From assembly GCA_027315115.1 (NCBI GenBank), contig DAHUYQ010000016.1, positions 1-64,000 on the forward strand: a stretch of DNA of 64,000 nucleotides, written 5' to 3'. The notes beneath the pieces were generated by a model. The model had not been told where the DNA came from and made no database searches. It worked only from the letters and a program-made list of their open reading frames with translations. Origin of the DNA: Solirubrobacterales bacterium. GTDB lineage: Bacteria; Actinomycetota; Thermoleophilia; Solirubrobacterales; Solirubrobacteraceae. The position numbers were made by a program, and so were the translations under genes. Shown here piece after piece: positions 1 through 64,000 of this stretch; position 1 is the stretch's first letter; each line of letters opens with the position of its first letter.

Positions 1-848
1 ACACCCACAATCGCCTGATTGGGTATGGAGAAAGACAGCACGTACAGTACCACCTTCCATTCCCCTTTCTCGAATCGGACGACACCGCTGCCGCGGCATG
101 GACCAAGGCCCTCACTTTGAAGCAGCTCCACGAACGATACCATGTTCGCGCGAACGCTTGTCACCCGGAAGCCGGTTTGGTGCATCGACCAAGCCGGTGC
201 CGCCTCGAACTTCTCCCTGCTCGCCTCTCTGAAGGCTTCGGGATCCCAGATCTCACCGTCGTCGGTACCGACAAACGTTGCATCGCTGGCCAACATGGAG
301 AAAAACAGCTCCTCGTCGGCTACCTCAGCCGCCTTATGCCAACTAGCCAGGAAGCTCCGTACTACCCGATGTAGGGAGGCGCTGTCGGGTTGCGTGGCAG
401 CATCATTGAGCTTGCCCTGCTGGCGCATAGCAACCAAAACGGCGTCGCGAACTTGCTGGGGTTCGGCATTGGTGTCCGTCAGGATACGGATCGCTACCCC
501 CTCATTCTCGCGAATCAGGCCGAGCAGGATATGCTCAGTTCTGATGTAGTCGTTACCGAGGCTCAGTGCCTCGCGCAGCGTTAGCTCCAAGGTCTTCTTG
601 GCGCGCGGCGTAAAGGGAATCTGCCCAGACATTACCTCCTCGCCCGAGCCAACAATCTTAACCACGGCGGTACGAATAGTATCGTCTGCAATACCAAAAC
701 CGGCCAACACTTCCCCCGCAATACCGCTCGTGCGCGCCAGCCCAAGCAAGATGTGCTCGGTGCCGATGTAGTTGTGCTTGAGCGTTCGCGCCTCCTCTTG
801 CGCGAGAACGACGACCTGTCTCGCCCGTTCTGTGAATCGCTCGAACAT
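1..848 (-). CDS. Clp N-domain protein fused to an NTF2/SnoaL-like domain (3' end cut by window edge)
   Basis: An open frame of 282 visible codons begins at ATG 848 and runs off the left edge without a stop. Residues 1-145 are a typical ClpC N-terminal domain with two Clp repeats, seen as IGTEHILLGL (29-38) and IRTEHILLGL (102-111). Instead of AAA+ modules with Walker motifs, residues 155-282 look like an NTF2/SnoaL_3 fold: an aromatic-rich segment with LFFSMLASDATFVGTD and the closing GEWKVVLYVLSFSIPN. The start is supported by a purine-rich AGGAAGGAAG 7 bases upstream. It sits just downstream of lysS, where actinobacteria often carry clpC. Base composition is lower (sample lines 55-58% GC against about 70% in lysS), suggesting transfer. 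A role in substrate recognition or adaptor function is a guess. Confidence 0.8.
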   Translation of the reverse strand, partial: MFERFTERARQVVVLAQEEARTLKHNYIGTEHILLGLARTSGIAGEVLAGFGIADDTIRTAVVKIVGSGEEVMSGQIPFTPRAKKTLELTLREALSLGNDYIRTEHILLGLIRENEGVAIRILTDTNAEPQQVRDAVLVAMRQQGKLNDAATQPDSASLHRVVRSFLASWHKAAEVADEELFFSMLASDATFVGTDDGEIWDPEAFREASREKFEAAPAWSMHQTGFRVTSVRANMVSFVELLQSEGLGPCRGSGVVRFEKGEWKVVLYVLSFSIPNQAIVG

Positions 849-1026
849 GATGGGGCTTCCTTCCTGCGACGGCGCGTCCCGGTGTGCGGGGACGCCTCAG
901 CAACCGCTTCGCGCGGTCCTTCGGCGCCTGCAAGCCAGTCTACCAACAGGCCACCCGGCACTTCCGGGGTGGCCTTCGTAGATATTCCTCGGTAGTTCGC
1001 TCTCTGCGGCGCGGAGGCGCCGCAGA
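849..1026 (-). promoter_or_regulatory. Hairpin-rich leader between lysS and the Clp_N fusion gene
   Basis: This 178-base spacer holds several strong inverted repeats when read on the minus strand. They are a 9-bp stem at 1004-1025; a GGCCACCC/GGGTGGCC stem at 949-956/967-974 enclosed by a CTACC/GGTAG pairing; an ACCGC-GCGAA-GCGGT hairpin; and a GCGTCCC/GGGACGC stem just before the ribosome binding site. The nested helices look like a structured 5' leader. I could not match it to a known riboswitch class. It could also just be terminator plus promoter DNA. Confidence 0.45.
1004..1025 (-). terminator. Hairpin directly after lysS
   Basis: Perfect 9-bp stem (ctgcggcgc / gcgccgcag) with a 4-base loop, ending two bases past the lysS stop codon. 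No T-run follows on the minus strand, so it is terminator-like rather than a classic intrinsic terminator. Confidence 0.5.
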
Positions 1027-2535
1027 TCACGTCCGCATCGCTGGGAAGAGCACCACCTCGCGGATCGTGGACCGGTCTGTGAGAAGCATCACAAGGCGGT
1101 CGATCCCCAGTCCAACCCCCCCTGTCGGGGGCATCCCATGCTCCAGGGCCTGCAGGAAGGTCTCGTCGTAAGGTTGGGTCTCCTCGTCGCCGTCGGCCGC
1201 CAGCCGGTGCTGCGCTTCGAACCGGGTGCGCTGCTCGTCGGGGTCGGTCAGCTCGCTGAAGGCATTGGCTATCTCCATGCCGCCGGCGAAGGCCTCCCAG
1301 CGCTCGGCCAGCCGTGGCTTTGCGCGATGGGCGCGCGCGAAGGGCGAGAGCTCGACCGGGTAGTCGAGCACGAACGTGGGCTGGGTCAGCGTCGGCTCCA
1401 CATGCTTTGAGAGCAGCTCGTCAGCAAGCTGGGGCCAGGAGAGGCCGGCGGTCTTGAGGCCCAGGTCGCGCTCGTCTATCGCCTTCGCCAGCGAGGCGGC
1501 GTCCTGGTGGGCCAGCAGATCCACGCCGGTCGCCTCCTGCACCGCCTCCACGAAGGTGATTCGCCGCCACGGCGCGGCGAAGTCCAGCCGGCCCTCGTAG
1601 CCGATGCTCTGCGCGGCGGCGCGCACGGCGCCTTCCAGGCGCTCCGCCTCATCCATGTAGTCGGCATACGCCTCGTACCACTCGACCATCGTGAACTCGG
1701 GGTTGTGCTTGGTGGAGATGCCCTCGTTGCGGAAGTCCTTGCCCAGCTCGTAGACGCGCTCCATCCCGCCGACGATCAGCCGCTTGAGGTAGAGCTCCGG
1801 CGCGATCCGCAGGTAGAGGTCACGGTCCAGGACGTTGTGATGGGTGGTGAAGGGGCGAGCCAGCGCACCACCGTAGAGAGGCTGCAGGATCGGCGTCTCC
1901 ACCTCGATGAAGCCCTCGCCGTCCAGGTGGGCGCGGACCGCGGCGACAATCCTGGCGCGCTGCATGAATGCGACGCGAACCTCCTCGTTGGCGATCAGGT
2001 CCAGTTCGCGATTGCGGTGGCGCGTCTCCACGTCCGTCAGCCCGGCGTACTTGTCGGGCGGTGGTCGCAGCGCCTTGCCCAGGAGCTGGAAGCTCTGCAC
2101 CCGCAATGTCGGCTCGCCCGCCTTGCGTGCGCGCATCAGCGCCCCGTCGATGCCGATCAGGTCGCCGAGATCGACCTCGGAAAGCTGAGAGAAGGGCTTC
2201 TCTCCAAGCACGTCATAGCGGGCGTGCAACTGGATCTTGCCGGTGCGGTCGACCAGGTCGATGAACGCTGCCTTCCCCGCGCCGCGGCGCGCCGAGACGC
2301 GGCCGGCGACCCGGTGCATCTCGTCGGTCTCCTCCCCCTCCTGAAGAGGCTCGCATGCCGCTCGCACCTCCGCGATCGGCTCCACGCCCGGGAAGGAGTA
2401 CGGGCAGACCTCGTGCCCGTCCGCGCGCAGCCGCTGCGCCTTGCTACGGCGCTCGGCGATCAGCTCGGGCAGGCCGTGACGGACGCCGTGGGTCTCTGAC
2501 TCTGATGGCTCGCTCATGGCTTGGGAGACCGGCAT
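1027..2535 (-). CDS. lysS: Lysyl-tRNA synthetase, class II
   Basis: Charges tRNA-Lys with lysine in the cytosol. At 502 aa it has the normal bacterial LysRS length. An OB-fold anticodon-binding domain occupies about residues 75-160. The class II catalytic core follows, with motif 1 around FIEVETPIL (209-217), motif 2 around FRNEGISTKHNPEF (268-281) and motif 3 GGVGLGIDRLVMLL (472-485). AGAAGG lies 4 bases before ATG 2535; a second in-frame ATG at 2517 lacks a good ribosome binding site, so the longer start is kept. It lies 32 bases downstream of greA on the same strand, probably in one transcript. Confidence 0.97.
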   Translation of the reverse strand: MPVSQAMSEPSESETHGVRHGLPELIAERRSKAQRLRADGHEVCPYSFPGVEPIAEVRAACEPLQEGEETDEMHRVAGRVSARRGAGKAAFIDLVDRTGKIQLHARYDVLGEKPFSQLSEVDLGDLIGIDGALMRARKAGEPTLRVQSFQLLGKALRPPPDKYAGLTDVETRHRNRELDLIANEEVRVAFMQRARIVAAVRAHLDGEGFIEVETPILQPLYGGALARPFTTHHNVLDRDLYLRIAPELYLKRLIVGGMERVYELGKDFRNEGISTKHNPEFTMVEWYEAYADYMDEAERLEGAVRAAAQSIGYEGRLDFAAPWRRITFVEAVQEATGVDLLAHQDAASLAKAIDERDLGLKTAGLSWPQLADELLSKHVEPTLTQPTFVLDYPVELSPFARAHRAKPRLAERWEAFAGGMEIANAFSELTDPDEQRTRFEAQHRLAADGDEETQPYDETFLQALEHGMPPTGGVGLGIDRLVMLLTDRSTIREVVLFPAMRT

Positions 2536-2567
2536 CCAGCCTTCTGGCCGAGGGGTGGGTGAGGTTC

Positions 2568-3053
2568 TTATTTCAACCCGACGTCGATCTTGGTGATCTT
2601 CAGCTTCCGCGCAGGCCCGCGGGGCACCTGCACGTCGACCGTGTCGTTGCGGGTGCGGCCGAGCAGCGCTCGGCCGACCGGCGACTCGTTGGAGAGCTTG
2701 TTCTCTTCCGGTTTGGCCTCGGCAGAGCCCACGATCGTGTACTTGACGGACTTGCCCGTCTTCTCGTCCTTGACGTGCACGACCGAGCCCACCTGCACGA
2801 CGTCGGTCGAGAGATCCTTGGGCTCGATCACGGTCGCCATCCGCAGCTTCTCCTGAAGCTGCGCGATGCGGCTCTCGAGCATCGCCTGTTCGTTCTTGGC
2901 GTCGTCGTACTCGGAGTTCTCCGCTATGTCCCCGAACTCCCGAGCCTCCTTGATGCGCTCGGCGACTTCGCGGCGGCGGTCAGTGGAGAGCGTCTGCAGC
3001 TCCCCCTTGAGCTTCTCCAGACCTTCTGGGGTGAGGATGACGTCCTTCGGCAT
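2568..3053 (-). CDS. greA: Transcription elongation factor GreA
   Basis: Rescues backtracked RNA polymerase by stimulating transcript cleavage in the secondary channel. At 161 aa it is the usual length. The N-terminal coiled coil (about 1-75) carries the family signature AREFGDIAENSEYDDAK (38-54), including the acidic tip. The C-terminal FKBP-like domain follows, with SPVGRALLGR at about 124-133. Gene order greA-lysS is common in actinobacteria. Upstream on the minus strand a CCCCGC/GCGGGG hairpin (3100-3116) sits in the leader; its role is unknown. Confidence 0.97.
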   Translation of the reverse strand: MPKDVILTPEGLEKLKGELQTLSTDRRREVAERIKEAREFGDIAENSEYDDAKNEQAMLESRIAQLQEKLRMATVIEPKDLSTDVVQVGSVVHVKDEKTGKSVKYTIVGSAEAKPEENKLSNESPVGRALLGRTRNDTVDVQVPRGPARKLKITKIDVGLK

Positions 3054-3218
3054 GTGACCCTCGATCGCGGGAATTGAAGTCGGTGGCTCTCAAAGCAATC
3101 CCCGCGCACAGCGGGGAGTGAGCACCTGATGAAGCCGACGTGCCTCGTTCTGGCCGCGGCGAGCGCAGGAGTATAGCGCTGGCCGCGGCCGTCTCAAGGG
3201 GGCTCAGGGCCTGGGCCC

Positions 3219-4253
3219 TCAGACCGCCAACGCCTGTGCCGCCGACCGATCGCCGCGGATACAGCTCTGCAGCAGGTCGTCGACCTCCCGCAGCGTGCCG
3301 GCGCGCTGCAAGCTCTCCTGCATCGCCTTCTCATCGTGGCGCTCGAGCCCGAGCCGCGTCGCGTACCACGGATATGCCTTGCGCATCCAGCGGGTGGCCC
3401 GGTCGGCGCCAAGATGCTCCACCGCCGCGGCGATCGTCCAGCGCAGCTCCGCCACCACCTGCTCGCGCTCCGGCTCGACCGCGCGATCGCCGAGCAGGCT
3501 CGAGAACAGCCACGGGTTGCCGAGCGCGCCACGCGCGAGCATCACCGCGCTTGCGCCGGTCTGCTCGAAGGCGGCGAGGATCTCCTCGCGCTCGCGCAGG
3601 CCGCCGGAGAGGATCACCGGCGCGTCCAGCTCTCCGGCGAGCCGCGCCGCCAGCTCGTAGTCGGGGCGCCCCTTATGGTGGACGGCCGCCGAGCGCGGAT
3701 GCAGCGCGATCGCCGCCACCCCCGCCTCGGCGACCAGACGCCTCGCCAGCGCCAGCCCCGAGGTCTCGCCGGGCCGGCGGCCGCTGCGCAGCTTCACGGT
3801 CACCGGCAGTCCGCTGCCCTCGCAGGCCGCGCGAGCGACCGCGACGGCGAGGTCGGGCTGGTCGAGCAGTGCCGCTCCGGCGCCGGTCTTGCAGACCTTG
3901 GGCACCGGGCATCCCATGTTCAGGTCCAGCGCGTCGGCGCCGCTGCCGGCGGCATAGGCCGCGGCCGAGCGCATCACCTCCGGGTCGGCGCCGAAGAGCT
4001 GGATCGACACCGGCCCCGTGCGACGCTCCTGCGGGTGGATGCGCAGCATCTCCTCACAGGTGCGCACGTTGCGATGGTGGATCGCGTGGCTGGAGACCAT
4101 CTCCGAGACGGCCATGCCCGCCCCGTAGCGCTTTGCCTGCAGGCGCACGAACCAGTTGCCGATGCCGGCCAGCGGCGCGAGCATCACGCGATTTGGCACC
4201 TCGAGCGGGCCGAGCTTCCAGCTATCGGTCAGGCGAGCCGTCACGGAGCCCAT
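3219..4253 (-). CDS. dus: tRNA-dihydrouridine synthase (DusB-like)
   Basis: FMN enzyme that reduces uridine to dihydrouridine in the tRNA D-loop. The 344-aa product from ATG 4253 starts MGSVTARLTDSWKLG and shows the Dus TIM barrel: LAPLAGIGNW for FMN binding, DLNMGCPVPKV with the catalytic cysteine in GCP, HPRSAAVHHKG, and the FMN phosphate-binding ILSGGL and MLARGALGNPWLF. The frame stays open upstream through the antisense-like frame of coaX to 5147, but the Dus family start is at 4253. It follows coaX across a 110-base spacer that contains a dispersed repeat. Confidence 0.93.
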   Translation of the reverse strand: MGSVTARLTDSWKLGPLEVPNRVMLAPLAGIGNWFVRLQAKRYGAGMAVSEMVSSHAIHHRNVRTCEEMLRIHPQERRTGPVSIQLFGADPEVMRSAAAYAAGSGADALDLNMGCPVPKVCKTGAGAALLDQPDLAVAVARAACEGSGLPVTVKLRSGRRPGETSGLALARRLVAEAGVAAIALHPRSAAVHHKGRPDYELAARLAGELDAPVILSGGLREREEILAAFEQTGASAVMLARGALGNPWLFSSLLGDRAVEPEREQVVAELRWTIAAAVEHLGADRATRWMRKAYPWYATRLGLERHDEKAMQESLQRAGTLREVDDLLQSCIRGDRSAAQALAV

Positions 4254-4302
4254 TATGCGCGAGCCGTCGATGTCAGCCCCAGGGCGTCGCTGAGCCAGAC
4301 AA

Positions 4303-4352
4303 GGACGCAGCGAGCGTGGCGTGCTTTTGCACGCGAGCGAGCGAGGACGCCG
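4303..4352. repeat. Dispersed palindromic repeat, copy 1
   Basis: About 50 bases in the coaX-dus spacer that match two copies at 11118-11166 and 11218-11266. The central hairpin here is gcgtgc-tttt-gcacgc; in the other copies it is gcgtac-ttc-gtacgc, so one base pair has changed on both sides. The flanks (ggacgcagcgagcg and gcgagcgaggacgccg) are conserved. Confidence 0.8.
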
Positions 4353-4363
4353 TATGGCGCCGC

Positions 4364-5137
4364 TCAGCGGTCGCCCTGGTTGCGTTCGTGCAGCAGCCTC
4401 AGTCCGGTGAGCGTCAGCAGGTCGTCGACCTCTTCCAGCTCCTCGGTGAAGGGCACGACCAGGCTGGCAAGGCCGCCCGTCGCGACGACCGGCGCGCGGC
4501 CACCGATCTCCTCGTAGAGGCGGCGCAGGATCGCGTCCACGGCGCCCGCGTAGCCGAAGACCACGCCTGAGCGGATGGCGTCGATCGTGTTCTTGGCCAG
4601 CACCGCCCGTGGTGGCGCAAGCTCGATCTTGGGCAGTCGCGCGCCGCGCTCGGAGAGGGCGTCCAGGGAGATCTCGATCCCTGTCATCAGCGATCCGCCC
4701 ACGTAGTCGCCCTGCTCCGAGAGCACGTCGAAGGTCGTCGCGGTGCCGAAGTCGACGCATATGGCGGGGCCGCCGAAGCGCTCGCGCAGCGCCACCGCGT
4801 TCACCAGGCGGTCGGCGCCGACCTCGCGGGGGTTGTCGTAGCGGATCGCCAGGCCGGTGCGCAGTCCCGGCCCCACGGCGAGCATCTCGTGGCCGAGGTA
4901 GCGGGCGGCCATCGCCGTCCACTCCGGCTCCAGTTGCGGCACCGTGGAGGAGACGATCGAGCTGTCGACGTCGGCGAAGCCGTAGCCGCGCAGGTCGAGC
5001 AGGTTGCGCAGAGCAGCGCCGAGCTCGTCCGCGGTCGAGACCCGCACGGTCGCAAAGCGCCAATGCTCGAGCAGGTCGGCACCCCTGAAGAGGCCGAAGT
5101 GCGTCTGGGTGTTCCCTACGTCGACGACGAGCAGCAC
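4364..5137 (-). CDS. coaX: Type III pantothenate kinase
   Basis: Phosphorylates pantothenate, the first step of coenzyme A synthesis. The 257-aa protein has the ASKHA-fold type III markers: an N-terminal phosphate loop DVGNTQTHFGLF (6-17), the pantothenate-binding GADRLVNAVAL (about 107-117) and CVDFGTATTFDV (about 127-138). The family is insensitive to CoA feedback and usually needs a monovalent cation. It is divergent from the GST-like gene with about 60 bases between starts, so the two probably share a promoter region. Confidence 0.95.
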   Translation of the reverse strand: MLLVVDVGNTQTHFGLFRGADLLEHWRFATVRVSTADELGAALRNLLDLRGYGFADVDSSIVSSTVPQLEPEWTAMAARYLGHEMLAVGPGLRTGLAIRYDNPREVGADRLVNAVALRERFGGPAICVDFGTATTFDVLSEQGDYVGGSLMTGIEISLDALSERGARLPKIELAPPRAVLAKNTIDAIRSGVVFGYAGAVDAILRRLYEEIGGRAPVVATGGLASLVVPFTEELEEVDDLLTLTGLRLLHERNQGDR

Positions 5138-5197
5138 AGCGGCGCATTATGCTCTGCCGATGGGTCCATGGTCCTGCCGGCGCGCCGAGGGCGCGGC

Positions 5198-5938
5198 ATG
5201 ACGGCCACGCTCTACGCGTTGCCGGGGTCGCATCCGTGTGCCGCGGTCGAGGTCGCGCTGGACTTGAAGGGCATCCCCTACAGGCGCGTGGACCTGCTGC
5301 CGCTTGCGCAAGTCCTTGCCGGTCCCCTGCTCTACGGAGGCATCACCGTCCCCGGCATGCGCATTGACGGCGGGCGAATCGTCGGCTCGCGCACGATCAT
5401 GCGCCGTCTGGACGAGATGGCGCCCGATCCCCCGCTGCTGCCCTCCGACCCGAGCCGCCGAGAGCAGGTCCTGGATGCGGAGCGCTTCGGCGACGAGGTG
5501 CTCCAGAGCGCGGTGCGCCGGATCCTCGACCTGTGCTTCGTGCGGGCTCCAAAGGCCATGGAGGGCTATGCGGCAGACGCCGACCTGCCGATTCCGCCGA
5601 GCGCGATGCGGCCTCTGATGCCCCTGACCGCGCGGCTGATGGCGCTCAGGAATCGCGCTGGCGAGCCGGCGGCGCGATCAGACCTCTCCGCGCTTGGACG
5701 CCACTTCGGCCGGATCGAGCAGTGGCTCGACGCCGGCGATCTCGGCGGGGAGCAGCCCAACGCGGCCGATCTGCAGATCGGCTCCAGCATTCGCCTGCTC
5801 GCGACGATCGCCGACCTGCGGCCGACGATCGAGGCGCATCCCCGCATCGCCGCGCTCACGCGGCACTTCGGCAGCCCGCAGGCCGGTGAGATACCGGTGG
5901 GCACGCTTCCGGCGCAGTGGCTGCCGGCGCCGGCCTGA
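5198..5938 (+). CDS. Glutathione S-transferase-like protein
   Basis: A 246-aa protein with a thioredoxin-like N-terminal half (LYALPGSHPCAAVEVALD, then GGITVPGMRIDGGRIVGSR, where VP is the cis-proline and GSR the usual thiol-peptide-binding turn) and an all-helical C-terminal half typical of GSTs. ATG 5198 is chosen because GAGG lies 7 bases upstream; ATG 5168 would add 10 residues. Glutathione is rare in actinobacteria, so the natural thiol or substrate is unknown. The last 260 bases are overlapped antisense by the long membrane-protein frame; one of the two gene ends may be wrong. Confidence 0.75.
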   Translation: MTATLYALPGSHPCAAVEVALDLKGIPYRRVDLLPLAQVLAGPLLYGGITVPGMRIDGGRIVGSRTIMRRLDEMAPDPPLLPSDPSRREQVLDAERFGDEVLQSAVRRILDLCFVRAPKAMEGYAADADLPIPPSAMRPLMPLTARLMALRNRAGEPAARSDLSALGRHFGRIEQWLDAGDLGGEQPNAADLQIGSSIRLLATIADLRPTIEAHPRIAALTRHFGSPQAGEIPVGTLPAQWLPAPA

Positions 5939-8377
5939 GCTCGCGCCCGGCGGCACCACTTCGATCCAGTTCAGATGCGCGCCGCAGAGCGATCGCCAGC
6001 GCGCCGGCGCGACGGTCCGCAGGAGCTGCCGTTCGCCCCGACCGGCCGGAGTGAGGTAGATGGCCTGCAGGTAGGCTTCGCTGGTGCTCCCGGGAGCGAG
6101 GCTGAAGCCTTCGCGCGCGATGCTCAGCATGTTCCTGCCCGCCCTCAGGCGCACGGTGATCGGCACCATCGGGTCAGGGCTGTCGCCGTTCCCGCTCACC
6201 TGCCCCGCGACCGTGGCCGCGATGCGGCCGTCGATCCTCACCCGCAGCGTGGGCATCGCCTCGCCCTGCAGCCAGAGGCGATACGTGCCCGCGTGAGGCA
6301 CGTCGAAGCTCCTCCAGAGCCGACCTTCCGTGTCCATCACGAGCTCAACGCCGTGCCGATACCAGCCGGAGGTGTGGCGCAGGCCGGCGAGCCCGATCGG
6401 GATCACGTCGGGATGCGAGTCGGCCACGAGCTGCGCGTGCCGCTGTACGGCCACCGCGGCGAAGTGCGCAAGCAGCGAGCAGCTCGCGGGGTGGCCACCT
6501 TGGAGGCCGGCGGCGGCGAGAGCCGGACGCGCTCCACGGACCCGACCCCACACCTGGTAGTAGGTTCCCTGCCAGAGCAGCCTGTACGCCGCCGGCGGCC
6601 TGTAGGCAAGCGGATCGACGCGGGTGATGATCAGGGGATAGCGCGCCAGCGCATTCGGCCTGGTGCGCTCCAGGTTGACCGTGTGCCCGTGCCCCTCCGA
6701 GGTGTCCAGCACAGAGGCAGGAGGATTCAGAAAATCCGGGCCGCCGATGTCCAGCGAGCGCAGCTCCTGCAGCGAGTATTCGTCGAAATCGGTGAACAGC
6801 GTCGGGCCTCTGCCGGCGAAGCGCCCATTCAGCGAGGCCATCTCTTCGTAGCGCGCGGTCGGCGCCATCACCGAGTAGCGATACTGCATCAGATCCGAGA
6901 CGAGAACGCCGCCGGCGATCATCGCAGCCGTCGCGAGAGCGAGCGCTCGCGCGCCGATCGCGATGCCGGCGCCGCCACGCGCGAATCTCTGGGCGCGCAG
7001 GGCGGCCACGCCCGCCCACGCAGCCAGGATCAGCACCGGCGAGGTGAGCACGAGGCCCTTGGCGTCGACCCACGTGGTCCCGTAGGCCTTGAGGCCGATC
7101 CACACCATGATCGAGCCGATCACCCACGCCGCCAACGCCCATCGCCGCTCGCGGATCAGGTGCAGCACTCCGATCGCGGCCGCGACCACGGTGATCGACA
7201 TCAGCGCATGGGTGAGCATGCCGGCAAGGCCCTGCGGCGGGCTCAGGTAGCTGCCGGAGAGCCACGTGCCGATCATCTGCACGGATTTCAACGGCTGCTG
7301 GAGGTTGCCAGGATCCGATGTGTTGGCGATCGCTTCGGTGACAGCCAGCGACTTGGATGCCTGCCCCCACGTCGGCAGCGCCAGGATCGCCAGTGTGACC
7401 AGCATGGCGCCCGCTGACGCCGCCGAGCGCCACCCCATCCCCGCGTAGCTGCCGATCGCGTTCCGGTGCGCCACCACGAGCACGATCAGCGCCATCGCCA
7501 GCCATGCGCCGAAGCCCATGCCGATCGCCGAGAAGCCGGCGGCCGCGAGCGTCGCGAACGGAATCGCCCGGCGAGCGTTGCCCGTCAGCCACCGGGCGTG
7601 ATCGACCACCAGCACCCCGATGCCGAGCAGCATGGTGAGCGCGACGACCTCCTTCACCGAGGCGATCAGCTCATAGGCGTAGACGAGCGCCGGCACGGTC
7701 GCCGTCAACGCAGCCAGAGCCGCCCACCAGCGATCGAGCCCGATGCGCCTGGCGATCAGCCACGCCGGCCCCACCGCCATCGCCAGCGCGAAGGCGTTGA
7801 ACGGCTGGAAGGCCCAGATGACCGGCACGCCGAGCAGGACCGCGCTGGCTCCGAACAGCGTGTCCGCGCCGGAGGGGTAGGCATTGTTGAAGTACGAGGT
7901 CACGAGCTGGGCGTAGGAGTTGCCCATGTCCAGGTGGGCGAAGTTGTAGCCGTGGGAGATCAGGTAGTCGGCGCCGACCATGTGCACCGCTGAGTCCGTG
8001 AGCACCATGTAGGAGGAGAAGGATGGTCTGCCCACGAGCAGCACCGGCGCGATCGCGACCAGGTAGGCGAGCGCCGTGGTCCCGACCTGCATGCGGGCCG
8101 CGCTGCCGCTCCCAAGCGCCCGCGCAAGGCCGAGCAGCCTGGCTCTGCCCACGAGCAGGCCCAGAGCCGCGAAGGCCACGATGATCGCCGGCGAGGCCGG
8201 CGCGATCCACCAGATCCAGGTGCTCATCTGCGTCAGGCCGATCAACGCGGCCATGCCGACGAGCAGGATCAGCGCCCCGTGCAGGCTCGATCCGCTTGCG
8301 CGGTCGACGAGCAACCCCGCACCCAGGCAGAGCGACGCAAGCAGGATTGGGTATACGACGACGGTCAGCAGGTACAT
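5678..8377 (-). CDS. Large polytopic membrane protein with C-terminal beta-sandwich-like domain (GT-C-like, unassigned)
   Basis: An 899-aa open frame. Residues 1-500 hold roughly a dozen hydrophobic segments, starting MYLLTVVVYPILLASL, with loops resembling GT-C glycosyltransferase-type membrane proteins. About 510-620 is a soluble region (TLFTDFDEYSLQELRSLDIGG). Residues 650-800 (SFDVPHAGTYRLWLQGE, PITVRLRAGRNMLSIAREGF) look like a carbohydrate-binding beta sandwich. A role in cell-surface glycan assembly is plausible but not shown; no catalytic motif is certain. From about residue 814 the frame is antisense to the GST-like gene and becomes Arg-rich, so the true stop may have been lost by mutation or sequencing error. 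Confidence 0.6.
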   Translation of the reverse strand: MYLLTVVVYPILLASLCLGAGLLVDRASGSSLHGALILLVGMAALIGLTQMSTWIWWIAPASPAIIVAFAALGLLVGRARLLGLARALGSGSAARMQVGTTALAYLVAIAPVLLVGRPSFSSYMVLTDSAVHMVGADYLISHGYNFAHLDMGNSYAQLVTSYFNNAYPSGADTLFGASAVLLGVPVIWAFQPFNAFALAMAVGPAWLIARRIGLDRWWAALAALTATVPALVYAYELIASVKEVVALTMLLGIGVLVVDHARWLTGNARRAIPFATLAAAGFSAIGMGFGAWLAMALIVLVVAHRNAIGSYAGMGWRSAASAGAMLVTLAILALPTWGQASKSLAVTEAIANTSDPGNLQQPLKSVQMIGTWLSGSYLSPPQGLAGMLTHALMSITVVAAAIGVLHLIRERRWALAAWVIGSIMVWIGLKAYGTTWVDAKGLVLTSPVLILAAWAGVAALRAQRFARGGAGIAIGARALALATAAMIAGGVLVSDLMQYRYSVMAPTARYEEMASLNGRFAGRGPTLFTDFDEYSLQELRSLDIGGPDFLNPPASVLDTSEGHGHTVNLERTRPNALARYPLIITRVDPLAYRPPAAYRLLWQGTYYQVWGRVRGARPALAAAGLQGGHPASCSLLAHFAAVAVQRHAQLVADSHPDVIPIGLAGLRHTSGWYRHGVELVMDTEGRLWRSFDVPHAGTYRLWLQGEAMPTLRVRIDGRIAATVAGQVSGNGDSPDPMVPITVRLRAGRNMLSIAREGFSLAPGSTSEAYLQAIYLTPAGRGERQLLRTVAPARWRSLCGAHLNWIEVVPPGASSGRRRQPLRRKRAHRYLTGLRAAEVPRERGDAGMRLDRRPQVGDRREQANAGADLQIGRVGLLPAEIAGVEPLLDPAEVASKRGEV

Positions 8378-8518
8378 CCGTCCAACCGCCCCTGTGCCGA
8401 TCTCGGCCGCATCCGGCGACCCGCAGGCAGACGGCGCTCGGTAGAAAACCAGCGCTGTCTAAGCAGCCTCTAAAGACTCGGAGTGGGTTTGGTTGTGGAA
8501 CGCTGCGATTCGATTTTC

Positions 8519-8548
8519 GGTCCAGCCGGCGGTCTGGCCGGCTGGACC
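8519..8548 (-). terminator. Perfect 12-bp hairpin after the lipoprotein gene
   Basis: ggtccagccggc pairs exactly with gccggctggacc around a 6-base loop, 7 bases beyond the lipoprotein stop codon on the minus strand. It is followed by GAAAATC rather than a T-run. Likely a strong terminator or an mRNA 3' end stabiliser. The rest of 8378-8555 shows no gene. Confidence 0.6.
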
Positions 8549-8555
8549 CGGCCGG

Positions 8556-9104
8556 TCAGGACTTGGTGATCACTTCTCCGCTTGGAGACATCACCCACCA
8601 GAGCGCTCCGAAGGAGTTGACGCCCTGGCCGCTGATGGCAGATTCGCTGCTGTCGGGCGTGTAGTAGTAGAGCGGCCGCCCGGCGTAGGTGACCTGCTTG
8701 GCGCCTTCGCTGCGGGTGATCGTGCCGATCTTGGCCGCGATCGCCCCACCCTGCGCCTTCGGCGTGCCGGTGGTGATCACCGGCGGCCAGGCAGTCGCGC
8801 ACGCCCCGTAGCAGGTGGATGTCGAGCCGTGATCGGCGACGAACATGTAGACCGTCAGCTTCCTGGGGCCCGCCGCGAGGATCTTGGTCTTCAGGACCGG
8901 ATTGGACTTCACGCTGATGACCACCGGTTCGGCCGCGGCCGTGCTCTTGGCGGCAGACGTCTTGGTGGTGCTGGTCGCGTACCCGCCTTCTTTTGATCCG
9001 CTCGTGCTGCTGTTCGGTTTGCTGCCCCCGCAGCCCGCCAGGAGGATCGCCGCCACCGCAGTGACCGCGAGGACCCCCAACCCGGCGGTGCTCGTTCTTC
9101 TCAT
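8556..9104 (-). CDS. Secreted COG4315-type lipoprotein
   Basis: A 182-aa exported lipoprotein. From ATG 9104 it begins MRRTSTAGLGVLAV and has a lipobox LLAGC at about residues 20-24, followed by a Ser/Thr-rich linker. The C-terminal part carries the features of the predicted-lipoprotein repeat family: MFVADHGSTSTCYGACATAWPP, then TYAGRPLYYYTPDS and WWVMSPSGEVI. GGAGG lies 4 bases before this ATG; the longer frame to 9179 has no signal-peptide logic. Function of the family is unknown. It follows folK by 58 bases on the same strand and ends at a strong hairpin. Confidence 0.85.
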   Translation of the reverse strand: MRRTSTAGLGVLAVTAVAAILLAGCGGSKPNSSTSGSKEGGYATSTTKTSAAKSTAAAEPVVISVKSNPVLKTKILAAGPRKLTVYMFVADHGSTSTCYGACATAWPPVITTGTPKAQGGAIAAKIGTITRSEGAKQVTYAGRPLYYYTPDSSESAISGQGVNSFGALWWVMSPSGEVITKS

Positions 9105-9162
9105 CGGACCTCCAAAATCGATTGGCTTTCCTCGGCGCCCGATCTGCCGCGCGCTCGAGCAC

Positions 9163-9687
9163 TCAACAGACTTTCTCACGCGGGAGGCTCAGAGGCGCAC
9201 CCTGCATGCGCACACCCTCCTGGAGCGGAAGTGCGGCAAGGGCGTCTGCCAGGCTTTGCCCGCCGGGCGTGGTCATCTCGAAATCGAGCTCCAGAGCGGG
9301 AATCAGCACGAATCGCCGGGTCAGCACCTGCTCGTGCGGCAGCGCCAGACGCTCGTGCGAAAGCTCGATGTCGCCGAGCATGAGAATGTCGATGTCGATG
9401 GCTCTAGGCCCGTGGTGCGGGCCGCCGGCCGCGCGGCCCAGCTCTCTCTCCAGCCGCTTGACAAGGTCGAGCAGCGGCAGCGGCTCCAGCGCGGTCTGGA
9501 CCCGCAGGCAGGCATTGAGGAAGCTTGGCTGGTCGAGGATCTCGCCCACCGGGTCCGTGTCATAGACGCTGGAGGACGCAAGAACTTCGACACCGGCGCG
9601 GTCGAGCGCATCGGCGGCTGCCTGAAGGTGCGCGCGGCGATCTCCCAAGTTGGAGCCTAGGCCGAGCAGACCCCTCCGCAGGCTCAC
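9163..9687 (-). CDS. folK: 2-amino-4-hydroxy-6-hydroxymethyldihydropteridine pyrophosphokinase
   Basis: Transfers pyrophosphate from ATP to hydroxymethyl-dihydropterin in folate synthesis. The 174-aa protein has LLGLGSNLGDRRAHL near its start, the pterin-binding region DPVGEILDQPSFLN, and the metal-binding signature HHGPRAIDIDILML (about 85-98), followed by LPHEQVLTRRFVLIPALE. GTG 9687 is preceded by AGGAA about 6 bases away that overlaps the folB stop codon, so folK is probably translationally coupled to folB. The frame is open farther upstream, but only as the folB shadow. Confidence 0.93.
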   Translation of the reverse strand: MSLRRGLLGLGSNLGDRRAHLQAAADALDRAGVEVLASSSVYDTDPVGEILDQPSFLNACLRVQTALEPLPLLDLVKRLERELGRAAGGPHHGPRAIDIDILMLGDIELSHERLALPHEQVLTRRFVLIPALELDFEMTTPGGQSLADALAALPLQEGVRMQGAPLSLPREKVC

Positions 9688-9695
9688 TGCCGTTC

Positions 9696-10247
9696 CTATT
9701 CGACCGGCTCGCGCCAGACCTCGACCGAGACCTCGTCCACCGGCAGCGGGATGGGCGGCTCGGGCTTTGCGGCCTTGACCCACACGCCTTCCAGCACGTA
9801 GTCGGCGAGAAGACGATCGGCGATGGTGCTGCATAGTCGCTCCAAGGTGCGGTGGGACCGTTGCTGAGCGATCAGCGTGACAAGCTGGCAGACCTCCGCG
9901 TAGTCCACGGTGTCCTCGATCCGGTCGGTCGCGGTGGCATCGGTCTCTCCGAGCTCCAGCCGCAGATCCAGCACCAGTCGCTGCCCCACCTCCCGCTCGG
10001 CGTCGCTGACGCCGTGGTGGGTGTAGATGGAGAGGCCGCTGATCTCGATCGTGACCGATTCGAGCGAGTCTTCTTCCTCGGCCTCGCCCTCGAGCTCCTC
10101 CTCGGCGCCGATCTCGTGCTCCGGCTCCTCCTGGCCAGCGAAGTCGGTGTCCCCCTGGCCATCGGCCCCGGGCGGCTGTGGTCCACGCTCGCCCGACCGG
10201 CGCTCGGTCAGGCCCTCGTCTGTCGGCTCGCGCTCGTGCTCGTCCAT
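9696..10247 (-). CDS. folB: Dihydroneopterin aldolase with acidic N-terminal extension
   Basis: Converts dihydroneopterin to 6-hydroxymethyl-dihydropterin and glycolaldehyde. The catalytic domain is residues 63-183: VTIEISGLSIYTHHGVSD, with the conserved Tyr-His-Gly, then TVDYAEVCQLV and ERLCSTIADRLL. Before it lies about 62 residues rich in Glu and Gly, unusual for the normal 120-aa family, with no good internal start near the domain. The ATG overlaps the end of folP by 40 bases. If the extension is translated it is probably disordered. Confidence 0.88.
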   Translation of the reverse strand: MDEHEREPTDEGLTERRSGERGPQPPGADGQGDTDFAGQEEPEHEIGAEEELEGEAEEEDSLESVTIEISGLSIYTHHGVSDAEREVGQRLVLDLRLELGETDATATDRIEDTVDYAEVCQLVTLIAQQRSHRTLERLCSTIADRLLADYVLEGVWVKAAKPEPPIPLPVDEVSVEVWREPVE

Positions 10248-11086
10248 GCAAGGCCCAACGTAGCAGCCGTGGCGATCAGCGCATCGCGAACGACCTTGAC
10301 GTCGTGGACGCGAAACACGCTCGCGCCTCGCTCCATCGCGAGCACGTTGGTAGCGATCGTGCCCCCAAGGCGTTCTGAGACGTCGATGGGCTGATCCTGA
10401 CCGGCCGCGTCCGCGGCGATCCGACCGAGGAAGCTCTTGCGCGAGGTGCCGACCACCACCGGCCTGCCGAGCTCCGCGAGCTCAGGGAGGCGACGCAGCA
10501 GCTCCAGGTTGTGCGCGACCGTCTTGCCGAAGCCGATGCCCGGATCGAGCAGCAGCCGCTCCTCGGCTATCCCCTGCGAGACGGCGTAGGCCATCCGCTC
10601 TTCCAGGAACCCCTTCACGTCGCTGAGCACATCCTTGTACGACGACCCGCTCACGCTTCGCTGCATCGTGCGCGGCTCGCCGAGCATGTGCATCAGGCAG
10701 CACTCTGCTCCGGCGTCGGCGACGATCGCGGCCATCTCCGGGTCCCCGCGCAGCGCGGTGACGTCGTTGAGCATCCCAGCGCCCGCGGCCAGCGCGCGCG
10801 CCGCCACCTCCGCGCTGGACGTGTCGATCGATAGCTCGACATCGGGCGCCGCATCGGCAAGCTCCTCGATCACCGGCAGCACTCTGCGCATCTGCTCGGC
10901 CGCCGAGACCGGCTCGGCTCCGGGGCGCGTGGACTCGCCGCCGATGTCCACGATCGCAGCCCCTTCGCGGGCAAGCTGCATGCCATGCTCGACAGCAGCC
11001 CGGGAGCTCAGATACAGCCCTCCGTCGGAGAACGAGTCAGGCGTGACGTTGAGTATCCCCATCAGGGCGTAGCTACGGGTCAGCAC
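10208..11086 (-). CDS. folP: Dihydropteroate synthase
   Basis: Condenses hydroxymethyl-dihydropterin pyrophosphate with p-aminobenzoate; target of sulfonamides. The 292-aa TIM barrel has both family signatures: GILNVTPDSFSDGG (10-23) and IVDIGGESTRPGAEPVSA (46-63), then SIDTSSAEVA, MLNDVTAL, LLLDPGIGFGKT and VVVGTSRKSFLG. The start is GTG 11086. It leads a folP-folB-folK group. In many actinobacteria folE lies between ftsH and folP; here that spot holds only tandem repeats. Confidence 0.95.
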   Translation of the reverse strand: MLTRSYALMGILNVTPDSFSDGGLYLSSRAAVEHGMQLAREGAAIVDIGGESTRPGAEPVSAAEQMRRVLPVIEELADAAPDVELSIDTSSAEVAARALAAGAGMLNDVTALRGDPEMAAIVADAGAECCLMHMLGEPRTMQRSVSGSSYKDVLSDVKGFLEERMAYAVSQGIAEERLLLDPGIGFGKTVAHNLELLRRLPELAELGRPVVVGTSRKSFLGRIAADAAGQDQPIDVSERLGGTIATNVLAMERGASVFRVHDVKVVRDALIATAATLGLAWTSTSASRQTRA

Positions 11087-11090
11087 GGTC

Positions 11091-11296
11091 CGACGAGCGT
11101 ATCGCCGTGGCTGGCCAGGACGCAGCGAGCGTGGCGTACTTCGTACGCGAGCGAGCGAGGACGCCGCCCGGCGCGGCTAGACGCCGTCGGCGACGAGCGT
11201 ATCGCCGTGGCTGGCCAGGACGCAGCGAGCGTGGCGTACTTCGTACGCGAGCGAGCGAGGACGCCGCCAGGCGCGGCTAGACGCCGCCAGGCGCGG

Positions 11297-11300
<4 letters not shown>
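11091..11300. repeat. 100-bp tandem duplication carrying two copies of the dispersed palindromic repeat
   Basis: Bases 11091-11190 and 11191-11290 are near-identical head-to-tail copies of exactly 100 bases, differing only near their ends. Each contains the dispersed repeat (11118-11166 and 11218-11266) with hairpin gcgtac-ttc-gtacgc. A further 20-base unit is duplicated at 11261-11280 and 11281-11300. The array fills the ftsH-folP spacer and touches the ftsH stop codon. Confidence 0.9.
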
Positions 11301-13267
<1,967 letters not shown>

Positions 13268-13357
13268 CGGTGGTTGACCTCTCATTGGCTCTGGCGCCGC
13301 CTCGCGGCATCCCGCCAGTGGTTCAGCGTACCACGGGCGGGATGACGCGCCGATGGG

Positions 13358-13963
13358 TCAATGGCCCTCCAGCGCCGCGACGTATGGCAGGTTCCTGAAG
13401 CGCTCGGCGTGGTCGAGCCCGTAGCCGACGACGAAGCGATCGGGGATCTGGAAGCCGACGTAGCGCATCGGCAGCTGCACCTTGCGCCGGTCAGGCTTGT
13501 TCAGCAGCGCGCAGACCTCCAGCGAGCGTGGCCCGCGGGACCCCAGGTTGCGCATCAGGTACTGGAGGGTCAGGCCGGAGTCCACGATGTCCTCGACGAT
13601 CAACACGTCTCTGTCTTCGATCGCCGCGTCGAGATCCTTGAGTATCCGCACGACCCCCGAGGAGTCGGTCGCCGAGCCGTAGGAGGCGACCGCCATGAAG
13701 TCGACGTGGACGGGCACCTCGATCTGGCGCATGAGGTCGGAGATGAAGAAGACCGCGCCCTTCAACACGCCGACCAGCAGCGGCGTGCAGCCGGCATAGT
13801 CGCGCGATATCTCGGCGCCCAACTCGGCCACGCGCCGGCGGAGATCCTCTTCGCCGACGATCACCTCCCCGACGCCCGGCTGCTCCCCGATCAGGGCCGG
13901 CGTGCCGCCAGCGTGGGTCGGCACGGTGCTCTGCTGGCTGCCCACCGTCCGCAGTCTAGTCAT
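13358..13963 (-). CDS. hpt: Hypoxanthine-guanine phosphoribosyltransferase
   Basis: Purine salvage: joins hypoxanthine or guanine to PRPP. The 201-aa protein has LLVGVLKGAVFFISDL, the PRPP loop VLIVEDIVDSGLTLQYL and the base-binding FQIPDRFVVGYGLDH. About 30 extra residues precede the family core. ATG 13963 is preceded by GAGG 6 bases upstream and overlaps the tilS stop codon by 8 bases (ATGACTAG), indicating translational coupling in tilS-hpt-ftsH. Confidence 0.94.
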   Translation of the reverse strand: MTRLRTVGSQQSTVPTHAGGTPALIGEQPGVGEVIVGEEDLRRRVAELGAEISRDYAGCTPLLVGVLKGAVFFISDLMRQIEVPVHVDFMAVASYGSATDSSGVVRILKDLDAAIEDRDVLIVEDIVDSGLTLQYLMRNLGSRGPRSLEVCALLNKPDRRKVQLPMRYVGFQIPDRFVVGYGLDHAERFRNLPYVAALEGH

Positions 13964-14969
13964 CGAGGTCCTCCGCGGGCATCGGCGGCCCATGCTCGGT
14001 GGAGGCCGTCGACAGGTCTCGTGGAGGCAGCCTCACCATCGAGAGTCGCCCTCCTTGAAGCACAGCGCCCACGAGCGCGCCCAGGTGCAGCTCCGCCCTG
14101 CCGCCGCGGCGCCCTAGCTCGACCAGCTCGGCCACTCGCTCGCCGGCCTGCGGCACCAGGCGTCCCGCCGCCTGCTCTGCGAGCCGCACCACGACCATGC
14201 GGGCGAGCGCCGGCGCCAGGACGGCCAGGCGTTCCACGGAGATGCTCTGCGCGCCCGCGAGCTCGGCATCGACGAGGGCTTCGAGCACATCCGTCTCCTC
14301 CCGCAGCAGCTCTGCGGTGCGCAGCACGTTGGCCTCGGCCGCCGGGTGCAGCTCGCGCAGCGCCGGCAGCAGGCGATGGCGGACCCTGTTGCGTGCGTAA
14401 CGCTCGCTGAGGTTGCTCTCATCCTCCCGCCAGCCAAGCCCCCTGGCTTGGCAGTATGCGGCCGTCTGCTCACGGCTGATCGGAAGCAGCGGCCGCACCA
14501 CCCTCCCCTCCCGCGCGCCCATCCCCAGCAGGGCCCGGCGGCCAGGCGAGGCCGCGAGGCGGTAGAGGATCGTCTCGACCTGGTCGGAGGAGGTGTGCCC
14601 GACGGCGATCGCCGCGTCGATCGGACGCGCGATCAGCTCCGCCTGCTCGTAGCGCAGCCTGCGCGCCCACGCCTGCAGGTTGCCGCGGATCGGCTCCTGC
14701 TGCCCCTTGGCGCGAAGCACCTCCAGGGGGACGTCCAGGCGCGCGCAGAGCGCCGCGCAGTGACGCTCGTCCTCGTCAGCCTGCTCCCGCAGCCCGTAGT
14801 TGACATGCAGGGCGCGGACCGCGTCCGCGCCGCAGATCCGCACGGCCAGGTCGAGCAGGCAGACCGAGTCCCGTCCACCGGAGATCATCGCGACCACCGG
14901 CCGCCCCTCCTCGAGCAGGCCATCCTCGCGAACCAGTTCGAGAACGTGCTCGGCGAAGGGCTCATCCAC
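13956..14969 (-). CDS. tilS: tRNA(Ile)-lysidine synthase
   Basis: Uses ATP and lysine to convert C34 of the CAU-anticodon tRNA-Ile to lysidine. The 337-aa protein has the PP-loop ISGGRDSVCLLDLA (29-42; the common form is SGGxDS), HVNYGLREQADEDE, and the N-type ATPase helices around VGHTSSDQVETILYRL and DESNLSERYARNRVRHRLLP. The C-terminal domain is short. Its start overlaps the preceding cyclase gene by 8 bases and its end overlaps hpt by 8. Confidence 0.93.
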   Translation of the reverse strand: MDEPFAEHVLELVREDGLLEEGRPVVAMISGGRDSVCLLDLAVRICGADAVRALHVNYGLREQADEDERHCAALCARLDVPLEVLRAKGQQEPIRGNLQAWARRLRYEQAELIARPIDAAIAVGHTSSDQVETILYRLAASPGRRALLGMGAREGRVVRPLLPISREQTAAYCQARGLGWREDESNLSERYARNRVRHRLLPALRELHPAAEANVLRTAELLREETDVLEALVDAELAGAQSISVERLAVLAPALARMVVVRLAEQAAGRLVPQAGERVAELVELGRRGGRAELHLGALVGAVLQGGRLSMVRLPPRDLSTASTEHGPPMPAEDLDD

Positions 14970-16170
14970 GCTTTCTGCCCGCCTGGAAGAGCTCGGTCGG
15001 CTGCGAGAAGCCCTTCAGGCCGACCTCGCCGATCCGCTCGAAGACCAGCCCGTCCACCCCGCCCGCGGCGTCGACCACAGCCCTCGTCACGAGCACCTCG
15101 CCGCCGCCGGCGCGAGCGACCACGCGCGCCGCCTGATTGACCTCGCGGCCGTAGTAGTCGCCGTCGCGGTAGAGCGCATCGCCGTGATGGATGCCGATCC
15201 GCGGCGGCGGGTCCGGCCGCCTGGCTTCGCTCCTGCGTGCCGTGCGGCGCGCGAAGCGCACCGCCCAGTCGGTCAGCGCGACCGGATCGGCGGCCACGAT
15301 CATCACCTCGTCGCCGAGTGTCTTTATCACGCGCGCGTCGGCGGGCAGGGTGCGTGAGACCGTCTCCACGAAGCGCTCGACGGTCGCCACGGCCTCCTCG
15401 TCGCCGCGCTCCTCGGTCAGCCGCGTGTACCCCGCCATGTCCGCGAAGGCGATCGCGACGCGCATGCGCCCCTGCCCCTGGACGGCGCCGTCGAGATCTC
15501 CCTCCACGTGGCCGATCACGTCCTGCTCGACGAAGTGGGTGAGCATCCGCGCGTGGAAGTAGTTCATCAGCGGCACGATGAAGGGCAGCAGCTCGCGGGT
15601 GAGCGCCTCCATCTCCTCGGCGACCTCGACGCCTGGCACGCCCGCCCGCATCAGCGGCTCGTGCACGTAGAGATGGAAGAGCCGCACCTCAGCGTCGGCG
15701 ATCTGGGCGATCGCCTGCGCGTAGACTCGCGCCAGTTGCAGCAGCGCCGGCAGTGGCAAGCCCGCCGCCAGGATCTCGGCGACGTACTTGAGCATCTGCA
15801 GGTCCTGGTCGGAGAGCGCGTCGAGCGAGAGCGTGCTCGTGCCCATCGCGGCGTAGAGGCGTTGCACCAAATCGGTGCTCAGGCCAGTGATGGCAGACAC
15901 GTCGGCAAGCGAATGGCTGCCCTGCTCGCTGGCCAGCAGTTCGTCGACGTAGCCGAAGACGAGCCGGCCGCTGTGCGTGGCCTCCCTGATCTTCTCGATC
16001 GTGTAGCCGCGCTCCCGCAGGCTCGCCACGATCCGAACGTGGGACGCCGCCGCGGGCGTCCAGGCTCCTTCGTACTGGGGCACGAGACCATCCCTGACCC
16101 AACGACGAACCGTGCCGGCGGACACGCCCGCCCGCTGGGCGACGTGGGCGAGCGTCAGCTCGATGCTCAC
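14962..16170 (-). CDS. MerR-type HTH protein with C-terminal class III nucleotidyl cyclase domain
   Basis: A 402-aa fusion. Residues 5-75 form a MerR-like winged HTH (TLAHVAQRAGVSAGTVRRWV, then YTIEKIREAT). 80-225 is a helical region of unknown role. 235-395 is a class III adenylate/guanylate cyclase catalytic domain: IAFADMAGYTRLTEERG (metal Asp), VIKTLGDEVMIVA (Lys and second Asp region) and DYYGREVNQAARVVARA (Asn/Arg transition-state residues). The catalytic set looks complete, so it may make cAMP, perhaps controlled by the HTH half. Translationally coupled to tilS by 8 bases. Whether it binds DNA is unknown. Confidence 0.85.
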   Translation of the reverse strand: MSIELTLAHVAQRAGVSAGTVRRWVRDGLVPQYEGAWTPAAASHVRIVASLRERGYTIEKIREATHSGRLVFGYVDELLASEQGSHSLADVSAITGLSTDLVQRLYAAMGTSTLSLDALSDQDLQMLKYVAEILAAGLPLPALLQLARVYAQAIAQIADAEVRLFHLYVHEPLMRAGVPGVEVAEEMEALTRELLPFIVPLMNYFHARMLTHFVEQDVIGHVEGDLDGAVQGQGRMRVAIAFADMAGYTRLTEERGDEEAVATVERFVETVSRTLPADARVIKTLGDEVMIVAADPVALTDWAVRFARRTARRSEARRPDPPPRIGIHHGDALYRDGDYYGREVNQAARVVARAGGGEVLVTRAVVDAAGGVDGLVFERIGEVGLKGFSQPTELFQAGRKRG

Positions 16171-16174
16171 AGCG

Positions 16175-16600
16175 TCATACCGCCAGATGGGGGTACTCGC
16201 GCGCCACGAGATCGCGATAGCGCGGGAACAGCGGCTTGGTGACCGGGATCAGGGCGAGCGCGGCTCGAATGTCGCCGCTGGTCTTGATGCGACGCCTGGC
16301 GATCGCCAGCGGCACGTTCTCCTTACCCTGGAAGTAGCGGTTTGCCACCTCGGAGCTCATCTTCATCTTCACCTTCGCGCGCCAGTCGATCTCGTCGCTC
16401 CAGCGCCAGTGCAGGTTCGCGCGCTCGCTCCCGCGCCGCGCCCTTATGTTCACGACCAGATCGAGATCCTCGAACTCCCACCGCTGTGGCACGTCGGCGT
16501 CGCGCAGACGCGGTCCCATCTCGGGGTCATCGCTCATCATCGTGAAAGCTCGGTCCATCACCTCGCGAAACTCGGCCACCGACCTGAAAGGCGTCGCCAT
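16175..16600 (-). CDS. SCP2 sterol-carrier-like domain protein
   Basis: A 141-aa single-domain protein. The second half, with WRAKVKMKMSSEVANRYFQ, ENVPLAIARRRIKTSGD and LIPVTKPLFPRYRDL, fits the SCP2 fold that binds lipids or fatty acyl chains in a hydrophobic tunnel. ATG 16600 begins MATPFRSVAEF and matches the family start; the frame stays open far upstream only as an antisense shadow. It lies 4 bases upstream of the cyclase gene's ATG on the same strand. The ligand is unknown. Confidence 0.8.
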   Translation of the reverse strand: MATPFRSVAEFREVMDRAFTMMSDDPEMGPRLRDADVPQRWEFEDLDLVVNIRARRGSERANLHWRWSDEIDWRAKVKMKMSSEVANRYFQGKENVPLAIARRRIKTSGDIRAALALIPVTKPLFPRYRDLVAREYPHLAV

Positions 16601-16627
16601 TGCTCGCAGTCTAGAGTCGCGCGGCGC

Positions 16628-17341
16628 ATGAGCACCCACGCGCCCATCCACCTGCGGCCGACCGCGCCGCTTGCGCCGCGGGCACTGCTGCCGGGCGACC
16701 CCGGACGCGCGCTCGCGCTCGCACAGGCTCTGATCGAGCAGCCGAAGATGTTCAACCACCATCGCGGCCTGTGGGGATACACAGGCCCCGCCCGCGCCGA
16801 CGGGCGGCCGCTCAGCATCCAGAGCACGGGGATGGGCGGGCCGTCGGCCGCGATCGTCTTCGAGGAGCTGGTGATGCTCGGACTCAGGAGCGCCGTCCGG
16901 GTGGGGACGTGCGGGGCGCTGGACCAGGAGCTGCAGCTCGGCGAGATCGTGCTCGCGAGCGAGGCGATCGCGGCCGACGGCGCCGGTCGCAGTCTCGCCG
17001 GCGGCGGCCGGCCCAGAGCCGATCCCGATCTCAACGCCGCGCTGGCGGCCGCCGCGGCCCCGCGGCGCATCGGTCCGATCGTGAGCACGGATCTCTTCTA
17101 TGACCGCGCCTCGCCCGAGCCTGAGCGCGCCTGGCGATCCGAGGGGGCGCTTGCGGTGGAGATGGAGGCGGCGACCCTGCTCGCGCTCGGCCGGCACCAC
17201 GACGTCAGCGTCGCCTGCCTGCTGATCGTCTCTGACGTCTTCCCGCGGCCGGGCGTGCGCGAACGGATCGAGGACGCGCCGCTGCTGGAGATCGCAGAGC
17301 GCGCCGGCGCCGCCGCGGTCGCGGCGCTCGGGTCGCGCTGA
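16628..17341 (+). CDS. Nucleoside phosphorylase (PNP/UDP family)
   Basis: Phosphorolysis of a nucleoside to base and ribose-1-phosphate. The 237-aa protein from ATG 16628 shows LLPGDPGRALALA near the start, IQSTGMGGPSAAIVFEEL (phosphate/ribose site), RVGTCGALDQEL and VEMEAATLLAL (ribose-binding Glu). These are the hallmarks of the hexameric DeoD/Udp group. The base specificity, purine or uridine, cannot be fixed by eye. It is divergent from the SCP2-like gene with 27 bases between starts, and convergent with the next gene with 5 bases between stops. Confidence 0.88.
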   Translation: MSTHAPIHLRPTAPLAPRALLPGDPGRALALAQALIEQPKMFNHHRGLWGYTGPARADGRPLSIQSTGMGGPSAAIVFEELVMLGLRSAVRVGTCGALDQELQLGEIVLASEAIAADGAGRSLAGGGRPRADPDLNAALAAAAAPRRIGPIVSTDLFYDRASPEPERAWRSEGALAVEMEAATLLALGRHHDVSVACLLIVSDVFPRPGVRERIEDAPLLEIAERAGAAAVAALGSR

Positions 17342-17346
17342 GGGCG

Positions 17347-17910
17347 TCAGGACTTCGACTGCGAACGGGCGCCGCGACCTGCCGCGGGCGACTTCCTCGC
17401 TGCGCTCGCGGTCGCACGGCCCTTGGTGGCAGGGCTCTTGGTCGCAGGACTCTTGGTCGCAGGGCTCTTGGTCGCAGGGCTCTTGGTCGAAGCCGAGGAT
17501 CGCGAGGCCCGCGAGGCCCGCGCCGGCGCCGGCTTGGCATCGACCTTCTCGCTGGAGAGCTCCTGCACCTTCTCCGCGATGCTCCCGAGCTGGTCCTCGA
17601 TCGCGCTGAGCCGCTGGGCGGTGCCGCGGTCGATCCGCGTCACGCCGTCCTCGATCCCCTCCAGGCGCTGCGAGAGCGAGCGCAGCCGCCGCGTGAGCCG
17701 TTCGATGTCGGCGGCCGACGGCAGGTTGAGGGCGCCCATCGCAAGCTCCTGCGCCTGCGCGGCCTTCTCGCGGGCATCGAATGCCCGGCCGATCGCGCCG
17801 CTGACCACGGGGTTCTCCAGCAGGTCGCTCAGCGCGCGACCGAGCCTGTCCTCCGCACCGCCGGCGATCCGATCGCGTAGACCCGCGATCCCGTGTTGAT
17901 CTGCATTCAT
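17347..17910 (-). CDS. Coiled-coil protein with KSPAT-repeat basic tail (phasin/histone-H1-like, unassigned)
   Basis: A 187-aa protein starting MNADQHGIAGLRDRI. Residues 1-125 are predicted helical, with a heptad-like region (IERLTRRLRSLSQRLEGIED, then QRLSAIEDQLGSIAEKVQEL). Residues 130-187 are a Lys/Ala/Ser/Pro tail with four KSPAT units encoded by four 15-base repeats (17426-17485). Basic SPK/KSPA-type tails occur in histone-H1-like and AlgP/phasin-like bacterial proteins. Binding to DNA or polyester granules is possible but unproven. ATG 17910 is chosen; the frame upstream is an antisense shadow. Confidence 0.72.
   Translation of the reverse strand: MNADQHGIAGLRDRIAGGAEDRLGRALSDLLENPVVSGAIGRAFDAREKAAQAQELAMGALNLPSAADIERLTRRLRSLSQRLEGIEDGVTRIDRGTAQRLSAIEDQLGSIAEKVQELSSEKVDAKPAPARASRASRSSASTKSPATKSPATKSPATKSPATKGRATASAARKSPAAGRGARSQSKS
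17426..17485 (-). repeat. Four 15-bp tandem repeats inside the KSPAT tail
   Basis: Units of the form gtcgcagggctcttg repeat four times in phase with the codons. The fixed 15-base period keeps the reading frame if copies are gained or lost. Confidence 0.9.
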
Positions 17911-18007
17911 CCGCTGGCTCCTCGTCTTGCTGGCAGGCCTTCGATGAGGATAGGCGCCCCGGGCGCGCCTCGATCCTCTCCGGGTGCCGGGAGGATACGG
18001 TGCTGCT

Positions 18008-18913
18008 GTGGCGCAGCGCGTCTTCCCCTTTCTCCAGGTCGAGATGCCCCTGCGGCTCGGAGTGCCCGACGGACGCTGGATGGTCAGGGCGCAGGGCTCC
18101 AGCGCGGTCGAGCACGTGGTGGTGCTCGCCGGCATGCAGGCGTCCCGCGCGGGCGCATCGCGCCGATCCCGGCGGCGCGTGGCGCTGGAGCCGGAGCCGG
18201 CGCCCGCAAGCGTGCCCGTGACCCGCGTCACCGTGATCGCCGCGCAGCCGCTGGAGGACGAGGCCGCGGGGCGCGCCTGGCTTGCGCAGGTCGATCCCGA
18301 GCATGAGATCGAGCTGGCGTTCGCGTCGCTGAACCGCCTGCTGGCGGCGCACCGGATCGCCGCCGCCGATCCCTACGTTCACGAGGTGGCCCCGGAGCAG
18401 GCGATTGCTCTGCGCGCCGGCTTCGGCGTGGGAGAGCAGGTCGCCGAGGGGCGCTGGCTGCAGGCGCAGGAGCTGCGCCTGCGCAAGCCGTCGCGCTGGC
18501 GGCGAGTCCGCCGGGCGGCGATCCTGCGCTCCCATGAGCGTCTGGCGAGCGTGCTCTCCTCGGAGCGCCGGCCGCTGCTCTGCGAGGAGCTCGCGCTGCG
18601 CGCGCGGCTGGACCTCGACCTCGGCCGGCTGGCGCTGGCGGCGGCAGAGCTGGAGCGAGCGCTGTCGCTGGCCGTCGTGGAGCTGGAGCACGACGTCGGC
18701 ACGCAGCTTCGGCGTTTCGAGCTGTGGGAGCTGCGCGGAGGCGTCAGCAAGGTCGCAGCGCGCCTGCTGCCGAGAGCCTCGGGCCCTGTCAGCCCCGAGG
18801 AGCAGGACGCCGAGACCCTCTCCCACGCGCTCGGCCGCCTGGAGGCGGCGCTGCGTGCGCGCGCGATGATGGAGACGTGGCACACCCCTCCGCCGCGCAT
18901 GCGGCGCGGCTGA
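18008..18913 (+). CDS. Conserved-looking hypothetical protein
   Basis: I do not recognise the family. About 301 aa from GTG 18008 (MAQRVFPFLQVEMPLRLG). It has no signal peptide or membrane segment. The first 85 residues suggest beta structure (VEHVVVLAGMQ, VTRVTVIAAQPL); the rest is strongly helical and rich in Ala, Arg, Glu and Leu. GGGAGG lies about 12 bases before this GTG; an alternative GTG at 17984 would add 8 residues. Codon usage matches its neighbours, so it is probably a real cytosolic protein. It is convergent with the GGDEF-EAL gene and divergent from the KSPAT gene. Confidence 0.6.
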   Translation: MAQRVFPFLQVEMPLRLGVPDGRWMVRAQGSSAVEHVVVLAGMQASRAGASRRSRRRVALEPEPAPASVPVTRVTVIAAQPLEDEAAGRAWLAQVDPEHEIELAFASLNRLLAAHRIAAADPYVHEVAPEQAIALRAGFGVGEQVAEGRWLQAQELRLRKPSRWRRVRRAAILRSHERLASVLSSERRPLLCEELALRARLDLDLGRLALAAAELERALSLAVVELEHDVGTQLRRFELWELRGGVSKVAARLLPRASGPVSPEEQDAETLSHALGRLEAALRARAMMETWHTPPPRMRRG

Positions 18914-18956
18914 CGCTGAGCGCCAGGCGATCGGCTCGGGATCGGCGCCGGCGCCC

Positions 18957-21368
18957 TCAGCCCACGTCCGGCGCCGGCGCCGCGCGCCGGGTCGCCGCGC
19001 GTAGAAAGGCCGGCACGTCGCTCGCGCTCAGCGGCCGGGAGTAGAAGAACCCCTGACCGCAGTCGCAGCCCTCGCGTCGCAGCAGCGCGAGCTGCCGCCC
19101 GTCCTCTATCCCCTCCGCGATCGTCTGCAGGCTGAGCATCTTGCCCAGCCGCACGAGCGTGTGGACCAGGGGCGCCGCCTGCTCGGAGCTCGCCAGCGCG
19201 GCGACGAACGATCGATCGATCTTGAGCGCGTCCACCGGGAACTGACGCAGATAGGCAAGCGAGCAGTAGCCGGTGCCGAAATCGTCGATCGCGACCCGCA
19301 CGCCGATGTCCTTCAGCTCCCGCAGCCGGCCGGCGACGGCGACGGCATCCCGCATGATCGTGGTCTCGGTCACCTCGAGGGTGAGCGCGTCCGGCCTCAG
19401 AGCGCTGCCGCTCAGCGCCTCGCGCACCTCCTCCAGCAGCCCTTCCCGGTCGACCTGGCGCGCCGAGACGTTCACCGCGACGCCGATCTCATGCCCTTCG
19501 CGTCTCCAGCCGGCGGCGTGAGCGCAAGCCTGCGCCAGCACCCAGCGCCCGATCGGGACGATAAGGCCGCTGCGCTCGGCCACCGGGATGAACTCCGCCG
19601 GCGTCACCGTGCCGCGAGTCGGATGCCGCCATCTCAGCAGCGCCTCCACCCCGACGGGCCGCTGGGTCACCAGGTCGAAGGTCGGCTGGTAGACGATCTC
19701 GAGCTGGCCGGCAGGAAGCGCCTCGGAGAGATCCATCTCCAAGGTCATGCGGTCTTGGATCGCCGTCTGCATCCGTGACTCGAAGAGCACGTAGCGATCG
19801 CCGCCGGACGCCTTGGCTTCGTTCATCGCGACCTCCGCGTCACGCAGCAGCTCGCCGGCGCTCTCGCGGGCGCCGACCGCGATCCCCACGCTTGCGCTCA
19901 CGGCGAGCTGCCGCGCGCTGTGCGAGCTGATCCCATATGGCACACGCAGCACCTCCAGCAGGCGCTCCGCGACGAGCTCCGGGCCGGCGTCCAGATGCGC
20001 CGCCTCCACCAGCACCGCGAACTCGTCGCCCCCGAGCCGTGCGATCGAGTCGGCGTCGCGAAGCGCGCTCTGCAGCCGTTGCGCGACGGTGCGCAGCACC
20101 TCGTCACCCGCGGCATGGCCAAACGTGTCGTTGACCTGCCTGAAACGGTCGAGGTCTATGCAGAGCGCGGCGACCGGCGAGCTCTCGCGCCTGCTCCGGG
20201 CCAGCATCTGCTGCGCGCGATCGAGCGCGAGCACCCGGTTGGGGAGCCCGGTGAGCGCGTCGTGCAGCAATTGATGGTGAAGCTCGCCAGTTCGGCGCTC
20301 GGCCAGCACCAGCGCGGCGCGGCGCGAGCGCAGCAGCACGAACGCCAGCGCGGAGATCAATCCGCTGATGATCGCTCCGATCAGGAAGGCGATCAGGCCC
20401 TGGAGGTCCGCTGGGCGCCCGGTGGGCAGGCCCACGCCGGTGGCGCTCAGCAGCCAGCCGCCTCCGTCGGGCAGCGCCAGCCGCTCGCCGAAGCCACCCG
20501 GCCGCCACGAGCCGGCCCTGCCGATCAGCGCCGCCGCGGAGCCAGGATTGCGGTGGTAGAGAGAGAGCGCGAGGCCAGGGTGGCCTCCCAGCGCGCTCCG
20601 CATCGCCGCCCGCACGTCCAACGTGCTCCACACCCAGGCGACCACCGCCGCCCTGCGCTGCGCAGGCGTAGCCGTGGGCGCGCCGGAACGGTAAACGGCG
20701 CTACCAACGAATACCGTACCCAGCGCGGGCGGGGCGACCGCGAGCCCGCCTGTGTCCGTCTCCGCGCGCAGCTCCTTCGCCGTGCCGGGCAGCGCCGAGG
20801 TGCACCAGTCCGCGTGCGTGGCGGCCTGCACCAGCGGGCTGGTCGCGATCCGGGAGACGCCCACCGAGAGCAGGCAGTAGCTGGCGCGGCGGCCCGCGGG
20901 AACGATCTCGTCGCTACCGCCGGAGAGCCGCATGAAGGTCGGGTCGGCACGCCGGCGCCGCTGGAAGCCGGCGAGCTCGGAGGCGTGCACCAGTGAGACG
21001 ACTCCCGTCGCGACGCTTCCAGGCTGACGCTGCTGGCCTTCGAGCGCCTCGTACCAACGCATGAAGCTCGCCTCGCCGAGACGCGGCTGCATCTGCACCA
21101 GGGCCCGCACGGTGGCGATGAAGTCGCTGTCGCGCCGCAGCACGCTGCCGAGCGTGATCCCCACGTCGGCCACGCCACTGCGGAAGCTGGCCCGTTCGCG
21201 AGCGCGCGCGCTGGAACGCCACAGCGACCCGGTGGCGACCGACACGCCCAGGCCCACAGCCAGCAGCGCAAGGGCGGGCAGCAGCGAGTTGCGCCAGTGC
21301 CTGCGAGCGCCCGCTGGCTCGCGCGCGGGCGCGCCCTGCTCTGAAACCGCATCGTTGGCCTGCGACAT
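18957..21368 (-). CDS. Membrane GGDEF-EAL cyclic-di-GMP enzyme with periplasmic sensor
   Basis: An 803-aa protein. A transmembrane helix at about 29-50 and another at about 335-357 (LIAFLIGAIISGLISALAFVL) bracket a CHASE-like extracytoplasmic domain. GGDEF domain about 375-540 with DALTGLPNRVL and the intact RLGGDEFAVL. EAL domain about 550-790 with GVEALLRWRHP (the EAL motif), NVSARQV, DDFGTGYCSLAYL and IAEGIED. Both active sites look complete, so it could make and break c-di-GMP depending on signal. It is divergent from a second GGDEF-EAL gene across a spacer of about 188 bases. Confidence 0.92.
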   Translation of the reverse strand: MSQANDAVSEQGAPAREPAGARRHWRNSLLPALALLAVGLGVSVATGSLWRSSARARERASFRSGVADVGITLGSVLRRDSDFIATVRALVQMQPRLGEASFMRWYEALEGQQRQPGSVATGVVSLVHASELAGFQRRRRADPTFMRLSGGSDEIVPAGRRASYCLLSVGVSRIATSPLVQAATHADWCTSALPGTAKELRAETDTGGLAVAPPALGTVFVGSAVYRSGAPTATPAQRRAAVVAWVWSTLDVRAAMRSALGGHPGLALSLYHRNPGSAAALIGRAGSWRPGGFGERLALPDGGGWLLSATGVGLPTGRPADLQGLIAFLIGAIISGLISALAFVLLRSRRAALVLAERRTGELHHQLLHDALTGLPNRVLALDRAQQMLARSRRESSPVAALCIDLDRFRQVNDTFGHAAGDEVLRTVAQRLQSALRDADSIARLGGDEFAVLVEAAHLDAGPELVAERLLEVLRVPYGISSHSARQLAVSASVGIAVGARESAGELLRDAEVAMNEAKASGGDRYVLFESRMQTAIQDRMTLEMDLSEALPAGQLEIVYQPTFDLVTQRPVGVEALLRWRHPTRGTVTPAEFIPVAERSGLIVPIGRWVLAQACAHAAGWRREGHEIGVAVNVSARQVDREGLLEEVREALSGSALRPDALTLEVTETTIMRDAVAVAGRLRELKDIGVRVAIDDFGTGYCSLAYLRQFPVDALKIDRSFVAALASSEQAAPLVHTLVRLGKMLSLQTIAEGIEDGRQLALLRREGCDCGQGFFYSRPLSASDVPAFLRAATRRAAPAPDVG

Positions 21369-21556
21369 CCGTCCTCCGATCCGGATCGACGCGCGGCCTC
21401 ACCTGGCGCGACGCTCGACCCAGACATCCTACGCGGGTAAAGGCAGCAATCCGGTTGCACGCCATCCCGCCCGCTCGTCGTCTGTCTCATCGAACGTTCT
21501 GCAACAGAACTGAAGCGGGCTAAAGCGATTGCATCTGCAACCGATGACTTGAGTTG

Positions 21557-23446
21557 ATGTCCGAGCATCTCACCCGAAAAGACCCAGATTCAGATTCGCC
21601 GGCGCTCGTCGTGCTGCCCAAGGCCGACCCTTCCGCGCAAGGTCCCATGTGTGCCGCGCTACGCGCGCTCGGCGACGAGCTGAACGCCCGCACCGGCGAG
21701 GTGGTGGACCGCATCGTGAGCCGAACCGAACGCTCGGGCCGAGTGCTCGACATGCGCGTGGAGGACCGATTCATGCGCGTCGGAGAAGTCTCGACGATCG
21801 CGGTGGCGCGCTGGATGGCGGGCTGCGGCGAAGAGGCCGCGCGCGAGGTCGGGCGCGACGCCTCCCGCATCTTCGGGCAGCTTGGCGCGCAGCGCGACGC
21901 GCCGCTCAACGAGCTGATCAAGCGGTGCCTGCGCTGGCGTGACGCGGCGGCGGAGGTGCTGCGCGAGATCGCGACCGAGCGCGAGCTGGAGGCTGACGTG
22001 CTGGCCCAGGCGCTGGCGATGCTGCAGCGCAGCCTGGACGTGACTCTGGTGCGGATGGCCGAGTCCTTCGAGGCCGAGCGCGTGCGGGCCCACGAGGAGC
22101 TCGACCGCCGGCAGGAGGAGCTCTCCTTCATGGCCACCCACGACTCGCTCACCGGCCTTCCCAACAGGGCGCTGATCATCGACCGCCTCGGGCACATGCT
22201 CGGCCGCTCGCGCCGCCAGAAGACGCCGGTGGCCGCTCTGTTCGTCGATCTCGACAACTTCAAGGGGATAAACGACACGCTCGGACACGCCGCCGGCGAC
22301 GAGCTGCTGCGCGCGGTCGCTGCGCGCCTGCAGGGCGTGGTGCGCGACAGCGACGCGCTCGGGCGCCTGGGCGGGGACGAGTTCGTCGTGCTGGCCGAGG
22401 ATCTCTCGCTGGCCGCCGGCCCGGAGCTGATCGCCGAGCGGCTGCTGGACACGCTCAAGCAGCCCTTCGTGCTTCCCGGCCACGAGGAGACGCCGTTGAC
22501 CGTCACGGCAAGCGTCGGCGTGGCCACCGCGGGCGACTGCTCGGCCAGCGAGCTGCTGCGCGACGCCGACGTCGCGATGTACCGCGCCAAGTGGGACGGC
22601 AAGAACCGCTACGTCGTCTTCGAGTCGGAGATGCAGGACGCGCTGCGCAACCGGATGGTGCTCGAGATGGACCTGCGGGCCGCCCTGGAGCACGACGAGT
22701 TCTTCCTGCTCTACCAGCCGACCTTCGATCTGGAGACGATGACCACGACCGGCGTCGAGGCGCTGATCCGCTGGGCCAGCCCCTCACGCGGCCTCGTGCA
22801 GCCAAACGACTTCGTGCCGCTGCTGGAGGAGACGGGCATGATCGTCGAGGTCGGCAGGTGGGTGCTGACGCAGGCGTGCGCCCAGGGGGCCAAGTGGCAT
22901 CGCGCTGGCCATGAGGTGGGCATCGCGGTCAACGTCTCCGCGCGCCAGCTCGACACGGACGATCTGGTCGACGATGTGCGAGACGCGCTTGCCGCGAGCG
23001 GGCTGCGCCCGGACGCCCTCACGATCGAGGTGACCGAGACCGCGATCATGCGCAACGCGGAGGACACCGCCAGGCGCCTCTCCGCGGTCAAGGAGCTCGG
23101 CGCACGAATCGCGATCGACGACTTCGGCACCGGCTACTCCTCGCTCGCGCACCTGCAGCGCTTCCCCGTCGACTCGCTGAAGATCGACCGCTCGTTCATC
23201 GCGGCGCTCGCCGACGGGCGCGAGGCCGAGCAGCTCATCAGGACCCTGGTCCAGCTTGGCAAGGCGCTGTGCCTGGACACCCACGCCGAGGGGATCGAGC
23301 GCCAGCAGGAGCTCGCGATCCTGCGCGAGCAGAACTGCTCCGGCGGGCAGGGCTTCCTGTTCGCGCGACCGCTCGACGCCGCCAAGGCCGAAGAGTTCCT
23401 GGCCGGAGGCGATTCAGCGACCGCGCCGCGCGGCGCCGCCGCCTAG
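21557..23446 (+). CDS. Cytosolic GGDEF-EAL cyclic-di-GMP enzyme
   Basis: A 629-aa soluble protein. Residues 1-185 are helical (DMRVEDRFMRVGEVSTIAV, AMLQRSLDVTLVRM) and resemble an RsbR/globin-less helical sensor, not identified. GGDEF about 195-360 (DSLTGLPNRAL, RLGGDEFVVL); EAL about 370-620 (GVEALIRWASP, DDFGTGYSSLAHL, HAEGIER). The catalytic motifs look intact. ATG 21557 is preferred over the adjacent TTG 21554. It is paralogous to and divergent from the membrane-bound gene at 18957; the aldo/keto reductase gene begins 11 bases after its stop. Confidence 0.92.
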   Translation: MSEHLTRKDPDSDSPALVVLPKADPSAQGPMCAALRALGDELNARTGEVVDRIVSRTERSGRVLDMRVEDRFMRVGEVSTIAVARWMAGCGEEAAREVGRDASRIFGQLGAQRDAPLNELIKRCLRWRDAAAEVLREIATERELEADVLAQALAMLQRSLDVTLVRMAESFEAERVRAHEELDRRQEELSFMATHDSLTGLPNRALIIDRLGHMLGRSRRQKTPVAALFVDLDNFKGINDTLGHAAGDELLRAVAARLQGVVRDSDALGRLGGDEFVVLAEDLSLAAGPELIAERLLDTLKQPFVLPGHEETPLTVTASVGVATAGDCSASELLRDADVAMYRAKWDGKNRYVVFESEMQDALRNRMVLEMDLRAALEHDEFFLLYQPTFDLETMTTTGVEALIRWASPSRGLVQPNDFVPLLEETGMIVEVGRWVLTQACAQGAKWHRAGHEVGIAVNVSARQLDTDDLVDDVRDALAASGLRPDALTIEVTETAIMRNAEDTARRLSAVKELGARIAIDDFGTGYSSLAHLQRFPVDSLKIDRSFIAALADGREAEQLIRTLVQLGKALCLDTHAEGIERQQELAILREQNCSGGQGFLFARPLDAAKAEEFLAGGDSATAPRGAAA

Positions 23447-23456
23447 AATCAGCCGC

Positions 23457-24599
23457 GTGCAGCCCACGCAAACCGCAGTCGGCACGTGGAGCGGCGGCCG
23501 CTTCATGCACTTCGGCGAGCCGATCTCGCAACAGCGCCTGAGCAGCCTGCTCACCCCCGGCGACGGCATCGACACCGTGATCAGCGCCGACGTCTACGGC
23601 GAGGGAGAGGCCGACAGACTGCTCGGAGGCGCGATTGCGGGCGTCGATCGCGACTCCTTCTGCCTGGTCGGCGCGATCGGCCATGACTTCTACGAGGGCG
23701 AGCGCGAAGGGGCCAAAGGCTTCCCGCGCTTCACCGACCCGCGCCTGCGCGACGCCTCCGGCTACGCCGCCTACATCCGGGGCGCCACCGAGCGCAGCCT
23801 GCAGCGCCTTGGCAGCGATCATCTCGACCTGCTGCTGCTGCACAACCCCGACAGCATCGGCTACGGCAGCGAGGCCGTCTGGGAGGGCATGCAGGCGGCT
23901 CGCGAGGCGGGCCTGACGGCGGCGATCGGCGTCGCGCCCGGGCCAGCGAACGGGTTCACGCTCGACCTGATCGACTGCTTCGAGCGCTTCGGCTCGCTGA
24001 TCGACTGGGCGATGATCATCCTCAGCCCGATGGAGCCCTGGCCCGGCAGGCTGGTACTCGAAGCGGCCGGGCGCCACGACATCTCGCTGATCACGCGCGT
24101 GGTCGACTACGGCGGCCTCTTCCACGGCGACGTGCGACCGGGCCACCGGTTCGCCCGGTACGACCACCGCTCCTTCCGCCCCGCCGGCTGGGTTGAGCGC
24201 GGCGCCGCAAAGCTGGAGGCGATGGCCCCCTACGCGGAGCGTCACGGCCTGAGCGCCCTGCAGCTTGCCTGCTGCTGGAACCTCTCCCATGACTCTGTCC
24301 GCTGCGTGGCGCCCACGCTGATCCAGGAGTCGGCGGCCGATCCCGCCCACCCGGCTCGGCCGATCGAGGACAAGCGCGCAGACCTCGCCGCGGTGCCCTC
24401 GGCCTGCCCGCTCAGCGAGGCCGAGGTGGAGGAGCTTGCGGCGATCGGCGACAACTTCGGCTCGATGGTGCTCAAGGGCGCGAGCGTGGACTTCGAGGGA
24501 GAGCCGGCCCCCGATCGCTGGCCGCTCTCGGCGCGGCTGCGCGAGACCGCCGCGCGCTACGAGATCGCGCCGGAGCGCGATCTCGCATACAACGGCTGA
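23457..24599 (+). CDS. Aldo/keto reductase family protein
   Basis: About 380 aa from GTG 23457. The AKR TIM barrel is seen in VISADVYGEGEADRLLGGAI (a D-x-A-x-x-Y-G type segment), RSLQRLGSDHLDLLLLHNPD, an AIGVAPG turn and the C-terminal LACCWNLSHDSVRCVAPT plus AIGDNFGSMVLKG. It should reduce carbonyls or oxidise alcohols with NAD(P)H; the substrate is unknown. The GTG lies 10 bases after the GGDEF-EAL stop, suggesting co-transcription. No membrane segment. Confidence 0.85.
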   Translation: MQPTQTAVGTWSGGRFMHFGEPISQQRLSSLLTPGDGIDTVISADVYGEGEADRLLGGAIAGVDRDSFCLVGAIGHDFYEGEREGAKGFPRFTDPRLRDASGYAAYIRGATERSLQRLGSDHLDLLLLHNPDSIGYGSEAVWEGMQAAREAGLTAAIGVAPGPANGFTLDLIDCFERFGSLIDWAMIILSPMEPWPGRLVLEAAGRHDISLITRVVDYGGLFHGDVRPGHRFARYDHRSFRPAGWVERGAAKLEAMAPYAERHGLSALQLACCWNLSHDSVRCVAPTLIQESAADPAHPARPIEDKRADLAAVPSACPLSEAEVEELAAIGDNFGSMVLKGASVDFEGEPAPDRWPLSARLRETAARYEIAPERDLAYNG

Positions 24600-24628
24600 G
24601 GGCCTCGAAGCGCGCAGACGCGCCCCGC

Positions 24629-26635
24629 TCAGCGCCCGCGGAACTTCGCCTGGCGCTTGCCCAGGAAGGCCGCGATGCCCTCCCTGGCGTCCTCGCTCGC
24701 GAACACGGCGCCGAACGCCTGCTTCTCGGCCTCGATCCCCTGGTCGAGGTCGCCGGCGGCCGACACCGACTTGATCTGCTGCACGGCCAGCGGCGCCTGC
24801 GCGGCGAGCTTGCGCGCCCACATCAGCGCGGTGTCCAGCAGCTCGTGGTCCTCGACGACGCGGCTCACCAGGCCAAGCTCGTATGCATCCTGCGCCAGGA
24901 CCGGCTCGCCGGTGAGGTTCATCTCCAGCGCCTGCGCCTCGCCGACCAGACGCGGCAGCCGCTGGGTGCCGCCGAAGCCGGGGACGATGCCGAGCTTGAC
25001 CTCAGGCTGACCGAAGAGCGCCGAGCGCGCGGCGATCCTGAAGTCGCAGGCCATCGCGATCTCGCAGCCGCCGCCGTAGGCCAGCCCGTTGACTGCCGCG
25101 ATCGTGCTCACCGGGCTGCGCTCCATCTCGCGCAGCAAGCTGTGCATGCCGTCAAGCAGCTCCGCTCCACCCTGCTCGTCCAGCTTCGTGAACGCCTTGA
25201 TGTCGGCGCCGGCGCAGAACAGGAACGGGTTGGACGAGGCCAGCACGAGCGCTCTGACATCGGAGGCGCGCACCTGCTCCCAGACCGCGCGCAGGTCCTT
25301 GACGACCTGCGGGGAGATCGAGTTCATCTGCCCGTTGGCGAGCCAGGCGATCGCGATCCCGCCCTCGCGGCTCTCGATCTTCACCGTTTCGGCGGCCTGT
25401 GCGGCGTCCGGCTGCGCATAGGCGTAGAAGCCCTGCCCGCTCTTTGCCCCCAGCCGGCCCTGGGCGACCATCCGGCGCAGGATGCGCGGCGCGGCGAAGC
25501 GCTCGCCGTAGCGCTCCCGCGCCCGCTCCATGCGCGCAAGCACCACGTCGAGCCCTTCCGCATCGGCCTTCATGAAGGGCGGCATCAGCCCGCGGCGCGG
25601 GTCCAGGCCGGCGCCGGCCATCATCCCGAAGTCGATGTCGCGGTGGGTGGCCACGCCCTCCTCCAGCACCAGGCAGGCCTCCGAGAGCGTCTTCAGCGAG
25701 AGCATCTCCACGAGCTCCTGCACGTCGGGCTCGGCCTCGCCCGCAACGTTGGGCTCCCCCTGCGGGCTGTAGAACCCGTCGCCGCCGGTCTTGGCGCCAA
25801 GGCGCCGCTGAGAGACCAGCTCGCGCATGCAGCGGGGCACGTGGAAGCGCTCCTCGCCGTAGGCGTCGGCGAGGTGCTCGGCCACGTGCAGCACCGTGTC
25901 CAGGCCCAGCAGGTTGATCAGGAAGTAGGGGCCCATCGGCACGACGCCCGCGGCGCCCACGCCCTCGTCGATCGCCTTGATCGAGAGGTCGTTCTGCTCC
26001 TGCGCGCGCCAGATCTCCGACATGCCGGCGGTCAGGATCCGGTTGACGACGAATCCCGGAACCTCGGCGCAGACGATCGGCTGCTTGCGGATCGCCTGGG
26101 CGAAGGAGACCGCTGTGGCCAGAGTCTGCGAGGACGTGTCGTCTCCCTCGATGATCTCGATCAGCGGCATCAGCGACGCCGGGTAGAAGTAGTGGAAGCC
26201 GACCACCTTCTCCGGGCGCAGCGTGGCCTCCGCCATCTCGGAGATCGAGAGCGAGGAGGTGTTGGAGGCAAGGATCGCGTGGCCGGGCGTCGCGGCGTCG
26301 AGCTCGGCGAAGACCTGCTGCTTGATCTCCATCCGCTCCGGGACCGCCTCGACCACGAAGTCGACGTCGCCGAAGCTCTCATAGCCGGTGCTGCCGTGAA
26401 TGCGATCCACGATCTCCTGCACCTGGGCGGCGGCCTGCTCCTCCGTCAGCTTGCCCTTCTTGACCAGCCTCGCGATCTGGCCCTCGCTGACTTTGCGGGC
26501 CTCGTCGATCCCTGCCTGGACGAGCTCCTCGCTGATGTCCTTGAGCACCACCGGAATGCCGGCGGCGGCGATCGTCTGGGCGATCTGGCCGCCCATCGTT
26601 CCCGCGCCAACCACCGCGGCCTTGAACACGAACAT
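24629..26635 (-). CDS. Bifunctional 3-hydroxyacyl-CoA dehydrogenase / enoyl-CoA hydratase
   Basis: Two steps of fatty acid beta-oxidation in one 668-aa chain. N-terminal NAD domain: [21 protein letters not shown] (6-26) and [17 protein letters not shown], with the catalytic His region. Two HCDH C-terminal domains follow at about 185-285 and 300-390. The C-terminal crotonase domain, about 405-660, has the oxyanion segment [12 protein letters not shown] and both catalytic Glu sites, [12 protein letters not shown] and [15 protein letters not shown]. This dehydrogenase-first order resembles Bacillus FadN, not E. coli FadB. Same strand and 105 bases downstream of the acyl-CoA dehydrogenase, with a hairpin between. 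Confidence 0.94.
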
Positions 26636-26684
26636 GATCTCTGCCTCTCTGTCGTCTGTTGAAGGGCGCGCGTGAGCCTAACGA

Positions 26685-26715
26685 CTGCCTGGCCGAGATT
26701 CACCCGGCCAGGCAG
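26685..26715 (-). terminator. Perfect 11-bp hairpin between two beta-oxidation genes
   Basis: ctgcctggccg pairs exactly with cggccaggcag around a 9-base loop, between the acyl-CoA dehydrogenase stop and the bifunctional enzyme start on the minus strand. No T-run follows, so it could be a partial terminator or a processing/stability element. Confidence 0.5.
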
Positions 26716-26740
26716 CGGGCAAGCGCTTGGAACGTCGTGG

Positions 26741-27907
26741 CTATGCGGCCGTGGGCTCCGCGACGCGACGCGGCAGCAGCGTCTCGCGGGCGATCACCAG
26801 GCGCTGGATCTGGGAGGTGCCCTCGTAAAGCTGCATGATCTTGGCGTCGCGGAAGAGCTTCTCCACCGGGTACTCCTTGATGAAGCCGTAGCCGCCGTAG
26901 ACCTGCACCGCTTCGGTGGCTGCCTTCATCGCCGTGTCGGCCGCGAAGCGCTTGGCGTGCGAGGAGACCAGCGTGTTGCGTTCCCCGTTGTCGAGCATGG
27001 AGGCGGACTTCCAGGTCAGAAGGCGCGCCGCTTCGATCTCGGTGGCCATGTCGGCGATCATGAACTGGATCGCCTGGTGCATCGCGATCGGCACGCCGAA
27101 CTGCACCCTTTCCTTGGCGTACTCGCTTGCGAACTCCAGCGCCGCGCGGGCGATGCCGGTCGCCATCGCCGCCACGCCGGGGCGCGTGCGATCGAGGGTC
27201 ATCATCGCGAGCTTGAAGCCCTTGTTCTCCTCGCCGAGCAGGTTCTCGGCGGGCACCTCGACGTCGCTGAAGGAGATCGTGGCGGTGTTGGAGGCGCGCT
27301 GACCGAGCTTGTCCTCCTTCTTGTCCACCACGACGCCCCAGTCGCGCTCGACCACGAAGGCCGAGATGCCGCGATGGCCGGCGTCCTTGTCGGTCTTGGC
27401 GTAGACGGTGTAGTAGTCGGCGTAGCCGCCGTTGGTGATGAAGCACTTGGAGCCGTTGAGGACGTACTTGTCGCCCATCTTCACGGCGGTGGTCCTCATC
27501 CCGGAGACGTCGGAGCCCGCGTCGGGCTCGGTCAGGCAGAAGGAGGCGAGCTTAAGCTCCTCGGTGAGCGCGCTCAGGTACTTCTTCTTGACCGCCTCGG
27601 AGCCGCCGAGCACGATCGGCGCGGTGGCAAGGCCGTTGCATCCGAGCGAGGTCTGGATGCCCGAGCAGCCCCAGGAGAGCTCCTCCTCGATCAGACAGCC
27701 GTCGAGATAGCCGAGGCCGGGGCCGCCGTACTCCTCGGGGATGTGGGTGTTCATCAGGCCCACTTCCCAAGCCTTCTGAAGGATCTCCTTGGGCCAGGTG
27801 CCGTCCTTGTCGTACTCCCAGGCGACGGGCCTGATCTCCTTCTCGGCGAAGTCGTGCGCCATTTCGCGCAGGTTCTTCTGCTCGTCGGTGAGCGTGAAAT
27901 CGACCAT
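26741..27907 (-). CDS. Acyl-CoA dehydrogenase
   Basis: FAD enzyme for the first oxidation of beta-oxidation. The 388-aa protein has the family's normal length, N-terminal helices from MVDFTLTDEQKNL, the substrate/FAD signature LTEPDAGSDVSGMRT, CFITNGGYADYYTV, and the C-terminal signature QVYGGYGFIKEYPVEKLFRD followed by QLYEGTSQIQ, whose Glu is the expected catalytic base. Upstream lies a palindrome typical of TetR-family operators (27998-28015), about 90 bases before the start, so repression by a FadR/PsrA-like TetR regulator is likely. That regulator is not in the window. Confidence 0.96.
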   Translation of the reverse strand: MVDFTLTDEQKNLREMAHDFAEKEIRPVAWEYDKDGTWPKEILQKAWEVGLMNTHIPEEYGGPGLGYLDGCLIEEELSWGCSGIQTSLGCNGLATAPIVLGGSEAVKKKYLSALTEELKLASFCLTEPDAGSDVSGMRTTAVKMGDKYVLNGSKCFITNGGYADYYTVYAKTDKDAGHRGISAFVVERDWGVVVDKKEDKLGQRASNTATISFSDVEVPAENLLGEENKGFKLAMMTLDRTRPGVAAMATGIARAALEFASEYAKERVQFGVPIAMHQAIQFMIADMATEIEAARLLTWKSASMLDNGERNTLVSSHAKRFAADTAMKAATEAVQVYGGYGFIKEYPVEKLFRDAKIMQLYEGTSQIQRLVIARETLLPRRVAEPTAA

Positions 27908-27997
27908 TTGGTGTGCGTTCTCCTCGATTGTGCGGTCCCCGAGGACCGGCTGGACGACCGCCGGGGACGCCGGCGCGTCGCCGCGCGTGAACTCTAG

Positions 27998-28015
27998 ATT
28001 GACTAGTCAGTCAAT
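27998..28015. promoter_or_regulatory. TetR-type operator candidate
   Basis: attgactagtcagtcaat: a 7-base perfect inverted repeat (attgact/agtcaat) with a 4-base centre, containing the 8-base palindrome gactagtc. AT-rich against its surroundings. Placed between the acyl-CoA dehydrogenase gene and a divergent small gene, it fits operators of TetR regulators of fatty-acid genes. Confidence 0.65.
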
Positions 28016-28115
28016 CGCCGATCAAGGGTAGCGGAGCGATGGCCCGCGCACAAGCCGCGCAAGAGCGCCACGCGGTGCCTGCGTGCCCGGCGCCGCGATC
28101 GGGCAAAATCCGCGC

Positions 28116-28589
28116 ATGGGCAATCCCCTCATCGACCTCGTGGTCGCGATCGTCGCGCTGGGTGGTGCGATCGGCGTCATCGGGATGCTCCGCACCGGCA
28201 GCCTCTACCAGCGCATCGGGCAGCAGGGCGACTCATCGACGGCGCTCCCGCGTCCAGAGCCACGCCCGGGCTCGCCGGCCGCGATCGCCGAGCGTGACCT
28301 GGAGATCAGGCAGATGTTGCAGGCCCGCAGCGACAGGCTGGTGCGTCGCGGGCACGCGCCCCTCGACCTGGACGCGGAGGTCGCACGGCTCACGGCCGAG
28401 CCTTCCGGCGCGCCGCCGCGTGAGCCAGGCGAGCTTTCGGCGGCCGACGCGCATCGCCACGACCCCGAGCTGGTGGAGGAACTTCGCCAGCTCGCGGAGG
28501 CGCGCAACCAGCGCCGGATGCGCCGCGGCGAGGCGCCGCTGGACGTGCGCGCCGAGGTGCAGCGCGCGCTCGCCGAGCTAGACATCTGA
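28116..28589 (+). CDS. Small membrane-anchored protein with duplicated 24-residue motif
   Basis: I do not recognise the family. The 157-aa protein from ATG 28116 starts MGNPLIDLVVAIVALGGAIG: one N-terminal transmembrane helix, then a hydrophilic cytosolic part. Two segments repeat the same pattern: QARSDRLVRRGHAPLDLDAE and AEARNQRRMRRGEAPLDVRAE, each Arg-rich and followed by V-x-R/AL. The duplication suggests two copies of a short binding helix. It is divergent from acyl-CoA dehydrogenase, so it may share the TetR-type operator. Confidence 0.65.
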   Translation: MGNPLIDLVVAIVALGGAIGVIGMLRTGSLYQRIGQQGDSSTALPRPEPRPGSPAAIAERDLEIRQMLQARSDRLVRRGHAPLDLDAEVARLTAEPSGAPPREPGELSAADAHRHDPELVEELRQLAEARNQRRMRRGEAPLDVRAEVQRALAELDI

Positions 28590-28656
28590 GCCCGCGCATC
28601 CACGCGCAGCCATTTGCCTGCACGCGTCCGTCGCGGCGCTCGGGTATAAACGCACT

Positions 28657-29007
28657 GTGGCCGGCCCAAGACGCTTCGAGTTGGAGGATCTGCTGATCCG
28701 TCCCGGGACCTACTTCAATCCCCAGACGGAGATCATGGTCGTGGTCGACGACACGCCCGAGGTCGACCGCGAGATCTTCGACACCGAGGATCTCGAGGGC
28801 GCCGAATGGGTGTTGATCTCGGACGACGCGCCACTCGACGAGGTGCTGCGCGACGAGGCGATCGAGCGCTTCCAGACCACCTACCAGGGCGGCGACGCTC
28901 ACGCCTCCGACGAAGACCAGGAAGACGACGAGGACGAAGAGGAGCAAGAGCACCTGCAACCCGACGACGAAGACGAAGAGGAAGAGGAAGAGGAAGACCT
29001 CGATTAG
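28657..29007 (+). CDS. Small acidic hypothetical protein, probably leaderless
   Basis: 116 aa from GTG 28657 (MAGPRRFELEDLLIRPGTYF). The first 80 residues look folded and contain paired motifs (PQTEIMVVVDDTPEVD, EGAEWVLISDDAPLDEVL); the last 35 residues are almost all Asp and Glu. A TATAAA box at 28645-28650 lies so close to the GTG that transcription would begin at or next to the start codon, implying a leaderless mRNA. I do not recognise the family. It could bind a basic partner. Confidence 0.65.
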   Translation: MAGPRRFELEDLLIRPGTYFNPQTEIMVVVDDTPEVDREIFDTEDLEGAEWVLISDDAPLDEVLRDEAIERFQTTYQGGDAHASDEDQEDDEDEEEQEHLQPDDEDEEEEEEEDLD

Positions 29008-29083
29008 TCGAGGTCGCGGCCGACACGAGCGCAATCTCTCGTGCAGACCGCAACACCGTCGGACGTTCCGGTGTTCAGGGCAG

Positions 29084-30745
29084 GTGCGCATTCTCGGCTT
29101 GCCGCTAGCCATCACGATCCGCGCCCCACGAGGTCGAGCCGCGATTGCGGTGCTGACGCTGGCCCTTGGCGGGGTGCTAGTCTCGCCGGCCAGCCCGGCG
29201 CTGGCGAGCGCGCAGCGGCAGGGGGCCAGTGCGCTCTCCGAGCAGCTCGCGCCCGTGCCCGCGGCACAGGCGCGGACTGGCGCACGCTCGTCGGGGAAGC
29301 GCGGCTCTCGACGAGCGAAGACCGCCGCCCATGCGGCCCCGCCCGCCGTGCTTGCGACGATCACCCGGCTTCGGCGCTCCGGCGCGATCTCTCAGGCGGA
29401 CGCCACGCGCTACCGCAACACGTATCTCGAAACGCAGCGCACGCTTGCGCACCTCTCGGGCACCAGGCACACCGAACTGGCGGATGTGCTCGGCAACGTG
29501 CTGCAGATGCAGGCCGCCGGCCAGATGACGGCCTCCCGCATGCCCGAGATCTTCCTCACGCTCCAGCGCAACCGGGAATGGTGGACCAAAGGGTCGCTGC
29601 TCTCCTACGGCGCGCGCGTCTCCTTCCCCGGCAGCCGTCTGGTCTGGGAGTACTACAACGGGCAGGGCATCGAGATCCAGTGGCTTGCCACCTTCGGCGA
29701 GGCCAACGGCTACTACCTCTCCGGCAACCAGGATGAAGCGCTGGCTCAGGTGCTCGAAGAAGCCAGCGCGCTCGCCGTCGAACGGGCGGGCGGCATCTCC
29801 TTCGACTACCTCTTCCATTTCGACGGCGGCAGCCCACCCTGGACCAGCGGGCTCTCCCAGGGCACCGCGATCCAGGCGTTCGCGCGCGCCTCACAGCGCC
29901 TCGAAGAACCGGCGTTCGCGGCGAGAGCCACGGAACTGCTGGGGATCTTCCAGACCCCACCCCCGGCGGGCGTGCGCCTGCAGGTGGCGCCCGGATCTGC
30001 GGGCTCGCTGCCGCAAGTCCACTACCTCGAGTACAGCTTCGCTCCCCAGGAGCGAATCCTCAACGGCTTCATCCAGTCGCTGAACGGTCTCTATGACTTC
30101 ACGAAAATCACCGGCTCGGCGACCGGGCTGCGGCTCTTCGAAGAAGGGGACGCCGACGCTCGCGCCGAAACGCCGCGCTACGACACCGGCGCCTGGTCGC
30201 TGTACGACCAGCACTCCGAATCCGACCTCGGCTACCACGAGCTGCTGGCGGAATTCCTGCAGGACCTCTGCGAACGCACGAGACAAGGCCCGCCCATCAC
30301 GCCGGCCGCCAGCGGGGGCACGTCCGTGGCCACCGGTCCCTCTCGACGTCCCGCTGCTCATGCCGCACAGATCGAAGGCGACGAAATCTACTGCGCCACG
30401 GCGGCCCACTTCCAGGAATACCTCCACACTCCACCGGTGATCTCGCTGCTCTCCAAAACGCTGCCCTCCGGCGCGCGCGCAGGCGTCCAGTTCTCGATCT
30501 CGAAGGTCTCGACGATCAGCATCACCGTCACCACCATGACCGGCAAGGTGGTCGCGACCAACAGCGCCACCGTCGAAGCGGGCAAGCCGCGACTGCTGTG
30601 GGTCACGCCGAAGGGCAGCGGCATCTACAAGCTCAGCGCCACGGCGACCGACCTGGCCGGAAACCACGCCTCGACCAGCGGGACCATCCGCCTGGCCGGC
30701 CGGAGGCGCGCGGCCCCACCGAAGCGCAGGCATTCCGGCAAATAG
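29084..30745 (+). CDS. Secreted protein with D-glucuronyl C5-epimerase-like domain
   Basis: 553 aa from GTG 29084. An N-terminal signal sequence (AAIAVLTLALGGVLVSPASPALA) points to export. The domain at about 190-410 resembles the C-terminal D-glucuronyl C5-epimerase domain: YYNGQGIEIQWLATFGEANG, WTSGLSQGTAIQAFARAS, ILNGFIQSLNGLYDF, YDTGAWSLYDQ and LGYHELLAEFL. In animals this fold epimerises heparan precursors. The C-terminal 90 residues form an Ig-like beta domain (ISITVTTMTGKVVATNSA, GIYKLSATATDLAGNHAS) ending in a basic tail. A cell-envelope polysaccharide substrate is inferred; the activity is untested. Confidence 0.78.
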   Translation: MRILGLPLAITIRAPRGRAAIAVLTLALGGVLVSPASPALASAQRQGASALSEQLAPVPAAQARTGARSSGKRGSRRAKTAAHAAPPAVLATITRLRRSGAISQADATRYRNTYLETQRTLAHLSGTRHTELADVLGNVLQMQAAGQMTASRMPEIFLTLQRNREWWTKGSLLSYGARVSFPGSRLVWEYYNGQGIEIQWLATFGEANGYYLSGNQDEALAQVLEEASALAVERAGGISFDYLFHFDGGSPPWTSGLSQGTAIQAFARASQRLEEPAFAARATELLGIFQTPPPAGVRLQVAPGSAGSLPQVHYLEYSFAPQERILNGFIQSLNGLYDFTKITGSATGLRLFEEGDADARAETPRYDTGAWSLYDQHSESDLGYHELLAEFLQDLCERTRQGPPITPAASGGTSVATGPSRRPAAHAAQIEGDEIYCATAAHFQEYLHTPPVISLLSKTLPSGARAGVQFSISKVSTISITVTTMTGKVVATNSATVEAGKPRLLWVTPKGSGIYKLSATATDLAGNHASTSGTIRLAGRRRAAPPKRRHSGK

Positions 30746-30935
30746 CCCGCCGCGCGCGCCTTACCGACCCCGCGGATCAGGCAAGCACACGCCCAAGCCA
30801 CTGCCGACCGAGACTGCGGCCAGCCGGGCCCAGCCAAGCGTAGCTCCTGGCACGCGCCCAGATCGCGAATCTGGCAGGCCGACGGACGCGGTCGCCGGGC
30901 CGATCAACGCGCCTGCGCCCACTTACAATCGAGCT

Positions 30936-30977
30936 GTGAACGCGCACGCGCAGAGGGTTGGGGGCGCCCGCCGATGA
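30936..30977 (+). CDS. Possible leaderless 13-codon upstream ORF
   Basis: GTG 30936 encodes MNAHAQRVGGARR and ends at a TGA (30975-30977) that overlaps the ATG of the next gene as ATGA. A TACAAT box at 30924-30929 places the likely transcription start at the GTG. This would give a leaderless leader peptide coupled to the membrane protein, which lacks a good ribosome binding site of its own. Upstream, 30746-30935 shows only a 6-bp hairpin (30858-30874) and no gene. Confidence 0.4.
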   Translation: MNAHAQRVGGARR

Positions 30978-31690
30978 GCCGGATCGCTCGCGCGTGGCGG
31001 CAACTCGACGCCGAGCAGCGACTTGCGGCGATCGCCGCGCTCGCGCTGATGCTCAGCATGTTCCTGCCGTGGTACCAGCAGAACGCCGTGGACAGGGCGG
31101 GGATCATCAGCCAGGACCTCGACGCCTTCGCGGTCTTTTCGGTGCTGGAGGCGAGCATCCTGATCGCGGCATTGGGCGTGCTCGCGATGTTTTTCGTCCG
31201 GGCGGAGGGACGTGCCCCCTACCTCGCCGGCATCGACAGCGGGGCGGTGCTCGGCGCCGGCTGCTGGGTCCTGCTCGCACTGGTGTTGCGGCTGTTCGAC
31301 AAGCCGGGAGTCGAAAGCCACGGCATCGCGGCCAACGTGGGCGTGCAGTGGGGCATCTTCTTCGCGCTGGGCGCAGCCGGCCTGCTCACCTACGCGGGCG
31401 TCCGCCTGCGCGCCGCGCAGCGGCAGCCGCCGGTGATCCGCGCGGCTCGCGCGCGCAGCGCCCGGGCGTACCACCAGAACGCCACGCGCGAGACCACCAC
31501 ACGCCAGGCCGCCACACGCCAGGCCGCCACACGGGAGATCGAGGGACGCGAGATCAGCGCCCGCCGCGCCTCCCGGCGCAGGCCGCCGGCAGCCCGTTCC
31601 GCAAGCCCATCCTCCGCCGCGAAGCAGCTCTCCTTCGACGATGATGCCTCGGCGACCGTCGGGGACGTCCCTCCCCCGGACTCTGCCTAG
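30974..31690 (+). CDS. Four-helix membrane protein with basic repetitive tail
   Basis: 238 aa. Hydrophobic helices at about 17-33 (LAAIAALALMLSMFLPW), 55-74 (VFSVLEASILIAALGVLAMF), 90-106 and 123-143. The cytosolic C-terminal third is Arg/Ala-rich with a short repeat (TRQAATRQAATRE) coded by 15-base units at about 31501-31530. Function unknown; the LPW at the end of helix 1 and the overall layout resemble small uncharacterised actinobacterial membrane proteins. Start coupled to a possible upstream ORF. Confidence 0.7.
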   Translation: MSRIARAWRQLDAEQRLAAIAALALMLSMFLPWYQQNAVDRAGIISQDLDAFAVFSVLEASILIAALGVLAMFFVRAEGRAPYLAGIDSGAVLGAGCWVLLALVLRLFDKPGVESHGIAANVGVQWGIFFALGAAGLLTYAGVRLRAAQRQPPVIRAARARSARAYHQNATRETTTRQAATRQAATREIEGREISARRASRRRPPAARSASPSSAAKQLSFDDDASATVGDVPPPDSA

Positions 31691-31772
31691 AGCCGCGCAG
31701 GCGTCGCGTTCGAGGGTCGGCCGCGCACCCGCGGAAGATGCGCACGGCGGCCCTCCCTATCATGCCTTCCAC

Positions 31773-32714
31773 ATGGAGCCCTCCGCGCCGAGAACGATCG
31801 CCGACGTGGAGGAGGGTCTGCGCGAGGCCGGCTATCTGCCGAGCCGCGCCGCCGCGTTGGTCTCCCACCTGGCGGTGACGCTCGGCAAGCCCGTGCTCGT
31901 CGAGGGACCGGCGGGCGTCGGCAAGACCGAGCTGGCCAAGGCCCTGTCCAGCATGCTCGGGCGACCACTGGTGCGTCTGCAGTGCTACGAGGGCCTGGAC
32001 GAGGCCAAGGCGCTCTACGAGTGGAACTACCGCAAGCAGCTTCTGCGCATCCAGGCCAGCGAGAGCGAACGGCAAGACGAGTGGGAGAGCCTGCAGGAGG
32101 ACATCTTCGGCGAGGAGTTCCTGCTGACGCGACCGCTGATGCGCGCGATCGCCTCCGAGCAGCCGGTCGTGCTGCTGATCGACGAGATCGACAAGACCGA
32201 CCAGGAGTTCGAGGCGATGTTGCTCGAGGTGCTCTCGGACTTCCAGATCTCGATCCCCGAGCTGGGGGTCGTGCGCGCCCGCACGCAGCCGGTGGTCGTG
32301 CTCACCTCCAACAACTCGCGCGAGCTGACCGAGGCGCTCAAGCGCCGTTGCCTGTACCTCTGGCTCGACTACCCCTGCCTGGAGCACGAGCTCGCGATCG
32401 TGCGCCTGCACGCGCCCGAGCTCTCCGAGACGGTCGCGCGCCGGCTCGTGGAGGTCGTCGGGATGGTGCGCGACCTGGACCTGAAGAAGCCCCCGTCGAT
32501 CGCGGAGTCGATCGACTGGGCGCGCGCGCTGCTGCTGCTCGGGGCAAGCGACATCGACACCGACACGTTCAACGAGACGATGTCGGTGATCGTCAAGCAC
32601 CGCACCGACATGGACATCGTGGCCGAGCGCGTTGGGATCAAGCTCGGCGAGCGGGCTGAAGCCGAGAGGGCAGCCGAGGGGGCAGACGCCTCGACGGTCG
32701 ATCTCAGCACCTGA
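31773..32714 (+). CDS. MoxR-family AAA+ ATPase (CoxD-like)
   Basis: 313-aa AAA+ chaperone-like ATPase. Walker A is VEGPAGVGKTELAKAL (45-60), Walker B VVLLIDEIDKTD, sensor 1 VVLTSNNSRELTEALKRRC, and sensor 2 region SIAESIDWARALLLLG. MoxR proteins work with VWA proteins to insert metals or assemble complexes; the CoxD subgroup matures Mo hydroxylases or CO dehydrogenase. The partner gene follows directly (8 bases), but no dehydrogenase is present nearby. ATG 31773 is used; the frame upstream is a shadow. Confidence 0.9.
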   Translation: MEPSAPRTIADVEEGLREAGYLPSRAAALVSHLAVTLGKPVLVEGPAGVGKTELAKALSSMLGRPLVRLQCYEGLDEAKALYEWNYRKQLLRIQASESERQDEWESLQEDIFGEEFLLTRPLMRAIASEQPVVLLIDEIDKTDQEFEAMLLEVLSDFQISIPELGVVRARTQPVVVLTSNNSRELTEALKRRCLYLWLDYPCLEHELAIVRLHAPELSETVARRLVEVVGMVRDLDLKKPPSIAESIDWARALLLLGASDIDTDTFNETMSVIVKHRTDMDIVAERVGIKLGERAEAERAAEGADASTVDLST

Positions 32715-32721
32715 GCGCCGC

Positions 32722-34113
32722 ATGGAGAGCCGCCCCACCCTGCCGGCGCAGCTCCTCTCGTTCGGCGAGCAGCTACGCGACGAGGGCGTCTCGGTCGGCA
32801 CATCCGAGCTGCTGGACTGCTTCGCGGCGCTGGCGCAGGTGAGCTGGACCTCGCAGGCCGACTTCAAGGAGGCGCTGTCGGCCACGCTGGCCAAGAGCCC
32901 CGAGGACCGGCGGACCTTCGACCGCGTCTTCGACCGCTTCATGTTCAGGGCGGTCGAGGCCCAGGCGATCGGCCCCGAGATGAGCGAGCGACTCGGCGAA
33001 GGCGGGGGCGCAGCGATGCAGGACCTCTCCGGCAGCGAGCTGGAGGCGCTGCGCGAACAGATCGCGGAGGCGCTGGCGGACGGGTCGGAGGGCGCCCTGC
33101 GCGACCTGGCGCTGCTGGCGATCGCGGCCTTCTCGCGCGAGGCGGAAGGCTCGGGGGTGATCGGAGTGGACGTGCAGCGCATCCGCAGGGCGCTTGGGCT
33201 GCGCGCCGAGCAGCAGCAGCCCGGCCCGCACGGTCAGGATGCGCGCCGGCCGGGCCTCTCCCGCGAGGCGCTGCGGCGCTTCGAGGCGCTGCTGCGCGAG
33301 GAGCTCGAGCGCGCCCAGGCGCGGCGCACGCAGAAGCTGCCGCCGGCCAGGCCGCTCAACGAGCTCGACCGTGCGCTGCCGTCGGGCCCGCTCGCGGATC
33401 TGGCCGCGGTCCACCGCGTGGTGGCCCAACTGCGCCGCCGCCTGGCCACCCAGGGCATGCAGGCGCGCGGCCGTCGCACGCACGCGCATGTCGACGTGCG
33501 CCGCACCATGCGGGCGTCGCTGCAGACCGGCGGAGTCCCGGTAGAGCTGAAGTTCCGACCACGCCGGCCCCGGCGACCGGAGATCTACGTGCTCTGCGAC
33601 GTCTCCACCAGCGTCACATCCGCCTCGGTGTTCTTCCTCTCGGTGCTGCACGCGCTCCACGACGCCTTCCGCAAGATGCGCTCGTTCGTGTTCATCGAGC
33701 GGGTCTCCGAGGTGACCGACGTCTTCGAGCACGAGCGCGACTTCAGAGCCATCAGCGAGAAGATCGGCAAAGACGCGGGCGTGGCCGACATCTCCGGCTA
33801 CACCGACTACGGCCGCGTCTTCAGGGAGATGCTCGAGCTCGTGGAAGACGATCTGCACCCGCGCGCGACGCTGATCGTGCTCGGCGACGCCCGCACCAAC
33901 GGACGTGACCCGCGCTCCGACCTCTTCGGGGCGCTCGCAGCCAAGGCGGGCCGCACCTTCTGGCTGAACCCCGAGCCGCGCCTGTACTGGAACTACGGCG
34001 ACTCGGTGATCGCCGCCTACGAGCGCCACTGCACCGCTTTCGAGTGCTGGACCACGGCGCAGCTCGAGGACTTCGTCAAGGCGCTCACGCGGCCTGTCAA
34101 CCGGGCGGCGTAG
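32722..34113 (+). CDS. VWA-domain protein (CoxE-like)
   Basis: 463 aa, the usual partner of MoxR ATPases. Residues 1-250 are helical and charged. The C-terminal VWA domain (about 275-455) has the MIDAS elements DVSTSV (DxSxS), the Thr in SGYTDYGRVF and the Asp in VLGDARTNGRD. The pair would couple ATP hydrolysis to remodelling of a metal-bound client. No transmembrane helix, so it acts in the cytosol. Start ATG 32722 lies 7 bases after the MoxR stop. Confidence 0.88.
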   Translation: MESRPTLPAQLLSFGEQLRDEGVSVGTSELLDCFAALAQVSWTSQADFKEALSATLAKSPEDRRTFDRVFDRFMFRAVEAQAIGPEMSERLGEGGGAAMQDLSGSELEALREQIAEALADGSEGALRDLALLAIAAFSREAEGSGVIGVDVQRIRRALGLRAEQQQPGPHGQDARRPGLSREALRRFEALLREELERAQARRTQKLPPARPLNELDRALPSGPLADLAAVHRVVAQLRRRLATQGMQARGRRTHAHVDVRRTMRASLQTGGVPVELKFRPRRPRRPEIYVLCDVSTSVTSASVFFLSVLHALHDAFRKMRSFVFIERVSEVTDVFEHERDFRAISEKIGKDAGVADISGYTDYGRVFREMLELVEDDLHPRATLIVLGDARTNGRDPRSDLFGALAAKAGRTFWLNPEPRLYWNYGDSVIAAYERHCTAFECWTTAQLEDFVKALTRPVNRAA

Positions 34114-34361
34114 ATGTGCGTCCCTCCGGCCGCGGACGCAACAGACAACCACAGAGCGGCGTAGAACTTGTCACCTATGCGACTCAGCAAATGGCTGCCA
34201 CGCAGGCTGCCCGAGCAGATCCACCTGGATCAGGCAGCCGTCGCTCCACTGCTGGCAGCCGCCTGAGCTCTCGCAAACGCGGCCCGTGCTCCGGGGCGAG
34301 ACCACCTGGATCGTAGGCCGTGGACTGGTCGCCGCCGTCAATCGCGCTACGATCGGGCAAC
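34114..34361. other. Spacer before the TPP riboswitch
   Basis: No convincing gene. A 29-codon frame at 34177-34266 has no ribosome binding site or homolog I recognise. TACGAT at 34348-34353 with TGGTCG about 16 bases upstream could be the promoter for the riboswitch transcript. Confidence 0.4.
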
Positions 34362-34466
34362 GCAAGACAGGGGGGCTGACGGGAAGTCGGCTGAGATGGC
34401 GCCCTCGAGCATCGCTCGCCCGGCGTCGACCCTTCGAACCTGTGGGGTAATGCCCGCGAAGGGAGC
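34362..34466 (+). promoter_or_regulatory. TPP riboswitch (THI element)
   Basis: Contains the conserved thi-box order: GGGGGG near the 5' side, GGCTGAGAT (34389-34397), ACCCTT-GAACCTG (about 34430-34442), then GGGTAATGCCCGCGAAGGGAG. These form the P2-P5 arms that bind thiamine pyrophosphate. The 3' AAGGGAGC lies just before GTG 34470 and would also serve as ribosome binding site, so ligand binding probably hides the start site and stops translation. Confidence 0.93.
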
Positions 34467-34469
34467 GCA

Positions 34470-35300
34470 GTGTCAACCAGAGTGCAGGATCCGATGCGGC
34501 CGCAAGCCGCGGGCGCGCGGCAAAGCGAATCGGTGGGCAACCGCACTGCGCGCACGGATGGCGGCGAGCGCGAGGGAGTGATCGTCAGCGGCGTCAGCCG
34601 CCACTTCACCGACCGGCGCGGCAACGCGGTGCAGGCGCTCCACGAGGTCTCTCTGCGGGCCGCACCGCACGAGGTGCTCACGGTTGTCGGCCCCAGCGGC
34701 TGCGGCAAGACCACGCTGCTGGAGCTGATCTGCGGGCTGCAGAGCCCTGACGCGGGCGCCGTGGAGGCGGCGCCCGCGGCGCTGATGGCTCAACGGGACC
34801 TGCTGCTGCCGTGGCGCAGCGCGCTCGACAACGCAGTGCTGCCGCTGCAGATCGCCGGCCTGCCGCGCAAGCAGGCGCGCGCGCAGGCGCTGCCGCTGTT
34901 CCGGGAGCTCGGTTTGGAGGGCTTCGAGAACGCACGGCCGAGTGAGCTCTCCGGGGGGATGCGCCAGCGCGTGGCCTTCCTGCGCACGCTGCTGGCAGGC
35001 AAGCCCGTGCTCTGCCTGGACGAGCCCTTCGGCGCGCTGGACGCGATCACGCGCATGCAGATGCAGAGCTGGCTGGCGGCGGCGCTGGCGCGTCAGCCGC
35101 GCACGGTGGTGCTGGTCACTCACGACGTCGAGGAGGCCGTCCTGCTCGGCGATCGCGTCGCCGTCATGAGCCCGCGACCGGGACGCGTGGTGCAGGAGCT
35201 GACGATCGAGATGCCAAGACCACGCCGCCGTGGCGAGCGCGAGATCGCGAACCTGCGCGAGCAGGCGCTGCGGGCGCTTGGCGCGGAGGATCCCCAGTGA
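34470..35300 (+). CDS. thiZ: ABC transporter ATPase for thiamine-pathway precursor
   Basis: 276 aa. After about 35 unstructured residues come the ABC features: Walker A VVGPSGCGKTTLLELI (about 71-86), Q-loop region LMAQRDLLLPW, signature LSGGMRQRVAFLRTLL, Walker B VLCLDEPFGALD and switch His VLVTHDVEEAVLL. It is of the nitrate/taurine/NMT1 importer type. Riboswitch control and the NMT1-like binding protein suggest import of a pyrimidine (HMP-type) thiamine precursor. The stop overlaps the permease start by 4 bases. GTG 34470 fits the riboswitch-borne ribosome binding site. Confidence 0.9.
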   Translation: MSTRVQDPMRPQAAGARQSESVGNRTARTDGGEREGVIVSGVSRHFTDRRGNAVQALHEVSLRAAPHEVLTVVGPSGCGKTTLLELICGLQSPDAGAVEAAPAALMAQRDLLLPWRSALDNAVLPLQIAGLPRKQARAQALPLFRELGLEGFENARPSELSGGMRQRVAFLRTLLAGKPVLCLDEPFGALDAITRMQMQSWLAAALARQPRTVVLVTHDVEEAVLLGDRVAVMSPRPGRVVQELTIEMPRPRRRGEREIANLREQALRALGAEDPQ

Positions 35301-36085
35301 TCCGGGGCTCGCGCATGGCAAACGCGCTGCCACCGCTGATGCTGTTCGTCGCGGCGATCGGCGCGTGGGAGCTCTACGTCGATCTCGGCGGCGTGGACCC
35401 GGTGCTGCTGCCGGCGCCCCACGAAGTCGCGACCGCCGCGTGGAGCGAAGCCGGCGTGCTGTGGCACAACACGCTCGTGACCGTCAAGGAAGTCGCGCTG
35501 GGGCTCCTGCTCGCCGTGGCGGCGGGCTTCGCGCTGGCCATTGCCGTCCACCTCTGGCGGCCGGTACGCCGCTCGGTCTATCCGCTGGCCGTCGGCTCGC
35601 AGGCGCTGCCATTTGTCGTGCTGGCGCCGGTCCTCGCCTTCTGGCTGGGATTCGGGATCCTGCCGAAGCTGGTCGTGATCGGGCTGATCTGCTTCTTCCC
35701 CGTGACCGTGACGACCGTGGACGGCCTGAATGCGGTGGACCCGGACCGGGTCAAGCTGCTGCGCACGTTCGACGCATCACGCTGGCAGGCGTTTCGCTTC
35801 GGTGAGCTGCCGGCAGCGCTGCCGGCAGCGCTCAGCGGGGCGCGGATCGCGCTCGTCGTCGCGTGGATATCGGCCTTCATCGCGGAGACCTCCAGCCCCA
35901 CGGTGGGCCCGTATGCCGGGCTGGGGCGACAGATCATGACCGACCTGAGCATCGTCGACCCGGCCGGCGCCGCCGCCGCCACCGCGGTGCTGTTCTTCTG
36001 CTCTATCGCCTTCTTCCACCTGCTGTCCATCGCCGAGCGCCGCATCGCGGGCTGGGCCCAGCCTCGACAAGGAGAGAGTCGTTGA
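35297..36085 (+). CDS. thiX: ABC transporter permease for thiamine-pathway precursor
   Basis: 262-aa inner-membrane permease of the SsuC/TauC/ThiX type with about six helices: PLMLFVAAIGAWELYV, LGLLLAVAAGFALAIAV, LPFVVLAPVLAFWLGFGI, VIGLICFFPVTVTTVDGL, and C-terminal ones near LFFCSIAFFHLL. The EAA-like coupling loop is around LRTFDASRWQAFRFGELPAA. GTG 35297 overlaps the ATPase stop (GTGA) and its own stop overlaps the next start (TTGA), so the three genes are translationally coupled. Confidence 0.9.
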   Translation: MIRGSRMANALPPLMLFVAAIGAWELYVDLGGVDPVLLPAPHEVATAAWSEAGVLWHNTLVTVKEVALGLLLAVAAGFALAIAVHLWRPVRRSVYPLAVGSQALPFVVLAPVLAFWLGFGILPKLVVIGLICFFPVTVTTVDGLNAVDPDRVKLLRTFDASRWQAFRFGELPAALPAALSGARIALVVAWISAFIAETSSPTVGPYAGLGRQIMTDLSIVDPAGAAAATAVLFFCSIAFFHLLSIAERRIAGWAQPRQGESR

Positions 36086-37113
36086 GATCACGCCGTTCCC
36101 TCACCCGCCGCATCGCGCCAGCCGCCGCCGCGCTGGCGTGCGCCCTGCTGCTCGCCGCATGCGGGGAGAAGCAGGACGTCATCAGCCCCACCTCCCAGCA
36201 CCCCTTCTCGGTGATGCTCGACTGGTTCCCGAACGCCGATCACGCCGCCCTCTTCGACGCGATCGACCACGGCTACTTCAAGGCGGCCGGGATGGAAGTG
36301 CACGCCGTCACCCCCTCCGAATCGGCCGAACCGCTGAAGCTGCTCGCGGCGGGCAAGGTGGACATGGCGATCTCCTATGAGCCCGAAGTCCTGACCGCCC
36401 GCGACCAGGGACTGAAGGTCGTCTCGATCGCGGCGCTCGTGCAGCGGCCGCTGACCTCGATCATCGCGCTGCCCGCCTCGCACGTCCACTCGGTCGCGGA
36501 CCTGGCGGGCAAGCAGGTCGGCACCGCCGGCATCCCCTACCAGGCGGCCGAGCTTCACACTGCTCTGCAGAGCGCCGGGGTGAGCCCGAGCAAGGTGACA
36601 GAAGTCAACGTCGGGTTCAACCTCGTGCAGTCGATGCTCTCCGGGCGCGTGGCGGCCACGCTCGGCGGGTTCTGGAACTACGAGGCGATTCAGCTCGAAC
36701 TGATGCACAGGCACCCGCTCGTGATCCCGGTGGACAAGGCCGGGGTTCCCACCTACGACGAACTCGTGCTGGTGGTGCGCGAAGATGAGGCCCGCCACGG
36801 CGGACGCGAGCTGCGAGCATTCCTGCAGGCGCTCACGCATGGCGAGAACGACGTCCGCAGCGACCCGGCCGCTGCCGCGGCGCTGATCCAGAAGGCCAAC
36901 CCGAGCCTGGAACCGAAGCTGGAGCGCATCTCGATCGAACGCACGCTTCCGGCGAGCGTGCCCAGCGGCGGCAAGCCCTACGGCTGGCAGCAGCCGGTGG
37001 CATGGGCGCGCTTCGGCGAATGGATGTATGAAAAGGGGCTGCTCAAGCAAGACCCGAACGCCCAGGGCATGCCGCCGTTCACCAACGAGTACCTGCCGGG
37101 GCAGGGAATATGA
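36082..37113 (+). CDS. thiY: NMT1/THI5-like substrate-binding lipoprotein
   Basis: 343 aa from TTG 36082, with AAGGAGAG 5 bases upstream. Signal peptide with lipobox LLAAC at about 27-31, then a periplasmic binding fold: FSVMLDWFPNADHAALFDAI, HGYFKAAGMEVHAV, LAAGKVDMAISYEPEVLTA, LAGKQVGTAGIPYQ and LGGFWNYEAIQLEL. The DWFPNxxH segment is typical of NMT1/THI5 proteins that bind pyrimidine precursors of thiamine. It completes a riboswitch-controlled importer. Confidence 0.9.
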   Translation: MRSRRSLTRRIAPAAAALACALLLAACGEKQDVISPTSQHPFSVMLDWFPNADHAALFDAIDHGYFKAAGMEVHAVTPSESAEPLKLLAAGKVDMAISYEPEVLTARDQGLKVVSIAALVQRPLTSIIALPASHVHSVADLAGKQVGTAGIPYQAAELHTALQSAGVSPSKVTEVNVGFNLVQSMLSGRVAATLGGFWNYEAIQLELMHRHPLVIPVDKAGVPTYDELVLVVREDEARHGGRELRAFLQALTHGENDVRSDPAAAAALIQKANPSLEPKLERISIERTLPASVPSGGKPYGWQQPVAWARFGEWMYEKGLLKQDPNAQGMPPFTNEYLPGQGI

Positions 37114-37143
37114 GCAGGGCAGGCGTCGAGAGGCAGAGGAGCT

Positions 37144-38232
37144 TCAGGCGGCGGCCTGCAGCACCGACCTGGTCTGGCGGGCGATCTCCAGGTCCTCGCG
37201 AGCACTGACCACGAGCGTGCGCACGCGCGCGCCGGCGGCCGTGATCTCTGCATCGCCGCCCTGGCTCGCGCTGTGCACGCCGACGCCGAGGAACGCCAGG
37301 CGCTGCGCCGCCATCGAGCGGATCTCAGCCGCGTGCTCCCCGACCCCGCCGGTGAAGGCGAGCGCGTCGATGCCGCCCAGCGCAGCCGCCATCGCGGCGA
37401 TGCCGCCAGCGAGCCGGTGCACGTAGACCTCCAGCGCAAGCCCGGCCCGATCCTCGCCAGCGGAGGCGCGTGCGAGCACCTCCCGCATGTCCGCCGTGCC
37501 ACACAGCCCGAGCAGGCCGGACTCGTACTCCAGCGCGTGCGCGACCTCTGCCGCGCTGGCCTGTGTGTGCTCCAGCAGCCAGAGCACGAGCCCCGGGTCC
37601 ACGCTGCCGCTGCGCGTCGCCATCGCCAGGCCCTCCAAGGGCGTGAACCCCATCGTCGTGTCGACCGAGCGACCGGCGGCGATCGCGCACAGCGAGGCGC
37701 CGGCCCCCAGGTGTGCGCTGACCAGACGCCGCGGCGAGCCCCCGAGCATCTGCGCGGCGCGACGCGCGACCCAGGCATGTGAGAGCCCGTGGAATCCATA
37801 CCGGTGGATCTGCAGCTCCTGCCTCCAGCGCGCCGGCAACGCGTAGGTGGATGCCGCGGCAGGCATCCGCGCGTGGAAGGCGGTGTCGAAGCAGGCCACC
37901 GCCGGCAGCTCGCGCAGCAGCCCGTCCACCGCGTCCAGAGCCGCCAGGGACCTGCGCTGGTGCAGCGGCGCGAGATCCGCAAGCTCGCTCAGGGCGCTGC
38001 GCACCGAGGCGTCGATCCTGACCGGCGCCAGGAAGCGCCGGCCGCCGTGCACGATCCTGTGCCCGACCGCCTGCGCGCCGGCCAGCGGCCCGGCCAGCGC
38101 CGCCGCGAGCGCGGCGAGGTCCAGCTCACCGCCGTCCAGATCGATCTGCTCGGCGGCCAGCGGCCGCTCCGCATCGCCGGTCAGCGCAAGCTTCAGGCTG
38201 CTGGAGCCCGCGTTCACGCTCAGCACCCGCAT
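37144..38232 (-). CDS. ackA: Acetate kinase
   Basis: Makes ATP from acetyl phosphate and ADP, releasing acetate. The 362-aa protein, somewhat shorter than the usual 400, has the ASKHA markers VLSVNAGSSSLKLAL (3-17), AVGHRIVHGGRRF, FDTAFHARMPAAA, YGFHGLSHAWVARRA (the second family signature), AHLGAGASLCAIA and FTGGVGEHA. It lies 9 bases downstream of phosphoketolase, whose acetyl phosphate it would use, so the pair forms an ATP-yielding fermentative shunt. Confidence 0.94.
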   Translation of the reverse strand: MRVLSVNAGSSSLKLALTGDAERPLAAEQIDLDGGELDLAALAAALAGPLAGAQAVGHRIVHGGRRFLAPVRIDASVRSALSELADLAPLHQRRSLAALDAVDGLLRELPAVACFDTAFHARMPAAASTYALPARWRQELQIHRYGFHGLSHAWVARRAAQMLGGSPRRLVSAHLGAGASLCAIAAGRSVDTTMGFTPLEGLAMATRSGSVDPGLVLWLLEHTQASAAEVAHALEYESGLLGLCGTADMREVLARASAGEDRAGLALEVYVHRLAGGIAAMAAALGGIDALAFTGGVGEHAAEIRSMAAQRLAFLGVGVHSASQGGDAEITAAGARVRTLVVSAREDLEIARQTRSVLQAAA

Positions 38233-38241
38233 CCGCGCTCC

Positions 38242-40614
38242 TCAGGAGGTCGGCCAGGTCCAGTCACGGATCTCGGACTGGTCCTCTCCGTGGGAGCGCG
38301 CGTATGCGGCGTGTCGCAGACGTTGCTCGCTCATCTGCTGGCGCAGATGCGCGGCCGCGGGCAGCAGGCCCGGCACCCGGTCGATCACGTCCATCACCAG
38401 GTGGAAGCGATCGATGTCGTTCATCATCGCCATGTCGAAGGGGGTCGTGGTGGTGCCCTCCTCCTTGTAACCGCGCACATGAAGCTGGTCATGGTTGTGG
38501 CGGCGGTATGTCAGGCGGTGGATCAGCCACGGGTAGCCGTGGTAGGCGAAGACGGTCGGCTTCTCGGTGGTGAACAGCGCGTCGAAGTCCTGGTCGGAGA
38601 GCCCGTGCGGGTGCTCGTGTTCGGGCTGCAGGCGCATCAGGTCCACGACGTTGATCACCCGCACGGCCAGCTCGGGGAGATGCTCGCGCAGCAGCGCGAC
38701 GGCCGCGAGCGTCTCCAATGTCGGCACATCGCCCGCGCACGCCATCACCACGTCCGGCACGCGACCCTCGTCGTTGCTGGCCCACTCCCAGATGCCGATT
38801 CCCCTGGTGCAGTGCAGCACCGCGTCCTCGATGTCCAGATAGGCGAGCTGCGGCTGCTTGCCGGCGACGATCACGTTGACGTAGTCGCGGCTGCGCAGGC
38901 AGTGGTCGGCGACCGAGAGCAGGCAGTTGGCGTCCGGCGGGAGGTAGACCCGCACGATCTCCGCCTTCTTGTTGACGACGTGGTCGATGAAGCCGGGGTC
39001 CTGGTGGGAGAAGCCGTTGTGATCCTGGCGCCAGACGTGCGAGGAGAGCAGGATGTTCAGCGAGGCGATCGGCCGCCTCCACGGGATTTCGCGACAGACC
39101 TTCAGCCACTTGGCGTGCTGGTTGAACATCGAGTCGACGATGTGGACGAACGCCTCGTAGCAGTTGAACAGGCCGTGGCGTCCGCTGAGCAGGTATCCCT
39201 CCAGCCAGCCCTCGCAGAGATGCTCGCTGAGCACCTCCATCACGCGGCCGTGGCTCGCCAGGTGCTCGTCCGCGTCCTCTCGCTCGGCGACCCAGACTCG
39301 GTCGGTCGCCTCGAAGACCGCGTCCAGGCGGTTGGAGACCGTCTCGTCCGGGCCAACCAGCCGGAAGCGATCCGGGTTGGCGGCGATCACGTCGCGCAGG
39401 TAGGCGCCGAGCGCGCGCGTGGATTCCACGAAGCGGCTGCCGGGCACGCCGACCTCCACGGCGTAGGCGGTGAAGTCCGGCAGCTCCAGCTCGCGCAGCA
39501 GGATGCCGCCGTTCGCGTTCGGGTTGGCGCCCATGCGTCGATCGCCGCGCGGCGCCAGCGCAAGGATCTCCTCGCGCACGGCTCCGTGCTCGTCGAAGAG
39601 CTCCTCCGGGCGGTAGGAGCGCATCCACTGCTCGAGCATCCGCAGTTGCTCCGGGTCGCCGGCCGGGTCGGGGAGCGGAACCTGGTGGCTGCGAAACGAC
39701 CCCTCCAATGGCAGCCCGTTCAACCGGCTCGGGCACGTCCAGCCCTTCGGGGTCTCAAGCACGATCATGGGCCACCGCGGGCGAACCCGCTCTCCTTCCC
39801 CCTCCCCTTCTCGCACGCGTCGGTGGATCTCCTGGATCTCCTCGATGCTCGCGGCGAGCGTGGCGCTCATCTGCCGGTGCATCGTCGGCGGCTCGTGCCC
39901 CGCGACGAAGCGGGGCTCGTACCCGTAGCCGTGCAGCAGCTCGACCAGCTCGCGCTCGGGGATGCGCGCGAGGATCGTCGGGCCCGCGATCTTGTACCCG
40001 TTGAGATGCAGCACGGGCAGCACCGCGCCGTCGCAGACCGGATCGAGGAACTTGTTGGAATGCCAGCTTGCCGCCAGCGGGCCGGTCTCCGCCTCGCCAT
40101 CTCCGATCACGCAGACCGCGATCAGGTCGGGGTTGTCGAGCACCGCTCCATGCGCGTGCAGCAGGCTGTAGCCGAGCTCTCCACCCTCGTTGATCGAGCC
40201 CGGCGTCTGCGGCGCGACGTGGCTGGGAATCCCACCCGGAGACGAGAACTGCGCGAACAGCCGCCGCAGGCCCTCCTCGTCGCGCCCGATGTGCGGGTAG
40301 ATCTCGCTGTAGGTGCCCTCCAGGTAGACGTTCGCCACGACGGCGGGCCCGCCGTGGCCCGGCCCGGTCACGAAGATCGCGTCCAGGTCGCCGGCGGCCA
40401 CCGCGTGGCTGACGTGCGCGTAGACGAAGTTCAGGCCCGGCGTGGTGCCCCAATGCCCGAGCAGCCGCGGCTTTATGTGCTCGGGCCGCAGCGGCTCCCG
40501 CAGCAGCGGGTTGCCCTTCAGATAGATCTGCCCCACAGACAGATAGTTCGCCGCTCGCCAGAGCGCGTCCAGTGCATGCAACTGTGCATCGGAGAGCGGT
40601 GCAGAGGTACCCAC
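38242..40614 (-). CDS. xfp: Xylulose-5-phosphate/fructose-6-phosphate phosphoketolase
   Basis: TPP enzyme that splits sugar phosphates with inorganic phosphate into acetyl phosphate and an aldose phosphate. At 790 aa it has family length. Signatures: [17 protein letters not shown] (about 52-68), [47 protein letters not shown], the TPP/Mg region [20 protein letters not shown], and KAGPT-like [10 protein letters not shown]. Near the end is [13 protein letters not shown]. The start is GTG 40614. It is divergent from a USP gene and co-directional with ackA. Confidence 0.95.
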
Positions 40615-40758
40615 AGACGATCATGCTCACGCGGCGCGCAGGCCGCACGATGCGTATAAAGCCGCAGAGGCGGTGTCGCGCCTCCCGGATCACGGCGGCG
40701 ACGCGCTGACATAGCTTGCTGGCACACAGGTCAATCGCTAGGCACAGGAGCCACGGGG

Positions 40759-41658
40759 ATGTTCAAGAACGTGCTGGTCGGGGTGGATGGAAGGCCCAAC
40801 GGACGCGACGCGGTCGCCCTGGCGACCAGGCTGCTGGCCGGCGATGGCAGGCTCACGCTCGCGCACGTCCACAGCGAGGCGCCGCACACCGCTCGCGACA
40901 ATGTCCCCGGGCGCGCAGGCGATGCGGAGCAGGAGTCGATGGCGCTGCTGCAGAGCGAGCGCGACGCGACCGAAGCGCGGGCGGAGCTGCTTGCCTACCA
41001 CGCCAGCTCGCCCGGCCACGGCCTGCACGTGCTGGCCGAAGAACGCGAAGCCGACCTGATCGTCGTCGGCTCGTGCTCACGCAGCGGCTTTGGCCGCGTG
41101 ATGCTCGGCGACGACACGCGCGCCGCGCTGAACGGCGCCTCGTGCGCCGTCGCGGTCGCGGTGCGTGGCTACTTCGAGCACCCGCTGCCGATCGCGACGA
41201 TCGGCGTGGGCTACGACGGATCGCGCGAGAGCCGGCTGGCGCTCGCCGCCGCCAGGCAGATCGCGTCCGGCAACCGTTCGCTGATCCGGGCGCTGCACGT
41301 GGTGATGCTGCCCAGCTACACCTTTGCGGGCATCGCCGCGCCGGCGGTCGGCGAGAGCGTGGACATGCTGCTGCAGGACGCGCGCACGGAAGTGGAGGCG
41401 CTGGAGGACGTCCAGGGACGAGCCGTGTACGGACTGCCCGGCGAGGAGCTCGCGGCCTTTGGCGGGGAAGTCGACCTGCTGGTCGTAGGCTCGCGCAGCT
41501 ACGGACCGGTCAAGCGCCTGATGCTCGGCAGCACGTCCAACCACCTGCAGCGCCATGCCCGCTGCTCGCTGCTGGTGCTGCCGCGCAGCTCCGCCTCCGC
41601 GGCAGACCACGCGCAAGACAGTACTTTCCCGCAACCGGCAGCCACCTCAGAGCGGTAA
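40759..41658 (+). CDS. Tandem universal stress protein
   Basis: 299 aa with two USP domains. Domain 1 (1-140) starts MFKNVLVGVDGRPNGRDAV and has DLIVVGSCSRSGFGRVMLGD. Domain 2 (about 145-285) starts IATIGVGYDGSRESRLAL and has DLLVVGSRSYGPVKRLMLGS, close to the G-2x-G-9x-G-S/T ATP-binding pattern with one Gly replaced by Ser. USPs are linked to hypoxia, stasis and stress survival. GGAGCC lies upstream. A response regulator gene follows after 9 bases, probably in the same transcript, and xfp is divergent. Confidence 0.92.
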   Translation: MFKNVLVGVDGRPNGRDAVALATRLLAGDGRLTLAHVHSEAPHTARDNVPGRAGDAEQESMALLQSERDATEARAELLAYHASSPGHGLHVLAEEREADLIVVGSCSRSGFGRVMLGDDTRAALNGASCAVAVAVRGYFEHPLPIATIGVGYDGSRESRLALAAARQIASGNRSLIRALHVVMLPSYTFAGIAAPAVGESVDMLLQDARTEVEALEDVQGRAVYGLPGEELAAFGGEVDLLVVGSRSYGPVKRLMLGSTSNHLQRHARCSLLVLPRSSASAADHAQDSTFPQPAATSER

Positions 41659-41667
41659 TTTCCACGT

Positions 41668-42366
41668 ATGAGCGCAAGCGAAGCGGAGGGGCTGGCCGGC
41701 GGCGAGGACCGGGGCGCGGCCCAGAAGACGATCAGAATCGTGCTCGCCGACGACCACGCGGTCGTGCGCAGCGGGCTGCGGCTGTTGCTGGACAGCGAGC
41801 CGGACTTCGAGGTGGTCGCCGAGGCGGGCGACCTCGAAGCCGCGCAGAGATACGTGCGGGGCCATCATCCCGATGTCCTGGTGCTGGACCTCAATATGCC
41901 CGGCGGCTCCAGCCTGGAGGCGATCCCCACGATCCGCGAGCAGATGCCCGAGACCCAGATCGTCGTGCTGACCATGCAGCAGGAGCCCGCCTTCGCGCGC
42001 CGCGCGCTGGGCGCCGGCGCGATCGGGTACGTGCTCAAGGAGGCCGCCGACGACGAGCTCGTGGAGGCCGTGCACCGCGCGGCGGCGGGCGAGAGCTATC
42101 TCAACCCACGCCTGGGCGCGCGCCTGGCCTCGGAGCCGCCTCCCGGCCCGCCGGACGATCTCTCAGAGCGCGAGGTGGACGTCCTGCGCCTGATCGCGCT
42201 CGGGCACACCAACGCGGAGATCGCGGGCAAGCTCTACCTCTCGGTGCGCACGGTCGAGACTCATCGCGCGCACATCCAGCAGAAGCTGAACCTCTCCTCG
42301 CGCGCCGAGCTGGTCGGCTACGCCCTGCGGCGTGGCCTGGTCACCAGCGAAGACTCCGAAGAGTGA
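41668..42366 (+). CDS. NarL/LuxR-family response regulator
   Basis: 232 aa. The receiver domain (about 21-140) has acidic pocket LADDH (26-30), phospho-acceptor Asp74 in VLVLDLNMPGG, a switch Thr in VVLTMQQ and Lys in GYVLKEAA. The LuxR-type HTH (about 165-225) has LSEREVDVLRLIALGHTNAE and SVRTVETHRAHIQQKL. DosR/DevR has the same architecture. Its cognate kinase could be the two-GAF kinase at 56288, but this is inference. It is downstream of a USP gene and convergent with the cytochrome b operon. Confidence 0.93.
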   Translation: MSASEAEGLAGGEDRGAAQKTIRIVLADDHAVVRSGLRLLLDSEPDFEVVAEAGDLEAAQRYVRGHHPDVLVLDLNMPGGSSLEAIPTIREQMPETQIVVLTMQQEPAFARRALGAGAIGYVLKEAADDELVEAVHRAAAGESYLNPRLGARLASEPPPGPPDDLSEREVDVLRLIALGHTNAEIAGKLYLSVRTVETHRAHIQQKLNLSSRAELVGYALRRGLVTSEDSEE

Positions 42367-42370
42367 GGGT

Positions 42371-43411
42371 CTAGGTCTTCGCGCCCGGGGCGGAGGAGCC
42401 CGCGGTGCGCGGCGGGCCAGAGCCCGACCCGGGCGGCGGGCCAGAGCCCGCCCCGGCCGCTTCGCGCTGCTCGCGGTAGTGCTCGCGCCATATCAGCCTG
42501 TAGATGGGGATCGCCCGGGGGATGTCGCGCACGCCCGGGATGAACGGGATCAGCACGAAGCCGGCGCTCAGCGCCAGCATGATCAGCATCACCAGCGCAT
42601 CCGCGTTTTCAGATGACTTGAACGGTTCGATCTGATACCAGAAGGTGTAGAGCCAGAGCCACACCTGGCCCGGGAAGCTGCCCGTCTCGTTCATCATCCC
42701 CCACTGGCTGCCCAGCAGGTGGTCCGCTTCCGCACGGCGTTCCAGTTCCCCGCCGTCGGCCATGAACAGCAGCGGCTTGGTGTAGTCGGTCTGGTAGAAC
42801 TGCCGGCTGGTCAGCAGCGCCCCGTCGACGCCGCCGCTCTGCGCAAGGCCGAGCAGCGAGGCCATCATCGGGCCGACAGGGCCGTATTCGCCGGCCGGCA
42901 CGCTGACGGCGGTGCCGGAGCTGCTCGCCTTTTCCAGCGCCTTGGCATAGGCGCCGGTCCAGGCCTGCTGCTGCGCCTTGGAGGCTTTCGCATAGCGGTC
43001 GATTTCGGCGCTCAGAGCCGGATCGTTGGGGATGCTGCGCAGCGGTTCTATGACGTAGTCGTAGGCGGTGTCGATCGGATGGCTGACGCCGAGCCATTCC
43101 TGCAGGTGGATGAAGGCGACGTGCTGCCCTTCGCCGTTGTGGTTGTAGGGAGGTCCGTACGTAGCCGTGTCGCTGGTGCCGTCCAGCTCCGCGGTCGCCG
43201 TGGTCAAGAAGTCGACCGGCATGTTGCGCGACCAGCTCTTGATGGTGGACGGCTTCTCGTCCGGCGAGGAGAACAGGATCGTCATCGCGACAGCGATCAA
43301 CGCGATCACGGCGGTCGCGATCGCGACCTCCTTGACGAGGTCGTAAGGACGGTACGGGCCGTTCCAGGTGCGCGCCATCTCGTTCAGGCGCGCGTTGCGT
43401 GAGCGCCTCAT
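42371..43411 (-). CDS. Cytochrome b C-terminal-type subunit with large extracytoplasmic insert
   Basis: 346 aa. One helix near residues 28-48 (VAIATAVIALIAVAMTILF), then about 200 residues outside the membrane, then helices near 270-300 (VMLIMLALSAGFVLIPFI) ending PGVRDIPRAIPIYRLIWREHY, as in b6f subunit IV/cytochrome b C-terminal proteins. The insert (for example HVAFIHLQEWLGVSHPIDTAYDY) is unlike canonical subunit IV. It should form the quinol oxidase/reductase core with the N-terminal cytochrome b gene, whose stop overlaps this start by 4 bases. The C-tail is Gly/Pro-rich. Confidence 0.75.
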   Translation of the reverse strand: MRRSRNARLNEMARTWNGPYRPYDLVKEVAIATAVIALIAVAMTILFSSPDEKPSTIKSWSRNMPVDFLTTATAELDGTSDTATYGPPYNHNGEGQHVAFIHLQEWLGVSHPIDTAYDYVIEPLRSIPNDPALSAEIDRYAKASKAQQQAWTGAYAKALEKASSSGTAVSVPAGEYGPVGPMMASLLGLAQSGGVDGALLTSRQFYQTDYTKPLLFMADGGELERRAEADHLLGSQWGMMNETGSFPGQVWLWLYTFWYQIEPFKSSENADALVMLIMLALSAGFVLIPFIPGVRDIPRAIPIYRLIWREHYREQREAAGAGSGPPPGSGSGPPRTAGSSAPGAKT

Positions 43412-44190
43412 CGTGGCCTTCCCATCTGGTCCGCGGGGCGCTGCCCCGACTCCGGCCGTCCCAGGTCGGTCTCTTCCGCGCGGGTCGCCGCCGCGCGGGT
43501 CGCCGCAGCCGCTTCGGCGACGGCGGGCTCACGATCGATCACCCCGAGCGGCAGCGGAGGCACGACGCCGTGACGCCGCACAAGCAGGATGTGGCCCACG
43601 ACCAGCGCGACCACCGCGGCCGGCAGCAGCAGCACGTGGTAGGTGTACATCTGGCCGAAGTTCGTGACGTTGAAGAAGGCGCCTATCCCCACGGAGCTCA
43701 TCGCGTCCTTGCCCTGCGTGGAGATCCACTGCGAGTCGAAGTTCTGCTGTGAGACATAGCCGGTGAACGCGGCGCCGATCGCGACCAGGAAGGTCACCGC
43801 TCCCGACATCCAGGTACGGGCGCGTCCTCCCCGCCACGCCGCCATGAAGAACTTGCCCCAGAGGTGAATCACCATGGCGAAGAAGAAGAGCTCGACCGAC
43901 CACAGATGAATGCTGTTGAAGAAGTGCCCGACGCTCGTGTCGTGCCACCATGCGGGTCCCTTGAGGCCGAGGATCACGCCGCTTGCGATGATCACCACGA
44001 GCGCGCCGATCGTCGCGGCGCCGAACACGTAGATCCAGGAGTCGACATAGCTCGGCTGGCGGTCGGGCAGCAGCCGCTCCGGCGGCCACGAGCGCAAGGC
44101 CGACTCACGCAGGCGCACGGTCCAGGAAGAGGAGGCATGGCGGTCGATGGGCTCACCACCGGCCGAGCTGGATGTGGGGATGCTGCTCAT
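43408..44190 (-). CDS. Cytochrome b N-terminal (b6-type) subunit
   Basis: 260 aa with four helices. The two heme pairs are visible: IHLWSVELFFFAMVIHLW (His spaced 14) and YHVLLLPAAVVALVVGHILL (His spaced 15, the b6f-type spacing rather than 14 in bc1). These would bind hemes bL and bH in a menaquinol:acceptor oxidoreductase. The C-terminal tail is Ala-rich. Starts and stops overlap by 4 bases on both sides, so the three genes are one coupled operon. No Rieske or cytochrome c gene is linked. Confidence 0.88.
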   Translation of the reverse strand: MSSIPTSSSAGGEPIDRHASSSWTVRLRESALRSWPPERLLPDRQPSYVDSWIYVFGAATIGALVVIIASGVILGLKGPAWWHDTSVGHFFNSIHLWSVELFFFAMVIHLWGKFFMAAWRGGRARTWMSGAVTFLVAIGAAFTGYVSQQNFDSQWISTQGKDAMSSVGIGAFFNVTNFGQMYTYHVLLLPAAVVALVVGHILLVRRHGVVPPLPLGVIDREPAVAEAAAATRAAATRAEETDLGRPESGQRPADQMGRPR

Positions 44191-44417
44191 GCCGATGCTC
44201 GCCCCTCGTTCCCGGTGGCGCTCGGCGACTCGCCGCGACGTGCGGCGGCTCTGCGACGCGCGCCCGGAAACGGCAGCAGGACCGCGAGCGCGAAGACGAT
44301 CAGCATCGCGATGATCACCGCCAGATTCGCCACCGACATATCGAAGAAGTGCCAGTGGACATAATGCGCCGGCTGGTTGAGATTGAAGACCGCCCCAGAT
44401 ACGAGCTCGCCAATCAC
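44187..44417 (-). CDS. Small single-helix protein at the head of the cytochrome b operon
   Basis: 76 aa from GTG 44417 (MIGELVSGAVFNLNQPAHY). A short amphipathic start with YVHWHFFDMSVANL leads into one helix (LAVIIAMLIVFALAVLLPFPG) and a basic tail. AGGGGG lies upstream. It overlaps the cytochrome b start by 4 bases (ATGA), so it is likely a small structural or assembly subunit of the complex. The histidines before the helix are notable. I know no named family for it. Confidence 0.65.
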   Translation of the reverse strand: MIGELVSGAVFNLNQPAHYVHWHFFDMSVANLAVIIAMLIVFALAVLLPFPGARRRAAARRGESPSATGNEGRASA

Positions 44418-44832
44418 GCTTGTGCCACCCCCTGGAAGTTCACGCCGCGGCTCCGAGCCGCATACCGATGATCGGACGCAGCCTAAGAGACCCATCCTGG
44501 TTCGCCATCGGTACTTTGCCACCTGCGCCGGACGGCTTCTGACCCGACTCGGTGACCTGCCGGCAGCCACGTCCAGCGGTCTCGCAGTAGGCGTGAACCG
44601 ACGAGGCGGTCCTGTGGGAAACCCACAGCCCACCTGACGGGCATCCCGGGATGCCGCGCGACGCCGCGAGCGAGAACATGAGCATCGACGGCGTGGCTTC
44701 GAAGGATCGCCCTCCTGTCACAGGGGCGTCACCTCGGGGTTCGCCTCACGCGGCGTGGTGCTCTTGCTCCCCTAGAACGCCCGCCCGCTGCGCAGGGTCG
44801 CCGCCGTCGTTCGCTCTCTCCCGGACGACGGC
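44418..44832. other. Gene-poor spacer with hairpins
   Basis: No supported gene. It contains a 7-bp hairpin ctgtggg-aaa-cccacag (44612-44628) and a 16-base palindrome ggcatcccgggatgcc (44640-44655). It should hold the promoter of the cytochrome b operon near its left end. Confidence 0.5.
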
Positions 44833-44957
44833 GGGCCCGCGCCTGGCGCATCAGGGCCCGCGCGTGGCGCATCAGGGCCCGCGCGTGGCGCATCAGGGCC
44901 CGCGCCTGGCGCATCAGGGCCCGCGCCTGGCGCATCAGGGCCCGCGCCTGGCGCATG
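44833..44957. repeat. Six-copy 21-bp tandem array
   Basis: Six head-to-tail copies of a 21-base unit beginning gggcccgcg and ending ggcgcatca start at 44833, 44854, 44875, 44896, 44917 and 44938 (the last is partial). Copies differ only at one position (cct or cgt). There are no spacers, so this is a minisatellite and not a CRISPR. It lies just past the PEP synthase stop. Confidence 0.92.
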
Positions 44958-45023
44958 GCGCACCGAGGCGCCGGGCGTTCCGAGTTGCGGGCACCGGCCG
45001 GGCCTCTGCGCGCCGTGCGCGTC

Positions 45024-47477
45024 TCAGGGCCGCGGAGCCGCGGCCCGCGCGGCCTCCAGCAGCACGCGGCGCTCGGACGAGGCGACGAGCATCCGCGTGC
45101 GCTCCACGGCGTCCACGCTCACCGAGATCGCGTCTATCCCCGCGCGCACGAGCAGCTCCGCGTACTCGGGATGCACCGAGGGCGCCTGGCCGCAGATCGA
45201 GGTGGACAGACCGAGCTCACGCGCTGTGGGAATCAGCTCCCGGAGATACCGCTGCACCGCCTGGTCGCGCTCGTCGAAGGTCTCCGCGAGCGCCGGGTTG
45301 TCGCGGTCGGCTCCCAGCAGAAGCTGCGTCAGGTCGTTGGAGCCGATCGAGATGCCGGCGACGCCCAGCGCGGCGTAGTCGGCCAGGTTGAACAGCACGG
45401 AGGGCACCTCGGCCATCACCCAGAGCTCGAAGCCCTCGCGCCGCAACAGACCGGCATCGGCGATCATCTCTCGGCAACGCCGCAGCTCGCCCACCGTGCG
45501 CACGAACGGCAGCATCACGTGGAGGTTGCGCAGGCCCGCGTCCCAGACGCGCGCGATCGCCTCCAGCTCCAGCGCGAACACGTCGGGCTCACGCAGATAG
45601 CGCAGCGCGCCGCGATAGCCGATCATCGGGTTGGACTCGCGCTGCTCGAAGCGCTCGCCGCCGTGCAGGCCGGAGAACTCGTTGGTCCTGAAGTCGATCG
45701 TCCTGTATGTGATCGGCCGCGGCTGGAAGCCGGCCGCGAAGGCTTCGAGCTGGCTCGCCATCCGCCGCACCAGCTCCTGTCCGCGACCGGCCTCGATCAG
45801 CGCGCGCGGGTGCTCGTTCTCCAGCGCCTCCAGGATCATCAGCTCCGCGCGCAGCAGACCGACGCCATCCACCGGCAGCCCTCTCACCTTCTCGATCTGG
45901 GAGGGCTCGGAGAGATTGACGAGGATCTTGGTCGCGGTGGGCAGTGGCGCCATCGCCGGCGGTCTTGCGGGCGCTCCACCGTCCGGCGAGGGTGGGAGGA
46001 CGGGCGCCGGCGCTCTGGCGGGCGCAGACGCGGGCCCCCCGGCGGGCTGGCTGCCTGCCTCACGCACGATGCCCCTGGTCGCGTCGACGATCACGCGCTC
46101 GCCGTCCCTGAGCTTGCTAGTCGCCTGCCCGGTGCCGACCACGCATGGGATGCCGAGCTCGCGGGAGACAATCGCGGCGTGGCACGTCATGCCGCCCGAA
46201 TCGGTGACGATCGCCGCGGCGCGCCGCATAACAGGCACCCAGTCGGGAGCCGTCATGTGCGTGACGAGGATCTCACCGTCGCCGAGCTTGCCGGCCTCCT
46301 TCAGCGAGGAGAGGATGCGCACTGTGCCGGTCGCGCCGCCCGGCGCGCCGCCCAGACCTCTCAGCAGGATCTTGAAGTCGCTCGTGCCCGGCGCAGCGAG
46401 CTCGCTTGGGGCGCCCGCTGGGGCGCCGGCCGCCGCGCCGGCCGGGGCGCCGGAGCCGTCGGGCAGCCGCCCGGCGCCGCCGCCCGCCCGCCCGAGCGTG
46501 GTGATCGGCCGGCTCTGCAGCATCCATAGCGCGCCAGTCTCGTCGAAAGCCCACTCGGTGTCCTGGGGAGCCCCGTAGTGACGTTCGATCTGCAGGCCGA
46601 GCCGGGCAACCTGGACCGCCTCATCGTCACTCAGGGCCGGCCGCAGCGCCTCCTGCTCGGAGAGATCGCGCGCGACGGTGCCGCCACCCGGCACCGATTC
46701 CATGGCGAGCTCCTTGCGACGAACCTCGCGTATGCGCAGCGCAAAGGTCCGCTTATCGATCACCCAGCGGTCCGGCGAGACCGATCCTGAGACAACCGAC
46801 TCACCAAGCCCGAAGGAGCCCTCGATCACGATCTCGTCGCGTTCGCCCGTCGCCGGGTTGACGGTGAACATCACGCCGGCGCGCGTCGAGGCGATCTGAC
46901 GCTGGATGACGACGGCGATGTCCATTCCCGCCTGCGAAAGGCCGTTGACCGCTCTGTAGTAGACGGTGCGCGACCCGAAGAGCGAGCGCCAGCAGCGCTT
47001 TACCGCGTCGAGCACGCTCTCGCTTCCGGCGACGTTCAGGAAGGTCTCGTTCATGCCCGCGAAGGAGGCGGCCTCCGTGTCCTCCGCGGTAGCCGACGAA
47101 CGTACCGCCACCGGCGCCGACGCATCCATGCTCCCGACCAGCGTCTCGTATGCCTGGCCCACCGCCGAGGCGATGGCATCCGGGACGCTCGCCTTCTCGA
47201 TCAGGGACCGCGCCTGTGCGCTTGCCCCCTGCAGAGCAGCGGTGTCTTCGAAGTCGATGCCGTCCAGCAGCGCCGCGATCCCCTCGCGCAGGTGGTTGTG
47301 GGCGCAGAAGGCCTCGTAGGCTGGGGCGCCGATCACGAACCCATCCGGCACCGGCAGTCCCGCCGCGGTCAGCTCTCCGAGATTGGCGCCCTTGCCTCCC
47401 GCGTACTCGAAGTCGCCTCGTCGCAGCGAAGAGAAGGGCCGGACGAGATCCAGCGCTCCCGCCTTCTCCGAGGCCAT
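45024..47477 (-). CDS. ppsA: Phosphoenolpyruvate synthase
   Basis: Converts pyruvate, ATP and water to PEP, AMP and phosphate. About 817 aa from ATG 47477. The N-terminal nucleotide-binding domain has GGKGANLGEL, VAVRSSATAEDTEAASFAG and GVMFTVNPATGERDE. The central phospho-His domain has SGGMTCHAAIVSRELGIPC. The C-terminal PEP/pyruvate barrel has GLLRAELMI, ESNPMIGYRG, SIGSNDLTQLLLGADRDN and CGQAPS. Two Ala/Pro/Gly-rich linkers flank the swivelling His domain and are longer than usual. The start is uncertain: the frame is open to 47579, and GTG 47507 is possible. Divergent from the CoA-transferase gene. Confidence 0.93.
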   Translation of the reverse strand: MASEKAGALDLVRPFSSLRRGDFEYAGGKGANLGELTAAGLPVPDGFVIGAPAYEAFCAHNHLREGIAALLDGIDFEDTAALQGASAQARSLIEKASVPDAIASAVGQAYETLVGSMDASAPVAVRSSATAEDTEAASFAGMNETFLNVAGSESVLDAVKRCWRSLFGSRTVYYRAVNGLSQAGMDIAVVIQRQIASTRAGVMFTVNPATGERDEIVIEGSFGLGESVVSGSVSPDRWVIDKRTFALRIREVRRKELAMESVPGGGTVARDLSEQEALRPALSDDEAVQVARLGLQIERHYGAPQDTEWAFDETGALWMLQSRPITTLGRAGGGAGRLPDGSGAPAGAAAGAPAGAPSELAAPGTSDFKILLRGLGGAPGGATGTVRILSSLKEAGKLGDGEILVTHMTAPDWVPVMRRAAAIVTDSGGMTCHAAIVSRELGIPCVVGTGQATSKLRDGERVIVDATRGIVREAGSQPAGGPASAPARAPAPVLPPSPDGGAPARPPAMAPLPTATKILVNLSEPSQIEKVRGLPVDGVGLLRAELMILEALENEHPRALIEAGRGQELVRRMASQLEAFAAGFQPRPITYRTIDFRTNEFSGLHGGERFEQRESNPMIGYRGALRYLREPDVFALELEAIARVWDAGLRNLHVMLPFVRTVGELRRCREMIADAGLLRREGFELWVMAEVPSVLFNLADYAALGVAGISIGSNDLTQLLLGADRDNPALAETFDERDQAVQRYLRELIPTARELGLSTSICGQAPSVHPEYAELLVRAGIDAISVSVDAVERTRMLVASSERRVLLEAARAAAPRP

Positions 47478-47581
47478 GTGCTGCTGGCGCGCGCCGGTGC
47501 TGGACACAGACCAAGTCAACTCCGCGCGCCCACGCTGCACGACCGCGCAGCCCACGGAACGATGCTCCGTAGTTCTCACTC

Positions 47582-48964
47582 ATGACGCTCGGCGAGCGGC
47601 GAAATAAGTTCCAGTCGATGCGAGTGGTCGACGAATTAGAGCTGGAAGGCAGGCTTGCGGCGCTGCCCATCCTGGAGCCGCGCGTGGTCGCCAGCGGCAA
47701 CTTCGCCCCGCCGCGAGCGCTGCTGGCGCTCGCGGAGCGCTCCCTGGAGCGCTACCGGCTGTTCATGCTGGGCGCGCAGGGAGAGCTGCCGACCCGCGAG
47801 GAAGTGATCTTCGAGACGCCGTTCGTCGGGCCGGCCATGCGAGACGCAGGCAGCCGCCTGGATTACCTGCCGATGCGCCTCTCGATGGTGCCACGGCTGT
47901 TTGCGACCATGCGCCCGCCAGACGTGGTGCTGCTGCACACCAGCACGCCGAAGGCAGGCTTCGTCTCGCTGGGCATCGAGGTGAACATCCTCGTCGCGGC
48001 CGTGGAACGGGTGCGCGCGCGAGGCGGCATCGTGATCGCACAGCTCAACCGCAACATGCCCTACACGCTCGGCGACGGGGAGCTGCGAGAGGAGCTCGTC
48101 GACCTCGCCTTCGAGGCCGAGGAAGACCTTGCCAGCCCGGCTCTCAGGCCGGCACACGAGCACGCGGAGACGATCGCGCAGACGGTCGCGGGCATGGTGC
48201 AGGACGGCGCGACGCTGCAGATGGGGATCGGCCAGATTCCCGACGCGACGCTGGCGGCGCTCGCGGGCCGGCGGGGGCTTGCGATCTGGTCGGAGATGAT
48301 CAGCGACGGCGTGATGCGGCTGCAGCGTGACGGGGCGATCGACCGCAGCAGGGGCATCGTGTGCTCGTTCCTCTTCGGCTCCAAGGAGCTCTACAGATGG
48401 GTCGACTCCAACCCGCAGGTTCGGCTGACGCGCACCGAGACCACGAACGACCCTGCACGGATAGCCGCGCATCCGGCCATGGTGTCGGTCAACACCGCTC
48501 TGCAGGTCGACCTCTTCGACCAGGCGGGCGCAAGCCACGTCGGCGGACGGGTCTACTCCGGCTTCGGCGGTCAGCCCGACTTCGTCACCGGCGCGCTGCA
48601 CTCCCCCGGCGGCCAGGCGATCATCGCGCTGCGCTCCTGGCACCAGCCGACCGACTCCTCGACGATCGTGCCGCTGCTGAGGGGGCCGGCCACCTCCTTC
48701 CAGCACTCCGCGCTGGTCAGCGAGCATGGCTGCGCGCAGCTTCTGGGGCGCAGCCAGCGCGCGCAGGCGCGCCTGATCATCGAGCGAGTCGCCCATCCCG
48801 AGGCGCATGAGCAGTTGCGGCGCGCCGCGGCGGCGATGCGCCGCGACGAGGAGAGCGACGAGGCGAGCTGGCAGGCCGTCGATCAGCCTGTCGCCCGCAG
48901 AGGCAGATACCGGGCGCGGACACAGCCCCGGGTGAGCGAGCACGACCTCGGCACAATCGAGTGA
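47582..48964 (+). CDS. Acetyl-CoA hydrolase / CoA-transferase family protein
   Basis: 460 aa of the acetyl-CoA hydrolase/4-hydroxybutyrate CoA-transferase family. It shows LHTSTPKAGFVSLGIEV, LQMGIGQIPDATLAALAGR, LAIWSEMISDGVMRL and the C-terminal HVGGRVYSGFGGQPDFVTGA with SEHGCAQLLGRS. It would move CoA between acetate and other acids, or hydrolyse acetyl-CoA. That fits with acetate kinase nearby. ATG 47582 is used; ATG 47618 is an alternative, since neither has a clear ribosome binding site. The stop overlaps the PFK start (GTGA). Confidence 0.88.
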   Translation: MTLGERRNKFQSMRVVDELELEGRLAALPILEPRVVASGNFAPPRALLALAERSLERYRLFMLGAQGELPTREEVIFETPFVGPAMRDAGSRLDYLPMRLSMVPRLFATMRPPDVVLLHTSTPKAGFVSLGIEVNILVAAVERVRARGGIVIAQLNRNMPYTLGDGELREELVDLAFEAEEDLASPALRPAHEHAETIAQTVAGMVQDGATLQMGIGQIPDATLAALAGRRGLAIWSEMISDGVMRLQRDGAIDRSRGIVCSFLFGSKELYRWVDSNPQVRLTRTETTNDPARIAAHPAMVSVNTALQVDLFDQAGASHVGGRVYSGFGGQPDFVTGALHSPGGQAIIALRSWHQPTDSSTIVPLLRGPATSFQHSALVSEHGCAQLLGRSQRAQARLIIERVAHPEAHEQLRRAAAAMRRDEESDEASWQAVDQPVARRGRYRARTQPRVSEHDLGTIE

Positions 48965-50004
48965 GCATGCGATTCGCGATTCTCACAGGCGGCGGGGACT
49001 GTCCGGGTCTGAACGCGGCGATCAGAGCGGTGGTGCGCCGCGGGTTGCGCGACGGCCACGAGCTGCTCGGCTTCCGATACGGATGGGCGGGTGTCATGGA
49101 GGGCGATCTGATGCCCCTCACCATGCAGAGCACCGCCGGGATCCTGCTGCGCGGCGGCACGATCCTCGGCACCTCGCGCACCAACCCCTTCTCCGCGCAG
49201 AATGCCGGGCACGGCCTGCAGGCGATCCGCCAGACGCTCGAGCACCACAGGATCGACGCGCTGATCGCGATCGGCGGCGAGGACACCCTCGGCGTGGCGC
49301 TGAAGCTGCATCAGGCGGAGGTCCCGGTCGTCGGGATACCCAAGACGATCGACAACGACCTGGGTGAGACCGACGCCACGATCGGCTTCAACACCGCGGT
49401 CCAGATCGCCGCCGACGCGATCGATCGCATCCACACGACCGCGGAGTCGCACAACCGGGTGATGGTCGTGGAGGTGATGGGCAGGCACGCGGGCTGGATC
49501 GCCACTCATGCCGGCATCGCCAGCGGCGGCGACGCGATCCTGATCCCCGAGCGGCCATTCGACATCGAAGACGTCTGCAGCCATCTGCGTCGCCGCCACC
49601 AGCGCGGGCGCAGCTTCTCGATCGTCGTCGTCGCCGAGGGCGCAAAGCCGCGGCAGGGCACGATCGAGACGCGGGTGGGCGCCGCGCAGGACGCCTTCGG
49701 CCATGAGCGCCTCGGCGGCATCGGCGTCGTGCTGGAGCACGAGATCGAGCATCGCACCGGCTATGAGACGCGCGTCACGATCCTCGGCCACGTGCAGCGC
49801 GGCGGCGTGCCGACGGCGTTCGACCGGGTGCTGGCCACCCGTTTCGGCGTGGCGGCGATCGACGCGGCCGCCCAGGGCCGGCTGGGGAGCATGGTCTCCT
49901 TGCAGGGCACGCGAATCGTCGAGGTCTCTCTACGGGATGCGCTGCGCGAGCCAAAGCTCGTCGACCCGTCCCTGTACGAGACGGCCGCCACGTTCTTCGG
50001 TTAG
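48961..50004 (+). CDS. 6-phosphofructokinase, probably pyrophosphate-dependent
   Basis: 347 aa group III PFK. The N-terminal LTGGGDCPGLNAAIRAV binds the phosphoryl donor. GGEDTLGVA (105-113) has Asp where ATP enzymes have Gly, and IPKTIDNDL (127-135) has Lys where ATP enzymes have Gly. These two positions separate PPi-PFKs from ATP-PFKs in actinobacteria, so it is predicted to use pyrophosphate reversibly. Sugar sites are seen in EVMGRHAGWIA and LGHVQRGGVPTAFDR. GTG 48961 overlaps the upstream stop; ATG 48967 is the alternative. Confidence 0.92.
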   Translation: MSMRFAILTGGGDCPGLNAAIRAVVRRGLRDGHELLGFRYGWAGVMEGDLMPLTMQSTAGILLRGGTILGTSRTNPFSAQNAGHGLQAIRQTLEHHRIDALIAIGGEDTLGVALKLHQAEVPVVGIPKTIDNDLGETDATIGFNTAVQIAADAIDRIHTTAESHNRVMVVEVMGRHAGWIATHAGIASGGDAILIPERPFDIEDVCSHLRRRHQRGRSFSIVVVAEGAKPRQGTIETRVGAAQDAFGHERLGGIGVVLEHEIEHRTGYETRVTILGHVQRGGVPTAFDRVLATRFGVAAIDAAAQGRLGSMVSLQGTRIVEVSLRDALREPKLVDPSLYETAATFFG

Positions 50005-50013
50005 GCCAGGCGC

Positions 50014-50901
50014 TCAGCCCCCGCCGCCGAGCGGAGTGACCAGCAGCGGACAGCGCGCGTGCCGCCTCACCGCGGCCGAGACGCTGCGCCCCATGAGCCG
50101 ATCCACCGGCCCGTAGTGGTGCGCGCCGAGGACCAGCAGGTCGACGCCGCGGGAAACCTCGCCGAGCTTCTCGGACGGATTCCCCTCGCGCACCTCGCCC
50201 GTCGCCGACAGGCCCGTTGGCAGAGCCGCCATCACCTTCGCAAGCCCTTCCTCCGCGGCGAGCCGGCGAGCTTTGACGACCGCCGGGTAGGCGATCGCGC
50301 CGCCGTACTCGACGGCCAGCGCGACGCGCGTGTCCGCGATCATCACGATGTGCAGCGCCGCGGCGAGCTCGCCGGCGAGCCGCACTGCGAGATCGAGCTC
50401 CGGCCCCGGCTGCTCGATCGCGTCGCAGCCCACCGCGATGCTGGCGATCTTCGGCACAGTCAGCACCTCCTCGCAGGCGGCGAGGGCGACCGCGACCGGG
50501 CAGGGCGGATCGTGAAGGATCGCCGCCGCCACGCTGCCGAGCATCGCCTGCCCGACGCGACCGCGGTGACAGGCGCCGAGCACCAGCAGGTCGGCGCGAT
50601 GGAAGGAGGCGGCGTCCAGCAGCGCCGGCGCCACATCGAGGGCCTCGATCACCAGCGGGTGCGAGAGTGTCTGCTGCTCGCGCAGGAATGCCTGTCCCTG
50701 TTCCACGCTGCGCTGCGCAGAGCCCAGGTCGAGCCGGGGCGCGGAGGGATCGACTCTGCTGCTCGCCGTTCGCGGATGCTGCACGGTGCAGACGATCACT
50801 TCGCCGTCTCGCCCCGCCAGCGCCGCAGCCAGGGCAAGCGCTCCCCTGCCGCGCGGGGATCCGTCGAAGCCGACAAGGACCCTGGAGAACATGCCGCTCA
50901 C
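50014..50901 (-). CDS. Tandem universal stress protein
   Basis: 295 aa, two USP domains. Domain 1: VLVGFDGSPRGRGALALA, with DLLVLGACHRGRVGQAMLGS. Domain 2: IASIAVGCDAIEQPGPEL, with DLLVLGAHHYGPVDRLMGRS. Its start overlaps the GNAT stop by 4 bases, making a GNAT-USP operon; in Mycobacterium smegmatis a GNAT acetylates a USP, so a similar pairing is plausible. It is convergent with the PFK gene (9 bases between stops). Confidence 0.92.
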   Translation of the reverse strand: MSGMFSRVLVGFDGSPRGRGALALAAALAGRDGEVIVCTVQHPRTASSRVDPSAPRLDLGSAQRSVEQGQAFLREQQTLSHPLVIEALDVAPALLDAASFHRADLLVLGACHRGRVGQAMLGSVAAAILHDPPCPVAVALAACEEVLTVPKIASIAVGCDAIEQPGPELDLAVRLAGELAAALHIVMIADTRVALAVEYGGAIAYPAVVKARRLAAEEGLAKVMAALPTGLSATGEVREGNPSEKLGEVSRGVDLLVLGAHHYGPVDRLMGRSVSAAVRRHARCPLLVTPLGGGG

Positions 50902-51449
50902 TCTCGCCCGCGCTCAAAGCGCTCTCGCGCCAGCCGCCAGGCCGAGGTGGGGAGCTCGACGGCGTCGGTGCCCCTGTCGAGGCTGACTTTGGCATCGAAT
51001 CCGTCCCTGAAGACGTCCAACATGTCCTTGTTGTCAGGCAGCACCTCGGCGACGAACTGCGCCACGCCGCGCTGCTCGGCATGCTGGGCCAGCCGCTGCA
51101 CCATGATCGTGCCCAGCCCGAGGCCATGCAGCCGGTCTGCCACCTCGACCGCGACCTCCGCGCTCTGCTCGTCAAGTGGCACGTAGGCGGCATGTCCGAC
51201 CAGCGCGCCCGACCGGTCCAGCGCGACGATCCCGTAGCCGCCCTGCTCGCTGGCCGCGGCCCAGTGCGCGGCGGTATCGACGTTCGCCGCGCCGGTGAAG
51301 AACCGGAAGCGCAGCGAGCGCTCGCACAGCCCGCCCAAGAGCTCGCGCAGCGCCTGCTCGTCGTCGCGGCCGACCGGCCTCATGCGCACGATCTGACCGT
51401 CGCGCAAACGAGCGCTTGGGATCGGTTCGGAGTCGGTGGCGCAAGCCAT
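50898..51449 (-). CDS. GNAT-family acetyltransferase
   Basis: 183 aa GNAT fold. It has the N-terminal RLRDGQIVRMRPVGRDDE and SLRFRFFTG, a pattern like the Pat domains of protein lysine acetyltransferases. The acetyl-CoA pyrophosphate loop lies in VADRLHGLGLGTIMVQRL, close to Q/R-x-x-G-x-G/A. The C-terminal EVLPDNKDMLDVFRDGFDAK is typical too. The gene overlaps the USP start by 4 bases, and an HDAC-like gene lies upstream on the same strand. Protein acetylation is the likely role; the target is inferred. Confidence 0.88.
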   Translation of the reverse strand: MACATDSEPIPSARLRDGQIVRMRPVGRDDEQALRELLGGLCERSLRFRFFTGAANVDTAAHWAAASEQGGYGIVALDRSGALVGHAAYVPLDEQSAEVAVEVADRLHGLGLGTIMVQRLAQHAEQRGVAQFVAEVLPDNKDMLDVFRDGFDAKVSLDRGTDAVELPTSAWRLARERFERGRE

Positions 51450-51464
51450 GCATGCAGACGATCC

Positions 51465-51513
51465 CCGATCACGGCCGCCGGGTCATCCGCCGCGATCCGC
51501 GCCCCGTGATCGG
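51465..51513 (-). promoter_or_regulatory. 10-bp inverted repeat upstream of the GNAT-USP operon
   Basis: ccgatcacgg (51465-51474) and ccgtgatcgg (51504-51513) are exact inverses with a 29-base spacer, 16 bases before the GNAT start and 33 after the deacetylase stop. It could be a terminator stem for the deacetylase or an operator for the acetyltransferase operon. Confidence 0.45.
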
Positions 51514-51545
51514 CAAAGCACGGACCGGTGCCCGGGGCAGAGCGC

Positions 51546-52571
51546 TCAGAGCGGCCAGTAGTGACCGATGTGAGAGGCGGCGCGGGAGGTGAGAACCGGC
51601 TCCGGAGCGCAGGAGACCGCCTCCCCCTGTCCGTCAAGCGCCGCAAGGGTCAGGCACAGGCTCTCCGCCGTGGCCCGCGGCTCATACCCGCCCTCCAGGA
51701 CCGCCCCGACGGGAGCGTGCAGCCCGGCCGCGAAGTCGCGCACATGGCAGGCCATCTGGGCAAAGGAGGCGCTCTCCAGCCGGCATCCGGCCAGCGGGTC
51801 CTCGCGATGCGCGTCGAATCCGGCCGAGATCAACACGAGCTGCGGCTCGAAGGCCGCGGCCGCGGGCAGCACGATGTGCTCCAGCAGAGAGAGCCAAAGC
51901 AGCTCGTCCGAGCCGGCTGGGACAGGGAGATTGATCGTGTACCCCTCGCCCTCGCCCGATCCCACGTCCGAGAGCGAGCCCGTGCCCGGGTAGATGCCGC
52001 TCTGATGAATGCTCGCGAACAACACGTCGGAGCGATGGCGGAACGCCTCCGCGGTGCCGTTGCCGTGGTGGACGTCCCAGTCGAGCACGAACACGCGCGA
52101 GACTCCGAGCTCGGCGATCGCCAGCTCGGCCGCAATCGCCACGTTGTTGAAAAGGCAGAATCCCATCGCGCGATCGGGCTCGGCGTGGTGGCCTGAGGGC
52201 CGCGCGCCACAGAAGCCGAGCCGAGCCTCCCCCGCCAGCAATGCTCGCGTCATCTGGCAGGCCGCGCCCGCGGCATGCCGGGCGGCGCGAAACGACGCCT
52301 CACCGACGGCGGTGTCCGCGTCGATCGCGCCACCGCCCGCCACGCAGAGATCGCGGATGAAGCCGACCAGCCTCCGACTGTGGATCAACTCGAGCTCGGT
52401 CTCGCTGGCCGCGGGCGCAAGCCTGCGCTCGAACCCGAGCCAATCGCGGCGCCGCAGCGCATCCTCGATCGCATGGATGCGCTCGGGCGTGTCTGGATGG
52501 CCGGGTATGTGCGCCCGGGGATCGTGCTCCAGGGAGCTTGGGTGATGGAAGTAGAGCGCGTGCGTGCTCAT
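51546..52571 (-). CDS. Class II histone deacetylase-like (acetoin utilisation/acetylpolyamine) deacetylase
   Basis: 341 aa zinc deacetylase of the HDAC superfamily. Catalytic and metal residues are visible: RPSGHHAEPDRAMGFCLFNN (tandem His), VLDWDVHHGNGT (zinc Asp and His), FASIHQSGIYPGTG and LISAGFDAHREDP (second zinc Asp). Near the end, LEGGYEP. It may remove acetyl groups from proteins or small amines. Its position upstream of a GNAT suggests opposing acetylation and deacetylation. ATG 52571 matches the family start (MSTHALYFHHPSSLEHDPR). Divergent from the alcohol dehydrogenase. Confidence 0.92.
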   Translation of the reverse strand: MSTHALYFHHPSSLEHDPRAHIPGHPDTPERIHAIEDALRRRDWLGFERRLAPAASETELELIHSRRLVGFIRDLCVAGGGAIDADTAVGEASFRAARHAAGAACQMTRALLAGEARLGFCGARPSGHHAEPDRAMGFCLFNNVAIAAELAIAELGVSRVFVLDWDVHHGNGTAEAFRHRSDVLFASIHQSGIYPGTGSLSDVGSGEGEGYTINLPVPAGSDELLWLSLLEHIVLPAAAAFEPQLVLISAGFDAHREDPLAGCRLESASFAQMACHVRDFAAGLHAPVGAVLEGGYEPRATAESLCLTLAALDGQGEAVSCAPEPVLTSRAASHIGHYWPL

Positions 52572-52603
52572 CCGGCGGCCTGCGCAGTAGCGTAACGAGG
52601 AGC

Positions 52604-53560
52604 ATGAGGGCGATGGTCTTCGAGCAGGTCGGTGCGCCACTGCGCGCCGTGGAACGCGAGGTTCCGAGCCCTGGCCCGAACCAGATGCTGGTCAAGGTCA
52701 GCGCCTGCGGCATCTGCAGGACCGACCTGCACCTGCTCGACGGCGAGGTGAGGATCGAGCAGCCGCCACGCATCCTCGGCCACCAGATCGTGGGTCGGAC
52801 GGTGCCGGGCGACCAACGGGTCGGCATTCCCTGGCTTGGTTGGACGTGCGGGCGCTGCCGCTTGTGCCGCTCTGGACGCGAGAACCTCTGTCCGCAGGCG
52901 CGCTTCACGGGCTGCGACATCGACGGCGGCTTTGCCGAGTGGACGCTCGCCGACGCTCGCTTCTGCTTCCCGATCCCGGATGGCTACCCCGACGAGCAGG
53001 CCGCGCCGCTGCTCTGCGCGGGCCTGATCGGGCATCGCGCGCTGCGCATGTGCGGCCATGCGAGCACGATCGGCCTCTATGGCTTCGGAGCGTCCGCCCA
53101 CATCGTGATCCAGGTGGCTTGTCACGAAGGCAGGACGGTCTACGCCTTCACACGCGAGGGCGACGCGGAAGCGCAGAGCTTCGCACTGGAGCTGGGCGCA
53201 AGATGGGCCGGCTCCTCCGAGCAGCAGCCGCCGGAGGAGCTCGACGCAGCGATCGTCTTCGCACCGGTGGGCGCGCTCGTCCCGCTGGCGTTGCGGGCAC
53301 TGGCGCCCGGTGGCACGGTCGTCTGCGCGGGCATCCACATGAGCGACATCCCATCCTTCCCCTACGAGCTGCTGTGGCATGAGCGTGCGGTCCGCTCGGT
53401 CGCCAACCTCACGCGCCGCGACGGACACGAGTTCCTGGCGCTGGCGCCCGAGGTCCCCGTGGCGACACACGTCAGCACCTATGCGCTGGAGCAGGCGAAC
53501 GAGGCGCTCGCGGACCTGCGTGCCGGCAGCTTCACTGGCGCGGCCGTCGTCGTTCCGTAG
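52604..53560 (+). CDS. Zinc-dependent alcohol dehydrogenase
   Basis: 318-aa medium-chain dehydrogenase. The catalytic zinc ligands lie in SACGICRTDLHLLDGEV and the LGHQIVG segment. The structural zinc site has four Cys in WTCGRCRLCRSGRENLC. The cofactor domain has IGLYGFGASAHIVIQVA. It oxidises or reduces alcohols with NAD(P)H and would regenerate NAD+ in fermentation. Somewhat shorter than the usual 340 aa. GAGG sits just before ATG 52604; 32 bases separate its start from the divergent deacetylase. Confidence 0.9.
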   Translation: MRAMVFEQVGAPLRAVEREVPSPGPNQMLVKVSACGICRTDLHLLDGEVRIEQPPRILGHQIVGRTVPGDQRVGIPWLGWTCGRCRLCRSGRENLCPQARFTGCDIDGGFAEWTLADARFCFPIPDGYPDEQAAPLLCAGLIGHRALRMCGHASTIGLYGFGASAHIVIQVACHEGRTVYAFTREGDAEAQSFALELGARWAGSSEQQPPEELDAAIVFAPVGALVPLALRALAPGGTVVCAGIHMSDIPSFPYELLWHERAVRSVANLTRRDGHEFLALAPEVPVATHVSTYALEQANEALADLRAGSFTGAAVVVP

Positions 53561-53595
53561 CCGGAGCTGCCAGACCCGCCATGCCGGCGGACAGC

Positions 53596-54087
53596 TCAGA
53601 CACCGCCGGCGCCTGCGCCAGCCGGCTCGGGGACCGCGATCACCGGCACCTCCGCCGCCTTCAGAAGCTCCTCCGTGACAGTGCCGATCGCCGCTCGCAG
53701 GCGCGATCGGTGCTCGGAGCCGATCACGATCGCCTCGGCGCCATGCGCGCGAGCGGCCCGCAGTATCGCGGTCACCGGATCCTCGTCGAGGACCTCGACC
53801 TCGACGTCGAGATCCAGCAGCGGCCCGCCGATCTCCATCAGCATCTCGTCGATCACCGCGTGCCCGATCTCGATCCGCTCCTCCGGCGTGCTCAGAGCGG
53901 CGGGCGGCCGCATCAGCGGCTTGCAGGCGTGGACGAGCACCAGCGTGCCCTCGTGCCCCACCTGCCGGCCCGCCCATTCGACGGCGCCCTGCGCGCTGGG
54001 CGAGCGATCGCAGCCCACCACCAGGCAACGGCGTACCCGGGCTCCCTCGCCCGCCCGCTGCGCCCCGGTCTGCCCTGAAGCGCTCAT
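53596..54087 (-). CDS. Single-domain universal stress protein
   Basis: 163 aa from ATG 54087. The first 30 residues are Gly/Arg-rich, then RRCLVVGCDRSPSAQGAVEWA, the helical AVIDEMLMEIG, and EAIVIGSEHRSRLRAAIGTV, which ends in the G-T/S-V type ATP loop. Its ATG overlaps the stop of the FAD oxidoreductase by 4 bases (ATGA), so it is the third gene of a coupled USP-oxidoreductase-USP operon. Convergent with the alcohol dehydrogenase. Confidence 0.9.
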   Translation of the reverse strand: MSASGQTGAQRAGEGARVRRCLVVGCDRSPSAQGAVEWAGRQVGHEGTLVLVHACKPLMRPPAALSTPEERIEIGHAVIDEMLMEIGGPLLDLDVEVEVLDEDPVTAILRAARAHGAEAIVIGSEHRSRLRAAIGTVTEELLKAAEVPVIAVPEPAGAGAGGV

Positions 54088-55265
54088 GTCGAGGCCATGG
54101 TCGTCGCGTCGAGGCCGGCCAGGCAGGGGCCGAGATAGCGAGCGGCGATCTTGCCGGGAGGCGACCACATCGGCGCATCGCCTATCTCGGAGGCAAAGCC
54201 ATGACCGCCGGTGATGCGTGCGCTGAGATAGCGCCGTCTGGATCCGGTGAGCAGCATCCCGCGCAGCACCGGCGCGAACGGCTCGCGCGGCACCCCGGCG
54301 CCTGCCAGCGCCGCGATCGACCGTGCGGCCACGTCGGCCTGCTGCGCCGAGATCCCGCCGTGCTTGACCGGAAAGTCCACCGCGTCTCCGGCGGCGAACA
54401 CCGGCCCGGAGTCCGGCACCTGGCCGAAGCGATCGACTCTGACGAAGCCGTGTTTGGCCGACGGGATGCCACGCACGGCGGGCCCGTAGAGCTCCGGCAG
54501 CGCCACGATCCGGTCCACGACCAGCCGGCGATCGCCCGGGTCGACGGTGATCTCACCAGAGCCCACCACTTCGGCGTAGGCCGAGGTGATTGTCTGTATG
54601 CCGGCCTCCTTCAGCAACGCCCGCACCGCATCGCTCGCCTTGCCGCCGAAGATCGCAAGCGGCGTGTCCTCCGGCGTGAGGATCGTGATCTCAGCCGCCA
54701 CGTTCATCTCGAACGCGCGCGCCGCGGTCATCAACGCCAGCTCGTAGATCGGCAGCGGCCAGGCCATCCTGGCCGGTATCACGAACGCCAGCGATCGCAC
54801 CGCCCCTTCCTCCACGTCCTGGATCAGCCCGTGCATCAGCTCGTCAAGTCGCGCATCGTCGATCGTGATCGCATGAGTGAACCGTGGCCTCGCGTTCGCC
54901 CCGACGGCGATCCCGAGCGCCCCGTAGGGAAGCTGCTCGCCGGAGGCGGTGTGAACGAGCCGGGCGTCGGGCTCCACCCAGGCGAGCTCGTCGAGCACAT
55001 GAGCGGCTTTCGCCTCCCGCAGGATCCGATCCAGCGGGTAGCGCGCCGCGGGAGCGTAGGCGAACGGCTCCCGCACCGAGTAGGGCCGGTACACGAACTC
55101 CTGGTTGGGCGCGATCACGGTGAGCTCGGTGTGCTCCGGGGCCAGGTCGTGGAGCGCGAGCGCCAGCTCCAGCGCCGCCACTCCGCCTCCCGCGATCAGG
55201 ACCGGCAGCGGCTTGGCGGCAGCGGGCGGGCTCTCACCGCCTCGATCGGCATGCTCCGGGCTCAT
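54084..55265 (-). CDS. FAD-dependent NAD(P)/quinone oxidoreductase
   Basis: 393-aa two-dinucleotide-binding-domain flavoprotein. FAD motif LIAGGGVAALELALALHDL (about 19-37), second Rossmann region, and the C-terminal FAD site PVFAAGDAVDFPVKHGGISA. It looks like the NDH-2/sulfide:quinone oxidoreductase group, but I see only one Cys (in YLGPCLAGL), whereas SQR needs a set of redox Cys. An NADH or quinone role is therefore more likely. ATG 55265 overlaps the upstream USP stop by 4 bases, and its stop overlaps the downstream USP start by 4 bases. Confidence 0.88.
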   Translation of the reverse strand: MSPEHADRGGESPPAAAKPLPVLIAGGGVAALELALALHDLAPEHTELTVIAPNQEFVYRPYSVREPFAYAPAARYPLDRILREAKAAHVLDELAWVEPDARLVHTASGEQLPYGALGIAVGANARPRFTHAITIDDARLDELMHGLIQDVEEGAVRSLAFVIPARMAWPLPIYELALMTAARAFEMNVAAEITILTPEDTPLAIFGGKASDAVRALLKEAGIQTITSAYAEVVGSGEITVDPGDRRLVVDRIVALPELYGPAVRGIPSAKHGFVRVDRFGQVPDSGPVFAAGDAVDFPVKHGGISAQQADVAARSIAALAGAGVPREPFAPVLRGMLLTGSRRRYLSARITGGHGFASEIGDAPMWSPPGKIAARYLGPCLAGLDATTMAST

Positions 55266-56140
55266 GGCCGGAGCTCCGGCGGGATCACCAGCACCGAGCA
55301 GCCGAGCGTCCGCACCGCTCGACGGCTGACGCTTCCCAGCATCGCTCCCACGTCGCCTGCCCGGCGGCTGCCGAGCACCGCCAGCGTGGCGTTCTCGGCG
55401 TCCACCACCTGCTCGATCAGCTCGGACGCGCCGCTGGGCTCGATGGTGGTGCGAGCACGATCTCCACAGGCGCGCTCCAGCAGCGCCTTCTGGGCCAAGA
55501 CCCTGTGCGGATGTGCGTTGGACTCGCTGCCCTGGGCATGAACCAGGACGATGCGTCGGCATTCCGGCCGGGCGAGCCGCACGGCGAGCTCGACGAGCGC
55601 ATCAGAGCCTTCACAGCCGTCGCTCGCGACGACGATCGTCTCTGCGAGCGGCCGTTCAGCGGGGGCTCGTGCCAGCAACAGGGGCGTCGTGAAGGTTCGC
55701 AGCGTCTCCACCGCCACGCTGCCGCCGAAGGTCCCGAACGCCGAATGCGACGGCGCGCCCAGCGCCAGCAGGTCATAGTCGGCCGCCCGGTTGGCGATCA
55801 CCTTCGAGGGTGGGCCACCCGGATCGACCAGCGGCGTGAAGGACACTCCGCTGCGCTCCGCGATCTGCGACGCACGCGCGATCACCCTGCCCGCTCGCAG
55901 TGATCCGAGCGCGGCCGACCTGAACTTTCCGCCGCCCCGGGTGGCCGCGATGGCAAGCAGCGTGAGGTGGCCCTGCGCGCCGACGAGCTCCGCCGCCTGC
56001 CGCACCGCCGCGAAGCTCGGCTTGGTGCCGTCCACCGCGCACAGCGCACGCTCGAACGGGCGCGGCAGGGCGTCCGGCGCCGGCGCAACTGTGTGGACTG
56101 CGCGCAGTCGATTTCCCGTGTGCTCTCCGGTCTCGGTCAT
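55262..56140 (-). CDS. Tandem universal stress protein
   Basis: 292 aa from ATG 56140, with GGAGG 8 bases upstream. Domain 1 starts FERALCAVDGTKPSFAAV and has DLLALGAPSHSAFGTFGGSV. Domain 2 starts ETIVVASDGCEGSDALV and has LAVLGSRRAGDVGAMLGSV, a good ATP-loop pattern. It heads the USP-oxidoreductase-USP operon and is divergent from the two-GAF sensor kinase across a 147-base region full of repeats. Confidence 0.92.
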   Translation of the reverse strand: MTETGEHTGNRLRAVHTVAPAPDALPRPFERALCAVDGTKPSFAAVRQAAELVGAQGHLTLLAIAATRGGGKFRSAALGSLRAGRVIARASQIAERSGVSFTPLVDPGGPPSKVIANRAADYDLLALGAPSHSAFGTFGGSVAVETLRTFTTPLLLARAPAERPLAETIVVASDGCEGSDALVELAVRLARPECRRIVLVHAQGSESNAHPHRVLAQKALLERACGDRARTTIEPSGASELIEQVVDAENATLAVLGSRRAGDVGAMLGSVSRRAVRTLGCSVLVIPPELRP

Positions 56141-56168
56141 GGGCACAGCCTCCCAGCGCAGCGCTCCG

Positions 56169-56257
56169 CACGCATCCGGGTTTGTCCAGCGCCGCCTTGC
56201 GGCTTCTGTGCTCCGTTGGGGGTTTTGTACGGATGCGTGGAATACGGATGCCCGGAA
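56169..56257. promoter_or_regulatory. Repeated CGGATGCGTG motifs in a divergent promoter region
   Basis: cacgcatccg (56169-56178) is the exact inverse of cggatgcgtg (56230-56239). Two 15-base direct repeats, tacggatgcgtggaa (56228-56242) and tacggatgcccggaa (56243-56257), follow head to tail. A likely -10 for the kinase gene, TTATGCT, lies at 56267-56273. The layout suggests binding sites for a shared regulator between the USP operon and the kinase gene. Confidence 0.5.
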
Positions 56258-56287
56258 CATTCGTGGTTATGCTTGTAGCTGGCAAAG

Positions 56288-58087
56288 ATGGTCGACATCG
56301 AGAACGATCTGTGGATTCGCCGGCTGCTCGACGTCGGCCGAGCGCTGATGAGCGAGCTCGACCGCGAGGCGGTGCTGCGACGCGTGTTGGAGATCGCCTG
56401 CGAAGCGACCCAGGCTCGCTACGCGGCGCTCGGGATCCTCAACGAGACGCGCACCGCGCTGGAGAGGTTCGTGACGCTGGGGATCGACGAGCAGGCGCGC
56501 CGCCAGATCGGCGATCTGCCGGTCGGGCGGGGTGTGCTCGGGGTGCTGATCGACGATCCCCAACCGCTGCGCCTCGCCGATGTCGCACGCCATCCGCGCA
56601 GCTACGGCTTCCCTGCGGGGCACCCTGTGATGCGCTCGTTTCTGGGCGTGCCGGTGCTGATTGGCGGCCAGGCCTGGGGCAACCTCTACCTGACCGAGAA
56701 GCAGGGCGGCGCGCACTTCACCGAGCAGGACGAGCAGGTGGCGATGGTGCTGGCGGAGTGGGCGGCAATCGCGATCGAGAACGCACGCGTCTACGAGACC
56801 AGTGAGAAGCGCCGCATCGAGCTCGAGCAGGCGGTGCTCGGGCTGCAGGCCAGCAGAGACGTGGCGATCGCGATCGGCAGCGATCTCAGCCTGGAGCATG
56901 CGCTGGAGCTGATCGTCAAGCGCGGCAGGGCGCTGGTGGACGCGCGCAGCATCGTGATCATGCTTCGCGACGGCCCCGACCTGGTCGTCTCCGCGGGCGC
57001 CGGGCACGTCGAGGACATGCGCGGCACCCGCGTCTCGATCGCCGACTCGACCTCGGGGGAGGTGATGCGGCAAGCACGCCCGCGGCGAATCGGAAACGCC
57101 GGCGAGAAGCTGCGCGTGGCGCCGCAGAGCGTCTTCGGCGTGCCCGATCCGCACACGGCGCTGCTCGTGCCGCTGGTCTACAGAGGAGATGCGGTCGGCG
57201 TGCTGGCCGCCTTCGACCGCGGGCCCGAGGGGCACCAGTTCACGGCGGAGGACGAGCAGTTGCTGGAGAGCTTCGCGGCGAGCGCCGCGACCGCCGTGGC
57301 GATGGCGCAGAACGCGCAGGCGGACCGGCTTCGCAGCGCCCTGGCGGCCGCGGACGCCGAACGCCGTCGCTGGGGCCGCGAGCTGCACGACGAGACGCTG
57401 CAGGGCCTTGGCGGGCTGCGGCTGCTGCTCTCGACCGCGTTACGTAGCGAGGACCGCGGACATCTCACCAAGGCGGCCGGCGAGGCGATCGGCCACATAG
57501 AGCGCGAGATCAAGAACCTGCGATCGATCATCTCCGAGCTGCGTCCCGCGGCGCTGGACGATCTCGGCCTGCGCGCCGCGATCGAGACGCTCGTGGAGGG
57601 CCACCGCGAGATGCACGACCTGCGGATCGTCTGCGAGCTGAGCCTGCCTGATACCGACACCGGCCATGCGCGGCTGGACCCCGAGCTGGAGATCGGCGCC
57701 TACAGGCTCGTGCAGGAGGCGCTCACCAACGTCGTCAAGCATGCCCAGGCCGGCGAAGTGAAGATCTCCGTCAAGCACGAGGCCGGGGAGGTCGCGATCG
57801 AGGTCGCCGACGACGGCGTGGGCTTCTCCCCCGAGTCGCGCAGCGAGGGCTTCGGACTGGTCGGCATGCGCGAGCGGGTGCGGCTCGCCTCCGGCGGCCT
57901 GAGCATCACCTCCGCGCCAGGCTCCGGAACGGTCGTGCGCGCACGGCTCTCCGCGGTCTCCGGCGATGGCGACCTCGGCGGCATGCTCGCCGAAGGTGGA
58001 CGCTCCCAGGTCCACCTGGAGCAGGGTGAGCCGCGGGCGCAGCAGGCCGAGGCTCAGACGCCGAGCAGGCCGCGCCGCAGCGCGTAG
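56288..58087 (+). CDS. Two-GAF sensor histidine kinase (DosS/DevS-like)
   Basis: 599 aa soluble kinase. GAF-A (about 25-170) contains GRGVLGVLIDDPQPLRL, and His112 in GHPVMRSFLGVPV aligns with the segment that carries the heme-ligand His of mycobacterial DosS/DosT. GAF-B is about 190-345. The HisKA_3 domain has the phospho-acceptor His367 in WGRELHDETLQGLGGL. The HATPase has EALTNVVKHAQAG, VADDGVGF and FGLVGMRERV. It would sense O2, NO or redox state and phosphorylate a NarL-type regulator, perhaps the one at 41668. Its 3' end overlaps an antisense LuxR gene by 34 bases. Confidence 0.9.
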   Translation: MVDIENDLWIRRLLDVGRALMSELDREAVLRRVLEIACEATQARYAALGILNETRTALERFVTLGIDEQARRQIGDLPVGRGVLGVLIDDPQPLRLADVARHPRSYGFPAGHPVMRSFLGVPVLIGGQAWGNLYLTEKQGGAHFTEQDEQVAMVLAEWAAIAIENARVYETSEKRRIELEQAVLGLQASRDVAIAIGSDLSLEHALELIVKRGRALVDARSIVIMLRDGPDLVVSAGAGHVEDMRGTRVSIADSTSGEVMRQARPRRIGNAGEKLRVAPQSVFGVPDPHTALLVPLVYRGDAVGVLAAFDRGPEGHQFTAEDEQLLESFAASAATAVAMAQNAQADRLRSALAAADAERRRWGRELHDETLQGLGGLRLLLSTALRSEDRGHLTKAAGEAIGHIEREIKNLRSIISELRPAALDDLGLRAAIETLVEGHREMHDLRIVCELSLPDTDTGHARLDPELEIGAYRLVQEALTNVVKHAQAGEVKISVKHEAGEVAIEVADDGVGFSPESRSEGFGLVGMRERVRLASGGLSITSAPGSGTVVRARLSAVSGDGDLGGMLAEGGRSQVHLEQGEPRAQQAEAQTPSRPRRSA

Positions 58088-58305
58088 CGCACCAGCTCGG
58101 CTCTTTTGCTGAGCCCGAGCTTGCGGTTTATCCGCGCGCGGTGGGTCTCGACTGTGCGAGGAGAGAGATGAAGCTGACGTGCGACCTCCGCCGATGTGTG
58201 ACCGAGCGCGATCAACCGCAGCACCTCCGTCTCGCGGACGCTCAGCCCATCGAGCCTCGTTTCGCCTGCCCCGTTCAGCGTCCTCGTAGTGGCAACGGTG
58301 TTCAT
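58054..58305 (-). CDS. Stand-alone LuxR-type HTH protein
   Basis: 83 aa, only a GerE/LuxR DNA-binding domain: LSVRETEVLRLIALGHTSAE and HLSPRTVETHRARINRKL, with no receiver. The HTH is close in sequence to that of the response regulator at 41668. It could compete for or modulate the same sites, or be a truncated regulator. It overlaps the kinase gene tail-to-tail by 34 bases and is divergent from trehalose synthase. Confidence 0.8.
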   Translation of the reverse strand: MNTVATTRTLNGAGETRLDGLSVRETEVLRLIALGHTSAEVARQLHLSPRTVETHRARINRKLGLSKRAELVRYALRRGLLGV

Positions 58306-58377
58306 ATGGAGAAGCTAGCCCCGTGCCCATCGAGGACCACCGTGCAAACTCGCCGGATCGGCGTGGCAAAGCACTGA

Positions 58378-58430
58378 GAGGCGCCGGCCCGACCAAGAGG
58401 CGCCGGCCCGAGCAAGAGGCGCCGGCCGCT
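58378..58430. repeat. Three 19-bp direct repeats in an intergenic region
   Basis: gaggcgccggcccgaccaa at 58378-58396, a near-copy at 58397-58415 and a partial third at 58416-58430. Each contains the palindrome ggcgcc. They lie between the LuxR-HTH gene and the trehalose synthase gene; the rest of 58306-58551 shows no gene. Confidence 0.85.
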
Positions 58431-58472
58431 CCCACCGCGTGCGGCGATGCCGTGCCCACGGTGGTGAGAATC

Positions 58473-58484
58473 ACGGATGTCCGG
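58473..58484 (+). promoter_or_regulatory. Copy of the ACGGATGyCCGG motif upstream of trehalose synthase
   Basis: acggatgtccgg matches acggatgcccgg at 56244-56255 in 11 of 12 positions. It contains the small palindrome CGGA-TG-TCCG. Placed 67 bases before the treT start, it could be a shared regulator site. Confidence 0.35.
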
Positions 58485-58551
58485 TCGCCCGGTGCGCCTG
58501 ATCCTGGGTAGCGCAAATCGCACAATCGACCGGGAAGGCGGCACTGACTCG

Positions 58552-59913
58552 ATGCTGCAGCAGGTGACGGTTGGGCGCTGGTCGCTCGATGCCTACGAGG
58601 GAATCGTGCCGGCCGCGATCCTCGAGGAGCTGCGCCGGCTGGCGGCGCAACTCGACGGTGCGCGGATCCTCGTGATCAACGCCACCCCGTACGGCGGCGG
58701 CGTCTCGGAGCTGCTGCGCTCCTCCGTGCCGCTGCTGCGCGATCTGGGCCTGCAGGTGGACTGGAAGGTGATGCCCGGAGACCAAGACTTCTACAGGGCC
58801 ACCAAGGCGTTGCACAACGCGCTGCAGGGCTCGCCGCGGCCGCTCACCACCGCCGAGCAGGTGGCTTATCTGGACTGTGCGCGCGAGAACGCGACCAGCC
58901 TGGACGGCGAATACGACTTCGTCATCGTTCACGACCCCCAACCGGCCGGCCTGCTGGCCGCACACGGCAAGCACGACGGCGCGCGCTGGATCTGGCGCTG
59001 TCACATCGACACCAGCGAGCCCAACGCGGATGCCTGGAGCTTCCTCTCCCCGCTGCTGGCCGCGTTCGACGCGGCGGTGTTCACGATGCTGGAGTTCGTG
59101 CCCCCGAGCTTCCCGGTGCGGCGCGTGGAGACGATCGCGCCGGCGATCGACCCTCTGAGCCCGAAGAACATCGAGCTCTCGCCACAGATCACCGACCAGA
59201 TCCTCGACTGGATGGGGATCGACCTGCCGGGCAGGCTGATCACCCAGGTCTCGCGCTTCGATCTCTGGAAGGACCCGCTGGGCGTGATCGCCGCCTACCG
59301 GCTGGTGCGCGAGGATCTCCCCGAGCTGCAGCTCGCGCTCGTCGGCTCGATGGCGCTCGACGACCCGGAGGGATGGGAGGTCTACCGCGAGGTCACCGAG
59401 TACGCGGCCCACGATCCGCTGATCCACATCTACACCAACCTCACCGGCGCGAGCAACATCGAGGTCAACGCCTTCCAGCGGCTCTCCGAGGTGGTGATCC
59501 AGAAGTCGATTCGGGAGGGCTTCGGCCTGGTGGTCTCAGAGTCGCTGTGGAAGGGCACGCCCGTCGTCGCCGGGCACGCGGGCGGCATCCCGATCCAGAT
59601 GCCGGACGGCCGCGGCGGGGCGCTTGTGGAGGGCGTGGAGGAGTGTGCGCAGGCGCTGCTGGGCATGCTGCGCGATCCCGAGATGGCCAACCGCATGGGA
59701 GCGGAAGGCCGCGACTGGGTGCGCGAGCACTTCCTGCTGCCGCGACTGCTGCGTGACGAACTGCGGCTGCTCAATGGGCTCGTCTCATCCCAGCCATCCA
59801 CTTCGCGGTGGGCGGGCGCCCGGCAGGCAGACACGCCGCAGGCAGACACGCAGCAGGCCGGCGCCCGGCAGGCAAGCCCCCGGCACGCAAGCCCACATGG
59901 AGCAGAGCGCTGA
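58552..59913 (+). CDS. treT: Trehalose glycosyltransferring synthase (GT4)
   Basis: Joins NDP-glucose and glucose to make trehalose. About 453 aa from ATG 58552. GT4 features: [34 protein letters not shown], the nucleotide-sugar loop [18 protein letters not shown], and [20 protein letters not shown] with the E-x7-E-type motif. The last 35 residues are a repetitive Gln/Ala/Arg tail ([13 protein letters not shown]). The frame is open to GTG 58477. Trehalose would act as compatible solute or reserve. The stop lies 17 bases inside the ATPase gene. Confidence 0.88.
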
Positions 59914-62659
59914 AGACCTGGCGACGCCGGATGCGACCGAGCGCGTAGACCTGCTGCTGCGCGACCTGCGCAGCTCTCGCGAGGGCCTCTCCTCGCGAGA
60001 GGCCGCGCGCCGGCTGCTGCAGCACGGACCAAACGAGCTGCGCCGGCGTGGCGGCCTGCGCTGGCCGGGCGAGCTGATGCGCCAGCTCACGCATCCGCTT
60101 GCGCTGCTGCTGTGGCTGGCGGGAGCGCTCTCCTTCGCGGTCGGCAACCAGACGGTCGGGATCGCCGTGGTGCTGGTGATCATGCTCAACGCGGCATTCG
60201 CGTTCGCACAGGAGATCGAGGCCGAGCGCGCCGTCGAGGCGCTTGCGGGCTATCTGCCCCAGCAGGCCCGCGTGATGCGCGACGGCGAGGTCGTCACAGC
60301 CGAGGCGGCTTCGCTGGTGCCTGGCGACGTCGTGCTCGTGGCCGAGGGTGACCGGGTGCCGGCTGACATGCGGCTGCTCACCGGCGCGGTGGAGGTGGAC
60401 CTCTCCACGCTGACAGGCGAGTCGGCGCCTGTGATGCGCGACGCGATGCTCGGCGATCGCCATGTTCCGCGGCTGGCGGCGCGCGACCTGCTCTTCAGCG
60501 GCACGACCTGCGACGAGGGCGAAGCGGCCGGCATCGTCTTCGCGACGGGCATGCGCACCGAGCTCGGCCGGATCGCCGCTCTCTCCGAGCGCGTCAAGGA
60601 AGAGCCGAGCCCGCTGGAAGAACAGGTCCGCAGGGTCGCGTGGCTGATCGCGGCGATCGCGCTGACGATGGCGATCGGGTTCGTGCCGGTCGCCATCTTC
60701 GCCGCGGGCCTCTCCCTCGAAGACGGTGTCGTCTTCGCCGTCGGGCTGCTGGCCGGCAACGTGCCAGAGGGCCTGCTGCCGGCGATCACGCTCGCGCTTG
60801 CGGTCGCGGTGAGCCTGCTGGCGCGCCGCGGCGCTCTGGTCAAGCGCCTGAGCGCCGTGGAGACGCTCGGCAGCACCGACGTGATCTGCACCGACAAGAC
60901 GGGCACGCTGACCCTCAACAGAATGCGGCCCGTCGGCGCCTGGACGCGAGCGGGAGAGAGCGACCTGCGCAGGGAGCGCGCGGCAACGCCGGGAGGCCCG
61001 GCGGTGCAGGCGCTGGCCACGGCGGCCGTCGCGTGCAACAACGCGGATCTGGATGCGCACCGGGACGGCCAGGGCGAGGGCGCGAGCGGCGACCCGACCG
61101 AGATAGCCGTCCTGATCGCCGCCGCGGCGCTGGGCGCGGACCCCGACACGAGCCGCTTCAGGAGCGTCCGCAAGGCGACCTACCACTTCGACCCTCGACG
61201 CAAGATGATGTCCACGCTGGACCCTGTCGACGGCGGCTGGCGGCTGCACACCAAGGGCGCGCCTGAGACGATGCTGCCTCGCTGCGCGACGATCCTCGCG
61301 CGGGAAGGCCGTCCCGTCGCCCTGACCGACAGCGAGCGAACGGAGATCTCCGCCCGGGTGGAGCGCTTCGCGCGCGAAGGCCTGCGGGTGCTCGCGTTCG
61401 CGGAGCGCCGGCTGGACACGGACGCCGCACCGGCCCGCGAGCTTGCCGAGCAGGACATGTGCTTCCTCGGTCTCGTGAGCATGGTGGACCCGCCGCGCGC
61501 GGAGGTGAGCGACGCAGTCTCGACCTGCCATCAGGCCGGCATTCGGGTCATCGTGATCACGGGCGACCATCCTCTGACCGCCGCCGCGATCGCGTCGCAG
61601 GTCGGCATCGGCGGCGCCGCCCCCAGAGCGGTCGATGCGTCGCACATCGACCACACGCACGAGCGGCAGCTCGAGGACCTGCTGGCCGGCGGAGAGGAGC
61701 TGATCTTCGCGCGCGCCTCCCCGGAGGCCAAGCTCCAGATCGCCGAAGCGCTGGAGGCCCAAGGCCACACGATCGCCATGACCGGCGACGGGGTCAACGA
61801 CGCGCCGGCACTGCGGCGGGCCGACATCGGCGTGGCGATGGGCCGCTCAGGCACCGACGTCGCGCGCGAGGCCGCCACGATGGTCCTCACCGACGACAAC
61901 TTCGCGACGATCGCGATCGCGATCGAGGCGGGCAGGCGCGTCTACGCCAACGTGCGCAAGTTCATCACCTACATCTTCGCCCACGCCACCCCGGAGGTCG
62001 CGCCGTTCCTGCTCTTCGCGCTGGCCGGGGGCGCGGTGCCGCTGCCGCTCACCGTGATGCAGATACTCGCCTTCGACGTGGGCACCGAGACGCTGCCCTC
62101 GCTGGCGCTCGCACGCGACCCGGCCGAGCCGGGCAGCATGCGCAAGCCACCGCGCCCACGCTCGGAGGGCGTGATCCGCGGGTCCATGCTGCTGCGCGCA
62201 TGGCTCTTCCTGGGCGTGCTGATCGCGGCGCTCTCGCTCGGCGGCTACTTCTACGTGCTGAGGAGCGCTGGCTGGCACCCGGGCGTTCCGACGGGGCCCG
62301 GGCACCCACTCCACCACGCTTACCTGCAGGCCACGACGATGACGTTCATGGGCATGATCGCGGGACAGATCGGGACGGCGTTCGCGGTGCGCACGCAGCG
62401 CGCGTCGTTGTGGTCGATCGGCGTGTTTAGCAACCCCTTCCTGCTGTACGCGATCGTCGCGGAGCTCGCGATCGCGGCGCTGTTCGTCTACGCGCCGCCG
62501 CTGCAGTCGCTGCTGGGCACGGCGGCGCTGCCGGTGAAGTACCTGGCGATCCTGCCCGCCTATCCGCTGGTCGTCTGGGGCGCGGACGAGATACGGCGCT
62601 GGGCGCTGCGCCGAAGCGAAGCCGCACGCGCCCGCCGGCTCCAGCACGCCGGTGCTTAG
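59897..62659 (+). CDS. P2-type cation-transporting ATPase
   Basis: 920 aa. Cytosolic N-terminus, then ten expected helices. TLTGESAPV (171-179) is the actuator loop and [18 protein letters not shown] (288-305) the M4 ion site. [10 protein letters not shown] (331-340) has phospho-acceptor Asp333; KGAPETML and [21 protein letters not shown] complete the P/N domains. This is the Ca2+/Mg2+/Na+ P2 class, close in layout to mycobacterial CtpF, a DosR-regulon member. The ion cannot be fixed by eye. ATG 59897 overlaps treT by 17 bases; a frame open farther upstream is a shadow. Confidence 0.93.
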
Positions 62660-62679
62660 CGCCCATCAGGGAGGATCTC

Positions 62680-64000
62680 CTACTCGCCGCGCAGAGCCGT
62701 GGAGTGCTCGTGCTCACGCACGCCAGCATCGCCGCCATCGCTGCATTCGATCGCGTCCCGATCGTCGAGCACGGACGGGTGCTGAGCACCGGCAGAGTCG
62801 GCGCCCGCCTCGGCGCGACCGAGACCGGCGCCCGCGCCAAGCGCCGGAGCGGCGGCAGCGCCGGGGCGGTGCGCCGGACCGGCGCTGGCAGCGACGGGGA
62901 GCTTGCGCCCGTAGACCGGCCGGCGGCCACGTGGCGAGAACCCGGGCAGCTCCAGGTCAAAGCGCGCGCCCCCTGCCTGCGCGCGCTTTGCGCTGACCGT
63001 TCCACCGTGCGCCTCGGCGATCGCGCGCACGATCGCAAGGCCGAGACCCGCGCCGCCGGAGGCCCTGTCCCGGGCGGCGTCGGTGCGGTGGAAGCGATCG
63101 AAGACGCGCTCCCACTGGTCTGGCGGTATGCCGGGCCCGTCGTCCTGCACGCTGAACACCAGCTTGCCCCGCGGAGCGCCCGGCCCGGGCGTCACGGAGA
63201 GGCTCACGAGGCCGCTTACTGGCTCGGTGTGGTCGATCGCGTTGGCGAGCAGGTTGCGCAGAGCCTGCGCGAGCCTGTCGGGGTCCGCCCTGATCGTGCC
63301 CTCGGGCACGCTTCCAAGCTCGAAGCGGCGGTCGGCGATCAGGCTGACGCCGTCCCAGAGCTCCTGCACGAACCCGCGCAGATCCACGTTCTCCACGCGC
63401 AGGAACTCCGTCTGCTCGGCCTTGGCAAGCAGCAGCAGGTCGTCGACGAGCCTCGTGATGCGCGAGATCTCGGCCTGCAGGAGTCGCTCCACACGCCGCA
63501 CCTCCTCGCCCGAGGGCTCCTTCTGGGCGGCCAGGACTTCAAGCTGCCCGCGGATCACCGTCAGCGGAGTGCGCAGCTCATGGGAGGCGTCGGCGACGAA
63601 GGCCCGCTGTCCGGCGAAGGCGTCGGTGAGACGGTCGAGCATGTGGTTGAAGGCGTCCGCCAGCACCCGCATCTCGTCACCGGGCCGGCCGACTTCATGG
63701 ATGCGGGGATGCAGGTCGCCCGCGTCCACACGCGTGGCCACGGCGGCCATCCGCCGCAGCGGCCTGGTGAAGCGACTGCCGATCAGCAGCGCGCCGAGCA
63801 GCGCGCCGGCCAGCGTCAGCACGCCTGCCAGGATGAAGGCGCGCGCCACCCCCTCGCTGGCCCGCCCGACCGACGCGAGCGACTCGCCGGCGCCGACGGT
63901 GATGCTCAGACCGTGCCCGACCTTCACCTGGCGCTTGAGCAGCCGCAGCGAGCCGATGTCAGGCAGGTGCAGCGTGGAGTAGCCGATCGGCGCATCCAGC
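62680..64000 (-). CDS. HAMP-type sensor histidine kinase (5' end cut by window edge)
   Basis: About 440 residues are visible and the frame is open to the right edge, so the start is outside the window. A transmembrane helix (FILAGVLTLAGALLGALLIG) follows an extracytoplasmic segment. The HAMP domain (RPLRRMAAVATRVDAGDL) is next, then the HisKA H-box FVADASHELRTPLTVIRGQL, N-box LRNLLANAIDHTE, G1 VQDDGPGIPP and G2 GGAGLGLAIVRAIAEAHGG. The C-terminal 85 residues are Ala/Gly-rich and low in complexity. The partner regulator would lie upstream, outside the window. Convergent with the P-type ATPase. Confidence 0.92.
   Translation of the reverse strand, partial: LDAPIGYSTLHLPDIGSLRLLKRQVKVGHGLSITVGAGESLASVGRASEGVARAFILAGVLTLAGALLGALLIGSRFTRPLRRMAAVATRVDAGDLHPRIHEVGRPGDEMRVLADAFNHMLDRLTDAFAGQRAFVADASHELRTPLTVIRGQLEVLAAQKEPSGEEVRRVERLLQAEISRITRLVDDLLLLAKAEQTEFLRVENVDLRGFVQELWDGVSLIADRRFELGSVPEGTIRADPDRLAQALRNLLANAIDHTEPVSGLVSLSVTPGPGAPRGKLVFSVQDDGPGIPPDQWERVFDRFHRTDAARDRASGGAGLGLAIVRAIAEAHGGTVSAKRAQAGGARFDLELPGFSPRGRRPVYGRKLPVAASAGPAHRPGAAAAPALGAGAGLGRAEAGADSAGAQHPSVLDDRDAIECSDGGDAGVREHEHSTALRGE

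What the first reader, a model, noticed from the sequence alone, without database searches (positions are those of the whole stretch)
37144..62659. Clustered hypoxia/dormancy-like island with a DosS-like kinase, USPs and PPi/acetyl-phosphate metabolism
Within 25 kb lie four USP genes, a two-GAF kinase, a NarL-type regulator, an orphan LuxR HTH protein, phosphoketolase, acetate kinase, CoA-transferase, PEP synthase, PPi-type PFK, alcohol dehydrogenase, an FAD oxidoreductase, an acetyltransferase/deacetylase pair, TreT and a CtpF-like ATPase. Most of these categories appear in DosR/DevR regulons of mycobacteria or streptomycetes, where they are scattered. Here they are contiguous, suggesting one inherited low-energy survival module.
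Basis: partly seen in the sequence, partly recalled or inferred. Interest (0 to 1): 0.74.

Follow-up and report, generated by a model that had tools for sequence, protein, structure and literature searches.

The report
Low-oxygen survival gene island
A soil actinobacterium carries a 25-kb block of stress and fermentation genes that looks like a partly shared switchable set, run by a probable heme gas-sensing kinase related to the tuberculosis dormancy sensors and marked by a DNA tag unlike the known dormancy tags.

Summary
The kinase's first GAF domain matches DosT/DevS GAF-A (best E 4e-42); heme-ligand His, distal Tyr and a DosT-type Gly are conserved in 39 of 39 kinases compared. In other genera of the order the kinase's neighbourhood holds a response-regulator relative in 23 of 29 loci and a USP in 12 of 29, against 1 and 0 of 20 control stretches. 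A 16-bp motif, TCCGTAGTTNYCCGCA, marks promoters of kinase, regulator, FAD oxidoreductase, USP, phosphoketolase and cytochrome genes across the order. In the window two sites are strong (phosphoketolase/USP1 and regulator), one is fair (USP4/kinase), and three are near background and depend on the matrix used. Known DosR and OsdR boxes are not enriched. Congeners carry the same genes reshuffled, sometimes on two contigs. Most likely a DosT/OsdK-type low-oxygen regulon with its own operator; signal, binding and expression are untested. 'Scattered in streptomycetes' is contradicted for S. coelicolor.

The parts
37144..38232 (-). acetate kinase
   Evidence: PF00871 E 1.2e-99
38242..40614 (-). phosphoketolase (XFP)
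   Evidence: PF09364, PF03894, PF09363
40651..40666 (+). motif site between XFP and USP1, strong
   Evidence: 19.3 bits with the 8-site matrix, 16.2 with 43 sites, 13.8-18.2 with window-free matrices
40759..41658 (+). USP1, tandem USP
   Evidence: PF00582, two stretches
41618..41633 (+). motif site before the regulator (inside the 3' end of USP1), strong
   Evidence: 9.9 bits, 18.2, 17.3-19.3
41668..42366 (+). NarL-type response regulator RR1 (phospho-Asp 74)
   Evidence: PF00072, PF00196; NarL, VraR, DevR in PDB
42371..43411 (-). CytX, membrane protein of an undescribed family
   Evidence: no Pfam; conserved family
43408..44190 (-). CytB, b6-like cytochrome b
   Evidence: PF13631; His95, 109, 185, 200 invariant in 14 sequences; PDB cytochrome b6
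44187..44417 (-). small one-TM protein before CytB, 76 aa, GTG start estimated
44508..44523 (+). weak motif-like site before the cytochrome operon
   Evidence: 9.5 bits; best in this zone only 4.9-8.9 with window-free matrices
45024..47450 (-). PEP synthase; start estimated
   Evidence: TIGR01418 785.9 bits, cut-off 739.75
47566..47581 (+). weak motif-like site between PEP synthase and CoA-transferase
   Evidence: 11.5 bits; best in this zone 4.4-7.4 with window-free matrices
47582..48964 (+). acetyl-CoA hydrolase/transferase-type protein (CAT)
   Evidence: PF13336
48961..50004 (+). phosphofructokinase, 'mixed' subfamily
   Evidence: TIGR02483 454.7 bits, cut-off 430.55
50014..50901 (-). USP2, tandem USP
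   Evidence: PF00582
50898..51449 (-). GNAT acetyltransferase
   Evidence: PF00583
51546..52568 (-). histone-deacetylase-type protein; start estimated
   Evidence: PF00850
52607..53560 (+). zinc alcohol dehydrogenase; start estimated
   Evidence: PF08240
53596..54087 (-). USP3; start estimated
   Evidence: PF00582
54084..55274 (-). FAD oxidoreductase, SQR-like; start estimated
   Evidence: PF07992; weak SQR match
55262..56140 (-). USP4, tandem USP; start estimated
   Evidence: PF00582
56218..56233 (-). motif site between USP4 and the kinase, fair
   Evidence: 11.7 bits, 12.0, 6.6-10.2 with window-free matrices
56288..58087 (+). two-GAF DosT/DosS-type histidine kinase: His112, Tyr134, Gly49, His367
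58054..58305 (-). stand-alone LuxR HTH, 83 aa, probably a receiver-less RR2
   Evidence: PF00196; 91% to the like-placed ORF of G137 over 65 residues
58462..58477 (-). weak motif-like site between the HTH gene and TreT
   Evidence: 8.8 bits, 7.1-9.4
58552..59913 (+). TreT-type glycosyltransferase; start estimated
   Evidence: PF21269
59900..62659 (+). type-II P-type cation ATPase, ion unknown; start estimated
   Evidence: PF00122, PF00689, PF00690

Best explanation
A low-oxygen or NO survival regulon of the DosT/OsdK kind in a Solirubrobacterales bacterium, gathered into one island. Proposed mechanism: the first GAF domain of the kinase binds heme through His112 and senses O2, NO or CO, with Tyr134 and the open Gly49 position as in DosT; loss of O2 releases kinase activity; the phosphate passes to the NarL-type regulator RR1, which binds the 16-bp operator TCCGTAGTTNYCCGCA before phosphoketolase-acetate kinase, USP1, its own gene and probably USP4 and the kinase, and in relatives also the FAD oxidoreductase and the cytochrome b operon. 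The outcome would be ATP from acetyl phosphate, an extra membrane electron path and USP-type stress control. Shown by computation: gene content, heme-site residues, kinase-regulator-USP linkage across genera, an order-wide promoter motif. Inferred: heme binding, the gas signal, that RR1 is the protein that binds the motif, that the metabolic genes without a clear site (PFK, PEP synthase, CoA-transferase, HDAC, ADH, TreT, ATPase) belong to the same response, and induction.
For: GAF-A to DosT/DevS structures, E 3.8e-42; heme-site residues in 39 of 39 kinases, roles from passages of PMC4082495; RR relative in 23, FAD oxidoreductase in 16, USP in 12 and phosphoketolase with acetate kinase in 4 of 29 out-of-genus kinase loci against 1, 0, 0 and 0 of 20 control stretches; motif from 8 congener sites tested on other genera: 24 of 106 upstream stretches against 26 of 1580 random ones, and 14 sites in 19.5 kb of promoters, 19 in the other 508.5 kb of the same loci, 1 in 400 kb of control DNA; cytochrome-operon promoters 16 of 28 against 1 of 47; window sites 40651 and 41618 stay on top with each of the matrices.
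Against: With matrices free of any influence from the window only two window sites stand clear of background; 56218 scores 6.6-10.2 and 44508, 47566 and 58462 are weak. USP2-GNAT, HDAC and ADH have no good site. In congeners the 8-site matrix finds no new site above 11 bits before PFK (0 of 15), ackA (0 of 8), USP3 (0 of 6), TreT (0 of 5), GNAT (0 of 5) or CAT (0 of 3), and only 2 of 22 RR, 2 of 8 KIN and 4 of 11 FAD. 3 of 29 out-of-genus kinase loci hold no other island family. Kinase and RR1 are 14 kb apart in the window. Gene order and content vary in the genus.
Confidence: 0.6

Rival explanations
1. Same kinase-regulator pair and operator, but the signal is not low oxygen: GAF-A answers to redox state, H2S or another ligand, and the set serves starvation, desiccation or general stress.
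For: The island also holds TreT, an ATPase and acetylation genes. The listing and abstract of PMC9062744 report that M. tuberculosis DosS binds H2S at its heme iron.
Against: Gly at the DosS E87 position in 39 of 39 kinases is the DosT state, linked in PMC4082495 (passages) to stable oxygen binding.
Confidence: 0.22
2. Only a core (kinase, RR, USPs, FAD oxidoreductase, phosphoketolase-acetate kinase, cytochrome operon) is co-regulated; PFK, HDAC, ADH, PEP synthase, CoA-transferase, TreT and ATPase are neighbours by position, not members of the regulon.
For: Motif absent or weak before these genes in window and congeners; PFK, HDAC and/or ADH follow the NMT1-type gene in 13 of 13 congener loci that hold it, mostly without the kinase (loci chosen by DNA hits).
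Against: The same families gather near each other again in G081 and G137, and several lie together in L087 of another class.
Confidence: 0.4
3. Chance aggregation of common gene families without functional meaning.
For: Each family is widespread and gene order is not conserved in the genus.
Against: Enrichment round the kinase in other genera and the order-wide motif.
Confidence: 0.05

Closest known systems
OsdK-OsdR regulon of Streptomyces coelicolor (PMC5069765, passages read)
   Same: GAF-type kinase related to DosT, NarL-type regulator, USP genes clustered near the pair, pyruvate phosphate dikinase and an alcohol dehydrogenase among predicted targets, 16-nt operator before the regulator gene
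   Different: Operator differs (AGGGCCGATCGGCCCT there; not enriched here); nitrate reductase and nitroreductase targets there were not among the island families found here; phosphoketolase is not mentioned in the main text of that paper (0 occurrences)
DosS/DosT-DosR system of Mycobacterium tuberculosis (PMC4082495, passages read)
   Same: GAF-A close in sequence, heme-ligand His and distal Tyr conserved, USPs among controlled genes
   Different: Core DosR box (recalled) is depleted and not enriched in the window; RR1 is closer to NarL and VraR than to DevR in the PDB
Cytochrome b6 of b6f/bc1 complexes
   Same: CytB aligns over most of its length with cytochrome b6 and keeps four candidate heme His
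   Different: No Rieske or cytochrome c1/f gene among the island proteins scanned; CytX has no PDB sequence match and no fold match at E 0.001, on a low-confidence model

Membership tests
DosS/DosT-type heme kinase | GAF-A domain homologous to DosS/DosT GAF-A | tested here: met
   five DosT/DevS GAF-A chains, E 3e-38 to 3.8e-42
DosS/DosT-type heme kinase | proximal heme His and distal Tyr | tested here: met
   39 of 39 kinases; His112 and Tyr134; roles
DosS/DosT-type heme kinase | second GAF, HisKA_3 and HATPase order | tested here: met
DosS/DosT-type heme kinase | heme binding and O2/NO/CO-dependent kinase activity | not testable with these tools
   needs protein
DosR (DevR) regulon | DosR box before target genes | tested here: not met
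   GGGACNNNNGTCCC with up to 2 mismatches: 29 matches, 57.7 expected
OsdR regulon | OsdR operator before target genes | tested here: not met
   1 match with 3 mismatches, 1.38 expected
OsdR/DosR-type regulon (works like) | a common operator before kinase, regulator, USP and other genes | tested here: met
   order-wide; in the window strong at two promoters, fair at one
OsdR/DosR-type regulon (works like) | induction by hypoxia or NO | not testable with these tools
   needs expression data
Cytochrome bc1/b6f complex | Rieske protein and cytochrome c1/f encoded with cytochrome b | tested here: not met
   no such Pfam among the island proteins scanned; the rest of the genome was not searched
Pyrophosphate-dependent PFK | PPi-specific active-site residues | tested here: inconclusive
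   GGEDT and PKTIDND seen, meaning recalled; NCBIfam gives the 'mixed' subfamily

The most novel reading that the evidence does not exclude
In Solirubrobacterales a DosT-like heme-kinase regulon with its own operator drives an undescribed three-subunit membrane complex (small TM protein, b6-like CytB, CytX) as a Rieske-less quinone-linked electron outlet at low oxygen; and in this lineage the regulon has gained a receiver-less copy of its DNA-binding domain (58054-58305) that competes for the same operator and sets a phosphorylation-independent floor or brake.
Probability: 0.25. Interest if true: 0.75.

Novelty: new variant of a known kind. Interest (0 to 1): 0.55.

Why it matters
It extends the DosT/OsdK-type dormancy circuit to an order of largely uncultured soil, peat and permafrost actinobacteria and gives a concrete operator by which the regulon can be read from genomes and tested in the tube. 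It also suggests that such a regulon keeps its gene content while gene order is reshuffled, and that the operator has diverged while the heme pocket has not.

Tried and rejected
DosR and OsdR boxes: not enriched in the window. A scan of named genomes with the single kinase found nothing; the second scan went to the CytX alignment. CytX structure: mean pLDDT 69.4, no PDB fold hit at E 0.001, so no fold claim. PPi-PFK literature: nothing of use. Own-genome pattern search: 193 one-mismatch matches against 134 for the reversed pattern, too noisy for a genome-wide regulon; 7 of the 14 further own-genome stretches hold a site above 11.5 bits, some inside genes. The reading that RR2 was lost outright gave way to truncation to its HTH.

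The zones were drawn after the sites were seen.

Selection to know of: the 40 loci were chosen because they had DNA hits, so one search shows arrangement, not frequency. The 29 loci come from 27 of the 49 out-of-genus genomes with a hit, mostly better-scoring ones; its 20 control stretches come from 5 single-contig genomes. The 106 upstream stretches are from 32 loci (3 of other genera of the same family added) and count divergent promoters twice. The 47 are of 51. Alignment A3 holds 29 of the 33 sequences first given.
Full report
Observation. The window (G+C 69.9%) lies in an unnamed draft genome of 3.3 Mb in 65 contigs. Its nearest named CytX relatives are mostly Solirubrobacterales or Solirubrobacteraceae MAGs, several with isolate labels such as palsa, bog, fen or Chersky. 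The island sits between an NMT1-type transporter gene ending at 37113 and a HAMP histidine kinase gene at 62680-63927.

Sensor. The first GAF domain hits DosT 2vzw at E 3.8e-42 and four DevS chains. In 39 kinases compared, the window's and an own-genome paralogue included, the heme-ligand His, the distal Tyr, the Gly at the DosS E87 position and the H-box His are invariant; window numbers are His112, Tyr134, Gly49 and His367. PMC4082495 (passages) gives His149 as the proximal ligand of DosS, Tyr171 as the residue needed to tell ligands apart, and Gly in DosT in place of Glu87, linked there to stable oxygen binding, while noting disagreement about DosS auto-oxidation. Heme binding here is inferred.

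Linkage. The kinase has a match at E 1e-60 or better in 53 of 121 genomes of the order. Of 29 out-of-genus loci, 23 hold an RR relative, 16 an FAD oxidoreductase, 12 a USP, 8 a GNAT, 7 an ADH-type protein and 4 phosphoketolase with acetate kinase; the 20 control stretches hold 1, 0, 0, 0, 1 and 0. Three of the 29 hold no other island family. L087, from another class, holds three USPs, PEP synthase, a weak ADH-type match, CytB-CytX, a GNAT, phosphoketolase and acetate kinase within 20 kb; a GAF-GAF-LuxR protein lies there. The other nine stretches round distant CytX homologues hold at most two further island families.

Fluidity. In 13 of 13 fetched congener loci that hold the NMT1-type gene, PFK, HDAC and/or ADH lie in the same stretch. 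In G060 and G138 the cytochrome-RR-USP1-XFP-AckA and kinase-FAD-USP3 parts are on another contig than PFK-HDAC-ADH. G137 is colinear with the window from XFP to CAT on one contig and has USP3-FAD-USP4-kinase on another. G081 holds 14 of 19 island families on one 54.7-kb contig, but its kinase is only 49% identical and may be the paralogue. CAT has no hit at E 1e-20 in the four congeners sampled, but is present in G137, G134 and G124. I read this as a gene set kept together while its order changes, not as one fixed block.

Orphan HTH. Full-length second regulators (RR2) stand beside the kinase in G060, G138, G130, G136 and G048. In the window and in G137 that place holds an HTH only; the two are 91% identical over 65 residues. 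Next come RR2 proteins at 71-75%, hardly above RR1-type proteins, which reach 72%, so descent from RR2 rests mainly on position. Its recognition helix is close to that of RR1. Function open.

Operator. Alignment of USP1 promoters of congeners showed a conserved element. An EM run over island promoters, window included, gave sites before USP1 11 of 11, FAD 10 of 12, KIN 7 of 9, RR 10 of 23, XFP 5 of 9, against 2 of 37 control promoters and 14 of 168 shuffled ones. A matrix from eight congener USP1/XFP sites alone was then tested elsewhere. In other genera 24 of 106 upstream stretches of KIN, RR, FAD, USP and XFP score above 9 bits against 26 of 1580 random 250-bp control segments. Above 11 bits there are 14 sites in 19.5 kb of promoters, 19 in the other 508.5 kb of the same loci and 1 in 400 kb of control DNA; 200 column-permuted matrices give a mean of 0.9 and a maximum of 9. 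Cytochrome-operon promoters have a site above 11 bits in 16 of 28 Solirubrobacterales-like loci and in 1 of 47 others. In congeners, new sites beyond the training ones are fewer: FAD 4 of 11, KIN 2 of 8, RR 2 of 22, cytB 1 of 7, HDAC 1 of 12, ADH 1 of 13, one control gene (FtsH) 1 of 4, and none for PFK, ackA, TreT, CAT, GNAT or USP3.

Window test. With 43 sites from outside the window the seven places above 8.5 bits are 41618 (18.2), 40651 (16.2), 56218 (12.0), 47566 (11.5), 33576 inside a CoxE-type gene (10.7), 44508 (9.5) and 58462 (8.8); six lie in eight promoter zones of 1.06 kb, and 0 of 1000 column-permuted matrices do as well. But 11 of the 43 sites had been picked with the EM, which had seen the window. 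Without them 40651 and 41618 stay far above background with each of three matrices (13.8-19.3 bits; control DNA has 1 to 6 sites above 11 bits in 400 kb). 56218 scores 10.2, 9.3 and 6.6; 58462 scores 8.8, 7.1 and 9.4; 47566 and 44508 fall to 4.4-8.9. So the motif is firm for XFP-AckA, USP1 and RR1, fair for USP4 and kinase, and only suggestive for the rest.

What it is. Best reading: a DosT/OsdK-type heme kinase with a NarL-type regulator and its own operator, with a low-oxygen survival set in Solirubrobacterales. It works like the DosR and OsdR regulons; it is filed as neither, as neither operator tested is found beyond chance. Clustering of such genes is not new: in S. coelicolor most usp genes lie near osdK and osdR, and pyruvate phosphate dikinase and an alcohol dehydrogenase are predicted targets (PMC5069765, passages). 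New here are lineage, operator and added content. The listings showed no paper on such a regulon in Thermoleophilia or Solirubrobacterales; only listings were read, and the library lacks most subscription journals.

Cytochrome cassette. CytB lies beside CytX in 79 of the 80 (the other is cut by the contig end); a rough pattern finds the small TM protein before CytB in 55 of 79; CytB and CytX are one ORF in L083. In a phylum sample CytX has a hit in 10 of 296 genomes, the own included. CytB resembles cytochrome b6; quinone-linked electron transfer is inference.

Noticed in passing
42371-44417 and L170-L249: Three-gene membrane cassette (small TM protein, b6-like CytB, CytX without Pfam match) spread over Actinomycetota and some MAGs of other phyla; CytB and CytX fused in L083.
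   Followed up: partly
44833-44956: Tandem array of 5.9 copies of a 21-bp unit between the cytochrome operon and PEP synthase.
   Followed up: no
   Followed up: partly
L090:9357-15197 (own genome, contig C10): Paralogous two-GAF kinase (47% identity) with a USP gene 38 bp after a motif site of 17.0 bits.
   Followed up: partly
L252:5936-7998 and L254:3747 (own genome): Motif sites of 14.1 bits before a small ORF and a LonC-type protease gene, and of 19.8 bits between divergent FHA-protein and polyketide-cyclase-type genes.
   Followed up: no
29084-30745: Protein with a D-glucuronyl C5-epimerase C-terminal domain, PF06662.
   Followed up: no
5678-8377: ORF of 899 aa with coding-type base composition and no Pfam match.
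   Followed up: no
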